Of a stretch of 64,000 bases of DNA, positions 1 to 64,000 are shown in pieces (positions within the stretch are counted from its first letter, which is position 1; the number at the start of each line of letters is the position of its first letter). The translations under genes were made by a program, and so were the position numbers. Under the pieces are notes generated by a model, which saw only the letters and a list, made by a program, of their open reading frames with translations, ran no database searches and was not told the origin of the DNA. The DNA lies in the NCBI RefSeq assembly GCF_022201045.2, contig NC_068561.1, positions 22,450,501 to 22,514,500 on the forward strand, written 5' to 3'. The stretch comes from Citrus sinensis (lineage: Eukaryota; Streptophyta; Magnoliopsida; Sapindales; Rutaceae).

Positions 1-511
1 CTCCGACGCTCAAGTCAGATATGAAGGTTCGGGGAACGCTTGCCACAAATCTTATGGCTGTTAGGTTGTTTTCTCTTTTTTCTTAGTTCAAATAGCAAAA
101 AATCTCACCATTTTACCTTTGTTGGCTACCTTTTTATAGGCTTCCTCTGAGTCCCGACCTTCCGCAGTTTACGCCCGTTATTCTCCCCACCTTCGGATGT
201 GGATTCCCCATTTCCGTAGTCGTGGGTGGTTGCGTGGCCTTCGTGCCTAGATTCTTGGGCTAGAGAGCGTGCCTCGCCAACTGTCGTTGACCGGGTCTCC
301 TCGAATAAACCCTTAGCAAGAATACAGCAGGAATGGATTTATGCTTCTTACAGAAAATTGGCCTCGCGGATGACGTGCTCGTGGATGAGCAGGATATTCC
401 TGCCCCTGTTCCCCTGTTACCTGGCTCTTACAGGACACACCTGCTCGCAGACTTCTGCCACCAAACATCTGCTCATCACGTCTGGTCTCATCGGAGTATT
501 TCCCTCAAACA
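1..511. mobile_element. Probable LTR-retrotransposon fragment (3' part of an LTR), cut by the window start
   Basis: This stretch is clearly richer in G+C than the AT-rich DNA that follows and holds no convincing protein. Its opening bases (ctccgacgctcaagtcag) resemble a phrase I associate with plant Gypsy/LARD-type LTRs, and it ends in a plausible LTR 3' end (...ccctcaaaca) where composition changes abruptly. The 5' boundary lies outside the window, so no target duplication can be checked. Composition supports a mobile origin; the family is a guess. Confidence 0.35.
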
Positions 512-1807
512 TATATGTTTTGGTTTAATGTGCTATATATGTCATACCAATGATATATATGTGTATAAATTATTGGTTGATTGGCTTTCCTTTCCACATA
601 TACTTTGCTTTGAAGTGTATTGGATGTCCAATATCTTGTAACATAACAATCCTGAAAATTAAAGAACTTTTGTCCATCGCCTTTAATTTATTTTTAATCA
701 CATTATCAGGACGTAATGTATAAGACATATTTTATCTCAATTGGAAGTCATATTCGGAATTCAAAGGAGATATAAATATGAGATAAATCAAACAATTAAT
801 GAAAGCATATTAATTAGTGGGCTTAGGCAACTGTTCAGGTAATGATGCAAGCAACCTCTGTCCTTTAAGATTGCTTGATTTCAAAAAGTTAAGTTATTAC
901 AACATAACATATAATGATCTATGACTTTCCAAAAAGTTTTCGATAAAAAATAGTTGATCTTTAAAGTTTAAATTAAATTATCATAGCGAAAAGCCATTAA
1001 ATTTTAATCCGGTTATAAACTCTATGTATAGGAAAGAATTTGACATAGGATATAGCATTGTAATATTTATGTATGGATTATAATTGAGGCCACATGTATG
1101 TATGGAATATTTATAATATTTTTTTTATATATTTAATTCTCATATACTTTTCACTCGTTATAAGTTATATTCATTTGAAGTTTAAATAATATTAGATAAA
1201 TAAATCATTTAGTCGTGAAAAAATATATCCAATAATTGTCAACGTAATGACATAGGATTTTGAGAAAATTTTGAAAATGGATGGACTAACTTAGAATTTG
1301 ACTTAAACAGCGGAACTAAAGGAGCATTAATAATTTACCCTGAATCTAAATCTACATAGTAGCTTTGTATGCAAGATATAGCATTGTAAATTAAAATAAA
1401 GTTAAGTTACAAGTGTCCATGGCGCAAATAAAGAAAAAAGAAGAAAGAAGGGGTGGGAAAGAAAGATCCTGTGACACTAAAATTATTGTCCAATAAAAAA
1501 AAAAGTATTAATAATAGTGGGAGCTGATACAAATATCGATTTTGGTTGAACTGGGGTGTTTCCAGGCAACAAGACAAACGATCTTTCAAAAAAAAAAAAT
1601 TAATTTGCAGATAGAGGTATCTAAAGAGAATTGTGTATATTATGTGGAGAATCGATGTTGCATCATCATCATGTATCTAATATTTTAGTGGTTTCCATGC
1701 AACATTACCATATGTTTCAAGTGGAACTTATGCTCTAGTCATTATCCAAACTAAATTTGCTTTTGTTACCAGCAGAGGCACTTAGATTTTGACACTCTCG
1801 AAAGCGA

Positions 1808-1861
<54 letters not shown>

Positions 1862-3086
1862 TTAAGAATTCATGATCATAATAAAGTTAGAGACAAGTTA
1901 AAAGAAAATTAAAGAACTCATAATTCATACATAACGTATTTTGTCATATAATATATTAAAATTTTTTAACTTTTTTCTGACTTTAATATAGTGAGGGATT
2001 CCTAATTGAAATCTCACAATTATTGGATATACTATTTTAAGATTAAATAATATATTTATCTGATGTATGTATATATCTTTCTTTTAATTTGTCCCTGATT
2101 TTAATCTAGTCAAAAATCCATGATTGAAAACTCACTTTATAAATGAATAAATAAATATATTTGTGTGGCTATTGAATTGATCCTATCCAAATATCCAAAA
2201 TTAGGAGTTCAATTATGTCATGCTATATACTGTGCCATTTGTTGTGTATATATGATTCACACTATTAGACATTGATGTTCCCCACTCTCATTTTGTGCTA
2301 TGATGAGGATTATTTATTTTTGTGAACTATTCTTTCAATCAATTTTGATTAGTGGTTAGTGGTGTCGCCATACAAGTTTCAATTATTGAATACAAAGAAA
2401 TTGAAATGAAAAATGGGCATTATTACCATTGCTTGTAACTTAATGTATGACATTTTTAAAGACATACGGTGACCGTTTATGAACATTTCATATCTGTATC
2501 GATTAATTACCTTGATCAACTATATAAATCGACACCACTAATTAAGTGATTAATTGGCAAGAAAATGAAAACATTAATTGCTGAAATTGGAAAGGTTTCA
2601 GTAATGTTGAACTGTGAAATGTTGTGGCTAAATGATTTATTCAATCCCCATCAAAAAATGATTTATTCAATCATTTGTTAATTATAGTTGATTACGGAAG
2701 CTACCACTGAGAAGATATGATCTTAAATATTTGTCACCAGTACAGCTAGACATCAATTTTATTCTTATAATCGACCATTCTCGTTTCCCTTAGTGGATGT
2801 TGGCACATTATAAAGTAGCAGATCTTAATTAGTAGACTCTTGCGTGGCACTGGAACTATGTCATGGAGTTTCTGGATTAGGCCAGAAGCAGTACTGTTCT
2901 CTTTAGTTAGCATATGCTAAGTTTTCTTAATGAAAATTTGACGAATTTTTTATTATGCTCTAATACAATATTATCTATATGGTTGTTACAAAAGCAAAAG
3001 AAAGTAGACGTTTGATTCTCTCATTATTATTATTATTATTATTCTATTGTGAAATGATTTTATGTTATAGTACTTTTTTTACTGAG
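512..3086. other. AT-rich intergenic DNA, no gene seen
   Basis: I see no exon-like coding stretch. There is an AT/AG compound microsatellite at 1811-1861 and an (ATT)n run near 3022-3044. The segment 2690-2758 matters because a copy of it reappears at about 37837-37902, spliced into the junction of the large duplication. Confidence 0.6.
1811..1861. repeat. Compound microsatellite (AT)n-(AG)n
   Basis: A run of about 15 AT units passes directly into about 9 AG units. Simple sequence repeat with no sign of function. Confidence 0.95.
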
Positions 3087-4393
3087 GGTCGAATTGGAAA
3101 TGCTGTAACTTTTAAAATAATTGTTGTTAACTATACTGTAAAAATAATCAACTGTGAAGATAATTAATTAAGTATTTGGTAAATTTTGTTTCAAAAGTAC
3201 TGTGAGTTTTGAAAGCAGTTATAGATGTTTGATAAATTTAATTTTTAAACTGTTGAGAGAAAGAAATGACTAAAATGTATATAATGTAGGATAAAATTTA
3301 CTTATACATATAAAAATATGTACATTTAATATTTTTAATTGTGTATTATAATAATTTTTTAAAAATAAAAAATTATAATATATTGATTTTATTTTTTTAT
3401 CTTAAAAATTTGATAATTAAATTTATAATATTGTGAAACAAATTTAATAATAATTCGACCAACAAATTGATATTAATAAATTTATATTGATGAATTATAA
3501 TAAAAATGTATTAAAATATTGATTTTGTTTCCAATTTGAATAAGGATAATTTTCAGTTTAGGTAATAATTTTAAGGATATTTATGGAATTGTATTAAAGG
3601 ATCAAATTTATTCTCAAAATCAGAATCACAAAATTGCTTCTTTCTTGTTTTTCAAAATCAATTGTAGGAGGGAGTGATTTTGACAAAAGTGATTTTAATT
3701 TTTGTTTACCAAATATTAAAATTAGCTTTTAAATTTTTAAAATCACTTTTAAACCTACCAAAAGCAATCCCAAACGCCCTAAGAGTGTGTTTGGAATTAT
3801 TTTTAAGAGATAAAAAATGATTTTGAAAAGTTAAAAGTCAATTTTAGTATTTGACAAATTTTTTTAAAAATTACTTTTAGTAAATTTACTTCATCTTACT
3901 GTAAATTTTGAAAAGTAAAGAAGTAGTTGTTTTTTAAAATATGATTTTGAGAATTAATTTTATACTTAATGCAATTCCGTATATATGCTTATATAAATGA
4001 TAAAATTATCCTTATTAATTAGGAAATAATTTCATTAAATTTAAATAGATTATTATTATTACCAATTATATCAATAACAAAATAAAAAATAAAATTAATA
4101 ATATAAATATTTTAGTTATTAATTATTGTATATACCGATAAAAAATATTTTATATACATGTTTGTAAATGTGTAAACAAATTTTATTAAGCATTTTGTTC
4201 AACGTAGTAATTTACATTCTTACAACAATATTTTAACTGTTAGATTTACTAAATATATAAGACTACTTTTAAAACTAGCAGTTTTAAAAATAAAATTTTA
4301 CCAAAAGTTTAACTAATTCTCTTCATAGTTGATTATTTCTACAATACAGTTAATGATAATTATTTTAAAAATTACAATACTACTAAATTGACC
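3087..4393. repeat. Large imperfect palindrome, probably two MITEs inserted head to head
   Basis: The left end (gggtcgaattggaaatgctg, then a conserved stretch containing aataatcaactgtgaag) matches the reverse complement of the right end (caattaactgtattgtag-like order, ending aaattgacc). Arm similarity continues inward to a centre near 3780, where cccaaacgccctaagagtgtgtttgg joins the two halves. Each half is about 640 bases, AT-rich and non-coding, and carries the 'gtttggnat' style end common in plant MITEs. The arms have diverged, so the insertion is old. No clear target duplication was found. Confidence 0.55.
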
Positions 4394-6563
4394 TAAAAAA
4401 TCAGATAATGATCCTAAATTTTATTTTATTTTATTTTTTTCATTCAAGATAATCAACATCTTTGCGAGCCGAAATCAGAGCAATAATATATATGAAATAT
4501 AAATATGGAGGAAATTATCATATGCTTATTTTTCATGTTGTACAAATTAGATTGTTGAGCACGAATTAAATAATAAGCGTGAAAAGTTATTTCAATTATA
4601 TGTGTTGGTTCTACTTCAAAGTATGCAAGTATGATCACATACTGAACTATATCATTCTTGAGCATAAGATTCTATGCTAAGCAAACATAGACTTTGCGAT
4701 CGATTCTATTCTTTAAGCTCTTAGCAAGTCCTAGAAGACAGAAATCAATCTTGAAACAATGACAGCACAAGAATATTGTTAGAAATTAAAGGTGATGCAT
4801 GTGATTCAAAGAAGTTGGATATCATAATAAGCTGGTGGGATTATCCCTAACTAACTCAACAAGACAACTTGGCCACTTACTCAATTATGCATGTTGTAAA
4901 TGGTAAGAAGGAATCGAAGCTTTCAATTGTAATGGGCTGTGTATCTCGGTTTCAAGAAGGCAAAAAGATCAATTGATGCTATGTTAACTGGTTAGGATTC
5001 TATTATGCGATTCGGAAAAAAATTGATCAATATTCCTGCTTAGGTTTTTTCCGAGATTGTAGAGACTAATTAGTTGTTGTTTGGGATTAAGGTTGAGCAA
5101 CTATAGTTTAAAATGTACAGTATTGAAGTATTTAATAAATACTAACTGCTGTAATTTGAAAGTTAAGTTGAATTGATTTTATATTTATATGATGAAAAAT
5201 TAATTATACTTTTACTTATTTTGTTAAAATTATTATTTAAAAATTATGTGTACTACATATTATTAATTTTTTTTATAATTACAGTTTTTTTTTCTGTAAC
5301 GGTTATATCACCTCAATACCAAATGATTTTTGCTGAAGTTTTGGCAACTGATCTACGTATGCATTAAACATGTTTGCTTAATTTCTTTTCTGCGATATAC
5401 ACGTCCTCATTTAGAAATATGAACTGGAATTTTGATATATATGATAGGAGCCATAATATAAAAACAACAAACCTGAGTGGATCACAGCATAAAATAAGTA
5501 GATTAAGGGGCAAGTTAATAAATTTATGGATCCAAATATTAATTTGAAACCTTTTCTTTTTTTCAAATACTTTTTGGATCGTACACAGATTTCTTATCCC
5601 TATTCAGTGATGGAACTAAAATTTTGGTTCCACAGGCACTATAATGCAAAAACTATATATTTGAATAGGTTATAACATAAACTCAATAAATTTGAGAGGG
5701 TCAACAGTGAGGATCATTAGGGAGAAACTATAAACTTAAGCAGGCTATAACATAAAATCTTGAAAATGGATAAGTTCAAGCGCCTGTAGAAGCAGTCAGC
5801 CTTGTTAAACACAAATAATTAATGAGATTTAAGGTAAGATATGTTGATGAATAAGAGCGTTCAATAAAGTTTGTCACATACGCTTAAAAACAACCAATCG
5901 TAATTTTATTATACTAATGAGAGAAACAATTTACAAATGCTTTTTCTTTTTCTGACTACAACAATTTACTAATACTTGATACAGAATTATATTGAATGTT
6001 ATTGCTGATTTTCAATTTGTCATACTTAAAATTTGATGTGTCGTTGAATAATACAAGAAAAAAAAAAAAACCGTGATTCATTTAGTATGTTGGTAATGAA
6101 AGAAATTTGTTTAATAAAAGCAAAAAAATCAACGCTAAAAAAGAAAGTAGTGTGTACTTTATATTCGATGATAGCTTTAGCCACATCAAACTCAACCAAT
6201 TGATTAATGAAAAATGGGAATTTAAATAAAAAGGATCACCACTAGCCATTTTAGTGGAATCTACATCAATCGTCAGCAAATTATTCAGTGGAACAAACAA
6301 ACCACATGTCACAACTCATAGCAATTAAAAATCAAACTGAGGATTCTCATTTCTCTCTTTTCCTTTTCATTAACACAGAATTACCTTACATAAAATATTA
6401 CAAGCTCTCATAATTTAAACTCTAAATTAGTTTAAAATTTTTTTAAAAAAGGGAAAATAAAGATACACGGAAAAAAAATCCCCTTATCCTCTTCCTTAAT
6501 TTCATGGCCACCTCTCTTATTATTTGTCTTTCTTAATTTCTCCCTAGTCTCTCAACTAATTGA
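4394..6563. other. AT-rich intergenic DNA downstream of the WAT1 gene
   Basis: No credible coding sequence. It contains the 3' flank of the minus-strand WAT1 gene, whose stop is at 6564. Everything between about 2758 and 6665 is missing from the duplicated block B, where the flanking sequences are joined directly. Confidence 0.55.
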
Positions 6564-8496
6564 TTAAGCCTTCTGTGTTTCCATGGCTGTCATGGATTTC
6601 TTTGGAATTGGAACACTGATAGTCACTGCCGGCTTATTGGTCTCGCTTTCAATCTTTTGCAGTTGGGTATGATTATTAGCTTCAATGTCATCAATTATTG
6701 CTAAAGTGTGTCCATGTTCTCCACAGCTTTTAATGGGTTCAGGAATTGTCTCTATTTTATTTTCTTCGTATTCTTTGTATTTCCCCCATAGCACGGCGTA
6801 GAGTCCAATGACTATCACAACTGCCCCAAGAGCACTGAAAATTAAACCACAAGCAAAACAAATGAGTTAGTGGCACTACTTTTTTTATACGATTATTCGT
6901 TTTTAATAAGTAAAACTAAAAAAAATAAAAATAAAAATAGATTTCATTGAATAATTACCCTCCAACATATATCTTTTCAGCAAGAATGAAAGAGCCCATA
7001 ATTGCAACAATGATCATCATCAGAGGGCTGAAAGCGGTTACAAAGACAGGTCCTCTTTTTTGCATCACCAGCCCTTGAACATAGTAAGCAATGCCTGATG
7101 ACACAATACCCTGTACATAAAATTAAAAATAGAAAAAGAAAAGAAAAAGAAAACGTAAATATCAATTATAATATATATTAAGTAAATTATTTAAAGCATA
7201 AAAAGAGAGTGAAGAGGGAAAGAGAGAGAGAGAGAGAGAGACTCACAGCATAAGCAGCAGCAAGAAGATTCATGTCCCAACCAATTGTCCAAACAGAAGC
7301 TTTGTGTTCCATCACAAAAGTAACAGCAATAGATTGTAAAGTTCCAAGAAAACACACAATGGCTGTGAGTGAGAGGTGAGCTGGGTACCTCCTCATTGTC
7401 ACTGCCTGTAGTAAAAATATATAAACCAACAAATTAAAGTTAATCAAATTCATGAACGTACTACAAAATCACAAGTCATAAAATAATTAACTACTTTCAA
7501 GAATCTTTAATTAGATAGTTAGCTACCTGAAGAATAAAGAATGAAGCCCAAGCAAGAGTAGCCAAGATTAAAAGAATTGAACCCTTAAGCCAGTCTTTGT
7601 CCGAAGAAGTAGTTGCCGCAGGGACAGGTGAGGATGTATGACTGTGGATGTGCTGAGACCAAACCAAATTAATGACATTACCTTTATATATTGTCATCAA
7701 CATGGCTCCAGCCACAGTCACTATAGTTCCCACCATTTTTGCTTGGCATCTAATTTTCTTTATCTCCACTTTCTCCATCCTTCATTTTAAGAATAGTACC
7801 AAAAAAAAAAAAAATCAATCTTTTTGTCCAAGTTAATATAAATGGCATCAATATGAGATAAGGATTATGATGACTTTAGTTACCTGCAAAGAACTGCCAT
7901 GACAAATGTCATTGCAGGTAGCATGTTACTCATGGCACAGGAGAAAGTCGGCGACGTGAACTTTAAGCCGGCGTAGTAGAAGTTTTGATCAATCACAGGC
8001 CTATGTAAAGATCAAAAATGAAAAATAAATAAATAAACGAATTAATGTATCTTAAGCTTGATGGCAGTCTTCATCATGTACTGTGGAGATATGCAAAGAA
8101 ACTAACCCAAGAAGGCCAAGAACAAAGAGTTGCATGAAAATGGGAAAAGTTATCTTTGGCCTCACTTTCCTGTATGTATAACAAAACCAACCAAAAATAA
8201 ATAAAAATAAAATGAAGTAATATATATATTTGAAACTGTAATAACTGAAAAATTTTAATATCTCAAGCAAGATGATGGTATTAATTAAAGTACCTCTCAA
8301 GAAGGAGAGCGAAAGGGGCGATGACTGCGGTAGCAAAGGCATGACGATACACAACAAGAACGTAGTGGCTCATTCCCCTATTGAGGGAAACCTTGGTGAT
8401 GATGTTCATTCCGGCATAGCCAAATTGCAGTGATATCATAGCAATATAAGGCTTGCACCTTTGAAGAAAATTGCCACAACATCCTTTTCCCTCCAT
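6564..8496 (-). CDS. WAT1-related protein (nodulin MtN21/EamA-like transporter, UMAMIT family)
   Basis: Seven exons, all with GT-AG introns and consistent phases: 8496-8294, 8169-8107, 8000-7884, 7779-7527, 7405-7247, 7110-6959 and 6834-6564, giving 405 aa. The start (MEGKGCCGNF) is followed by the family's hallmark N-terminus (QFGYAGMNIITKVSLNRGMS). Later landmarks are GPVIDQNFYYAGLKFTSPTF, the first EamA repeat, AGAMLMTIYKG, WDMNLLAAAYAG, and the second EamA repeat ending GLYAVLWGKYKE. A hydrophilic tail of about 70 residues follows. Family members are ten-helix membrane proteins; those studied export amino acids or move auxin across plasma or vacuolar membranes. The sequence most resembles the At5g07050 (UMAMIT9-like) subgroup, recalled from memory. 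Substrate cannot be read from sequence. All exons are open. A decayed duplicate lies at 37904-40397. Intron 5 holds a (GA)n run at 7220-7241. Confidence 0.9.
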
Positions 8497-8618
8497 TTTT
8501 TTTTGTGGGGGGAACAATTAATTTGTGTTTGAGGAAAATTAAAGGAAGTGATAAGTGTAAGAGGAAGAACACTTGAATGTGCTTGTGTCTCCTAAGTGAC
8601 AATGGTTACAAGGTCACG

Positions 8619-8628
8619 TATTTATAGG
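8619..8628 (-). promoter_or_regulatory. Putative TATA box of the WAT1 gene
   Basis: On the minus strand the sequence reads CTATAAATAC, about 125 bases upstream of the ATG, and an ACGT-core motif (TACGTGACC) adjoins it. Position and sequence fit a plant TATA box; no transcript data were available. This region is absent from the block B copy. Confidence 0.5.
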
Positions 8629-9320
8629 CGTGCCGGCCTGTATCTGCACAAAAGAACAGTAGTAATTTTTTATTTTTCTATTATTTTGTGTCATCGTACG
8701 TACGTGTGAAATTGAATCTCTTAGTCTCACACGTGAGTGGTAGCACTGCCTGGATCTATTTGAATATTCTGATTAGTGTTAGTGTTTCACGGGTGATGTG
8801 GGTTCCACGTGGCTGTATATAGGAAGGATTATAATGTGAGATGGGGTCCACTATGTTTTGATCTCAGTGGCAAGTGATTTGAGAGATGCCAAAACAAAGG
8901 CGATTTTGGTGCGTGATGATGCAAATTGAGGACCCTCGCTCTCCCATGCATTAACATGATGGTGGGGCCCGCTGGGAGAATTGGGCCCTTATTGCTCCGG
9001 CTTTCTCGATGCGGCGTTCCGACGCCTTGATCGGTCGGAATTCGAAGCCGACTGCATCGATCACTGCTTCAACTTTAATTAGGTGTGAGACTATATATGT
9101 ATGAAAGTATATGCATTTATCTAATGAGACATGCACAAAGCATACTTTAATGATTCCATAATTATAAGTTGCTTGTGATTAATTGTGTTATTTTTCAATA
9201 TTAGAGCCCTTATTCTAGTACTAATTTCATGCTTTTATCAGTTTACTAGATTAATCACATACATATTCGTGATTGTTACCAAACACGGAATAATTCGATT
9301 AAAAAGACTATGATTCATAT

Positions 9321-9323
<3 letters not shown>

Positions 9324-9361
<38 letters not shown>
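9324..9361. repeat. (AT)n microsatellite
   Basis: About 19 uninterrupted AT units. Confidence 0.95.
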
Positions 9362-9366
<5 letters not shown>

Positions 9367-11016
9367 ATTTTTTTTTTAAAAAAGTGTTTGTGGGACATTG
9401 GTCACTTTATCAAAGTTGGAAGCTTGCGTTATTAATTTGAAATACGGAAAAGGGAGTACTCTGTTTTTACTTTTAGTTATTATTGATACATTTATGTGGA
9501 GTAGTGCACTTTTTATGCATTAATAATTAATTTCTGAAAAGAATGCGCATCTGAGTGTTTATAAATTATTTTTGAGTGCCCACCAATATGCACAAGAAAA
9601 GGATTTGCTTTTTTTTTTTGGATTTATTGCTGAAGAGCTTATGCCAAAAATCTGTAAGTAATCTATATTTTGAATGAAATATTATTTCATATCCTAGTAG
9701 CAATATTCTTGGAATTCAATCAAAATATCCTCTTTTTTTTCCTTTTTCCGATTGAGGCTAAACGTATACATATAGATAGGACATGGAATTAATTCCTTAT
9801 GGGATAAGTTAGATATGGCGTAAGTAAAAACTTTGTAATACAGAAGATGCCTATCGGTTGATGATCACGTCATTTAATTGAATTAAAAAAGGTTCAGATA
9901 GAGGAAGAATAAAGCTCACCATTCGAAAAGACAAATCGTTTTTTCTTCTTCTATTTCATGGGTTAATTACTTATTTTAGAGGGAATACCTGCTAATTGTC
10001 CCTTTTTTGAGTTGTGATCGAATTTAGCAACTTATGCGATTATGAGAGGAAGGAATTTCAGCATTGAGACTTCTTCGGTGACATTCTTCAATAGAAGGGA
10101 CTTTGGTTAAAGATTGATTTGTTTTAATTTTTCGTGTAAATTCCAATACTTTACGGTACTCATTTTGACATATCCATTAAGCATCAGGTGGATTGATCAC
10201 GTTAATTATTCTTTTCCATTTTTTACTGAATTTCATAGTATTACAAATTTTATTAATAGAAAATTATCTCTACACCATCTCTGTTTCGTCATATGTATAT
10301 TTAATCACGATAAAATTCCCACATAATTATTGTAAACTTCCCTATAATTAAAATTAAGAAGCTTCCATATACTTAATTTAATTACAAAAATTAAATGAAT
10401 TATGAATTATAATAACAAAAAATCAACATAATAATTTTAAAATGAAATTATAATTATAAAAGATTAACATCATGGATTTTGAGATTTATTTATTTTATGA
10501 AATATTTCATGGGTATCCCTGTAACTATTATATTTTTATTTTTTAAAATTTTATATAATAAAATGGTAATTTTTTAGTTCTTTTAAGGATAAAGTGATCA
10601 TTTATTAGTGTTAAAGTGGTTGATTGATATAAGTTTAAAAACAAAACTAGTACATAGAACAAATCAAAATTTTATAATGACTAATTAAATGTACATATAA
10701 TAAAAGAAAGGTGGTTAAGAGATAATTTTCCTTTTTCAAAAATTTCCATATGTGAAAACTCAGTCTTTGCATGGACCCTGTGCCATAAGCTTTTGGATTC
10801 TAAATCCTTTTTTATTGGCTTTCAGATTTAAAAAAGATGACGCACTTGAGCTGTTCCTCTTAGGTTTGTCTGGTGAACAATTACACGCATGGCCATTCGT
10901 CACAAAAATAAAGGCTGGCTTTAAGTAATGCGACAATCGCTCTCCTGCCAAATTTTTGTTTGGCGAAAAATATAATTGGTGCTACAAGAGAGTGCGAAGA
11001 TATTAGGGAACTTCTC

Positions 11017-11042
<26 letters not shown>
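11017..11042. repeat. (CA)n microsatellite
   Basis: About 13 uninterrupted CA units. Confidence 0.95.
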
Positions 11043-11047
<5 letters not shown>

Positions 11048-12494
11048 TGCCTTTAAAATTACCTTAATGATTACCATTTATGTGCTGTTGGTACATCATA
11101 GTGTTTGTAAAATAATCCCCTATCGGTTAGAAATGAAATGCTGATTGAGTATATAATTCTCAAATCTTAAGTTGATTTTCGATTTTGAATAAATTAAATC
11201 CATAAAATCTTTTATATGCTGTATGTTGGAGCTAACTCACCTATGATTGAATGAGCTATATTGACATTTTCCTAATGAAGGACGAGACAAAAAATTATAC
11301 ACACACACTCCATTAAAATGTGACATGGACTTTTATAATATTGTAAATAAGTTTTACAATATGAAACACTTTTATAGTGTTGTAAAATTATATATGTTAC
11401 CTTTCCAAATATTTAAATTCGGGTGACTGAGGTCAAAAGAAATATATGGAAACATATGGTCACAAAAGTCTTTGATTTTAATAGTCATGGTTCCTTGTTA
11501 TCATATTTTATTTCACCCGATATTAATAATTCCACTGCATGCATGGTTCCTTTTTATATTTATATATAATATTTTTGAGGTTGTGTAATTACTGGGTATC
11601 AGGCACTCAGATGGCTTGCATTATTATAGAAATAATTAGTATCCTCGTCAATAGAAACCCTATCAGTAGACATAAATCCCAGAAGCAATCAAGAATTATT
11701 ATCTGCAGTGGGATATATATTAAATGTGTCCACTGCCAAAAGTATTTCACAAATGGATTGATTTGAGAGACCCCTTGCAAATATCTCATAGATTCTCCGG
11801 CTAACATCGCGGCATTGTTAATTGAGTATTGCTAGAGAGAGAGAAGTACGAGAGAATTTTGGTCTCTCTCTCTACCCACTCACTCTCTCTCTATCCATTT
11901 CTTCATTATTTCTCTCGTCTTTCTCTTGTCCTTCTCTACACCAAGCATTTTCCTTGTTAATTATCTGGTATTTCAAAAGCATGGAATCGATAAGACAAGC
12001 AAGGAACGTTTGTTTGTTTCAATTGCATTGCTAGGCCATTGGCACAAAGGAAATTAAAAGCCGCCGAACGCGCTTACGTTGAAGATAATAACAAGATCAC
12101 GGAGTATCACCAAAATCTGATTTTTCGTATATGTCATCTTAACTTCAGCAGAAGCAAATGCATGTCTTGATGAGAGAATACCCCACACGCTTCGTTTTCA
12201 CAATTAGTGAATTTTCTCAAAGTTTGGACGCAATAATTTAAGCTCATCACGTCGGTAAAAGTACTTAATTATTTAGGTAAAATTTGTCATTGTTAATGTT
12301 TACATGGTAACATCGTAACAATAAATATAGTACGGCTTGTTTGTAGATTCTAAAATTGTTCTGTATATGTTTATAAACCATAAACGCAGCTATAAAAATG
12401 ACTTATTTGTAACAAGTTACTCGAAAAGAAAGATATAAAATGTATTCTTCTTTTATTTTTAATTATAATTAAGCAACAATTGTTCATTTGTGAG

Positions 12495-12625
12495 TGCCAT
12501 GCTAGCTTAGCTCGTAAAATCTCTTGAATGAAACAAATAGTCTGAGGTTTGAACTCTGGTCACATAGGTGAGGAGGGAATTAGGTTGCCATTAGATTATA
12601 ATTTAATTTTTTTTTTTTACTGTAT
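12495..12625 (+). mobile_element. Possible tRNA-derived SINE remnant
   Basis: The sequence tagcttagctcgtaaaatc resembles a Pol III A box of the TAGCTYAGNNGG type. About 40 bases later gaggtttgaactctgg resembles a B box. The segment leads into a T-rich run rather than a clean A tail and no target duplication was found, so this is a weak call. Confidence 0.3.
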
Positions 12626-15067
12626 AAACTTTCATCTCCACAGCTAAGGGATTCGTTTAATACCAATGTTGGACATTTACTTAAAACTTAAAATTTTCAG
12701 TTTATTAGTTTCTTTAACATGGCATTAGAGTCAATGTCTCATATTTGATTTGCCTCATTTTTGTGAGTGAGCTCTTTGTCTTTTGGCCTATTTAATTTTT
12801 CGAGCGCTCTTGTCTCAGATCACTTTTCATTGAGAGGATTTATTGAAATATCTCTGATTTCTTGACTATCAATTTTAAGCTTTTTTGATATAGTAATTTG
12901 CTAATAGCCATAATACCTGACGTGGGACTTGTAGTGTTATTAACGTTAAGAATCTTACAGTAAATGTTATCCTTATGCACTTAATCCACAAAGTAATGAA
13001 AGGTGAAATTTGATCAAGTGCAATGAAAGCCATTGCAATATCTTCCGGTTATATTTAATCTCCGTTGAAATGGATGTTGCCAAGCAGGGGTTCGCTAGTT
13101 ATTGCTAACGCCACCTCTCAACTTTATTGGGGCCCCAAAAATAGTATCGGTCAAAATTCAGATGCAACAAATTGCTTCATTCGACGAAACCGCGAAAAAA
13201 AAAATTATAATGCCATTCGTCTTTTTTTATTTAATCATTAAATTTACTTTTCCCACATCAGAATTCAGCAAGGAGAAATCAAAGAGCAGCTTATATTTTG
13301 CGAATTTATATTACAAGTGGAGCACCAGAAACCAAATGGGCATCTAATCACCTCCCAATCATCGCGGCATTGTCAAGTCGTGCAACGTAAGAAGGACATA
13401 TCGCAATGAGTCCAACTAAGAATGGTCTGTTCAATTTCCTTCTTGGTGAAATGATGATTGACGTTTTGGACCCATCAAGAAAATGCAAGCCCGCCAGTAA
13501 ACTAATGGATGCAAATAAAAGAATGTAAAGGAGACACGATGAGTTGGAGTGTGCCCATTGCCCTAATCCTACACTGTGAAAAGATGTGATCGGGTACTCT
13601 TTAAAGAGTATAGTGGCAAGAAGCTTGATACTAAGTGCTGGGAATTTTGAGGCAGTTCCAAGAGGCAGGAACGAGTGCTTGTCGATCATATATATCTTTT
13701 GTGTTGATCCTTTTAACATTAATCAGATTTTTTCTATTATTTTCCATAGATAGCTAGGGTTTCTTTGAGAGTAGGGTTTGGCTGCATCTGCATGTCTGCG
13801 TCTGTATTGGATGCGTTTATGTGTGTGATTCCACTAGGAGAGTTTTGGTTCAATCTGGCTAATGATAGAGGCGAATAGGTGATGGGTCAAGGCTAAGGGG
13901 ACATCCATTTTTCCACTTGTTTTTAATTAAATATCTTCTTTTCTCTGTCGGTTTCTCAGGTGAAGTTGGGGTAGGTACCGTAGGTTTATGGGTGCTCACA
14001 ACTGTGTATTCAGAAAAGGGGGAAATAAATTTTAAAAGTTAACCTCTCTAGGCTCTTGTTGGAGTGCTTTGTTCTAAACTCTCTTGGGTTACAAAATTAT
14101 GAAAGACATCAAAGTTACATATTAATCAGGGATTTTTTCAATATTTACATTATTATACACCATAATGATCATAAGAGCGTGATAATTCTTGCTGTATATG
14201 AAAGATATTATGATCTTTATCATTTTAGCTCATAATATTATTGTTTGTCTTAATCTAAGAAGTTTTTTAAAATCATCATGTAGAGAATTTTTAAAATCTT
14301 ATGTGATTTTCCACCCGGAACTATAATCTTATAATTTACTTTTATGCAAATAATGGGTAAGAATGAATGATCATTTCTCGTTTACAAATCTCTCTCATTC
14401 CGTGAGGTTCACACTAGGAACAAAAATCTCTTTGTGAATAATACTAGAAGACCATGAAAATGTATTCTAAGTTTTTAAATATATTTATTTTCTGAAAATA
14501 ACCAATTCCAAGAACATTAATTTTGGTTCTGTGCATGACAGCCGATGTAAATGTTTCATATTTTTTTTTGGGTCAAAAGAAAAAAAAGGTGTGCCAATAT
14601 TAATATATGCGAAATACTTGCTTTTTTTTAGAAGAAACAAATAAATAGCTGAATCCCACATTCCCACAGGCCCATTTGCACTCGTGCACTAAAACTCGTC
14701 ACACTTGTAAACTTTTATTTATGTATATAAACATCAAACCACAACGTGTTTGAGTGACGGATTAATTAATTTCCTCCGGTTCACGACGTGATAGAACAAT
14801 AGAGACCGTACTTTTTCTCATCTTCAATTTGCACTTTAATTTGTTTCTTTTAGGACAATTAAAATACTATAATTTTAACCCATCACAGCATCGATTTTTG
14901 TTTTCTGCTAAACATCCAAAATGCAAAAGTCTTTGCTTCTTCTTTATCATTAGTCCTTTGACTCTCGATTTGCATGTACATCTTTGAGCCTTTGACTGAT
15001 TGTCGATAAATCATGCTAACAAAACCCTAGCGTGTCAATCCCTTAGCAAGAAACCTAATGCACTTCA

Positions 15068-15068
<1 letters not shown>

Positions 15069-15104
<36 letters not shown>
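15069..15104. repeat. (AT)n microsatellite
   Basis: About 18 uninterrupted AT units. Confidence 0.95.
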
Positions 15105-15108
<4 letters not shown>

Positions 15109-18100
15109 ACATCAATATCTTTTATTTTACTTTTAAATTAATTGAAAGCAACAATTCTTTGATATAGGCTTATATTATATAATTGCATGCATAAGTGATA
15201 GCACGGTTTCAAAAGTTTTGGTCAAAGATTCATCTTTCTCATAATGTTTATTGGGAATCTTTTGTACTGATTAATTCAAGTGGGTTCTTTATAAGACCTT
15301 TGCTTTGCTTGTGATCTCTAGCTATCGAAAACAGATGATGAACAAGTTACACTTATGCATGCTTTTACTTTTGCCCTTTTTTTCTTTTCCCCAAAGCCCT
15401 TTTTTAAAAAAAAAAAAAAAATTAAAACAGTGTTACAAGTCCCAAAAAGTTGGCTAATTGATATAGCCTATAAAGAAGCAGGTTTGAAGATGATTATAGC
15501 TTTATCAATAACTTTTTTGGAGCTGTTGGTCTGTCATATTGTATTATTTGATGGCCACATTTGTTTTCTCCTCATTTATATGATTGTTTCGCGAATGGAA
15601 TTTATTTTATTTTATCATAAAGTCGAAAGAAAAGGAAAATCATACGTAAGTTAGACCAAAATAGTGTAGATTCATTATTTTCTTCAATTAACTATAGTTA
15701 ATCACTTACATTTTGGTCTTGGATTCAAATGCTAAAAGCCGAAAGACTATGGGATACGTGACGAGGATAACTCGTGTCAATAATATATCAGTTGGCTATG
15801 ATCAGTTTAGCCAGAATTGAATTCATTAATTACTTCTCATTTTGTTTTATTTTTTGTGTTAATTAACTGTTGGTTGTAGATGAGAATCCATGCTTTCGTT
15901 TTAATTTGAAGGGCATGAAATATAAAGAGTGGTTAAGGATGATTTTTTTTTTTAAGCAAAAAATGATGTATTAGTTTACTATAAAAGCTTCACTGCATTA
16001 GGCCATATTGTATGTACTGAAAGTTCAAAGTGCCTACGCCCTACAGGCAGCATTTATAAGAAATTGTTAGTTTTTCCTTGCTAAAATCAACATATATCAT
16101 TTACTCCACTCTATTTTCATAATAGTCAATAATCCTTATGTCAATATAATTTTACAGTATTATTTTTATTTTTAAATAGATTCTTATTCATATTTATTAT
16201 AAATTAAATAAATAATATAAATGAAAATAAAAAATAAAAATTAAGTACTAAAAATAAGAAAATATATTTCAATGTGAATAAAAATTAATAATAGTATTTT
16301 TTGTAATTTTTATTTTTTAAATATTTTTATAATAAATATATTTTATATTTTCAAGATAAATTATCAAGTACTATTTACCACTCTTTTTCTTTAAAATTTT
16401 TATGCTTTTTTTAATATTATAAAAATAGCAGAAAATAAGTGGTAGATATTGATTTCTGTAGGGAGAAATTTGACAGTCTCCCTAACTTTTACAAGAGTAA
16501 GATTATTTTTTTACTTTGAAATTTGATAATCAAATAAATCAAGGAATAAGAATTGAATTCTTACTAACAAGAAAATGAAGAACAAGAAGACTTTAATAAC
16601 TTAGTGAAGCTTTTATAAGCTTAAATGATCCGATGAAAAACAAGCACCATGAACCATTTTTATATTTTTTTTTAAAATCAACATTTAAGGATCACAAATG
16701 CTTTTAAACAAATGATCTCAATCATATATCGTATCGATTGAAATAAAAAAGTTTTTAAAAAATTATAATGGGATATTGATATTAATTTATTTGCCGAGGA
16801 AGAGCCATAATCACCTTACAAAATAAGTCACACGTTTAACGACATGAAGTTTAAACATTATTAAAAGTCATACATTTAACCGAGGTTCATTCAAAAGAGA
16901 AAAAAAAATCTGTAATTAAAATATATACTATTCTAGTTTAATTAGGAAGGCTACAAATCACACTATTGTACGGAATCTTCTTTCTAAACATGGTGCTGAG
17001 TGTCAACATTCAATCACGAATTAATCATTCAAAAACAAATCTCGTCAACTTCTCACCAACGAATTAGACCAAATAATTAGTCCCTTTTTTTTCTTTTTTT
17101 GAGGAAAAAAATAGTCAATTACAAGAGTAAAAATAATATTTTATTTTTTTATAATAAATTGTCTATTCAAGATTTTTTTTCATCAAATTCAACTTTCTTT
17201 CACCAAATAATTAATATACAAAAGACTTTTGTTCGAAATTCAGTCTTTACTTCTTGAATTACACAGCTTATTTCAGTTCAAGATCAATAGAACCGATCTT
17301 AAGTTTTAATAAGTAATAATAAATTGATCCTTTATTATTTTTACAATATTAACTAAAAAGATAATGATGATGAAAAGGCTTTTTTTTTTTTAATTGTTCT
17401 GGAGAATCACATTACTTTGTTTACCAAATTGCCAATGCTTTATCGTTTCATTATCACCGGCAACGACTACCACTTAAAAGATGAAAAAGAATTTTCAATT
17501 TGCTGCATTTTTTATTTTGTCAAGTCATTCACAGACAAGACACAGCGTTTGAGTTAATCAATTTGGATTGTGTTGGTCAGATTTATCTTCTTAACATTAT
17601 CTCAATTTGTATCTTCAGTTACCTCAAATCTAGCTCGACTCGACTGTCCTCGAATACTAACGAAACGGAAACGTTGTCGGATTTACTAATAGGAGAAATT
17701 AGGTTTCTGTATAATGATAAGTCTTGTTGAAAGTTTGAATGAATGATACTAGGGTTTTCAGCTTTTTTTTTATAACAAGTTTAAATGTCGCGAATTTACC
17801 AAAATAAGTAAATTTGAAATATAATATCATAATTAAATTCTCTTAATCAAAATAAGAAAAGGAAAACAAACAACACTCAATTTTGAATTAAAAAAAAGAT
17901 AAAAAAAATTAGAAAAATTAGGAAAAATCTTTAAAATAGAAAACAATCAGGAAAAAATAGAATTTTTAGCTCGGCCACGGGGCAGAACTGCGTAGATAGT
18001 ACTAGGTTTTGTTCGTTTCGTCGTAAGCTTTGAAACGGTATGTTATATGCTAAAAACGTATACTTGTATTTCAAGTTATGACCTCCGGAAAGTATACTGC

Positions 18101-19225
18101 TCGCAACACACAACACTCTACATCAAACACACATTTATGACCATGGAATTTAAGTTTACATAATAATAAAGAAGAAAAATTAATATTTAATTAATAAGAT
18201 TTATATTTATAGACACATATAACACAGTATACATAAAATATGCCCTCATTTGCTCAAAAGATGACCGTTTGATTCACTAAGCAATTAATGTCCTTGTCGG
18301 GGCTCAAAATGATGAATAAATTAAACCATAACAATGACAATTTATCACTAAATTGATTCACCCATTGACAAAATGTTGATGAGCACGATATCTTTTGTCT
18401 ACTTTACTTTTAGGTTTAACGTTCTAACAAATTGTCAACTATAGATGCTATGGAGAAGTAATTATGGTAATAATTCAGAGTCTTTATATATTTAAAATTT
18501 AATCTTCCTCCATTCCTCAGTTATTCCAAATGAGAAGACAAAGAAAAGCACATGATGATAACAAAAGCAAGATAAGTTGTGCACGTCTAGTTCATATCGG
18601 AAATATAAAGTGAATTAATTAGACATTTGTATCGAGTCGAACCACCAAAAATTATACAGTGTAGATGTTGCATGCGTCTTTCAAAGACCAATAACTTCAA
18701 TTCCTTCTGAAAAAGAAGTAAGCTAATGTCTAAGAAAGTGGAATCTACACAACAGTATATTCACATACATTGTTCAAGATTTTAGTGGTTATTGGCCATT
18801 AATTATTATAAGAAAGAAAGAAGTTCTATGGATAGCAATTTTACGTGTATTGCACATAAAAAAGATCTTTAGATAATATTGGAACACACGTTATATCACC
18901 TTTTTATTACATTTTTAAAAACAAGTGCCTAATTATTTTGTGGACTGAAGGGTTACCCAATGTGTGTATTTTTCATCTCCAATTGTGTTAATCGTATCTT
19001 TTTAAGATGGAGCTAAAGCAAAAGTTTTCACCATTTTTATCGTTTACTTTTTCAGCCACCACAATAGCGGCCACGATTTTCTGCATCCCCACTTTGACGT
19101 GCTGACCAAATCGCGCACTAAGGAAATATGTCAATTAAATCAATGTTCAATTTCTGTTTTTATGAACATATGGATACTTTTGTTTTGCTTGATGATGAAA
19201 GAATAAAGGTTCAATGAATTTTATA

Positions 19226-20954
19226 GCACAAATTTACATTTTGTGAAATATGAATACTCACCATTTTTTCTTGCAGATAGGTGCATCTGTATTTTATCTT
19301 TTATCGGTATTTGCACTCGTTAAAATCTGAAATATTAAATATCTTTTGTTTAGATAATTGATACAAGATTTAAAATATATATCTATATATGATTCTTAAC
19401 ATGAATAGTTGCAAAATTTGGCTTTGCTACAATTATTTGGGGCATTAAGTTATAGGTGTTCAATTAAAAAAAAAAAACCATCTTATTGGGTGAAATAACT
19501 TGTTCTATTTGTTAATATAAGTAAAGTTCCCTTCATTAAATAACAACCCTCTAACTAGTTGTATTACATTGCACGTATATAAGATTTTCTCTAAAATCAA
19601 ACATCAATTTAACTGATAAATTATTCATGAATTGTAGAGCATAATTGTTTGAGAGATTGATTGTTTGGTTACCATTTGACAGATATATTTGGTTTATCAG
19701 TGGATAAATATTGAATAATAATCCTAGGGTTCTTAAGTTTATCCAAAGATTTCTTAATTGTATTAATGAATTTAAAGTTATTAAGTTATATTAACAAATT
19801 AAATTATGCACAAAACAACATCATCTTTTAAGGGGTAGGCAAAGTTCTAATTCAATTTTTTGTCCCTACATTTGATAGTATTTGAACTTGAGAGGTTAAC
19901 TGAATAAATCTGTTCTCCAGCCAAATCCATGGGGCACCAGCCATGTCACTTGATCTCAAAATATGTAGGAAAATCTTGAATGCTCTAGGAGTTAAAAGCC
20001 ATTTGGAAATCCTAACTGTAATCTTCATTATTAAAGGTCAATCAAATTTTATAATCTAAACAAATTTGTTAGATAAGTTGTGATGTTTGACCCCATGATA
20101 AAACTCATTCCCCACTTGTTAATTAATTCTATGTACCTTAGGAAAGGGAAAAAATACAAATAAAAACAAGAAAATAGCAAAAACACTAAACATTGAATAA
20201 TTAAGAAAGGGGATTACGTTGTGATTAAAGGATTGCTCTGTTATTATTTTTTTCACGTTAAATTTGTAGAGCAACCTTCTTTGCTCCTATAATGAACCCA
20301 ACTCAATAATTATGGTATCATAATCAATAGACTTGTAGTTAAATTCAAAAACAGAGGAAACGTTAAATAATAATAATAATAATAATAACAAAAAAAAAAA
20401 GAGAAAATGAAGTCAAAATGGATTTTATAATTTTATTTTTCGGCTTTTATGATAATGATGAGCTTCAAGAGGTGAGAAATAATAGAGAGAAAAAATAAAG
20501 TATCTTTTTTTTTTTTTTTATCACGCATCAAAATTAATGCAATGAATAAAAATAAAATACATCACTCTATTTATAAAATTTAGTAAAACCCAACAATCAT
20601 AACTCATTATATGCTAGTGGTGATGAAAATGAATGGTGGGGATAATGGTACGTTTGAGAGAGAGAGAGAGAGAGCGAGAGCTGATAAGAGGAAAAAATAA
20701 AATAAAATAAAAATAAGGATAATTTTAGAAACTGGCCCGCTTATTTTTTGTCCATCAAACCAATGCTCATACCTTTTTAATTTGTAAAACGAAAAACCAA
20801 ATCATAAACCGAAACATGTTTTGAAGTAGTAGATTAAAATCACAAAATTCAGATGCAAAACACGTCCGTCCTTCCATTTGTTTTAATGAAGTTTTGAAAA
20901 TTCTCGTCATTCATTTCACGGATTCAACACCTGAAAGTTAGGGAAATATTACAG
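19226..20954. other. Duplicated non-coding segment upstream of the hAT-derived gene
   Basis: No gene seen. The part from about 19226 to 20200 matches 40410-41470 in block B nearly line for line, sharing for example cttgcagataggtgcatctg versus cttgtagataggtgcatctg. The part at 20240-20720, which includes an (AAT)n run at 20365-20389 and a (GA)n run at 20655-20680, is missing from block B. Confidence 0.6.
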
Positions 20955-21554
20955 GCCCAGAGGAAATGACAAGATCGGCCCAAATACCCCTCCTTTTTCG
21001 GAACGCAAGTAAGAAATTACGAGGTGTGCTATTAGCACCACGAAGACATCCTAATAAAACCCCTTCCCACATTTACAACCAACTCACAGCTCTGGAAATA
21101 TATCAGGTGTTGGTGGTACCCAAGGGCCAAGGCTTGGTAAGGCAGTTTGCCTTTTCTTTTCGCTCATTCTAAAGTCTAAACCCCGTGCTGTTCCAGTCAA
21201 CTATCGTGTGGGAAAGGAATTTACTTTTTGAACACGGTGTCATTCATTCATTAGAGGGAAAGAAAAGAAGGAACAAGCACCGACCCTGATCAGATCGTTG
21301 ACGTTGAAGTTGATCCATCGCTTTGCATTTACCTACTGCGTCCACTTTTCCTCAATCACCATTCCTTTGCAGAAAGATTTGTGCGTCTGTCCGGGACATT
21401 GAGAGCTCTTGGAGCATTGTAATTAGCCTGTCAGCTTTGACCTGCAGCCAGGTACTTTAATTTACACATGTTTATATATTGTTTCAGCATAAAAATTAAG
21501 CTCATTTGAATTTACATGATTCAGCTGTTCGTTCTGCTCAGAACTGAAGTTGCA

Positions 21555-24107
21555 ATGGCGAAGGAGCTGTCATATACTTGGCCGAACGGATGCACACACG
21601 TTCCCGGAGGAAGCCTACCCTCCCTATCCTCGGGTAAAAGTAGTGATGCTGAAATCAGTACACGTCCACAGCAGGTACCCCTCTGTTCTCTGTTTCTAAG
21701 GATCGAAAAGATTTAAAATTTGCTTAAAAGATTTTAATTTTATTGTCGTTTTTTTTAAGAATCTATGATGATTTTATTCCTGCAGTTGTTTGATGAAAAA
21801 CTTAGAAAATCATCATACATTACTAAACTATGTAGACCATTAATGCTCTGTTTTGTGATGTATCTAGTAAGTCATCCGAATTCGTGACCTGTGCTAATTA
21901 CTACTTTTTATGAAGATCCATTCCTATTTCCAAATAATCCCATGGAGCTCAATTTAATTCTTTTCATTATGATCACCACCGGTCTCTGTTGACAGGAAAT
22001 CAATATTAATGAGGCTGAAGAACAGAATGAGAATCAAGAGAAAGGGATGTCTCCAGTAAGTCATCCGAATTCGTGACCTGTGCTAATTACTAAACCTTTT
22101 TATGAAGATCCATTCCAATTTCCAAATAATCCCACAGAGCTCAATTTAATTCTTTTCATTATGATCACCACCGGTCTCTGTTGACAGGAAATCAATATTA
22201 ATGAGGCTGAAGAACAGAATGAGAATCAAGAGAGAGTGATGCATCTAGTAAGTCAAACGAATTCGTGACCTGTGCTAATTACTAAACCTTTTTATGAAGA
22301 TCCGTTCCAATTTCCAAATAATCCCATGGAGCTTAATTTAATTATTTTTATTATGATCACCACCGGTCTCTGTTGACAGGAAATTGATGTTAATGAGGCT
22401 GAAGAAAAGAATGAGAATCAAGAGAAAGTGATGGTGAACCAAGACGCCGAGAATTCTTGCCATAATAAACGAAGAAAATTGAACTCAAAGGTTTGGGATG
22501 ACTTCACAAAGCGTAAAGGACAATCTGGAAAAGAAGTGGCTGTATGCAATCATTGTGGGAGGGAATTTGATGGTTCAAGCAAGAAAGGAACTACTCATCT
22601 CAAGAACCATTTACAAAGATGCCCAGGTAAAAGAAACGGAGATGTTGATAAATTTATTAAATCTGTGATTGATGCAATAGGATTACGGATGAATTCTGAG
22701 CATTGGGATCCATTAGCGCTAAACTCCAAAAAGGACGATATACTCCAATTTTACAATAAAGAGAAGGAAAAACTTTGCAGGCTTCTCAATAAACTCTCAT
22801 GTCGTTTTAGCTTAACAATTGAGTGGTGTGCGAATTGCTGCCTCTTGGTGGTACATTATATCAATGATGGTTGGGATCCAATGTGGAAGGTTATTAGTGT
22901 TCAGGATGTCAGATTTCCTTACAGTATTCTGTTAGAAAATATGAAACGTTCCTGCTTGGATTGGCAGATTGATAGGGATATATGTATGGTAATTACCACG
23001 GGCGATAATGTGATTAGTGAGATTAACAGCTGGGTTTGTGAAAGGGGTTCACTTCACTTTGGTGGGCAGATGATGGCTATTGGTGGCTTGGTTGAAATTC
23101 TTCTCACTTTTGTTGAGAATTTATCATCCCGCACATGTGATACAGTTGGAATAAGGCGGTGTTTTCGTGATGTCTTTAAGAGTACTCCATCGAATGAACA
23201 TAAATTTCGAAAGATTTCAGCTGCTAAAGTTAAGTCCATGGGCAATAAAACTTACGGCTTTGAACAGCTTGAGATAGCCGTGGGTCTTAAGAAAGTTCTT
23301 TGTGAGCTTGTGAATGCAGATTCTAATTTCAAGTCAATGAATTTAACAAAGGAAGACTGGCATAAGGCGACTGTCGCATATGAGCGTATAAAAGCCTTAC
23401 ACGATGTAGCGTGCAGTTTATCAGAGAGCAAATGTAAAACGGCAAATGCATATTTCCCAAAGGTATGTGACATATATATGAAATTGCTTCAATGGGAAAG
23501 AAGTGAAGATGATTGTGTCGGCAAGATAGCCTTGGAAGCAAGAGAAATATTTGTTAACAGATATTGGATGAAGTATGAATTAATCCTAGTAATTGCAGCT
23601 GTTCTTGATCCGCGGTTCAAAATGGATATTGTGCAACTTTGGTACAAAGAGATTTATGCTAGTGCTGCTCGCACACATCTTGAGAAAATTAATGGCGAAT
23701 TTAATCGTGTTTATAATGAATATGCCAAGGGCTCCGGAAAATCCAGATCTGGTGATGCGAGTTCTTCAATGTCATTCAAATTGTTAGACGCTATGGGTAG
23801 ACCGTGTACGTTGTCGCATGGCGTCTTTGATGACGGTATCGCTTCACCAAAATCAGAACTTGATTGCTATTTGAACGAGCCTAAATTTCCCAGAGTTGAA
23901 GAGTTTGACATACTGGCTTGGTGGCGTGTTAACACTCCAAAATTTCCAACGCTTGCAAGGATGGCTCGTGATTTTTTAGCAATGCCTATTTCTCCTAGTG
24001 CTGCTATTGCATATGCTTGCTTCAGTAAAGAAGCTAAGGATATTTTTGATACAGGCCTAGATAATGACCTTATAACTGCCTTGGTGTGTTTAAAAGGATG
24101 GTTGTAA
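21555..24107 (+). CDS. BED zinc-finger, hAT-transposase-derived protein (RICESLEEPER/DAYSLEEPER-like), probably domesticated
   Basis: Proposed exons are 21555-21674, 21786-21866, 21996-22055, 22188-22247 and 22380-24107. All junctions are phase 0 with good AG/GT sites, giving 682 aa. A 5'UTR exon ending near 21451 (cagccag|gtactt) appears to splice to 21526 (gattcag|ctgttc), so the ATG at 21555 (MAKELSYTW) is preferred over the one at 21516. Exon 2 is the least certain. The large exon encodes a BED finger (CNHCGREF...THLKNH), an RNase-H-like hAT region and a C-terminal hAT dimerisation region (FDILAWWRVNTPKFPTLARM). Core motifs are eroded. The usual T-D-x-W reads TIEWC, the Cys/His insertion motif is replaced by HFGGQMM, and the SESAFS/GGR signature reads AIAYACFSKEAKD. 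Family knowledge suggests a DNA-binding regulator without transposase activity; that role is inferred. The block B copy is a pseudogene. Confidence 0.75.
21860..22440 (+). repeat. Tandem 192-bp repeat carrying a complete 60-bp exon
   Basis: Three tandem units have periods of 189, 192 and 192 bases, measured between the donor sites (gtaagtc) at 21867, 22056 and 22248. Each unit contains intron sequence ending ctctgttgacag and a 20-codon stretch starting EINxNEAEEQNENQE (EIDVNEAEEKNENQE in the last). The first two exon copies keep both splice sites; the third is fused to the main exon. The coding result would be three consecutive acidic, Asn/Gln/Glu-rich 20-residue repeats. Block B has two units only. 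Confidence 0.85.
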
Positions 24108-24297
24108 TTAAAGCCTAAAAAAAAAATTTGAAAAACTCTTTTGAGCGGAGTAAAAGTTGTCCTCAATTTTGCTACTTACTAAAAATGTTTTTCTTTCAAT
24201 ATGCAAAAATGTATTATGAATCTAATTGTGAAGTATCTAAAGTGTTATCTAAGTTTCTAATTCATTTCTCAATCTCTAAATTGAATATAATTATAAA

Positions 24298-24954
24298 TAG
24301 GGTTGGCAAAATCTCGATTCGGATTTGAATATCCGTGTCTTCATTTACATTTTTATACATGAATCCGCCAAAAAAATATGTGGATTTGCATGTGGGTAAT
24401 AGCCGCAACGGATGTGGGTGGATATTCCAGATATTCGGATCCATAAAAATTAAAATTTGATATATAATTTAAAAATTCAATGATTTTCCTCATAATATAA
24501 AAAAAAATTCAATCATAATTCAACAATTAATAATTGAACATGAATAACATACAACAACATCATAAATCGATATATAAAATTAAATTTTTAGTATATATTT
24601 TTTAAATATAATTTTTAATTTTCAATAAAATTCAATAATTTACCTAATAATATCAAATAAAATTCAATCATGATTAAACAATTAATAATTCAACATGATA
24701 ACATACAACAACATCATAAATCCATAAATAAAATATAGTTTTTAATATAAATTTTTATTTTTTATTTTTAATTTAAAATAAAATTTAACCGGATCCAAAT
24801 ATTCAATTTTCCAGATGAACTTGCATCTCGATCTGGATTCGGATCCGTGCGGATCTCAATTTTCTACATTCAGGTCCACATTTTTAATATGCAGATCATG
24901 ATTTTTTGAATCCTTGCGGATGTGAGCGGGATTCTGATCTTATTGTCATCCTTA
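24298..24954. mobile_element. hAT-like MITE, block A copy
   Basis: The left end reads tagggttggcaa and the reverse complement of the right end reads taaggatgacaa, both close to the common plant hAT terminus TAGGGATGGCAA. The flanking octamers are attataaa (24290-24297) and attgcaaa (24955-24962), a decayed 8-bp target duplication. The interior is AT-rich with 'ggatatgga/cggatccg' subterminal motifs and no coding potential. The same element occurs at 45735-46397, so it was inserted before the block duplication. Confidence 0.7.
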
Positions 24955-25210
24955 ATTGCAAATAGTGATGACTATTTATAGCCAATGAAACATATCAATT
25001 AATCGTGCATTTAGCGATATACTTTTCGAATCTCAATGCATTTTGAATTGATTAGTCTGTTGCATAACTCTCAATATATTTCAAGGGATGTGATACACAC
25101 ACCACAAATTGTATAATTACATTTAGAAAGTTCATTAATGTAAAACACACATTATTTTTATCAAGTTGTAAATAGACATATCTCATAATAGAACAACATT
25201 AAACAAAAAG

Positions 25211-25376
25211 TAATGATATAGCCACAAACTCTTGTACAAACTGATGTGCCATGATAAAATTGGTTGAATTAAATATCTCTTGGCCCACATGATTTATTTA
25301 TATTATTTTATATTTTCATTCAACCAATGAATTAATAGCACACCAATTTATATAAGAGTTTGTAACTATATCATCG
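25211..25376. mobile_element. Small palindromic MITE, block A copy
   Basis: The left arm (atgatatagccacaaactct...gatgtg) is the reverse complement, with few mismatches, of the right arm (caccaatttatataagagtttgtaactatatcat). The arms are about 40 bases and the element about 165 bases. It is shared with block B (46653-46818), so it predates the duplication. Superfamily not assigned. Confidence 0.6.
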
Positions 25377-25642
25377 CTATTAAATAAATACTCTCTGCAT
25401 ACAAGTAGAACAAAGGATTCCAGATACCGTATCTAACAAATGCTTCTTTTTCTTAACAAAGTACTCGTACCAACCAAACGGTATCAATAATTTAATATCG
25501 AGATACTTCAAAAGAAAAACAGTGTGTACCCCCACTAATGATCTCCGCCTCCACTTCACTAATACAAATCCTTAAAGTAACTTTGACATTTATTCAAATT
25601 TAAAGAATATTTGTTAAAATATTTCAAAGGATTAAAGAAGGG

Positions 25643-27133
25643 TTACGTCTTTCTTTCACTCTGACATGTAACCCATCTTTCATTGTAAGTGTTCTCTGCA
25701 CACGTGTCCTTATCCTGTACGTCAATCACAAACCTCTCGATCACAGAGGCTGCTATTGATTTCATCAGAATATAAGCCATATCTTTACCAAGACACATCC
25801 TCGGCCCGGCATGAAAAGCGGGAAAGCGAAACACGTGCTCCGGCCGATAGGTTCCATTTTCCAGCCACCTTTCCTGCAAAAACTCATTGCAATTCTGTCC
25901 CCATATGCTCTCCATCCGCCACATTGCATATGTATGATACATAACAAACCATTTCTTTCCAACATATGTTCCATCCGGCAACATATCGTCCCTTTGGCAA
26001 GCTTTTGTATCAACCGGAACTGACGGGTATAACCTCAATGTTTCGGACATCGCCGCATGCAAATAATGCATGTCTCGTAGCTCGTCGAGACTATAAGTAT
26101 CGCCAATATTTCTCCCGTTTCGGGCCCGAATCGATTCGAGCTCCTTCAAAATATTTTGCTCAACCTTGGGATGGGATGCTAGTAGCCAAAAAAACCAACT
26201 CAAAGCTGAAGATGTAGTTTCACGTCCTGCTTGAATGAAGCTAACCACGATATCGCGGAGGAATTCGGTTGAGTTCTCGCTGTTTCCGATAAATCGGGAC
26301 AGTAAATCTTCATCCATATTTTCTGATTTTTCTTCCAGTCTTGAACGTATAATGTTATTTACAAATTCATGGACAATTTCAATCGAATTCTTAAGTTTTC
26401 GTTCCGACCCGATATTAAATTTCTTCTTGATACTCCATATCCGTTTGAAAGCATAGTAGAATCTCCCTGAACTAAGCGTTGCTGCATCTTCAAATGCCCG
26501 CATAAACTCTGAACCTGCGGTTCCGTCGCCGCCGAGACAAGCGGGGTCAAAGTTAAATGCCATTTTACAAATATTATCAAATGTATAACGCTGTAAAATA
26601 TCTTGCAAATCCACCAGCTGTCCATTCTTTGAAGCTTTTGCAAGAGTCGGAACTAATCTCGACAGAGTCTCGAACCTAATGTCGTGCAATACGAAATTTC
26701 GGAAGGATTTTGTGTTGAACTCATAGCTAGAGGTTTTCCGCTGTACTTTCCATAACTCGCCCTCGGAGATAAAGATTCCTCGGCCGAGAAAATCTTCGAG
26801 AAGGGTAACGAAGCGTTGGCCTTTCGGGTAGTTCTCGAAGTTGGTTTTGAGTATGTGTTCGACGTTTGCAGGGTTTGCCGTGATGACGCCGTGAATTTTG
26901 CCGAGACGGTGAAAGGTGGCAGTGTTGTTAGGGCATTGTTTTAGGATTTCGGTGCTCCAATCGACGAATCGGTGACGGTTTCTCAAGAATCCGGGCAAAG
27001 CTCCAACGAAAGGGTAATGTTTAAAGCCGACAGAAGGCCTTTTGTTCGAAGTCATGAAAAAGAACAAGCAGAGATAAAGAGAGAGGAGGGAGAAGAAGAC
27101 GAAAGATTGACCAACAGAGAAGAGCATTTCCAT
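25643..27133 (-). CDS. CYP94: Cytochrome P450 CYP94 family, block A gene 1, with frameshifted C-terminus
   Basis: Single-exon 496-aa reading frame, as is usual for CYP94 genes. The ATG at 27133 is chosen because MEMLFSVGQSF aligns with the starts of the three paralogues; the frame stays open upstream but that part lies in the promoter. It has an N-terminal membrane anchor, the I-helix AGRETTSS, K-helix SETLR and heme loop FHAGPRMCLG with the Cys ligand near residue 447. Known CYP94 enzymes omega-hydroxylate fatty acids or oxidise jasmonoyl-isoleucine at the ER. Compared with the block B copy, a net 14-base loss near 25686-25700 shifts the frame after DKDTC and replaces the end with 18 unrelated residues. 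The PERW motif reads QERW and HAYAMGR reads HTYAMWR. Expression may persist, but loss of the last beta-strand region makes normal activity doubtful. Confidence 0.8.
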   Translation of the reverse strand: MEMLFSVGQSFVFFSLLSLYLCLFFFMTSNKRPSVGFKHYPFVGALPGFLRNRHRFVDWSTEILKQCPNNTATFHRLGKIHGVITANPANVEHILKTNFENYPKGQRFVTLLEDFLGRGIFISEGELWKVQRKTSSYEFNTKSFRNFVLHDIRFETLSRLVPTLAKASKNGQLVDLQDILQRYTFDNICKMAFNFDPACLGGDGTAGSEFMRAFEDAATLSSGRFYYAFKRIWSIKKKFNIGSERKLKNSIEIVHEFVNNIIRSRLEEKSENMDEDLLSRFIGNSENSTEFLRDIVVSFIQAGRETTSSALSWFFWLLASHPKVEQNILKELESIRARNGRNIGDTYSLDELRDMHYLHAAMSETLRLYPSVPVDTKACQRDDMLPDGTYVGKKWFVMYHTYAMWRMESIWGQNCNEFLQERWLENGTYRPEHVFRFPAFHAGPRMCLGKDMAYILMKSIAASVIERFVIDVQDKDTCAENTYNERWVTCQSERKT

Positions 27134-27189
27134 AGCTAGATTCAAGCTACTGAGATATTTGTTTTTCTCTATATTTCGTCGTGTATGCA

Positions 27190-27198
27190 TATATAGAC
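27190..27198 (-). promoter_or_regulatory. Putative TATA box, CYP94 block A gene 1
   Basis: The minus strand reads CTATATATGC about 60 bases upstream of the ATG. The same motif stands at the same distance in the block B copy. Confidence 0.45.
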
Positions 27199-27249
27199 AT
27201 ACGAGAAATTCTGGAATACGCACATAGTAGCAGAAAAAAATTGACAAAA

Positions 27250-30200
27250 TAAATAAAATAACGACATGTCTACATTAAGATAAAATTATGTCAGTCTACT
27301 TGATCTTGTAGTCGGAATATTTTTTGTTTTAAAATTTTTTCAAATTTGGTGTTCATATATCATTTTTATTAATTAAACAGTTGTAAACTATAATAAAATT
27401 TTCTTTATTAAATTACGTAAGATTAATTTGACTATTAATTTGTTTCCCCAAACAAAATTGTTGAATTTTTTCCCTTCATTTATTTTTCTCTATCCAAATT
27501 TAGATTTGGGGGTGATTATTAGAAAATTTAAATTGTTAATGTGGTTTTCTTTCTGGATATGAAGTTTTTAAATTTAATATTAGAAATGACAAATAGTGAA
27601 ATGGCTTTTTGTAAAAGATGTATAGTTGTGTCATCATAAGAAGAAATTCTTGAATATATTATAAGTACTACACCCAATTAATATATGTATGACATGTGTA
27701 GTTCAAATGTCCAAATGTATATAACTACCAATTACATGGTGATTATGCACACATGGTAGAGCTTGAGGATACATGTATAATTAATTAAGTATAGTATCTC
27801 TCATATGCTCTAGAATCTCTCTATCATAAAAACTAAATCAGGCGGTAGCTAATTTGAAAGAGAATCATAGTAGAGTTCAAGGTTAAACGAGTATGATTTG
27901 TGTAGGTTTTGTGTAATAACTTTTGAAGAGTCCTATAAGAGCACTGGTTTCTCCTTATTGAACTTTATCATTGTGTTTTAATTGCTTATAACGAACTAAT
28001 TTTATAGGTAGCAGGGACAGAGCCCCACAAAGACGAGAATTTTATTTTCATCTAGTTTTTCCATCGTGATTTTTCATGAAACTAACGATCGTTTCTAAGG
28101 GTGAATTCTATTGCATATAACACAAAGGGATATTTCACGTTTCCTTACTTTGATTGTACTCTTCATATAAAAATGCTGATTATTCAAATAAGAAAGGATT
28201 TAAGTCCAATAGGTGATCCACAATTGATGAAGAGAAATGGAATTAAATTAAGAAAAAGACACTCACGCGAACTGCACATTTTTCCTCAGCATAACATTTT
28301 TATGCTGAAATGAGGCCTTTAATAGTTATGTTATGTTAGAAATTTAGAACCAATTCTTGACGGTGGAAATCTAAAAAAAAAGGCGTGAGAGATTGGGAGA
28401 GGAAATTAACGTTTGCCTGAAAATTCTTGGTTGTTCTCAGTATAAATTTATCCAATTGATGAGAATTTTTTCATGTGTTTTTAAACTTATATATTGGCTA
28501 AGAAGCATTGTGCGTTAAGAATCTGTGAATGAGAGAGTCACATATACGCTAGAAGTATCCAAAAGTTTCTTAGCTTCTAAACAATAAAGTTATCAACTTG
28601 CTATTATTTTGTCAAGTCACATAATTTAATACATTTGTAATAGTTTTATATTTGTTTACGTATATTATACAAGGTAATTTGTATTATGATAAAACCTCTT
28701 CTTTTCGTATTGTGTCCCTATAATTGGTGTGTGCCGATAGATATATAGAATAGATGTATATTTATAATGTATGAGTGAGTTTCTCTAATACGGGATCCCG
28801 CATTTTATTAAAGTTCAAGATGAACTTTTACAATATTATAAACAAGTTTTATAATGTTGTAACCTGATTATTTCTATCTAATACATTAAGCAGCCAAGAG
28901 GCCGTAGCATCAAACAAGAAAATCTGAATGAGGTTTCGAATTGGCTATGAGTTTTTTATTAAGTCTGCTCCACTCAACGACGAATTCATTAATGGCTTGC
29001 TACTCCGGGCATAGTAATTGATCCAAACAGTAGCTTAGCGGTTCGGTTTTTGATCCCACAAAGAAATGGTATTCTCCCAGGAAAAAAATAGGCTGTCCCT
29101 TCTCTTTCATTTCCATTTTGGCTGCTTTTGCATTCTCCTTCATTTCCACTTTGGCTGCTTTTGCATAGGCCGTTCTGATTCTGTCCAATTTAATTTCTGT
29201 TCGGTTTCACAAGTTATGTGTGTGCTGAGGCTTAACTATTGTAGAAATCCTTAGTGACTACATGTACTTTCGGTATCTACCAGGTGATAACTGGTAACAT
29301 TTTGGTCTTTTCGAGTGATCACGTCACTCAAAAAGGGGTGATCACAAATTTGCACTACCAACTTGAAACTTCTGAATGTCTCATAGTTTTATGTCAATAT
29401 TACTTGTAAATCATTGTTGCATGTCTCAGAGGCTAAAAGTCAAGTTCCAGCGAGTTTGATAATGACGAAGGTAGAAAAACACCTTCTTAATTACCCACTA
29501 ACTTGTCAATAGTCACAAAAGCTTCAAGTCAAAAAAAGAAGCTTATGGATTCTAGACATTGAATGGTTAATACTTAATCGGTGAGATTCAATTTTGTGTG
29601 GTTGTGAAAGACCGTTTTAAAATTAATTATTCATTGAAAAGTAATAATGAGACTGCTCACTGATAATTAGTTAAATGTACGCTTAGCAATCAAAACTAAA
29701 TAATTTGACCGGAGGAAAATCCAGCTAATGTAAATCTACTTCTTTAAGTGTTTAATCAAAGTTTTTGTACATAAAAAAAAAAATTGAATGATTCAAAACT
29801 GTAAAATCCAAATGATAAATTAGTCCGTAGCCCGACGGACCCAAATTTAAAAAATAAATTAAAATAAAAAAGTCCAAAATCAATAATTTGAATAGGAACT
29901 TCATCTAACGCGCGTTAAGTGTGGTGGCGAGCTTTCATTGGAAGAATCCTGTAGTAGGATTCAATGCTCCAATGAAATTCGACACGAGTGCCGTCGCACC
30001 GTAACATACACAGCCGGTGCGCACTAGATTAGTTCCATATTAAAATATTCAAATAACGAAGATCGTTAATTACTATAGTTCCATTAAGAGGTGTTGATTA
30101 GAAAATTAATTTAAAATAATAAGAACGAAACAAAAATGTGAGTGCGCCTTACATATGGACAATTTTGTTTAGGATGGCGAAATTATGATGCGAGAGATGA

Positions 30201-30738
30201 TAGTAGTACAAAATTCTTATGCTAAATAAATTTGTAAAAATTGATATTATTTTAAATTCATTAATTAAAAAAATATAAAATAATAAAAATTAAATCACAT
30301 GAACCAAGAATTATTTAATTTAAATAATTAATTATGTATTCTGATTTAATTGGAGGATGGGGCATATATCTATTGCATTTCAGCATTTACATAGAGCAAT
30401 ACAGTACAGGTACATGTACTGCAATTAAGCTGCGACGTCTGCAAAACGTACGTACGACAATTGCACTTTCCACGTCAAACAATTGTATGCTGCTTCTTGG
30501 ACAATACCAATACAAAGTACCAACAAAAACAGAAGACGAATCATTAATAAAGTGTCTGGTTATGTTACAACTGTGGTACTATACTATAGTTGTAATCAGT
30601 CATTAAATCTACTTAAATGAGAGGTACAACAATAAATCTAAGTGAATTCAATAATTGATTACAATTATAATATGGTACCACAATTACAACATAACCAAGT
30701 CCTTTAATTTAACATTTGGAAACTCGTGAAGGCGAATG
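27250..30738. other. Intergenic DNA between the two block A P450 genes
   Basis: It matches 48930-54458 in block B, which is longer because of insertions. The intact target site for the block B hAT element lies at about 29731-29750 (aatctacttctttaag). The site matching the block B poly-C insert is at about 28130 (cacgtttccttactttg). Apart from a short coding-like remnant at 28990-29190, no gene is seen. Confidence 0.6.
28990..29190 (-). pseudogene. Unidentified coding-like remnant, block A copy
   Basis: The minus strand encodes DRIRTAYAKAAKVEMKEN followed by a near repeat (AKAAKMEMKEK), reflecting a 33-base tandem duplication. A stretch GSKTEPLSYCLDQ follows. The block B counterpart (51750-52186) is longer by a 92-base segment and keeps a longer open frame. 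I do not recognise the protein. Confidence 0.3.
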
Positions 30739-32253
30739 TCAATCCAGGGCACCCGGACATCTTTCCCTCACTGTTACGTGCAATCCATCTTTAATTCTGA
30801 GAGTCAAAGATAATACCTTCTCCGGACAAGTGTCCTTATGTTGTACGTCAACCGCAAACCTCTCAATCACAGACGCTGCTATTGATTTCATCTGAATGTA
30901 AGCCATATCTTTCCCAAGACACATCCTCGGCCCGGCGTGAAAAACCGGAAACCGAAACACATTTTCCGACCGATAAATTCCGTCCTCCAGCCACCTTTCC
31001 GGCAAATATTCATTGCAATTCTCTCCCCATATGCTCTCCATCCGCCCCATTGCATATGCATGATAAGTAACATACCAATCCTTTTCGACAAATGTACCGT
31101 CTGGCAAGATATCGTCGTTTCGGCAAGCTTTCGAGTCAACCGGAACCGGCGGGTACAGCCTCAACGTCTCCGATAGCGCTGCATGCAAATAATGCATGTC
31201 TCGCAACTCCTCGAAACTGTAGGTAGCGCCGACGCTTCTCCCATTTCGGGCCCGAATCGATTCAAGCTCCTTTAAAATATTTTGCTCAACCTTGGGATGG
31301 GATGCTAATAGCCAAAAGAACCAACTCAAAGCCGAAGATGTAGAGTCACGTCCAGCCAGGATAAAGCTAATCACGATATCTCGGAGAAATTCGGTTGAGT
31401 TCTTCCCGTTACCGATAAACCGTGACAGCAAATCGTCTTCCATATTCGCCTTTTTTTCTTCCATTCTTGAACGTATAATGTTATTTGCAAATTCATGAAC
31501 TATTGCAATTGAATTCTTTAGCGTTCGCTCTGACCCGATGTTAAAGAACTTCTTGACATTCCACATATGCTTGAAAGCGTATAGGAATCTCCCCGAACTA
31601 AGCGTTGCAGCATCTTCAAAAGCCCGCATAAACTCTGAACCGGCAGTTCCGTCGCCGCCGAGACAACCGGGATCAAATTTAAATGCCACTTTACAAATAT
31701 TATCAAACCCATAACGTTCCAAAATATCTTGTAAATCCAACACCTGTCCGGTCCTGGACGCTTTTACGAGAATCGGAACTAACCTCGATAGAGTCTCGAA
31801 CCTAACGTTGTCCATTACGAAATTTCGGAGCGATTTTGTGCTGAACTCGTAGCTAGCGGTTTTCCTCTGTACTTTCCATAACTCGCCATCGGAGTTAAAG
31901 ATTCCTCGGCCGAGAAAATCTTCGAGAAGGTTAACGAAGCGTTGACCTTTTGGGTAGTTCTCGAAGTTGGTCTTGAGTATGTGTTCGACGTTTGCAGGGT
32001 TTGCCGTGATGACGCTGTGAATTTCGCCGGGGCTGTAAAAGATGGTCGTGCCCTTGGGGCAGTGTTTAAGGATTTCGGTGCTCCAGTCAAGGAAGCGGTG
32101 GCGGTTTCTCAAGTATCCGGGCAAGGCTCCGACGACAGGGTAATGTTTAAAGCCGACAGCAGGTCTTTTGTATGAAGTAAAAAAGTACAAGTAGAGGTAA
32201 AGAGAGAGGAGGGAGATGAAAATGAAAGATTGAAGAGAGAGGAGCATTTCCAT
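30739..32253 (-). CDS. CYP94: Cytochrome P450 CYP94 family (CYP94D-like), block A gene 2
   Basis: Intronless, 504 aa, starting MEMLLSLQSFIF at 32253 with a hydrophobic anchor over about the first 25 residues and a hinge (KRPAVGFKHYP). Landmarks are the I-helix AGRDSTSS at about 300-307, K-helix ETLR at 362-365, PERW, and the heme loop FHAGPRMCLG with the Cys at about 445. CYP94 enzymes use NADPH-P450 reductase electrons to hydroxylate the omega end of fatty acids or jasmonoyl-isoleucine; the exact substrate is unknown here. The phrase ENYPKGQRFVNLLEDFLGRG is typical of the family, and the CYP94D assignment is from memory. One oddity is Ser at about 304, where the conserved oxygen-activation Thr stands in the other three copies. 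The gene is otherwise complete and lies about 3.6 kb downstream, in its own direction, of gene 1's promoter. Its partner is at 54459-55973. Confidence 0.88.
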   Translation of the reverse strand: MEMLLSLQSFIFISLLSLYLYLYFFTSYKRPAVGFKHYPVVGALPGYLRNRHRFLDWSTEILKHCPKGTTIFYSPGEIHSVITANPANVEHILKTNFENYPKGQRFVNLLEDFLGRGIFNSDGELWKVQRKTASYEFSTKSLRNFVMDNVRFETLSRLVPILVKASRTGQVLDLQDILERYGFDNICKVAFKFDPGCLGGDGTAGSEFMRAFEDAATLSSGRFLYAFKHMWNVKKFFNIGSERTLKNSIAIVHEFANNIIRSRMEEKKANMEDDLLSRFIGNGKNSTEFLRDIVISFILAGRDSTSSALSWFFWLLASHPKVEQNILKELESIRARNGRSVGATYSFEELRDMHYLHAALSETLRLYPPVPVDSKACRNDDILPDGTFVEKDWYVTYHAYAMGRMESIWGENCNEYLPERWLEDGIYRSENVFRFPVFHAGPRMCLGKDMAYIQMKSIAASVIERFAVDVQHKDTCPEKVLSLTLRIKDGLHVTVRERCPGALD

Positions 32254-32303
32254 AGCTAGAATCAAGCTACAGAGATAAGGATCTCTCTTATCTCGGTGAT
32301 CAA

Positions 32304-32314
32304 GATATTTATAG
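32304..32314 (-). promoter_or_regulatory. Putative TATA box, CYP94 block A gene 2
   Basis: The minus strand reads CTATAAATATC about 50-60 bases upstream of the ATG, next to the conserved ttgatcaccgagataag leader that is also present before the block B copy. Confidence 0.5.
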
Positions 32315-32351
32315 AAAAAAAAAATGAAAAGAGGCGATAGGGGTTACTTTT

Positions 32352-32582
32352 CGGTGCCGTAAATTTTTTTTTTTCGGTGTATTAAATAATCTATTATTCG
32401 AAGATTATATTGGGTCCCAATTAATCCAGATTCGAGCCGGGTAGGGCCACTAGGGCGGCAAAGCTCTCCCAACAAGTATTTAATGCAGCTGCATTCCCAA
32501 ACCTCGAACCGAGGACCTTGGTTAAGCTAGAACAACTCCACGTCAGTTGATCTACGCGATGGTTGGTCAGTGCTGTGAAATG
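32352..32582 (-). mobile_element. Minus-strand tRNA-derived SINE, block A only
   Basis: The T run at 32364-32374 is the A tail of a minus-strand element. The minus strand has a B-box-like ggttcgaggtttggg and, toward its 5' end, an A-box-like tagatcaactgacg. The flanks cggtgccgtaaat (32352-32364) and cagtgctgtgaaat (32569-32582) form an imperfect target duplication. Block B has one copy of this site (aggtgctgtaaaatg, about 56079) and no insert. SINE identity rests on Pol III box likeness, the A tail and the filled/empty comparison. Confidence 0.65.
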
Positions 32583-33121
32583 TTATACGTACTTGTATTG
32601 GACGAGAATACGAAGAGATGAGGATAGCTGTGCAGGTCTATAATTTTTGTGTTGTGCACTAATTATTGGCTGTTTGCTTCGAAGGGAAATGAAAATGATA
32701 TAAATTTAAAAAATTTGGTCACCGCTTAACACAAAATTAACACAGCATCATTGTATTAACACACACCCAAAAAAAAAAAACTTCACTTTTTATCCTAAGT
32801 TTCATTTCCAATGTTATGACGTGATGTGTCATTAAATTAGTTGATAACTTTTCATATCTTTTAAATGGATTAATTATATCTTATCTACCGAGTCTTAAAC
32901 GAGTGGTCTTCAAATAACTTCATCTAACCTAATTTTGACTTTTTTCACATGCGTTCTTTTAAAAAAATAATAGAATCATAAAACTACATTTTCTCACCAT
33001 CGCATTCCTTAATAAATGATATATTAATTGAGAATAAATTTTGATATATATAACGCTTAGTCAAGTAGGCAGATCCCATTTCAAAATAGAGGATAAGATT
33101 TCAAAAAAAAAATAATTAAAA

Positions 33122-33253
33122 CTTGGTATTATTCGGGAAGCAAACGATGAAGAGTCGTATCTGATTCTGCACATACCTGGTAAGGCTGTACGCTACAACC
33201 TTAATGTCAAGACTTTTCCTGGTTTGATGCTAGCTGTGGGGTTAAATTTATGA
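33122..33253 (+). pseudogene. F-box protein C-terminal fragment, array copy 1
   Basis: Encodes LGIIREANDEESYLILHIPG followed by KAVRYNLNVKTF, then a stop. From memory this resembles the C-terminal F-box-associated region of plant F-box proteins of the At5g07610 type. No F-box or complete gene is present, so this is a captured fragment. Confidence 0.4.
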
Positions 33254-34311
33254 TTTTAAATGGCTTAAATGTAGCTGTTGGACTTTTCTATTGGCTTATT
33301 AGTCATTTGGAATTCCTTGTGTTGAATAAGCAATTTTGATGGTATGAATATTGTTAACAAATTAAATGTGTTATTGTACCATGTAATGCTTTCTCTTTGC
33401 TTGTTGAAGAATGAAGATAAAAACTACTAATGAATACAGAGCAGCAGAGAGTGAATATTTGGTCTGTTCCAACTCTGTGACTATAAGGTGCTAGAGAAGA
33501 AAGATGACAGGTATAAAGAGTTGGCATATATGAGGAGCTAATTAATTTATTAATTGTTGACTCTTGCAAGTTTAACCAAAGTTTAGGAAAATTCAATCTT
33601 GTGGTTAAACCAGTTTCCCTAAATTAATGCCAATGAAGAACATCGATCCCTCCGCTCTTAGGTAATTTGCTTCTTGGCTCTGCAGCGACAGACATTTTTA
33701 TTTCTTGAATTGCTCTTGAGGTTGAAATGGATTGTGGGCAAAGAAGATGCTCAAGTGCAATCTAGTGTGCCTTTCATTTCTAATTCAAATGGAAACCAAT
33801 CATGCCAATCGGTGAAACACTGGCAAAACTTTTGTGTTGTGCACTAATTATTGGCTGTTTGCATCGAAGGGAAATGAAAATGATATAAAATTTAAAAAAT
33901 TTGGTCAGCGCTTAACACAAAATTAACATAGCATCATTGTATTAACACACACCCAAAAAAAAAAAAACTTCACTTTTTATCCTAAGTTTCATTTCCAATG
34001 TTATGACGTGATGTGTCATTAAATTAGTTGATAAATTTTCATATCTTTTAAATGGATTAATTATATCTTATCTACCGAGTCTTAAACGAGTGGTCTTCAA
34101 ATAACTTCATCTAACCTAATTTTGACTTTTTTCACATGCGTTCTTTTAAAAAAATAATAGAATCATAAAACTACATTTTCTCACCATCGCATTCCTTAAT
34201 AAATGATATATTAATTGAGAATAAATTTTGATATATATAACGCTTAGTCAAGTAGGCAGATCTCATTTCAAAATAGAGGATAAGATTTCAAAAAAAAAAA
34301 ATAAATCAAAA

Positions 34312-34443
34312 CTTGGTATTATTCGGGAAGCAAACGATGAAGAGTCGTATATGATGCTGCACATACCTGGTAAGGCTGTACGCTACAACCTTAATGTCAA
34401 GACTTTTTCTGGTTTGATGCTAGCTGTGGGGTTAAATTTATGA
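34312..34443 (+). pseudogene. F-box protein C-terminal fragment, array copy 2
   Basis: Same fragment with SYMMLHIPG in place of SYLILHIPG. It belongs to the 1190-base unit that is repeated exactly in copy 3. Confidence 0.4.
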
Positions 34444-35501
34444 TTTTAAATGGCTTAAATGTAGCTGTTGGACTTTTCTATTGGCTTATTAGTCATTTGG
34501 AATTCCTCTTGTTGAATAAGCAATTTTGATGGTATGAATATTGTTAACAAATTAAATGTGTTATTGCACCATGTAATGCTTTCTCTTTGCTTGTTGAAGA
34601 ATGAAGATAAAAACTACTAATGAATACAGAGCAGCAGAGAGTGAATATTTGGTCTGTTCCAACTCTGTGACTATAAGGTGCTAGAGAAGAAAGATGACAG
34701 GTATAAAGAGTTGGCATATATGAGGAGCTAATTAATTTATTAATTGTTGACTCTTGCAAGTTTAACCAAAGTTTAGGAAAATTCAATCTTGTGGTTAAAC
34801 CAGTTTCCCTAAATTAATGCCAATGAAGAACATCGATCCCTCCGCTCTTAGGTAATTTGCTTCTTGGCTCTGCAGCGACAGACATTTTTATTTCTTGAAT
34901 TGCTCTTGAGGTTGAAATGGATTGTGGGCAAAGAAGATGCTCAAGTGCAATCTAGTGTGCCTTTCATTTCTAATTCAAATGGAAACCAATCATGCCAATC
35001 GGTGAAACACTGGCAAAACTTTTGTGTTGTGCACTAATTATTGGCTGTTTGCATCGAAGGGAAATGAAAATGATATAAAATTTAAAAAATTTGGTCAGCG
35101 CTTAACACAAAATTAACATAGCATCATTGTATTAACACACACCCAAAAAAAAAAAAACTTCACTTTTTATCCTAAGTTTCATTTCCAATGTTATGACGTG
35201 ATGTGTCATTAAATTAGTTGATAAATTTTCATATCTTTTAAATGGATTAATTATATCTTATCTACCGAGTCTTAAACGAGTGGTCTTCAAATAACTTCAT
35301 CTAACCTAATTTTGACTTTTTTCACATGCGTTCTTTTAAAAAAATAATAGAATCATAAAACTACATTTTCTCACCATCGCATTCCTTAATAAATGATATA
35401 TTAATTGAGAATAAATTTTGATATATATAACGCTTAGTCAAGTAGGCAGATCTCATTTCAAAATAGAGGATAAGATTTCAAAAAAAAAAAATAAATCAAA
35501 A

Positions 35502-35633
35502 CTTGGTATTATTCGGGAAGCAAACGATGAAGAGTCGTATATGATGCTGCACATACCTGGTAAGGCTGTACGCTACAACCTTAATGTCAAGACTTTTTCT
35601 GGTTTGATGCTAGCTGTGGGGTTAAATTTATGA
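35502..35633 (+). pseudogene. F-box protein C-terminal fragment, array copy 3
   Basis: Identical to the copy 2 fragment over its whole length. Confidence 0.4.
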
Positions 35634-36660
35634 TTTTAAATGGCTTAAATGTAGCTGTTGGACTTTTCTATTGGCTTATTAGTCATTTGGAATTCCTCTT
35701 GTTGAATAAGCAATTTTGATGGTATGAATATTGTTAACAAATTAAATGTGTTATTGCACCATGTAATGCTTTCTCTTTGCTTGTTGAAGAATGAAGATAA
35801 AAACTACTAATGAATACAGAGCAGCAGAGAGTGAATATTTGGTCTGTTCCAACTCTGTGACTATAAGGTGCTAGAGAAGAAAGATGACAGGTATAAAGAG
35901 TTGGCATATATGAGGAGCTAATTAATTTATTAATTGTTGACTCTTGCAAGTTTAACCAAAGTTTAGGAAAATTCAATCTTGTGGTTAAACCAGTTTCCCT
36001 AAATTAATGCCAATGAAGAACATCGATCCCTCCGCTCTTAGGTAATTTGCTTCTTGGCTCTGCAGCGACAGACATTTTTATTTCTTGAATTGCTCTTGAG
36101 GTTGAAATGGATTGTGGGCAAAGAAGATGCTCAAGTGCAATCTAGTGTGCCTTTCATTTCTAATTCAAATGGAAACCAATCATGCCAATCGGTGAAACAC
36201 TGGCAAAACTTTTGTGTTGTGCACTAATTATTGGCTGTTTGCATCGAAGGGAAATGAAAATGATATAAAATTTAAAAAATTTGGTCAGCGCTTAACACAA
36301 AATTAACATAGCATCATTGTATTAACACACACCCAAAAAAAAAAAACTTCAATTTTTATCCTAAGTTTCATTTCCAATATTATGACATGATGTGTCATTA
36401 AATTAGTTGATAACTTTTCATATCTTTTAAATGGATTAATTATATCTTATCTACCGAGTCTTAAACGAGTGGTCTTCAAATAACTTCATCTAACCTAATT
36501 TTGACTTTTTTCACATGCGTTTTTTTTTTAAAAAAAATAGAATCATAAAACTACATTTTCTCACCATCGCATTCCTTAATAAATGATATAGTAATTGAGA
36601 ATAAATTTTGAGATATATAACGCTTGGCAGATCCCATTTCAAAATAGAGGATAAGATTTC

Positions 36661-37183
36661 TATTGCTAAGGAAGCTAGATTATGGATTCAAATGTCAAAT
36701 CACTGGAATTAATAAGGAAAATACTATCTGAACAGAGGTAAGACAGAAACGACAATACTATAGTATAAATAATACTGTCATTTCATATGTAATAGTGTTA
36801 TTGTAATATAAACAATACTCATATTTTTATTTTCTTACTGTCTTAAGGCCAGTTTAGAATTACGGTGACTAATTAAAAAAACTATTTTTAAGGTGCAGAT
36901 GAAATAAACTGTTGATTAAAAAAATAATTTGGTGTTTGACAAATTGTGTTGTTGAAGTTGTTGTGAGTTTAAAAAGCAGTGTAAATACATTTGATAAATT
37001 TTATTATAAAAATATTTTTTATATATATATATATAGTAATCAAAATAGGCATCAGTTTAAATTATATTTATTTTTTAGAGTATGTTTAAAAACATATAGG
37101 CATGTCTTTTTTCTTTTTAAAACACATAAAATTAAATAAAGTGAAAAAACTCCATTAAATAAAATTTAATAAACTTCATACAT
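36661..37183. other. 3' end of duplicated block A, no gene
   Basis: Matches 56590-57106 (for example attgctaaggaagctagatt versus attgctaaggaagttagatt). The match ends at about 37183, where cttcatacataa runs into WAT1 exon 3 sequence instead of continuing as at 57106. This is the tandem duplication junction. Confidence 0.7.
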
Positions 37184-37832
37184 AATGATTATGATGACTA
37201 CCTGCAAAGAACTGCCATAACAAATGTCATTGCAGGTAGCATGTTACTCATGTAGTGATGTCAAATATCCAATTATGGATGGATAAACACAAATCCATAA
37301 TTATCCATAATGAATATATCCATATCCATATCCAGTATTTAATATTGGACATGGATATGGATTTTATCCATATAGCTATGAAGATCCATGGATATTTTAT
37401 TTTTATTACATAAAAATAATAATATAAAATAGTTAAAATTCCAATATCAAATTTGGCTATTAAACTATTTATATTAGTAATATATATATATATAATGGCG
37501 GTCCGGTGGTCGGTGGCGGCGGTCCGGCAACTTTCCGGCGAATTCCGGCGGATGTCCGGAATATTTTTATAATTGTTTGTTTATTATATTTTTTATTTTT
37601 TATTTTATAAAATTAAAATTTTTTAAACTTGTGTTAGGTTAAACGAATATCCATTGGGTAAAAATAATTATCCATATCCATCTGGATATAATTTTAAAAT
37701 ATCAATTTCAAGATCCAAAATTTTTTGGATGGATATTATCCGATCCAATTAGATGGATATTGTGGATATCTATTATGGAGCGATACAGTTGCCATCCCTG
37801 CTCATGGCACAAGAGAAAGTCGGCGATGTGAA
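37184..37832 (-). pseudogene. Extra WAT1 exon 3 fragment at the duplication junction, split by a hAT-like insert
   Basis: The bases 37184-37252 and 37801-37832 together match 7863-7960 of the intact gene (intron end and most of exon 3). A 0.55-kb element separates the two halves. This is a second, displaced copy of exon 3; the in-order one in block B is at 39109-39225. Confidence 0.75.
37253..37800. mobile_element. Non-autonomous hAT-like element inside the exon 3 fragment
   Basis: The left end is tagtgatgtcaa and the reverse complement of the right end is cagggatggcaa, matching at 9 of 12 positions. The target copies are tactcatg on the left and (tg)ctcatg on the right, so 6 to 8 bases are duplicated. 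The interior has many 'ccatatccat/ggatatggat' subterminal motifs and a GC-rich patch of 'ggcggtccgg' repeats. There is no transposase. Confidence 0.7.
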
Positions 37833-39626
37833 ATGTTACAGAAGCTACCACTGAGAAGATATGATCTTATATATTTGTCACTTGTACAGATAGACATCAA
37901 TTATGATTATTAGCTTCAATGTCATCAATTATTGCCAAAGTGTGTCCATGTTCTCCACAGCTTCAGGACCATCTCTATGTTCTCCACAGCTTCAGGAACC
38001 ATTTCTTTGTATTTGCCCCATAGCACGGCGTAGAGTCCAATGACTATCAGAACTGCCCCAAGAACACTGAAAATTAAACCACAAGTAAAACAAATGAGTT
38101 AGTGGCACTACTTTATTTATACGATTATTCGTTTTTAATAATTAAAACTAAAAAAAGAAAAAAAATAGAAAATTGGATTTAATTGAATAATTACCCTCCA
38201 ACATATATCTTTTCAGCAAGAAGGAAAGAGCCCATAATTGCAACAATGATCATCATCAGATGGCTGAAAGCGGTTACAAGGACAGGCCCTCTTTTTTGCA
38301 TCACCAGCCGTTGAACATAGTAAGCAATGCCTGATGACACAATACCCTGTACATAAAATTAAAAATAGAAAAAGAAAACGTAAATATCAATTATAATATA
38401 TATTAAGTAAATTATTTATAGCAAAAAAAGAGAGTGAAGAGGAAAGGGGAGAGAGAGAGAGAGACTCACAGCATAAGCAGCTGCAAGAAGATTCATGTCC
38501 CAACCAATTGTCCAAACAGAATCTTTGTGTTCCATCACAAAAGTAACAGCAGCGGATTGCAAAGTTCCAAGAAAACACACAATGGCTGTGAGTGAGAGGT
38601 GAGCTGGGTACCTCCTTATTGTCACTGGCTGTAGTAAAATTAAATAACCCAACAAATTAAAGTTAATTAAATTCATGAACGTACCTACAAAATCACAAGT
38701 CATATAGTAATTAACTAGTTTCAAGAATCTTTAATTAGATAGTTAGCTACCTGAAGAATAAAGAATGAAGCCCAAGCAAGAGTAGCCAAGATTAAAAGAA
38801 TTGAACCCTTAAGCCAGTCTTTGTCCGAAGAAGTAGTTGCCGCAGGGACAGGTGAGGATGTATGACTGTGGAAGTGCTGAGACCAAACCAAATTAATGAC
38901 ATTACCTGTATATAATGTCATCAACATGGCTCCAGCCACTGTCACTATAGCTCCCACAATTTTTGCTTGGCATCTAATTTTCTTTATATCCACTTTCTCC
39001 ATCCTTCATTTTAAGAAAAGTACCCAAAAAAAAAAAAATTCAATATTTTTGTCCAAATTAATATAAATGGCATCAATATGAGATACGGATTATGATGACT
39101 TTAGATACCTGCAAAGAACTGCCATGACAAATGTCATTGCAGGTAGCATGTTACTCGTCGCACAGGAGAAAGTCGGCGATGTGAACTTTATGCCGGCGTA
39201 GTAGAAGTTTTGATCAATCACAGGCCTATATAAAGATCAAAAATGAAAAATAAATAAATAAACGAATTAATGTATCTTAAGCTTGATGGTAGTCTTCATC
39301 AGTACTGTGGAGATATTTAAACGAACCCAAGAAGGCCAAGAACAAAGAGTTGCATGAAAATGGGAAAAGTTATCTTTGGCCTCACTTTCCTGTACGTATA
39401 ACGAAACCAACCAACCAAAAAAAAAAGAAAAAAAGAAATGAAGTAATATATATATTTGAAACTGTAATAAATGAAAAATTTTAATTTCTCAAGCATTGTG
39501 GTGGTATTTATTAAAGGACCTCTCAAGAACGAGAGCGAAAGGGGCGATGACTGCGGTAGCAAAGGCATGACGATACACAACAAGAACATAGTGGCTCATT
39601 CCTCTATTGAGGGAAACCTTGGTGAT

Positions 39627-40319
39627 TGTTTGGGGAATTAAATAGGATGACCATGATCTCCTCCAAGTAAAAGTGAGCAAATAGTTTAGCAGATCACCTC
39701 AACCAGGTGGTAACCTCGATGAGCATGAGCAGACCACCTCAACCAGGTGGTATGAGCTTGAGCAGACCACCTCGACCATGTACTATGAGCTTGAGCAGAT
39801 CACCTCGACCAGGTGGTATGAGCTTGAGTAGATGACTTCGACCAGGTGATGACCAGGAATCAAGGTTCAGTTAAAACAAACCACCACAAACCTCCCCTGA
39901 AAAATCAGGGCACGAATTTGATCAATTAATGGTTATTGTCACGATCTAAGGTCGTGGGGATGGGGTGTTTATAAAAACCCCAAGAAAATCACGCCAAGAG
40001 GGGAATTTTTCTTTCTGAATTTTTATTTTATTCTTTTATTACATTTACATGAGATTTTTTGTTCATAAAAAGGAGAAATGACATATTTGGTTTTTCCTAA
40101 AAACCTGATAACTGACTTGAGCATCGAAGGGTTCATGCCGGAAAAACTTCTGGCGCCTCTAATCGTCTTCTGTGATTTTAGGTATTCACCGGTTAATCGC
40201 TAATGGTCACAAGACATCTTGACGATTGGCCAGCCGATTCTCCACTAAATAAATTTAATGCTGTTGCGGGAGTCTGGTATCAAGCCACTAACCGACTCAA
40301 TTGGATTCTGGCATCAACA
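39627..40319 (+). mobile_element. Solo LTR in WAT1 pseudogene exon 1
   Basis: Starts TGTTTGGGG and ends GGCATCAACA (canonical TG...CA). It is flanked by a perfect 5-bp duplication, gtgat, at 39622-39626 and 40320-40324. The empty site is in block A (ccttggtgatgatgttcat, near 8395-8410). A TATA-like tataaaaac at about 39970 suggests LTR transcription on the plus strand. There is no internal retrotransposon sequence, so this is a solo LTR. Family not assigned. Confidence 0.93.
39688..39853 (+). repeat. Five 33-bp palindrome-bearing repeats inside the solo LTR
   Basis: Units start at 39688, 39728, 39761, 39794 and 39827; the last four have an exact 33-base spacing. Each carries an inverted repeat of the form accacct-caacc-aggtggt, with variants, followed by atgagcttg. 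They lie upstream of the LTR TATA-like sequence, where LTR enhancers usually sit. Confidence 0.9.
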
Positions 40320-40397
40320 GTGATGATGTTCATTCTGGCATAGCCAAATTGCAGTGATATCATAGCAATATAAGGCTTGCACCTTTGAAGAAAATTG

Positions 40398-41620
40398 AGA
40401 AATATGGATAAATTTGCATTTGGTGAAATATGGATACTCACCCTTTTTTCTTGTAGATAGGTGCATCTGTATTTTCTCTTTTATCGATATATGCACCAGT
40501 TAAAATTTGAAATATCAAGTATCTTTTGTTTAGATAATTAATACAAGATTTTTAAAAATATAACATGATTCTTAACATGAATACTTGCAAAATTTGGCTT
40601 TGATACAATTATTTGGGGCATTAAGTTATAGGTGTTCAATTCATAAAAACCATCTTATTGGGTGAAATAACTTGTTCTATTTGTTAATATAATTAAAGTT
40701 CCCTTCATTAAATAACAAACCTCTAACTAGTTGTATTACATTGCATGTATATAAGGATTTCTCTAAAATCAAACATCAGTTTAACCGATAAATTATTCAT
40801 GAATTGTAGAGCATAATTGTTTGAGAGATGGATTGTTTGGTTACCATTTGACAGATATATTTGGTTTATCAATGGATAAAGTATTGAAAAATAATCCTAG
40901 GGTTCTTAAGTATTATCCCAAAAGTTCTATTAACGAATTAAATTATGCACAAATCAACATCATCTTTTAAGGAGTAGGTAAAGTTCTAATTCAATTTTTT
41001 TATTCCTATCTTCGATAGTATTTAAACTTGAGAGGTTAACTAAATAAAACTGTTTAAAAATACTCCAGACAAATCCATGGGGCAGCAACCGTGTCATTTG
41101 ATCTCAAAATATATAGAAATATCTTGAATGCTTGAAGAGTTAAAAGAGATTTAGAAATCCTAACCGTAATCTTCATTAAAGGTCAATCAAATTTTATAGT
41201 CTAAACTAATTTGTTAGATGAGCTGTGATGTTTGACCTCCATTATAAAGCTCAGCCCTCACTTGTTAATTAATTCTATGTACTTTTAAAAATTTATAAAA
41301 CTTTTCAATTGCAAAAAGGTTCTTTTTTTTTTTCCCCTCACATTTGCACTGTCTCAGTGGCTCTCTCAAATCTCCTGGATGATCAATTTCTGAAAGTGGT
41401 GGTACATTAGGAAAGGGAAAAAGTAAAAATAAAAACAAGAACATAACAAAAACACTAAATATTGAATAATTAAGAAAGTGGATTGTGTTGTAATTTTAGA
41501 AATACATGTAATTAATTGAGCATTGAGGAGTTGGGTTGCTGAAAAATATAGAAGGGGGTTGATTACTCTTGTTAGCCTCATTGACAGGCCCAACCCATCC
41601 ATGATTATGATGTGTAACTT
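40398..41620. other. Block B counterpart of 19.2-20.7 kb, no gene
   Basis: Aligns with block A 19215-20200 with many small differences. It is joined at its left edge directly to WAT1 exon 1 (gaagaaaattg|agaaatatgg). Confidence 0.65.
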
Positions 41621-42429
41621 GAAACTGGCCCGCTCATTTTTTTGTCCATCAGACCAATGCTCATACCTTTTACTTTGTAAAAACGAAAAACCAAATCATA
41701 AACCCAAGCATGTTTTGAAGTAGTAGATTAAAATCACAAATTTCAGATGCAAGACAAGTCCGTCCTTCCATTTGTTTTAATAAATTTCTGAAATTTTCGT
41801 CATTCATTTCACGGATTCAACACGTAAAAGTTTGGGAAATATTACCGGCCCAGAGGAAATGACAAGATCGGCCCAAACGCCCCCCTTTTACGGAACGCAA
41901 GCAAGAAATTAAAGAGTTGTCCTATTAGCACCACGAAGGCATCCTAATAAAACCCCTTCCCACATTTACAAACAACTCACAGCTCTGGAAATGTTGCAGT
42001 GTTGGTGGTACCCAAGGGCCAAGGCTTGGTAAGGCATTTTGCTATCCAGTCTACTCCTAAAAGCAACTATCGTGTCGGAAAGGAATTTACTTTTTGACAC
42101 GGTGTCATTCATTCATTAAAGGGAAAGAGAATAAAAGTTAAAACGGAACAAGCACAGACCCTGATCAGATCGTTGACGTTGAAGTTGATCCATCGCTTTG
42201 CATTTGCTTGCCGCATCCTCTTTTCCTCAATCACCATTCCTTTGCAGAAAGATTTGTGCGTCTGTCCGGGACATTGAGAGCTCTTGGAGCATTGTAATTA
42301 GCCTGTCAGATTTGACCTGCAGCCAGGTACTTTAATTTACACATGTTTAAATATTGTTTCAGCATAAAAATTAAGCTCATTTGAATTTACATGATTCAGC
42401 TGTTCGTTCTGCTCAGAACTGAAGTTTCA

Positions 42430-44796
42430 ATGTCGAAGGAGCTGTCATGTTCTTTGCCGAGAGAAATCGTCTCCCTTAGCGAAGGAAGACTACCCGTCCT
42501 ATCCTCGGGTAAAAGTAGTGATGTTGAAATCAGTACACGTCCACGCCCTGAACGGCAGGTACCCCTCTGTTCTTTCTTTCTAGAGATCGAAAAGATTTAA
42601 AATTTGCTTAAAAGATTTTAATTTTATTGTCGTTTTTTTAAAGAATCTATGATGATTTTATTCCTGCAGTTGTTTGATGAAAAACTTAGAAAATCATGAT
42701 ACATTACTAAACTATGTAGACCATTAATGCTCTGTTTTGTGATGTATCTAGTTAAGTCATCTGAATTCTTGACCTGTGCTAATTACTAAACTTTTTATGA
42801 AGATCCATTCCAATTTCCAAATAATCCCACGGATCTCAATTTAATTCTTTTCATTATGATCACCACCGGTCTCTGTTGACAGGAAATCAATATTAATGAG
42901 GCTAAAGAACAGAATGAGAATCAAGAGAAAGTGATATATCTAGTAAGTCAACCGAATTCGTGACCTGTGCTAATTACTAAACCTTTTTATGAAGATCCAT
43001 TCCAATTTCCAAATAATCCCATGGATCTTAATTTAATTCTTTTTATTATGATCACCACAGGTCTCTGTTGACCGGAAATTGATATTAATGAGGCTGAAGA
43101 ACAGAATGAGAATCAAGAGAAAGTGATGGTGAACCAAGAGGCCGAGAATTCTTGCCGTAATAAATGAAGAAAATTGAAATCAAGGGTTTGGGAGGAGTTC
43201 ACAAAGCATAATGAATTGGCTGTATGCAATCATTGTAAGAGGGAATTTAATGGTTCAAGCAAGAAAGGAACCACTCATCTCAAGAACCATTTACAAAGAT
43301 GCCGAGGTAAAAAAAACAGAGTTGGAGATGCCGATAAATCGATAAAATCTGTGATCGATGCAATAGGGTTAGGGATGAGTTCTGAGCATTGGGATCCGTT
43401 AGTGCTAAACTCCAAAAAGGACGATATACTCCATGTTTACAATGAAGAGAAGGAAAAACTTCGTGGGTTTCTCAATAAACTCTCATGCCGTTTTAGCTTA
43501 ACAATTGAGTGGTATGCGAATTGCTGCCTCTTGGTGGTACATTATATCAATGATGGTTGGGTTCCTATGTGGAAGGTTATCAGTCTTCAGGATGTCAAAT
43601 TTACTTATACTATTCTCTTAGAAAATATGAAACGCTCCTGCTTGGATTGGAAGATTGATAGGGATATATGTTCTACAGTAATTACCATGGGCGATAATGA
43701 GATTAGTTAGATTAGCAGCTGGGTTTGTGAAAGGGGTTCACTTCCCTTTGGTGGGCAGACGACGGCTATTAGTGGCTTGGTTGATATTCTTCTCACTTTT
43801 GTTGACAATTTATCATCCTGCATATGTCATGCGGTTGAAATAAGGCGGTGTTTTCATTATGTCCTTAAGAGTACTCCATCGAATGAACATAAATTTCGAA
43901 TGATTTCAGCTGATAAAGTTAAGTCCATGGGCAAGAAAACTTATGGCTTTGAACAGCTTGAGATTGCCGTGGGTCTTAAGGAAGTTCTTTGTGAGCTTGT
44001 GAATGCCGATTCTAATTTCAAGTCAATGAATTTAACAAAGGAAGACTGGCAGAAGGCGACTGTCGCATATGAGCATATAAAAGCCTTACACGATGTAGCG
44101 TGCAGTTTATCAGAGAGCAAATGTAAAACGGCAAATGCATATTTCCCAAAGGTATGTGACATATATATGAAATTGCTTCAATGGGAAAGCAGTGAAGATG
44201 ATCGTGTCGGCAAGATAGCCTTGGAAGCAAGAGAAATATTTGTTAACAGATATTGGATGAAGTATGAATTAATCCTAGTAATTGCAGCTGTTCTTGATCC
44301 GCGGTTCAAAATGGATATTGTGCAACTTTGGTACAAAGAGATTTATGCTAGTGCTGCTCACACACATCTTGAGAAAATTAATGGCGAATTTAATCGTGTT
44401 TATAATGAATATGCCAAGGGCTCCGGAAAATCCAGATCTGGTGATGCGAGTTCTTCAATGTCATCCAAATTGTTAGACGCTATGGGTAGACCGTGTACGT
44501 TGTCGCATGGCGTCTTTGATGACGGTATCGCTTCACCAAAATCAGAACTTGATTGCTATTTGAACGAGCCTAAATTTCCCAGGGTTGAAGAGTTTGACAT
44601 ACTGGCTTGGTGGCGTGTTAACACTCCAAAATTTCCAACGCTTGCAAGGATGGCTCGTGATTTTTTAGCAATGCCTATTTCTCCTAGTGCTGCTACTGCA
44701 TATGCTTGCTTCAGTAAAGAAGCTAAGGATATTTTTGATACAGGCCTAGATAATGACCTTATAACTGCCTTGGTGCGTTTAAAAGTATGGTTGTAA
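42430..44796 (+). pseudogene. BED/hAT-derived pseudogene, block B copy
   Basis: This copy follows the block A gene closely, starting MSKELSCSLPR at 42430 with exon 1 to 42558, but it is broken. There is a TGA at 43165-43167 just before the BED finger, a TAG at 43708-43710 in the middle of the large exon, and a TGA at 42697-42699 in the second exon. The acceptor before the large exon reads gaccgg instead of gacagg. A donor is also altered (gttaagtc for gtaagtc). Two long open segments remain, 43174-43710 and 43777-44796. Only two 192-base exon repeat units are present here against three in block A. The 3' half is nearly identical to the block A protein. Confidence 0.88.
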
Positions 44797-44841
44797 TTAA
44801 AGCCTGAAAAAAAAATTAAAAAACTCTTCTGAGCGGAGTAA

Positions 44842-45589
44842 GAGCATCTCCAAAAGCCTCTATAAATTTTAATTTTTAAATACATATTTGCTTACTTATA
44901 CGGCAAATAGAAAGGTGAAAAAATATGATATTTTCCAAAAGACTTTTCAAATAGAAATAAATTAATATTATTTTAATCATATAATTAGTTTTTTAAAGGA
45001 AAAGTCAATAGCAATTAAATCATTTCTCTTTCTTTCTTCAATGAAAAGTAATAAAATATAAATTGAAAAGGGAGAAATTAACTCTCCAAATTTGAAGAGA
45101 GAGAATCAATTCTTATTTGAATAATTTTAATTAGAGTGTCTTTTGGAGCTTTAAATATTTATGTGACTTTTCAAATAAGTAATAAAATCTTATTTAAAGA
45201 GCTTTTTGTTGATGCTCTAAGAGTATCACCAAAAAACTCTTCAAATAAGATTTTATTACTTATTTGAAGAGCTATATTAACATTCAAGGCTTCAAAAGAC
45301 ACTCCAATTAAAATTCTTCAAATAAGAAATGACCATCTCTTTTTAAATTTGAAAAGTTACTTTCTCCCTCTTCAATTTATATTTTATTACTTTTTGTTGA
45401 AAAAAAGAGAAATGTGCTTTAATTACTATTGACTTTTCCTTTAAAAAAATAGTTATTTAATTAAAATAACATTAACTCATTTAAAGAGTCTTTTGGAGAA
45501 CAATATCTTTTTTCACTCATCTATTTACCACATAGGTAAGCAAATGAATATTTGAAGAGTAAAATTTATAGAGCATTTTGAAGATGCTC
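44842..45589. mobile_element. Inverted pair of MITEs forming a 748-base hairpin
   Basis: The ends are gagcatctccaaaag and, reverse complemented, gagcatcttcaaaat, flanked by taa on both sides (44839-44841, 45590-45592). The empty site in block A is gagcggagtaaaagttgtcc near 24150. The two halves (44842-45217 and 45221-45589) are reverse complements over nearly their whole length and meet at gatgctctaagagtatc, which also contains a taa. Terminal sequence and 3-bp TAA duplication fit PIF/Harbinger-type MITEs, one inserted inverted beside the other. Confidence 0.82.
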
Positions 45590-45734
45590 TAAGTTGTCCT
45601 CAATTTTGCTACTTACCAAAAATGTTTTTCTTTCAATATGCAAAAATGTATTATGAATCTAATTGTGAAGTATCTAAAGTGTTATCTAAATTTCTAATTC
45701 ATTTCTCAATCTCTAAATTGAATATAATTATAAA

Positions 45735-46397
45735 TAAGGTTGGCAAAATTTGTATTCGGATATGAATATCCATATCTGCATTTACATTTTTATATATGAA
45801 TCCGCAAAAAAAATATGTGGATCTGCATGTGGGTAATAGCCGCAACGGATGTGGGTGGATATTCCAGATATTCGGATTAACAATAATCAAAATTTGATAA
45901 TTTAATATATAATTTAAAAATTCAATGATTTAGCTTATAATATAAAAAAAATTCAATCATAATTCAACAATTAATAATTGAACATGACTAACATACAACA
46001 ACATCATAAATCGATAAATAAAATTCAATTTTTAGTATATATATTTTTAATATAATTTGTTTTTTTTATAAAATTTAATAATTTACCTAATAATATCAAG
46101 TAAAATTCAATCATGATTAAACAATTAATAATTCAACATGATAACATACAACAACATCATAAATCCATAAATAAAATTTAATTTTTAATATAAATTTTTA
46201 TTTTTATTTGTTAATTTAAAATAAATTTAACCAAATCCAAATATTCAATTTTCCAGATGAACTTGCATCTCGATGTGGATTCGGATCCGTGCGGATCTCA
46301 ATTTTCTACATTCGGGTCCACATTTTTTAATATGCTGATCATGATTTTTTGAGTCCTTGCGGATGTGAGCGGGATTCTGATCTTATTGTCATCCTTT
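45735..46397. mobile_element. hAT-like MITE, block B copy
   Basis: Counterpart of 24298-24954, with flanking octamers attataaa (45727-45734) and attacaaa (46398-46405), one mismatch apart. The better-preserved duplication here confirms the hAT-type 8-bp target site. Confidence 0.72.
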
Positions 46398-46652
46398 ATT
46401 ACAAATAGTGATGACTATTTATAGCCAATGAAACATATCAATTAATCGTGCATTTAGCGATATACTTTTCGAATCTCAATGCATTTTGAATTGATTAGTC
46501 TGTTGCATAACTCCCAATATATTTCAAGGGATGTGATACACACACCACAGATTGTATAATTACATTTAGAAAGTTCATTAATGTAAAACACACATTATTT
46601 TTATCAAGTCCTAAACAGACATATCTCATAATAGAACAACATTAAACAAAAA

Positions 46653-46818
46653 ATAATGATATAGTCACAAATTTTTGTACAAATTGATGTGGCATGATAA
46701 AATTGGTTAAATTAAATATATCTTACCCCACATGATTTATTTATATTATTTTATATTTTCATTCAACCAATGAATTAATAGCACACCAATTTATATAAGA
46801 GTTTGTAACTATATCATC
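46653..46818. mobile_element. Small palindromic MITE, block B copy
   Basis: Counterpart of 25211-25376, with the same complementary arms (atgatatagtcacaaattttt / agagtttgtaactatatcat). Confidence 0.6.
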
Positions 46819-47074
46819 GCTATTAAATAAATACTCTCTGCATACAAGTACAACAAAGGATTCCAGATACCGTATCTAACAAATGCTTCTTTTTCTTAAC
46901 AAAGTACTCGTACCAACCAAACGGTATCAATAATTTAATATCGAGATACTTCAAAAGAAAAACAGTGCGTACCCCCACTAATGATCTCCGCCTCCACTTC
47001 ACCAATACAAATCCTTAACGTAACTTTGACATTTATTCAAATTTAAAGAATATTTGTTAAAATATTTCAAAGGA

Positions 47075-48817
47075 TTAAAGAAGGGTTACGTCTAACCAAC
47101 AAAGTGTTGGCTCCACTGGCAATGGAGTCCCCTTAAGTGGCTTGACTGGGTTTGCTCCCCAGTTCGAGTCGCAGGGAAGTCGCATTTGTTGGGAGAATCT
47201 GTGCCTCCCGGTTCGAGCGGAGACTTCTAGTCTGAGTTGTGGTACAGGCTTAAAGGTGCTTCCCACAGTTAGGGCCCTCCCCAAAATACCTCGTGGATAA
47301 GACAAAAAAAAAAAAGAAGGGTTACGTCTTTCTTTCACTCTGACATGTAACCCATCTTTCATTGAAAGAGTGAAAGATAATACCTTCTCTGGACACGTGT
47401 CCTTATCCTGTACGTCAATCACAAACCTCTCGATCACAGAGGCTGCTATTGATTTCATCAGAATATAAGCCATATCTTTACCAAGACACATCCTCGGCCC
47501 GGCATGAAAAGCGGGAAAACGAAACACGTGCTCCGGCCGATAGGTTCCATTTTCCAGCCACCTTTCCGGCAAAAACTCATTGCAATTCTGTCCCCATATG
47601 CTCTCCATCCGCCCCATTGCATATGCATGATACATAACAAACCATTTCTTTCCAACATATGTTCCATCCGGCAACATATCGTCGCTTTGGCAAGCTTTTG
47701 TATCAACCGGAACTGACGCGCATAACCTCAACGTTTCGGACATCGCCGCATGCAAATAATGCATGTCTCGTAGCTCGTCGAGACTATAAGTATCGCCAAT
47801 ATTTCTCCCGTTTCGGGCCCAAATCGATTCGAGCTCCTTCAAAATATTTTGCTCAACCTTGGGATGGGATGCTAGTAGCCAAAAAAACCAACTCAAAACT
47901 GAAGATGTAGTTTCACGTCCTGCTTGAATGAAGCTAACCACGATATCGCGGAGGAATTCGGTTGAGTTCTCGCTGTTTCCGATAAATCGGGACAGTAAAT
48001 CTTCATCCACATTTTCTGATTTTTCTTCCAGTCTTGAACGTATAATGTTATTTACAAATTCATGGACAATTTCAATCGAATTCTTAAGCTTTCGTTCCGA
48101 CCCGATATTAAATTTCTTCTTGATACTCCACATCCGTTTGAAAGCGTAGTAGAATCTCCCGGAACTAAGCGTTGCTGCATCTCCAAATGCCCGCATAAAC
48201 TCTGAACCTGCGGTTCCGTCGCCGCCGAGAGAAGCGGGGTCAAAGTTAAATGCCAATTTACAAATATTATCAAATGTATAACGCTGTAAAATATCTTGCA
48301 AATCCACCAGCTGTCCATTCTTTGCAAGAGTCGGAACTAATCTCGACAGAGTCTCGAACCTAATGTCGTGCATTACGAAATTTCGGAAGGATTTTGTGTT
48401 GAACTCATAGCTAGAGGTTTTCCGCTGTACTTTCCATAACTCGCCCTCGGAGATAAAGATTCCTCGGCCGAGAAAATCTTCGAGAAGGGTAACGAAGCGT
48501 TGGCCTTTCGGGTAGTTCTCGAAGTTGGTTTTGAGTATGTGTTCGACGTTTGCAGGGTTTGCCGTGATGACGCCGTGAATTTTGCCGAGACGGTGAAAGG
48601 TGGCAGTGTTGTTAGGGCATTGTTTTAGGATTTCGGTGCTCCAATCGACGAATCGGTGACGGTTTCTCAAGAATCCGGGCAAAGCTCCAACGAAAGGGTA
48701 ATGTTTAAAGCCGACAGAAGGCCTTTTGTTCGAAGTCATGAAAAAGAACAAGCAGAGATAAAGAGAGAGGAGGGAGAAGAAGACGAAAGATTGACCAACA
48801 GAGAAGAGCATTTCCAT
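47075..48817 (-). CDS. CYP94: Cytochrome P450 CYP94 family, block B gene 1, with SINE-derived C-terminal tail
   Basis: Intronless 580-aa frame starting at 48817 (MEMLFSVGQ). The P450 part carries the anchor, I-helix AGRETTSS, K-helix SETLR, PERW and heme loop FHAGPRMCLG with the Cys near residue 444. CYP94 proteins usually end near 500-510 residues. Here a SINE (47094-47313) has inserted about four codons before the original stop at 47067-47069, which would have followed KERRNPS plus three residues. Translation instead continues through the antisense SINE for about 79 residues, starting FFFLSYPRGI from the A tail, and stops at 47075. Other changes from block A gene 1 are loss of three residues (KAS) after LVPTLA and LCASVP for LYPSVP beyond the ETLR motif. 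Activity is uncertain. Confidence 0.82.
   Translation of the reverse strand: MEMLFSVGQSFVFFSLLSLYLCLFFFMTSNKRPSVGFKHYPFVGALPGFLRNRHRFVDWSTEILKQCPNNTATFHRLGKIHGVITANPANVEHILKTNFENYPKGQRFVTLLEDFLGRGIFISEGELWKVQRKTSSYEFNTKSFRNFVMHDIRFETLSRLVPTLAKNGQLVDLQDILQRYTFDNICKLAFNFDPASLGGDGTAGSEFMRAFGDAATLSSGRFYYAFKRMWSIKKKFNIGSERKLKNSIEIVHEFVNNIIRSRLEEKSENVDEDLLSRFIGNSENSTEFLRDIVVSFIQAGRETTSSVLSWFFWLLASHPKVEQNILKELESIWARNGRNIGDTYSLDELRDMHYLHAAMSETLRLCASVPVDTKACQSDDMLPDGTYVGKKWFVMYHAYAMGRMESIWGQNCNEFLPERWLENGTYRPEHVFRFPAFHAGPRMCLGKDMAYILMKSIAASVIERFVIDVQDKDTCPEKVLSFTLSMKDGLHVRVKERRNPSFFFLSYPRGILGRALTVGSTFKPVPQLRLEVSARTGRHRFSQQMRLPCDSNWGANPVKPLKGTPLPVEPTLCWLDVTLL
47094..47313 (+). mobile_element. tRNA-derived SINE in the last codons of a CYP94 gene
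   Basis: A 220-base insert is flanked by perfect 16-base duplications, aagaagggttacgtct, at 47078-47093 and 47314-47329; block A has one copy of the site. It has an A-box-like tggctccactgg, a B-box-like agttcgagtcgc about 50 bases on, and an A run of about 11 at its 3' end. A second ggttcgagc phrase occurs in the body. The element is antisense to the P450 gene. Confidence 0.92.
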
Positions 48818-48872
48818 AGCTAGATTCAAGCTACTGAGATATTTGTTTTTCTCTATATTTCGTCGTGTATGC

Positions 48873-48880
48873 ATATATAG
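48873..48880 (-). promoter_or_regulatory. Putative TATA box, CYP94 block B gene 1
   Basis: The minus strand reads CTATATATGC, about 60 bases upstream of the ATG, identical to the block A copy. About 200 bases of 5' flank are almost unchanged between the two copies. Confidence 0.45.
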
Positions 48881-49790
48881 ACATACGAGAAATTCTGGAA
48901 TACGCACATAGTAGCAGAAAAAAATTGACAAAATAAATAAAATAACGACATGTCTACATTAAGATAAAATTATGTCAGTCTACTTGATCTTGTAGTCGGA
49001 ATATTTTTTGTTTTAAATTTTTTTTCAAATTTGGTGTTCATATATCATTTTTATTAATTATGTCAGTCTAATTTGACTATTAATTTGTTTCCCAAAAAAA
49101 ATTGTTGAATTTTTTCCCTTTATTTATTTTTCTCTATCCAAATTTAGATTTGGGGGTGATTATTAGGAAATTTAAATTGTTAATGTGGTTTTCTTTCTGG
49201 ACATGAAGTTTTTAAATTTAATATTAGAAATGACAAATAGTGAAATGGCTTTTTGTAAAAGATGTATAGTTGTGTCATCATAAGAAGAAATTCTTGAATA
49301 TATTATAAGTACTACACCCAATTAATATATGTATGACATGTGTAGTTCAAATGTCCAATTGTATATAACTACCAATTACATGGTGATTATGCACACATAG
49401 TAGAGCTCGAGGATACATATGTAATTAATTAGGTATAGCATCTCTCATATGCTCTACAATCTCTCTATCATAAGAGCTAAATCAGGCTATAGCTAATTTG
49501 AAAGAGAATCATAGTAGAGTTCGAGGATAAATGAGTATGATTTGTGTAGGTTTTGTGTAGTAACTTTTGAAGAGTCCTATAAGAGCACTGGTTTCTCCTT
49601 ATTGAACTTTATCATTGTGTTTTAATTGCTTATAACGAACTAATTTTATAGGTAGCAGGGACAGAGCCCCACAAAGACGAGAATTTCATTTTCACCTAGT
49701 TTTTCCATCGTGGTTTTTCATGAAACTAACGATCGTTTCTAAGGGTGACTTCTATTGCATATAACACAAAGGGATATTTCACGTTTGCTT

Positions 49791-49812
49791 CCCCCCCCCC
49801 CCCCCCCCCCCC
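49791..49812. repeat. 22-base poly-C tract
   Basis: Uninterrupted run of 22 C residues at the left edge of a B-specific insertion, the only long C run in the window. Its true length may be uncertain because such runs are error-prone in sequencing. Confidence 0.9.
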
Positions 49813-50470
49813 AACGATTTTTTTCCTTTGATTTCTCCACTATCTCAGTTGGGTTTCGAGAACTTTCACGCTAAGCTTGTAGTGAAATGTGCTTTATATT
49901 AGTTTTCTTTTCTTTTACTAATTCTTATTTCTTAGGCTTCTAACGAACACGCTATCAGTTGTATATAGAAAGTGCCGTTATATTTTTTAGTTCTTCAATG
50001 ACAGTAATCACTCGAACAAACTTCTCAATGATGCTAATTAATATATTCTCTAATCCATTATCATGGAACTCTTATATCCCATGCAATTTTCATGGCGATA
50101 GCTCCATTGATTCACTAAATAAATCTTCATCAGACAATAGATATTGCTTGTTGAAGGATGAATGCTTTTGTTCATAGCTTTATGTTGATTATCACTCAAT
50201 TTTGTTAGAGAAAACGACTTCTGGAGTGTTAGTGTCGAGTTCGACTATCCCTTAATTACAAATATATTTTGAGATTGAATAAGGACGTTGTTATTTTCTT
50301 AACTGAAAATGTTATGATTACAAAAGATGAATACTAGCTTAATTATTTACATTGTGCATAAAGCACTGGGAAGAGTTGTTACCAATCTAGCACTTGGTTT
50401 ACACTTGCCTAAAAAGAACGAAGGCAGAAGCCAAATGCTTTTGCATAGAGTTGCTACTTTGGCTAGAGAT

Positions 50471-50835
50471 TAAGTGCCTGTTTGGTATGGCTTATTTAAG
50501 AGCCATAAGAGCTTATTTAATCGTATAAGCACTTTTTAAAAAATTTTATAGTGTTTGGTTATTTTTTAGTAGAGTTTTTTTAGCTTAAATAAGCTAATTT
50601 ACCTCTACTAGCAAAAGCCCAAAATTTGAGCTTTTGGGAGTAGAGGTTATAAAGCTTTTCTAAAAATATATAATATAAAAAATATCACACAGTTTAATGG
50701 TTCAAAAGTGCGTTTTTTATTGACAACCAAACACCCAATGACTTTTTGTCCAAAAGCTCTATTGGTATAAGCTCTACTGCTATAAGCTCTACTATTATAA
50801 GCTCTATTTAATAAGTTGTACCAAACGGAGCCTAA
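50471..50835. mobile_element. MITE with 'gtttggta' termini
   Basis: The left end (taagtgcctgtttggtat) and the reverse complement of the right end (ttaggctccgtttggtac) match closely and are followed by further complementary sequence (ggcttattt / aacttatta). Near the right end ataagctctact is repeated several times at 15-base spacing. End type resembles Tourist/PIF-like or related MITEs; superfamily uncertain. Confidence 0.6.
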
Positions 50836-51749
50836 AACTCCACTGGCCTTTGATTTTGGTTGATGCCGCCACAAACAATTGTAGAATTAAAGATATTATT
50901 GATTCTACAAAGCCTAAATGATGACATTATATTTGAATGGATGATTGTAATTAAATTGAAGCCAAAAAACAAAGTTTTGAATGGAGTAATGTTCTCCTCT
51001 TTCCTGAGTTTGATTGTACTTTTTATATAAAAACACTGATCATTCAAATAAGAAAGGACTTAAGTCGACTAGGTGATCCACAATTGATGAAGAGAAACGG
51101 AATTAAATTAAGAAAAAGACACTCAAGAGAACTGCACATTTTCTCTCAGCATAACATTTTTATGCTGAAATGAGGCCTTTAATAGTCATGTTATGTTAGA
51201 AATTTAGAACCAATTGTTGACAGTGGGAATCTGAAAAAAAAGGAATGAGATATTGGAAGAGGAAATTAACTTTTGCCTGAAAAATCTTGGTTGCTCTCAG
51301 TATATATTTATCCAATTGATGAGAATTTTTTCATGTGTTTTTAAACTTATATATTGGCTAAGAAGCATTGTGCGTTAAGAATCTGCGAATGAGAGAGTGT
51401 ACACTAGATGACTAGAAGTAAAGTTATCAACTTACTATTATTTTGTCAAGTCACATAATTTAATACATTTTTAATAGTTTTATATCTATTTACATAGATT
51501 TATACAAGGTAATCAGTATTATGATAAAACCTCGTCTTTTCGTATTGCGTCCCTATAATTGGCCCGTGGCGATAGATATATAAAATAGATTTATATTTGT
51601 AATGCATGAGTGAGTTTCTCTAATAAGGGATCCTGCACTTTAATTTATTAAAGTTCGAGATGAACTTTTACAATATTATAAACAAGTTTTATAATGTTGT
51701 AACCTGATTATTTCTATCTAATACATTAAGCAGCCAAGAGGCCGTAGCA

Positions 51750-52186
51750 TCAAACAAGAAATTCTGAATGAGGTTTCGAATTGGCTATGAGTTTTTTATG
51801 AAGTCTGCTCCACTCAACGATGAATTCATTAATGGGGTTGCTACTCGGGACATAGTAATTGTGAGCAAGCTGTGTGGAGTGATAAACCCTTTGTTGACTT
51901 GACCGTTGATGACTTTCCTTTTGGTAATCTTGGTCAGCTTGCTTAACAAATTGATCCAAACAGTAGCTTAACGGTTCGGCTTTTGATCCCACAAAGGAAT
52001 GGTATTCTTCCAGGAAAATATAAGCTGTCCCTTCTCCTTTATTTCCATTTTGGCTGCTTTTGCATTCTCCTTCATTTCCACTTTGGCTGCTTTTGCATAG
52101 GCCGTCCTGATTCTGTCCAATTTAATTTCTGTTCGGTTTCACAAGTTATGTGTGTGCTGAGGCTTAACTATTGTAGAAATCCTTAG
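51750..52186 (-). pseudogene. Unidentified coding-like remnant, block B copy
   Basis: Minus-strand open frames encode AYAKAAKVEMKENAKAAKME, then in another frame GSKAEPLSYCLDQFVKQADQ and later NEFIVEWSRLHKKLIANSKP. A 92-base segment (51861-51952), absent from block A, has ends gtgagcaagctg and cagcttgcttaac that are inverted copies and is bounded by aatt on both sides. No family recognised; it could be a decayed gene end or a retroelement piece. Confidence 0.3.
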
Positions 52187-52675
52187 TGACTACATGTACT
52201 TTCGGTATCTACCAGGTGATAACTGGTAACATTTTGGTCTTTTCGAGTGATCACGTCACTCAAAAAGGGGTGATCACAAATTTGCACTACCAACTTGAAA
52301 CTTCTGAATGTCTCATAGTTTTATGTCAATATTACTTGTAAATCATTGTTGCATGTCTCAGAGGCTAAAAGTCAAGTTCCAGCGAGTTTGATAATGACGA
52401 AGGTAGAAAAACACCTTCTTAATTACCCACTAACTTGTCAATAGTCACAAAAGCTTCAAGTCAAAAAAAGAAGCTTATGGATTCTAGACATTGAATGGTT
52501 AATACTTAATCGGTGAGATTCAATTTTGTGTGGTTGTGAAAGACCGTTTTAAAATTAATTATTCATTGAAAAGTAATAATGAGACTGCTCATTGATAATT
52601 AGTTAAATGTACGCTTAGCAATCAAAACTAAATAATTTGACCGGAGGAAATTCCAGCTAATGTTAAGTCTACTTC

Positions 52676-53661
52676 TAGGGATGGCAAAAATCCCCACGGG
52701 GATGGGTACCCTCGGGGATTTTCCCCATTCGGGGAGGGTACGGGGATAATTTTATACCCAATTTTTTTTTCGGGGAGGGGACGGGGAAAATTTTTTACCC
52801 AACTTTTTATTCGGGGAGGGGACGGGGATGAGGTGGAATCCCCATCCCCTACCCATTTCCCCATTTTAATTTTTAATTTTATTTTTATTTTTAAAATTAC
52901 TAATAAATAAATAACAAAATTATAAATATTGTTAAAAATAATAAATATCAAAATAGTTGTATGTTGGGAAAGTGGTCACCCTTTGCCGGGAATTAGTTGA
53001 AGAGTATTAATTGAAGTTTTCACCAACTGTTTATTGCTTTGATTATACTGGTAGTAGTTCTTCTACTAGATCTACAGGGGATTCTTATAAGAAAGCAACC
53101 AAATGGATGACAGGTTTTAATGATTATGTAAACAATGGAGATTGTGCAGTTGTTGCAGATGAATTAGATTCATATTTGGATGAGAAAGTTATATCTCGGA
53201 TGGAAGATTTTAATATTTTGAGTTGGTGGAAGACAAATGCTAATAGGTATCCTACATTAGCTCGAATTGCTAGAGATATTTTGGCAATTCCAATTACAAC
53301 AGTTGCTTCTGAATCAGCTTTTAACACTAGTGGTAGAGTTGTGAGCTCATACCATAACAAACTTCATCCAAGCACATTGGAGGCCTTAATGTGCTGTCAA
53401 AGTTGGTTACGAGCTTACAATAGCGGTATGAGTTTATTTTAATATGATTAATTTAAAATCGAAAATAAAAAATGTATTAGACTATTAATTATTCGGGGAC
53501 CGGGGACCCTCGGGGATCCCCTGTTATTATTCGGGGAGGGGATGGGGATTCTCTCAAGCAATTTTGACGGGGACGGGGAGGGGACGGGGACATATGCAAA
53601 ACATCGGGGATGGGTATGGGGAGATTGGTCCCCTCCCCTCCCCTCCCCATTGCCATCCCTA
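52676..53661 (+). mobile_element. hAT element (986 bp) with exact 8-bp target duplication
   Basis: The termini are perfect 12-base inverted repeats, tagggatggcaa and ttgccatcccta, and the 8-bp duplication is tctacttc at 52668-52675 and 53662-53669. The unfilled site is in block A at about 29735-29750. Both subterminal regions are packed with 'ggggacgggga/cggggagg' runs (C-rich at the right end). The interior keeps only the last part of a hAT transposase (53011-53442), so the element is an internally deleted, non-autonomous derivative. Confidence 0.95.
53011..53442 (+). pseudogene. hAT transposase C-terminal fragment (dimerisation domain)
   Basis: A 143-codon open frame whose second half reads EDFNILSWWKTNANRYPTLA, then ILAIPITTVASESAFNTSGR and HPSTLEALMCCQSWL. 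This is the canonical hAT dimerisation domain, in contrast to the eroded version in the gene at 21.6-24.1 kb. The upstream catalytic and BED regions are gone. The true start is upstream and lost; the first in-frame ATG is arbitrary. Confidence 0.9.
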
Positions 53662-54458
53662 TCTACTTCTTTAAGTGTTTAATCAAAGTTTTTGTGCTAA
53701 AAAAAAAAAAAGAATGATTCAAAACTGTAAAATCCAAATAATAGATTAGTCCATAGCCCGACGGACCCAAATTTAAAAAATAAATTAAAATCAAAATGTC
53801 CGATATCAATTATTTGAATAGGAACTTCACCTAACGTGCGTTAAGTGTGGTGTGTGGTGGCGAGCTTTGATTGGAAGAATCATGTGGTAGGATTCAATGC
53901 TCCAATGAAATTCGACACGAGTGCCGTCACACCGTAACATACACAACCGGTGCGCACTAGATTAGTTCCTTATCAAAATATTCAAATAACGAAGATCATT
54001 AATTACTATAGTTCCATTCGGAGGCGTTGATTAGAAAATTAATTTAAAATAATAAGAACGAAATAAAAATGCGAGTGCGCCTTACATATGGACAATTTTG
54101 TATTACCGTGGCGAATTTATGAAGTGAGTGATGATAGAAGTATAAAACTCTTATACTAAATAAATTTGTACAAATTGATATTACTTTAAATTCATCGAAT
54201 AGAAAAAAAATGTAAAATAATAAAAATTAAATCACTTAAACTAAAAATTATTTTATTCCAAATAATTAATTATGTAGTCTGATTTAATAGGAGTATGGGG
54301 CATGTATCTATTGCATTTCAGCATTTACATAGAGCAATACAGTACAGGTACGTGTACTGCAATTAAGCAGCGACGTCTGCAAAACTTACATACGACAAAA
54401 ACAGAAGACATATCATTAATAATTGAATTTAACATCTGGAAACTCGTGAAGGCGAATC

Positions 54459-55973
54459 TCAATCCACGGCACCCGGACATCTTTCCCTCACTCTCACGTG
54501 CAATCCATCTTTAATTCTGAGTGTCAAAGATAATACCTTCTCCGGACACGTGTCCTTGTGTTGTACGTCAACCACAAACCTCTCAATCACAGACGCTGCT
54601 ATTGATTTCATCTGAATGTAAGCCATATCTTTCCCAAGACACATCCTCGGCCCGGCGTGAAAAACCGGAAACCGAAACACATTTTCCGGCCGATAAATTC
54701 CGTCCTCCAGCCACCTTTCCGGCAAATATTCATTGCAATTCTCTCCCCATATGCTCTCCATCCGCCCCATTGCATATGCATGATAAGTAACAAACCAATC
54801 CTTTCCGACAAATGTACCGTCTGGCAAGACATCGTCGTTCCGGCAAGCTTTCGAGTCGACCGGAACCGGCGGGTACAGCCTCAACGTCTCCGATAGCGCT
54901 GCATGCAAATAATGCATGTCTCGCAACTCCTCGAAACTGTAGGTAGCGCCAACGCTTCTCCCATTTCGGGCCCGAATCGATTCAAGCTCCTTTAAAATAT
55001 TTTGCTCAACCTTGGGATGGGATGCTAATAGCCAAAAGAACCAACTCAAAGCCGAAGAAGTAGTGTCACGTCCAGCCAGGATAAAGCTAATCACGATATC
55101 TCGGAGAAATTCGGTTGAGTTCTTCCCGTTTCCGATAAACCGCGACAGCAAATCGTCTTCCATATTCTCCGTTTTTTCTTCCATTCTTGAACGTATAATG
55201 TTATTTGCAAATTCATGAACTATTGCAATTGAATTCTTTAGCTTTCGCTCTGATCCGATGTCAAAGAACTTCTTGACACTCCACATATGCCTGAAAGCGT
55301 ATCGGAATCTCCCCGAACTAAGCGTTGCAGCATCTTCAAAAGCCCGCATAAACTCTGAACCAGCAGTTCCGTCGCCGCCGAGACAACCGGGATCGAAGTT
55401 AAATGCCACTTTACAAATATTATCAAACGCATAACGTTCCAAAATATCTTGTAAATCCAACGCCAGTCCGGTCCTGGACGCTTTTGTGAGAATCGGAACT
55501 AACCTCGATAGAGTCTCGAACCTAACGCTGTCCATCACGAAATTTCGGAGCGATTTTGTGTTGAACTCGTAGCTAGCCGTTTTCCTCTGTACTTTCCATA
55601 ACTCGCCATCGGAGTTAAAGATTCCTCGGCCGAGAAAATCTTCGAGAAGGGTAACGAAGCGTTGACCTTTTGGGTAGTTCTCGAAGTTGGTCTTGAGTAT
55701 GTGTTCGACGTTTGCAGGGTTTGCCGTGATGACGCCGTGAATTTTGCCGGGGCGGTAAAAGATGGCCGTGCCCGTGGGGCAGTGTTTAAGGATTTCGGTG
55801 CTCCAGTCGAGGAAGCGGTGGCGGTTTCTCAAGTATCCGGGCAAGGATCCGACGACAGGGTAATGTTTAAAGCCGACAGCAGGTCTTTTGTATGAAGTAA
55901 AAAAGCACAAGTAGAGGTAAAGAGAGAGGAGGGAGATGAAAATGAAAGATTGAAGAGAGAGGAGCATTTCCAT
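54459..55973 (-). CDS. CYP94: Cytochrome P450 CYP94 family (CYP94D-like), block B gene 2
   Basis: Intronless, 504 aa from the ATG at 55973 (MEMLLSLQSFIF), the same length as its partner at 30739-32253. It has the N-terminal anchor, the canonical I-helix AGRDTTSS, K-helix SETLRLYPPVP, PERW and the heme loop FHAGPRMCLG (Cys about 445), ending RERCPGAVD. Every P450 landmark is present, so of the four copies this is the best candidate for full activity. The family role is omega-oxidation of fatty acids or jasmonoyl-isoleucine at the ER; the specific substrate is unknown. The first P450 of the block lies upstream on the plus map, in the same orientation. Differences from the partner are scattered single residues such as RPGKIHG for SPGEIHS. 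Confidence 0.9.
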   Translation of the reverse strand: MEMLLSLQSFIFISLLSLYLYLCFFTSYKRPAVGFKHYPVVGSLPGYLRNRHRFLDWSTEILKHCPTGTAIFYRPGKIHGVITANPANVEHILKTNFENYPKGQRFVTLLEDFLGRGIFNSDGELWKVQRKTASYEFNTKSLRNFVMDSVRFETLSRLVPILTKASRTGLALDLQDILERYAFDNICKVAFNFDPGCLGGDGTAGSEFMRAFEDAATLSSGRFRYAFRHMWSVKKFFDIGSERKLKNSIAIVHEFANNIIRSRMEEKTENMEDDLLSRFIGNGKNSTEFLRDIVISFILAGRDTTSSALSWFFWLLASHPKVEQNILKELESIRARNGRSVGATYSFEELRDMHYLHAALSETLRLYPPVPVDSKACRNDDVLPDGTFVGKDWFVTYHAYAMGRMESIWGENCNEYLPERWLEDGIYRPENVFRFPVFHAGPRMCLGKDMAYIQMKSIAASVIERFVVDVQHKDTCPEKVLSLTLRIKDGLHVRVRERCPGAVD

Positions 55974-56025
55974 AGCTAGAATCAAGCTACGGAGATAAGG
56001 ATCTCTCTTATCTCGGTGATCAAGA

Positions 56026-56042
56026 TATAAATAAATATATAG
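56026..56042 (-). promoter_or_regulatory. Putative TATA region, CYP94 block B gene 2
   Basis: The minus strand reads CTATATATTTATTTATAT about 55-70 bases upstream of the ATG. It replaces the shorter CTATAAATATC of the block A partner, so the core promoters differ by a small insertion. Confidence 0.4.
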
Positions 56043-58127
56043 AAAAAAAATGAAAAGAGGCTATAGGGGTTATTTTAAGGTGCTGTAAAATGTTATACGC
56101 ACGTGTATTGGACGAGAATACGAAGAGATGACGATAGCTTGTGTTGTGCACGAATTATTGGCTGTTTGCTTCGAAGGGAAATGAAAATGATATAAAATTT
56201 AAAAAATTTGATCAGCGCTTAACACAAATTTAACCTAGCATCATTGTATTAACACATAAAAAAAAATTAAAAAATTCAATTTTTGTCCTAAATTTCATTT
56301 CCAATATTATGACGTGATGTGTCATTAAATTTGTTGATAACTTTTCATATGTTTTAAATGAATGAATTATATCTTTTCCATCGAAGTCTTAAAAGAGTGG
56401 TCTTCAAATAACTTCATCCAACTTAATTTTGACTTTTTTCACCTGCGTCCTTTTACAAAATAATAGAATCATAAAACTACATTTTCTCACCATTGAATTC
56501 CTTAATAAATAATATATTAATTGAGATAAAATTTTGAGATATATAACGCTTGGTCAAGTAGGCAATCCCTTTTTGAAATAGAGGATAAGATTTCTATTGC
56601 TAAGGAAGTTAGATTTTGGATTCAAATGTCAAATCACTGGAATTAATAGGGAAAATGTTATATGAATAGAAGTAAGATCGAAACGACAATACTATAGTAT
56701 AAATAATACTATCATTTCATATGTGATAGTATTATTGTAATATAAACAATATTCATATTTTTATTTTCTTACTGTCTTAAGGCCAATTTAGAATTAAAGT
56801 GGCTAATTAAAAAAGTTACTTCTACAGTGCATATGAAATAAACTGTTGATTAAAAAAATAATTTGGTGTTTGACAAATTGTGTTGTTGGAGTTGTTGTGA
56901 GTTAAAAAAGCAGTGTACATACATTTGGTAAATTTTATTATAATTGTTTTTTATATAGTAATCAAAATAGACATCAGTTTAAATTATCTTTATTTTTTAG
57001 AGTATGTTTAATAATATTTAGACATGTCTTTTTCTTTTTAAAACACATAAAATTAAATAAAGTGAAAAAAACTCAATTAAATAAAATTTAATGAAATTCA
57101 TACATAAAATGTGTTAAAAATTCATATTAATACATAATTCAAATAAAATAAAAATGTAATGTGTATTACATTTACAGTAAACTTTTCTCAAATAAACACC
57201 ATGACTAAAGAAAAAATATAAATAGAATGAAAGATAAAAGTCATTATTAACATTAATGTGAAATTGTTCATAATTTAAAGAAAACTTACGTGATCATATG
57301 TAAGCCTTATTGAATGTTATAATGAAAAATAAAAGTAAAATATAAAAAACATGAACTTGTTGAATCAAAACTTTGATATTAGAGAGAAAATACAGAAATT
57401 GTGGTGATAATTTGATTGTGATGGTAATGTGATATCTATTAGCTTATACATTAGAGTGTATGGAAAAATAAGATATAATTATATTTTTGTTTAAATATTA
57501 AAACTATGATAGGAATTTTAAAAAGATATGGTGACATTTTAACAAATTATTTATAACAAACTGCTTATTACATAATGTTTAACCTAATCCGAAACGGAAG
57601 CTTACTGGTGCTATTCAAATAACAATGTTCAGTAACTGTTTAGGATAATAGATTTTTTTTTCATTAAATTACATGACTGTTGAATTAGTAAGCAGTTGCA
57701 ATTTTGCAGAGCCGAACAGATAAAAATAATGGAAGGCGGGGGTGGGTTGTGCTAGTAATGCTTGATTGGCTACACATTAAAACTTCATCTGGATGATGCA
57801 TTAAATTATTCGGCTTATACATTTCTATTAACTGTTAAGAACGATTAAAAGTTGATACAGTTTAAGGGGAAGGACATTCCCCCTAATCCCATACAGGAAA
57901 ATGTTACCGAAAAGTAATAGCATCTTCATAGTTGAAAAAGGTTTACAATGTACATCAACTGGTAGACTACAACTGATAATTTATTTTAGGTTCCCCTACA
58001 CCAAGGCTCAAAAATTTGCCCACTCTACCATACTTTCTGAGATTTTATGACAATACAATCAATAGTTTACATACGCACACCTGGGTAAGATTACTTTTGA
58101 GAGGTGAAATCAATTCTCCTTTTGAGT
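56043..58127. other. End of block B and unique spacer before the UBP gene
   Basis: 56146-56600 is the single-copy counterpart of the native part of the 1.19-kb array unit, and 56600-57106 matches 36660-37183. After 57106 the sequence has no match elsewhere in the window and no gene is seen up to the UBP stop codon at 58128. Confidence 0.6.
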
Positions 58128-61100
58128 TCAATGCCACGTGGAAATATCTTCCTGACCTCCACCAGACCGCACTCCGTTGCTGTTCGAGACATCGGACTTC
58201 ACCCTTCGGTAAAAGAGGACATATGCAGCTGCTGACTTTACATCATCTTCATTTATGGGTGATATGTGACTATCATCGAAGTTGTACCATCTGTTCTCAT
58301 CCAGAAGCTGCACATAATAAAAATAATATATACAGTCATAAGGTCGTAATACTCAATTAGAGATTAAGCAAACGACAATGATCTATTTTCTACACCTATT
58401 TTTCTAGACCTCTACAAGAATAATAAGAAAAAGTGGGCTAGACAAGTAAAGAAGAACGACACACTAGTTCAACTGTTAAAATAATAACAAATTACACAAA
58501 TAATGCTATACTATGACCATACACCAGTCAGGACCCAGAAGCAACTGGATAGATACCTCTTTAGGGAAAGATACCAAACTTTCAACTTACTTTGATATGT
58601 GCAGTGTAGTGCCCGCTGCCCATGCCACCATAATGGTTGGTTAAGGCATAGAGTTCATAGAGCTGACGTCGAGAGCTGTTTTTGTTGGCTACATATTTTG
58701 TCAAGTTGAAGTCATGTATGGGAAAATTTACAAATGTTTCTAGCTTATGCTTCATAGACCTGCTGTATGAAAATCTCTTCAGATGAATGACTAAAACCTC
58801 TGGAAGCCTCCATAGATCAAGCTTTTTACTTGCTTGCCTCCGTTCTTTACATTGAGGACAGTACCTTCATCACATATACATAGTCAAGTTGCTGTTTGAA
58901 TAACCAGACAGCATCAGAATTCTTGAAGGAGGACAAGAAAAATAGCCATTGCAGTATGAAATCAAATATAGAGTTCTAGACTGCAAAAACTAAAACAGCA
59001 AGTGGAAAGCTGTAAAGAGCCTAGCATTCATCATTCAGGATTGCCAGCAACAAAATCTGTAGATTGCGACAAACAAGGTAAATTAAATATCAAAAACTGA
59101 AAGTACAAACTCATTAGTCAACCAAAGAAGGTCATCAATATTTAATTATTTCATGCCAACAAAGTTTATAATGTACCACTGTCCCTCGTATCATTCAGAA
59201 CACCTAAGTCACCATCTCCCACATCATCAACATAAGTAAGCAAGACATATAAATTTTCACAGTTAGACTGACAAAGACACTGTGATAAGATCCAGATACC
59301 AAACTACTACAGCTTATGAACAAATAATCTGCTCTTTGTAAGTCATTAGACTAATAATAATAGTCAATTGCCGTTCCCATGGTTTGCATCACTATTAAAT
59401 TAACCAGAATCGGTTTATCTGAATCTCATATATGTGACAATGTAAATATTGACAAATAGGGTAACAGAGAAATGCACTAACCACATATCTTCAGGCACTA
59501 AAGGCTCTTCTCGTAAAAAAGCTTCCAGACATGTATACAAAGAGAGGGGCTCAGTACGTGCTTTCTTCGTTACAGGACCATTTTTGAACACCTCCGGCAA
59601 GTTCTCCAGGAAATGGGTATTGTATTTCTCCAAAAGCTTCTGTGACCAGTCAACATATACTACAATCGACGTTGATGATGAAGGAATTCTAATTGTTTTA
59701 TCTCCTTCCACAGACAGGTCAAAGCACACATTACTTTCGTCAACCAATTGAAGAGGTAAATTTGGCAATGTCACTGCTTTAGAACTACTAGCATCCTCCT
59801 TTGCTATGTTTGATGAAGAATTGCTATGTGCTTCACCAGATGGGTCGACTGTTGTCACCATCGAGCTTGGATCAAAACTATCCGCATGCATAAGACTCTC
59901 TTTTTTCAGAAAAGGAGACAACATTCTCTGAACAGTAGACTGTATTTTGCCACTTGAAATTACATCATCACGTGAGATTGATGAGACAAGAGGTGTTCCA
60001 TATGCTTTCCATTGTGAAGTGGTTTGAGCAGCACGGGGTTCCCTAAGAAGCAGTTAAGAAAATGGAAAATTGAATTAGAAGGATCCTCACACAAGACCTT
60101 TTCAAACTAGAACAAATTAATTCTACTCAGGATTTTCATTTGAACTGTTGCAGAATGTCAATTGGAATAAAAATAATTGACCAGAGCAACAAAAAGAACA
60201 AAATGTGATTCTTTGGGTTCTCTACGGTGTTTATAGGAGCAGTAGGAACAATCAACTTAAGATGTTTGAAGAATTGATGACCAAACAAATATGAGGGAAT
60301 GCAGCTACTTTTTACATGCCTCTAATGAATGTCATCTACCGGTCTAGCAACCTAAACTTACTGTTCTTGGAGGCGGTGTATCAACTGGAGGAATACTGCC
60401 TTCTTCACCAATTTTGGAACCCTGTAAGCAGCAAGGTGGTCATCATCTTTGATTGTGGATAATGAAATTAAAGGATCGTCCAGAAATCTTTGAATCGAAT
60501 GGTTTTGCATCTGCAAACAACATTGAAACAACTTAACCCACTTTTAACTCCAACAATTGGTCCCATGAACAGAAGCAAACAATGTGTCTAATTGTACAAA
60601 CCTCTGCAACCTTAAGTTCCTCACTTTGCTTCAAGGAACAAATGTTGCCAAGCACTTGGATTAAGTCCCTACAACGTCCGTGCTTTGGAACTGTAACAGT
60701 ATAAGTTGATGGTAGCGCACTTCCATCACTAGTGAAAACTGTCACTGTCATAGTACGGGTAGTAGTAGCTTGGAGTGGCAAGGAAAGGTACATGAAGGGA
60801 TCAAATGTGACCGAAACTTTATTACATACAGGACAAACCAAAGTCGATTTGTATTGGCCCTTAAAAACAGAAATCACAGATAAAAACACAGAAATGGGTA
60901 AAAATTTTCATCATTTGTGGTAGGAACGTAAATCAATAGGACGTCTATTAATTATAAGGGCAACACCAGAAGCAGCAGGACCAGCAACAAAAACAACAAT
61001 GTTATAATAATAACAGCAACACTGGTAATAAGACGCAAAGAACAGTGACAATACCAATCAGTAAAGACTAGAAGTCCCAAATTTAAAATTTTAACCAATT

Positions 61101-63953
61101 TTTATTAACTCAAAATCGGTGCAGAATTGTCTTGAAAGAATCTGCAATTTAACACTTGGTCTCAGTTGGCAAACTAAAAGTCAACAATGAGATATCCTTG
61201 GCAAAAGAATTTAAGATGATACATGAACAATAAGAAATTATGAGGAGAGGGAGAAATTTGGAGGCAGACGGCCTATCATTTAAAAACAAAGTTCCTTATC
61301 GGATTTTCTTACTTGAGGCTTTTCCAAAAGACCAGCAACATGTACATTTGCCATCGGTGAATGGAAATATGATTCGTGAGCATATTCAGCCACATAAGAC
61401 CAGTCTTTCTTTACAACTTTCAAAGCTTTAAGAAAAGGAGAAGCATCAAAGATATAGATGCATAACCATGAAAGAACATAATGTGGGAAAATATATCAGT
61501 ACTAATTTTGTACAAAGAATTATGATTCATTGAAAACTTTGGATGAAAGGGTGCTATTTTCACTTGATGGGCAGAATAATTTAATTGCAATCATTTTCTT
61601 CAAATTTTTTTGGAGGAAATTGACACCCAAAAAAAAAAAGAAAAAAAAGGAAACCTTAAGTTTCTAAATAGAACTGCATTAGTCTTTAAACTTCTGTAAA
61701 CACAACTGATATTCGGTTTGTGACATTTAAAGTACTTGGACATAAATCTGTGTACGATCTCTCAAATTCTTATAAGCAATCCCTAGTAGTCAGTAGAATT
61801 TCAAAGCACGTGCAAACAAAAAACATTGAATATTCAATATGATCATATTCAATTTATTTGAGAACATGAATATTTTTGGTTTCAAATGTTGGTGAACCAA
61901 AACAAGAAAAATGCATCGTATCCGTTATCATGATCATAAGGGGGCAGTGTAAATGGGCCCACAAAAGGGTATTGGGAGAATGTCACCATCTCATACCAGA
62001 TGGAAAACAGATTGATACCTGTTTAATAATGTAGGTATGCAATATAACTAAACAAAATAGTCTGTTGATTGATGACAAGTGCCAAGCCTTTGACATGTTT
62101 CACAACACAGTGACCACAACAGTTTAGTAGATAATGTTGCGTTAAATATTTTACTCTTGAAGCTCAAGCATAAGCAATATCCAAGTATTAATATAACAAT
62201 AACACAATACTCACTTGGCAGACATCAACAATAATTGAATCATTGCGTGCAATGTGATTCGCCCAATACTCATCGGCAACTTCCTCATCTGGTCGGCCAT
62301 CTGCATCTTTAGACTTTATATAAGGTTTGTGTTTGACACGATTTAGATCTTCGTGAAGACCATCTAGCAAAAATGCTAAAAGCTCCTGAAATAATTGGAA
62401 GTCATTTGGCTGATACAATTGTATGTAATAATTGAAGCAAAAGAAAATGTACGTCACATGATAAACCTGAGAATCATGTTGATTGTATCCGCTAAATTGA
62501 GGAGCGAAGCGAGCAAGCTTTGTTTTAAATGGCCGAGGAGCAACTGGGGTTCGTCCTGGTGCCCATAGCTTTCGAAGTAACTCACCAAATGCTACAGCTA
62601 GTTCACCCTATGTAAGACCACTTCAACTTAGTATTATAACAAGACAACAATCATACACTCATGAAAAATCATCAAGAGTGGATGGACTTCTTAAAATAAA
62701 TAGATTTGAACAGAAAAATATTTTATACATATCAACAAATCATTAAAGATACACAAATTTATGTCTGAAGATTATATTTGGAGGCCCATTATTAGCTCAA
62801 ATTCATTTCCTAGAATTCAACTAGAATCTACCAACCTAGCTAAGAAAACCCACTGCCTGATAAATGATACAGTTCTAATTTTCACTAATACTATTTAATA
62901 CTACATAGTTTTGTTATTGCCATCTTGGATCAATTCAATAATTTGTAAGGTTATTCATATTAGCCAGGCCTCTCTAGCTAATAGATTGAACTTTCAAGGC
63001 TGTTTGACCTTCCATCTTAAATATGACTCTAGTCATTGAGTTTCTAGGACACATCTTGACCATTTACTATTACTCCATGATGCCCACACTTGAGAAAAAG
63101 TAATGGTATCACCTAAATTGATTTAGTATCTAATATGGCTATTTAAGACGAATTTCTGACTATTGAGTCTTCAGCAATCAAGCTCTAGCTGATATTGAGG
63201 GCTTAACAATAGTTTTTACTCTTTACTAGGCTCCCTCATGTGCAAGGCTGAATTTAGTTAACAGTTTTCTCAAAAGGATCCACACGCAAATACAAACAAG
63301 AACCAATAGATAAAAGTACTCTGCTGCCATCTTAAGTTACTTTTCTAGCTCAAAAACTTATATTAAATGTAAGGGCCTTTTTTAACACAAAAGTTTATAT
63401 TAAAGGTAAGGGCCAAGCAATAATATTAAAGCTCTAACATGCCATCCTGTATGCAAGGAAAGGAAGAGAGTTTTGAAGGGTTGGGGAATCATTCTTCCAA
63501 GCAAAAGCTTAACTGCTTAGCATGTACGTAGATGTCAGAACTTACAACCATGCCCAATGGGTTTTGCCAATTTATCTCTCGACGATAATCTTCCCGAAAA
63601 TACCTAGCAAATTCCGGTGTATGAACAAGGCACTGAATTGCGCTATTCATAAAGCAAGTATTCCCAAGGTTCAGCAACCCAGTCAGACCAACAGAAGCTC
63701 CTCTTGTGGTAACGCCACTGGAGCCAAGCGTATTATCCGAGTCTCTAGCAGATGCCAAGTTTGGACTTGTTGAAATCTCTGAGCTGTGGTTCCTGGAAGT
63801 ACCTTTGCTTGCAGACCAACCTCCTGCAATTGATAAGCTTGACTTAGAAGGCTCTACAAGAACAGAAGAAGCTTTCTTCTCTGCAAATCCATTGTCCTGA
63901 ATAGAACTCTTGCAATTAGTACCGTTGACATTGTCAAGGACCTCCACCAGAAT
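58128..63953 (-). CDS. UBP5: Ubiquitin carboxyl-terminal hydrolase (plant UBP5-like), 5' end outside the window
   Basis: Eight exons with consistent phases: 63953-63546, 62607-62467, 62385-62215, 60859-60602, 60510-60362, 60042-59482, 58864-58591 and 58307-58128, coding 713 residues plus the stop. The first visible exon starts at an intron acceptor, so upstream exons, probably with a DUSP domain, lie beyond the window. The Cys box is [20 protein letters not shown], with nucleophile Cys in NTCFMN. The [15 protein letters not shown] region follows, then two CxxC pairs (CPVC, CPQC) that likely bind zinc. The His box is [20 protein letters not shown] and the closing motif is [12 protein letters not shown]. 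These enzymes remove ubiquitin from proteins in nucleus or cytosol. Resemblance to Arabidopsis UBP5 over UBP8-11 is from memory. A 1.36-kb intron separates exons 3 and 4. The gene was not duplicated. Confidence 0.92.
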
Positions 63954-64000
63954 CTGTGACAAATGATTCAAAAAGGGTGAAAAATATCTATGTTAGAACA

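Follow-up and report, generated by a model that had tools for sequence, protein, structure and literature searches.

Gene conversion between plant duplicates leaves local tracts of near-zero divergence within older duplicates, and the intergenic tract described below is long and perfect enough for its ends to be placed. The maize p1/p2 locus combines amplification of genes in tandem with complex filler DNA and gene conversion (PMC2686159). The similarity lies in tandem duplicates with a 50-bp filler from two nearby sites at a joint and in the proposed homogenization by recombination or conversion; the filler there, however, sits in a chimeric gene formed with a deletion, whereas here about 170 bp lie at the joint of a block of about 30 kb. 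In the 3' region of maize P1-rr/P1-rw1077, a break was repaired with filler taken from sequence close by, and a 1,269-bp tandem duplication came afterwards (PMC3014980). This duplication is comparable with a 1185-bp array at our locus, although the extra DNA in maize consisted of MULE fragments and ours matches another contig of the assembly (C9, 97% over 715 bp). The citrus locus shows known processes in a well-preserved form. No publication joining CYP94, WAT1 and tandem was found in the literature searched, which is no proof of absence.

Tandem blocks and their genes

Within the 64,000-nucleotide stretch of Citrus sinensis DNA analyzed here (the window), a self-BLAST chain revealed two adjacent, collinear direct repeats in the same orientation, arranged head to tail and 94.35% identical over 14,962 aligned columns (Table 1). 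Gene order and strand were equal in both blocks, i.e. WAT1 (-), hAT-like open reading frame (+), P450-a (-), P450-b (-) and spacer, which confirmed the arrangement proposed in the initial annotation. Its junction at 37184 was right to 1 bp, as homology to 57107 ends at 37185; its left edge (6564) falls where the WAT1 stop codon ends and has to be moved to 6668, inside WAT1 exon 7. Block 2 starts at 37902 and is preceded by 716 bp of filler plus MITE. Neither of the 10-kb flanks of the window (L002 and L003) contained block sequence; L002 matched the window only at 1-511, outside both blocks. Among the candidates scored in the 299.7-Mb assembly, no further close copy of the block genes appeared: the next P450 stood at 49% (85 of 377 candidates scored), the next hAT-like gene at 44% (76 of 1,042) and the next WAT1, on contig C5, at 49-71% by exon (103 of 233).

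Table 1. Positions of the features in the window
Feature	Position	Strand	Remarks
Block 1, homologous interval	6668..37185		self-BLAST and chained alignment to 37902-57107
Block 2, homologous interval	37902..57107		self-BLAST and chained alignment to 6668-37185
WAT1-type gene (putative), copy 1	6564..8496	-	EamA transporter, 405 aa, 7 exons read, open; spliced reading, Pfam EamA
WAT1-type gene (putative), copy 2	37902..40397	-	lacks start codon and upstream DNA; 3' end different, truncated; exon 1 split by insertion
Solo-LTR-like insertion, 693 bp	39627..40319		in WAT1 copy 2 exon 1; TG...CA ends, 5-bp duplication GTGAT; filled/empty site
hAT-like gene, copy 1	22431..24107	+	open frame; zf-BED, hAT RNase-H-like and hAT dimerisation domains
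hAT-like gene, copy 2	43168..44796	+	broken; 1 TGA and 1 TAG within match
P450-a, copy 1	25643..27133	-	frame appears shifted near C-terminus (by eye against copy 2)
P450-a, copy 2	47075..48817	-	last residues replaced by tail read from SINE-like insertion
SINE-like insertion, A-rich end	47094..47313		between two copies of AAGAAGGGTTACGTCT; filled/empty site
P450-b, copy 1	30739..32253	-	open; ORF and domain
P450-b, copy 2	54459..55973	-	open; ORF and domain
Junction filler	37186..37901	+	WAT1 exon 3/intron piece with MITE inside, then piece matching 2692-2758
hAT-like MITE, 548 bp	37253..37800		inside filler; CTCATG on both sides
Source-like sequence of filler piece 1	7858..7960	+	WAT1 exon 3, about 100 bp; 90.3% over 103 columns
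Source-like sequence of filler piece 2	2692..2758	+	93% over 67 bp
644-bp identical run	26690..27333		identical to 48374-49017; P450-a 5' part and upstream
485-bp identical run	29175..29659		identical to 52107-52591; between P450s, surroundings 8.7% divergent
10.75 kb in block 1 only	8474..19229		more likely lost from block 2
hAT-like element, block 2 only	52676..53661		8-bp duplication TCTACTTC; carries dimerisation-domain fragment
Palindromic MITE-like insertion, block 2 only	44841..45590		TAA on both sides
SINE-like insertion, block 1 only	32363..32578		imperfect duplication of about 10 bp (by eye)
Block-1 array	32642..37185	+	[about 460 bp spacer + about 725 bp C9-like] x3, then 460 bp and single tail

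The transporter gene may be called WAT1-type on account of its EamA domain pair, with two EamA stretches in copy 1 and a Pfam EamA score of 90.8 bits (cut-off 28.2). Its two copies differed by a Ks of 0.045 and a Ka of 0.027 over 984 comparable coding bases (K 0.055 with introns included). As had been claimed, the introns match: the exon-intron structure of WAT1 agrees between blocks, and the five internal exons that could be paired are each equal in length. The promoters, also said to match, do so for P450-a (K 0.036, 855 bp upstream) and, as the alignment shows, for P450-b; WAT1 is an exception, block 2 having neither its 5' end nor the DNA upstream of it. The solo-LTR-like insertion in WAT1 copy 2 has dispersed relatives (at least 117 matches, 40 of 256 candidates scored). 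The hAT-like gene, judging from its domains, is a candidate hAT-derived host gene.

A P450 domain was present in the P450 genes of the blocks, while an NCBIfam search returned only models far under their cut-offs and solved structures yielded only distant P450s; the name CYP94 is that of the initial annotation and is assumed here, as is the likeness of the heme loop. The same P450 is 95-96% identical across blocks (Ks 0.017 and 0.046), whereas the two P450s within one block are 84-85% identical (Ks 0.42-0.46). Thus, the P450 pair is older than the block duplication, and the proposed relation of the four genes holds if the letters A and B stand for blocks and the numbers 1 and 2 for genes. These comparisons support a tandem duplication of the multigene block later than the origin of the P450 pair. 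The Ks of P450-a was marginally below that of P450-b and WAT1 taken together (5 changes in 305 sites as against 24 in 542, p = 0.03), and its Ka/Ks of 0.76 between blocks does not point to strong constraint. The genes have decayed unevenly: block 2 carries broken copies of WAT1 and the hAT-like gene, P450-a has suffered damage in block 1 and is altered in block 2, where the insertion at its end is presumably a SINE by its likeness to boxes A and B, and P450-b is open in both.

Junction filler and the origin of the second block

The sequence between the joined ends matches two separate places, 7858-7960 and 2692-2758. Both filler pieces have the same orientation as their look-alikes and are 90-93% identical to them, which is near block-level divergence, and the second matches two places in the assembly, itself and 2692. 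The MITE inside the filler has dispersed copies sharing either of its ends (at least 113, 40 of 201 candidates scored). Where the two WAT1 copies differ, the WAT1 piece is like copy 1 at two neighbouring sites and like copy 2 at one, a mixed agreement that is consistent with copying near the time of duplication. The 8-base word ATGATTAT occurs at 6669, 37185 and 37903 and thus stands at either edge of the filler. Inside the filler, the overlaps at switch points are only about 0-2 bases by eye, so that they do not fix the repair pathway; this pathway and the direction of copying are what we infer from here on.

We consider it likely that a single tandem duplication by illegitimate recombination with templated filler was followed by divergence and patchy conversion. 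A segment of about 30 kb that carried the WAT1-type transporter, the hAT-like gene, the two tandem P450s and the spacer would have been duplicated once, and its right end would have been joined to a point within WAT1 exon 7 through filler from WAT1 exon 3 and 2692-2758, made in the manner of end joining with templated filler or of replicative template switching. The copies would then have diverged through mutation, insertion and deletion, with decay of WAT1 and the hAT-like gene in block 2 and loss of the P450-a C-terminal frame in block 1. Ectopic gene conversion would later have re-homogenised the 485-bp tract lying between the two P450 genes and the P450-a 5' part together with its upstream sequence; it is possible that the hAT-like gene was affected as well, in its 3' half.

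A larger tandem duplication that began at 2692 or left of it and was trimmed by deletions is rather improbable. In that case only the WAT1 exon 3 piece would be true filler, and the 67-bp piece, which is collinear with 6668 and block 2 and in the same orientation, could be the remnant of a longer copy that lost 2759-6667; block 2 also lacks another 10.75 kb. However, the WAT1 exon 3 piece breaks the order (7858 before 2692), which demands a second event anyway, and the fragments spared by two separate deletions would have to be as short as about 67 and 100 bp. Unequal crossing-over between WAT1 genes, or other repeats, that already flanked the block would account for a WAT1 piece in the junction and for a block starting inside WAT1, yet the left, junction and right edges share no extended homology beyond weak AT-rich matches, and no homologous repeats of the kind used in non-allelic homologous recombination were found at both unit ends. 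Moreover, the WAT1 protein and gene gave no match in 1-6563, 57108-64000, L002 or L003 in the same search that found the junction piece, which is itself only about 100 bp long with unrelated DNA on its borders. Such edges and the lack of WAT1 in the flanks argue against crossing-over between repeats, and the two-piece filler is better fitted by break repair or template switching; we therefore regard crossing-over as very unlikely. Least probable, to a degree that we would call extremely small, is an assembly artefact in which two haplotypes were placed in tandem. The average block divergence of about 6% could point that way, but the junction contains templated filler with a MITE inside, the flanks examined hold no more block sequence, each copy has independent insertions and broken genes, and the K of 0.079-0.093 in three intergenic stretches is high for alleles.

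Mosaic divergence between the blocks

Divergence between the blocks is mosaic. The gap-free identical runs of 644 and 485 bp exceeded the maximum of 289 bp in 10,000 permutations, and within their own divergence segments 0 of 10,000 permutations reached either length; the permutations and the upstream K exclude 284 of the 14,962 columns, from the poorly aligned stretch 20100-20760. The 644-bp run is the weaker of the two, because within the P450-a region alone, where divergence is low, it was reached in 3 of 10,000 permutations. Across the 485-bp run none of 485 positions differed, compared with 145 of 1,667 in its surroundings (nominal Fisher p = 3.5e-17, the tract having been chosen post hoc, with 683 columns at 29060-29743, containing 10 differences, left out of the flank rate). 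In the assembly, 29016-29743 is represented by the two block copies and one weak 70% match, so a young transposon does not explain this tract. Change-point segmentation gave three segments only (K 0.073, 0.026 and 0.061; boundaries at 23177 and 27751), none of which isolates the 485-bp run, and lower divergence was also seen outside the tracts, at 24105-25620 (K 0.046), upstream of P450-a (K 0.036) and in WAT1 with its introns (K 0.055).

The hAT-like gene showed a block-to-block Ks of 0.157 in its 5' part versus 0.007 in its last 241 codons (14 of 98.7 versus 1 of 150 synonymous sites; p = 1.4e-5, split chosen post hoc). Conversion could possibly have re-homogenised its 3' half, a reading backed by this contrast but not by any exceptional identical run, as the longest in the gene (156 bp) was reached in 1,527 of 10,000 permutations overall and 130 of 10,000 within the gene.

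Exchange after duplication best explains the spread of Ks and the identical runs, and suggests later gene conversion between the blocks, the direction of which would again be an interpretation. Identical tracts might instead reflect selection or assembly consensus errors, since the 644-bp run takes in coding sequence and is attainable in the slow P450-a region, and over-polishing of near-identical paralogues could also yield such tracts. This seems unlikely: the 485-bp run contains none of the genes tested and occurs in the two blocks only and amid much higher divergence, and the Ka/Ks of P450-a does not indicate strong constraint. Later conversion would spoil the internal clock that the initial annotation expected from the two copies; a simple clock was rejected in view of a block-to-block Ks of 0.007-0.157 together with the perfect-identity runs. 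With rates taken from kiwifruit (2.81e-9 synonymous, 5.62e-9 non-coding, as used in PMC6466647), a Ks of 0.045 and a K of 0.0925 would both correspond to about 8 My, conditional on those kiwifruit-derived rates.

Insertions, probable losses, the spacer array and their implications

Filled and empty sites, which had been expected for every later event, were found for several insertions, but the 10.75 kb is likelier a loss and the 1185-bp array mixes spacer and C9 sequence; for each large difference, gain or loss is what we infer. Loss from block 2 is more likely for the 10.75 kb because the start codon and TATA-like box of WAT1 copy 1 lie there; a transposon insertion into block 1 is disfavoured by the same features and by the C5 relative, which aligns from residue 1. 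When the whole 10.75 kb was searched against the assembly, its own place was not among the 39 of 1,545 candidates scored, so that misses are no evidence. Another difference, the 1,209 bp at 49791-50999, contains a high-copy element at its positions 676-1046. Regarding the intergenic MITEs said to match, a search of three block 1 regions gave 3 inverted-repeat pairs of at least 25 bp, which are candidate MITEs at most: 25206-25381 and 30268-30340 are shared, while 30557-30697 is mostly absent from block 2.

In the array unit of 1185 bp, the piece of about 725 bp carries the C9 match and has one full-length place on C9 plus partial relatives, and the 460-bp piece occurs only at this locus, save three weak 73-75% matches of about 100 bp. 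The 460-bp unit was considered as the LTR of a small retrotransposon and rejected: it is locus-specific, apart from the weak matches just given, by eye it lacks the ends of an LTR, and the 725-bp piece has a single full-length counterpart on C9. Tentatively, the spacer and junction might be a recurrent site of replicative template switching, which would have produced the 30-kb duplication and its patch, later a 715-bp C9-like copy amplified into the array, and ongoing conversion; we hold this to be possible, if doubtful. If true, a single plant locus would have kept, in readable form, a natural record of repeated template-switch repair.

Both the patch at the seam and the templates it was likely copied from can still be read, so that a mechanism can be argued from sequence. 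Synonymous divergence that varies about twentyfold inside one gene, most likely through later exchange, is a warning against using block-to-block divergence as a clock. Finally, the P450 pairs, differing in age and state of decay, provide a small test case for retention after duplication.

Extent and copy number of the duplicated block

In this study, self-comparison of the window revealed a single long direct-repeat chain, with 94.35% identity between the two blocks across 14,962 aligned columns; the block duplication proposed in the initial annotation is thus real. Each block carries, in order, a WAT1-type transporter (-), a hAT-like gene (+), two P450 genes (-; hereafter P450-a and P450-b, with copies 1 and 2 in blocks 1 and 2) and a spacer. 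Block 1 is longer than block 2 mostly owing to two features found only there, a tandem array and a stretch of 10.75 kb. The right edge of the initial annotation was borne out to within 1 bp, at 37185/57107, and the left edge moved from 6564, where the WAT1 stop codon ends, to 6668/37902, 104 bp further right. Because this edge falls inside WAT1 exon 7, WAT1 copy 2 has been without a normal C-terminus since its birth, unless the edge was shifted by a later deletion. The WAT1-type name is based on an EamA domain and the initial label. The P450 domain was confirmed; CYP94 is the label of the initial annotation, and NCBIfam gave only models far below cut-offs.

Block sequence was absent from the 10 kb outside the window on each side. 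Across the 11 contigs of the assembly (299.7 Mb), the four P450 genes were the sole close relatives of one another, the next best being 49% identical (85 of 377 candidates scored), and the next relative of the hAT-like gene reached 44% (76 of 1,042 scored). The next WAT1 gene, on contig C5, matched at 49-71% exon by exon (103 of 233 scored). Outside the block, positions 1-511 at the left edge of the window have a direct copy 3.7 kb further left (97.8% over 511 bp; L002:6287-6797 in the outer flank). To the right of block 2, ORFs at 58585-63992 (-) resembled exons of a ubiquitin-specific protease gene, of which only 63492-63992 was backed by Pfam (UCH); the piece at 60536-60907 had no Pfam match.

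Features of the two blocks and their junction
Feature	Coordinates	Details
Block 1	6668-37185	30.5 kb
Block 2	37902-57107	19.2 kb
Gap-free identical run	26690-27333	644 bp
Gap-free identical run	29175-29659	485 bp
Block-1 array	32642-37185	(460 + 725) x3, then 460
Junction MITE	37253-37800	548 bp; CTCATG each side; ends common to dispersed copies
LTR-like insertion in WAT1 copy 2		693 bp; TG...CA ends; GTGAT duplication; site empty in block 1
Palindromic MITE-like insertion	44841-45590	TAA; filled/empty pair
hAT-like element	52676-53661	duplication TCTACTTC; filled/empty pair

Composition and origin of the junction

The blocks are separated by 716 bp, made up of filler and the junction MITE; every filler piece has the same orientation as its look-alike. 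The first piece was 90.3% identical to 7858-7960 over 103 columns (MITE omitted for display), the junction MITE splitting this WAT1 exon 3/intron piece. The second, 67 bp long and followed by WAT1 exon 7, was 93% identical to 2692-2758; a genome search with this piece gave two places, its own and 2692. Near 2692-2758, positions 3104-4376 form an imperfect palindrome (outer inverted repeat 74%, inner about 71%), perhaps a foldback element.

Crossing-over between repeats at the block ends is unlikely, because the left and right edges had no substantial homology in common and WAT1 was absent from the flanks. Since the assembly WAT1 search can miss fragments (the short junction piece was unlisted), the flanks were compared directly; a WAT1 query that detects the junction piece had no match to the left (1-6563) or right (57108-64000) of the blocks within the window, nor in the outer flanks. 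The word ATGATTAT occurs at 6669, 37185 and 37903, the latter two being both filler edges, and is a possible microhomology; overlaps within the filler were about 0-2 bases by eye. Of the sites that differ between the WAT1 copies, the filler shares two adjoining ones with copy 1 and one with copy 2, which would be expected if it was copied around the time of the duplication. A rival explanation for the second piece is that the duplication was at first longer and was then shortened by deletion. Complex filler derived from neighbouring sequence has precedents, for example the 50-bp filler of the maize p2/p1 gene, which comes from two sites (PMC2686159).

Age order and divergence mosaic

Ks between P450-a and P450-b was 0.42-0.46 in four cross comparisons, against 0.017 (P450-a) and 0.046 (P450-b) between blocks; therefore, the P450 pair is older than the block copy. 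The event order of the initial annotation agrees with these values, if its A/B denote blocks and its 1/2 genes. Its internal clock was compromised by a divergence mosaic: K between blocks was 0.079 upstream of the hAT-like gene, 0.046 from this gene to P450-a, 0.036 upstream of P450-a, 0.093 between the P450 genes (identical tract excluded) and 0.090 in the spacer. Ks for WAT1 was 0.045. Windowed identity ranged from about 0.86 to 1.00, apart from a poorly aligned zone near 20127-20878 (down to 0.70).

Permuting 14,678 columns 10,000 times gave identical runs of at most 289, and when permutation was confined to each divergence segment, none of 10,000 reached the 644- or 485-bp run (maxima 518 and 250, respectively). 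The 485-bp run is the stronger case, because the 644-bp run was met in 3 of 10,000 permutations of the P450-a region alone. Around the 485-bp run, 145 of 1,667 sites differ, and a genome search found no further good match to 29016-29743. The only low-divergence segment recovered by change-point segmentation was the middle one, 23177-27750; this run was not picked out. Ks of the hAT-like gene was 0.157 in the 5' part versus 0.007 in the last 241 codons (p = 1.4e-5, with the split point chosen post hoc); its longest identical run was unexceptional overall (1,527/10,000; 130/10,000 within the gene). The divergence contrast of P450-a with P450-b plus WAT1 reached only p = 0.03. The simplest account of the mosaic, judged from the two blocks themselves, would be later ectopic conversion between them.

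Later insertions and fates of the gene copies

Filled/empty pairs could be read for LTR-like, hAT-like and MITE-like insertions, plus one SINE-like insertion per block. In the block-1 array, the 460-bp part is spacer, single copy in block 2, and the 725-bp part was 97% identical to C9:5022839-5023553, on another contig, over 715 bp, joining the spacer on its left side at a run of A. The array may have arisen when a break was repaired by copying distant DNA, with subsequent local amplification. An element with many 95-97% genome copies (40 of 706 candidates scored) lies at 50466-50836 within the block-2-only stretch 49791-50999, and immediately upstream of the hAT-like gene a tandem repeat of 192 bp is present in three copies in block 1 (21855-22433) and two in block 2 (42739-43127).

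The seven exons of WAT1 copy 1 form an open frame of 405 aa; copy 2 lacks the exon 1 start and is cut by the LTR-like insertion. For the hAT-like gene, the frame is open in block 1, and the block-2 copy contains two stop codons, a TGA and a TAG. P450-a copy 1 appears frame-shifted near the C-terminus and is altered at alignment columns 405 (G to W) and 420 (P to Q). The altered columns of copy 2 are 369 (Y to C) and 370 (P to A); in addition, a SINE-like insertion flanked by two 16-bp copies exchanged its last residues for a longer tail. This insertion lies near the stop codon, within 47075-47313, and adds roughly 80 repeat-derived residues to the open frame. P450-b is open in both blocks; polarised with P450-a as reference, its copies had 18 nonsynonymous and 4 synonymous changes (copy 1) and 9 and 8 (copy 2). 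The corresponding counts for P450-a were 6 and 3 in copy 1, and 7 and 0 in copy 2.

The duplication illustrates known processes well, its instructive features being the junction with its templated filler and the mosaic of divergence.
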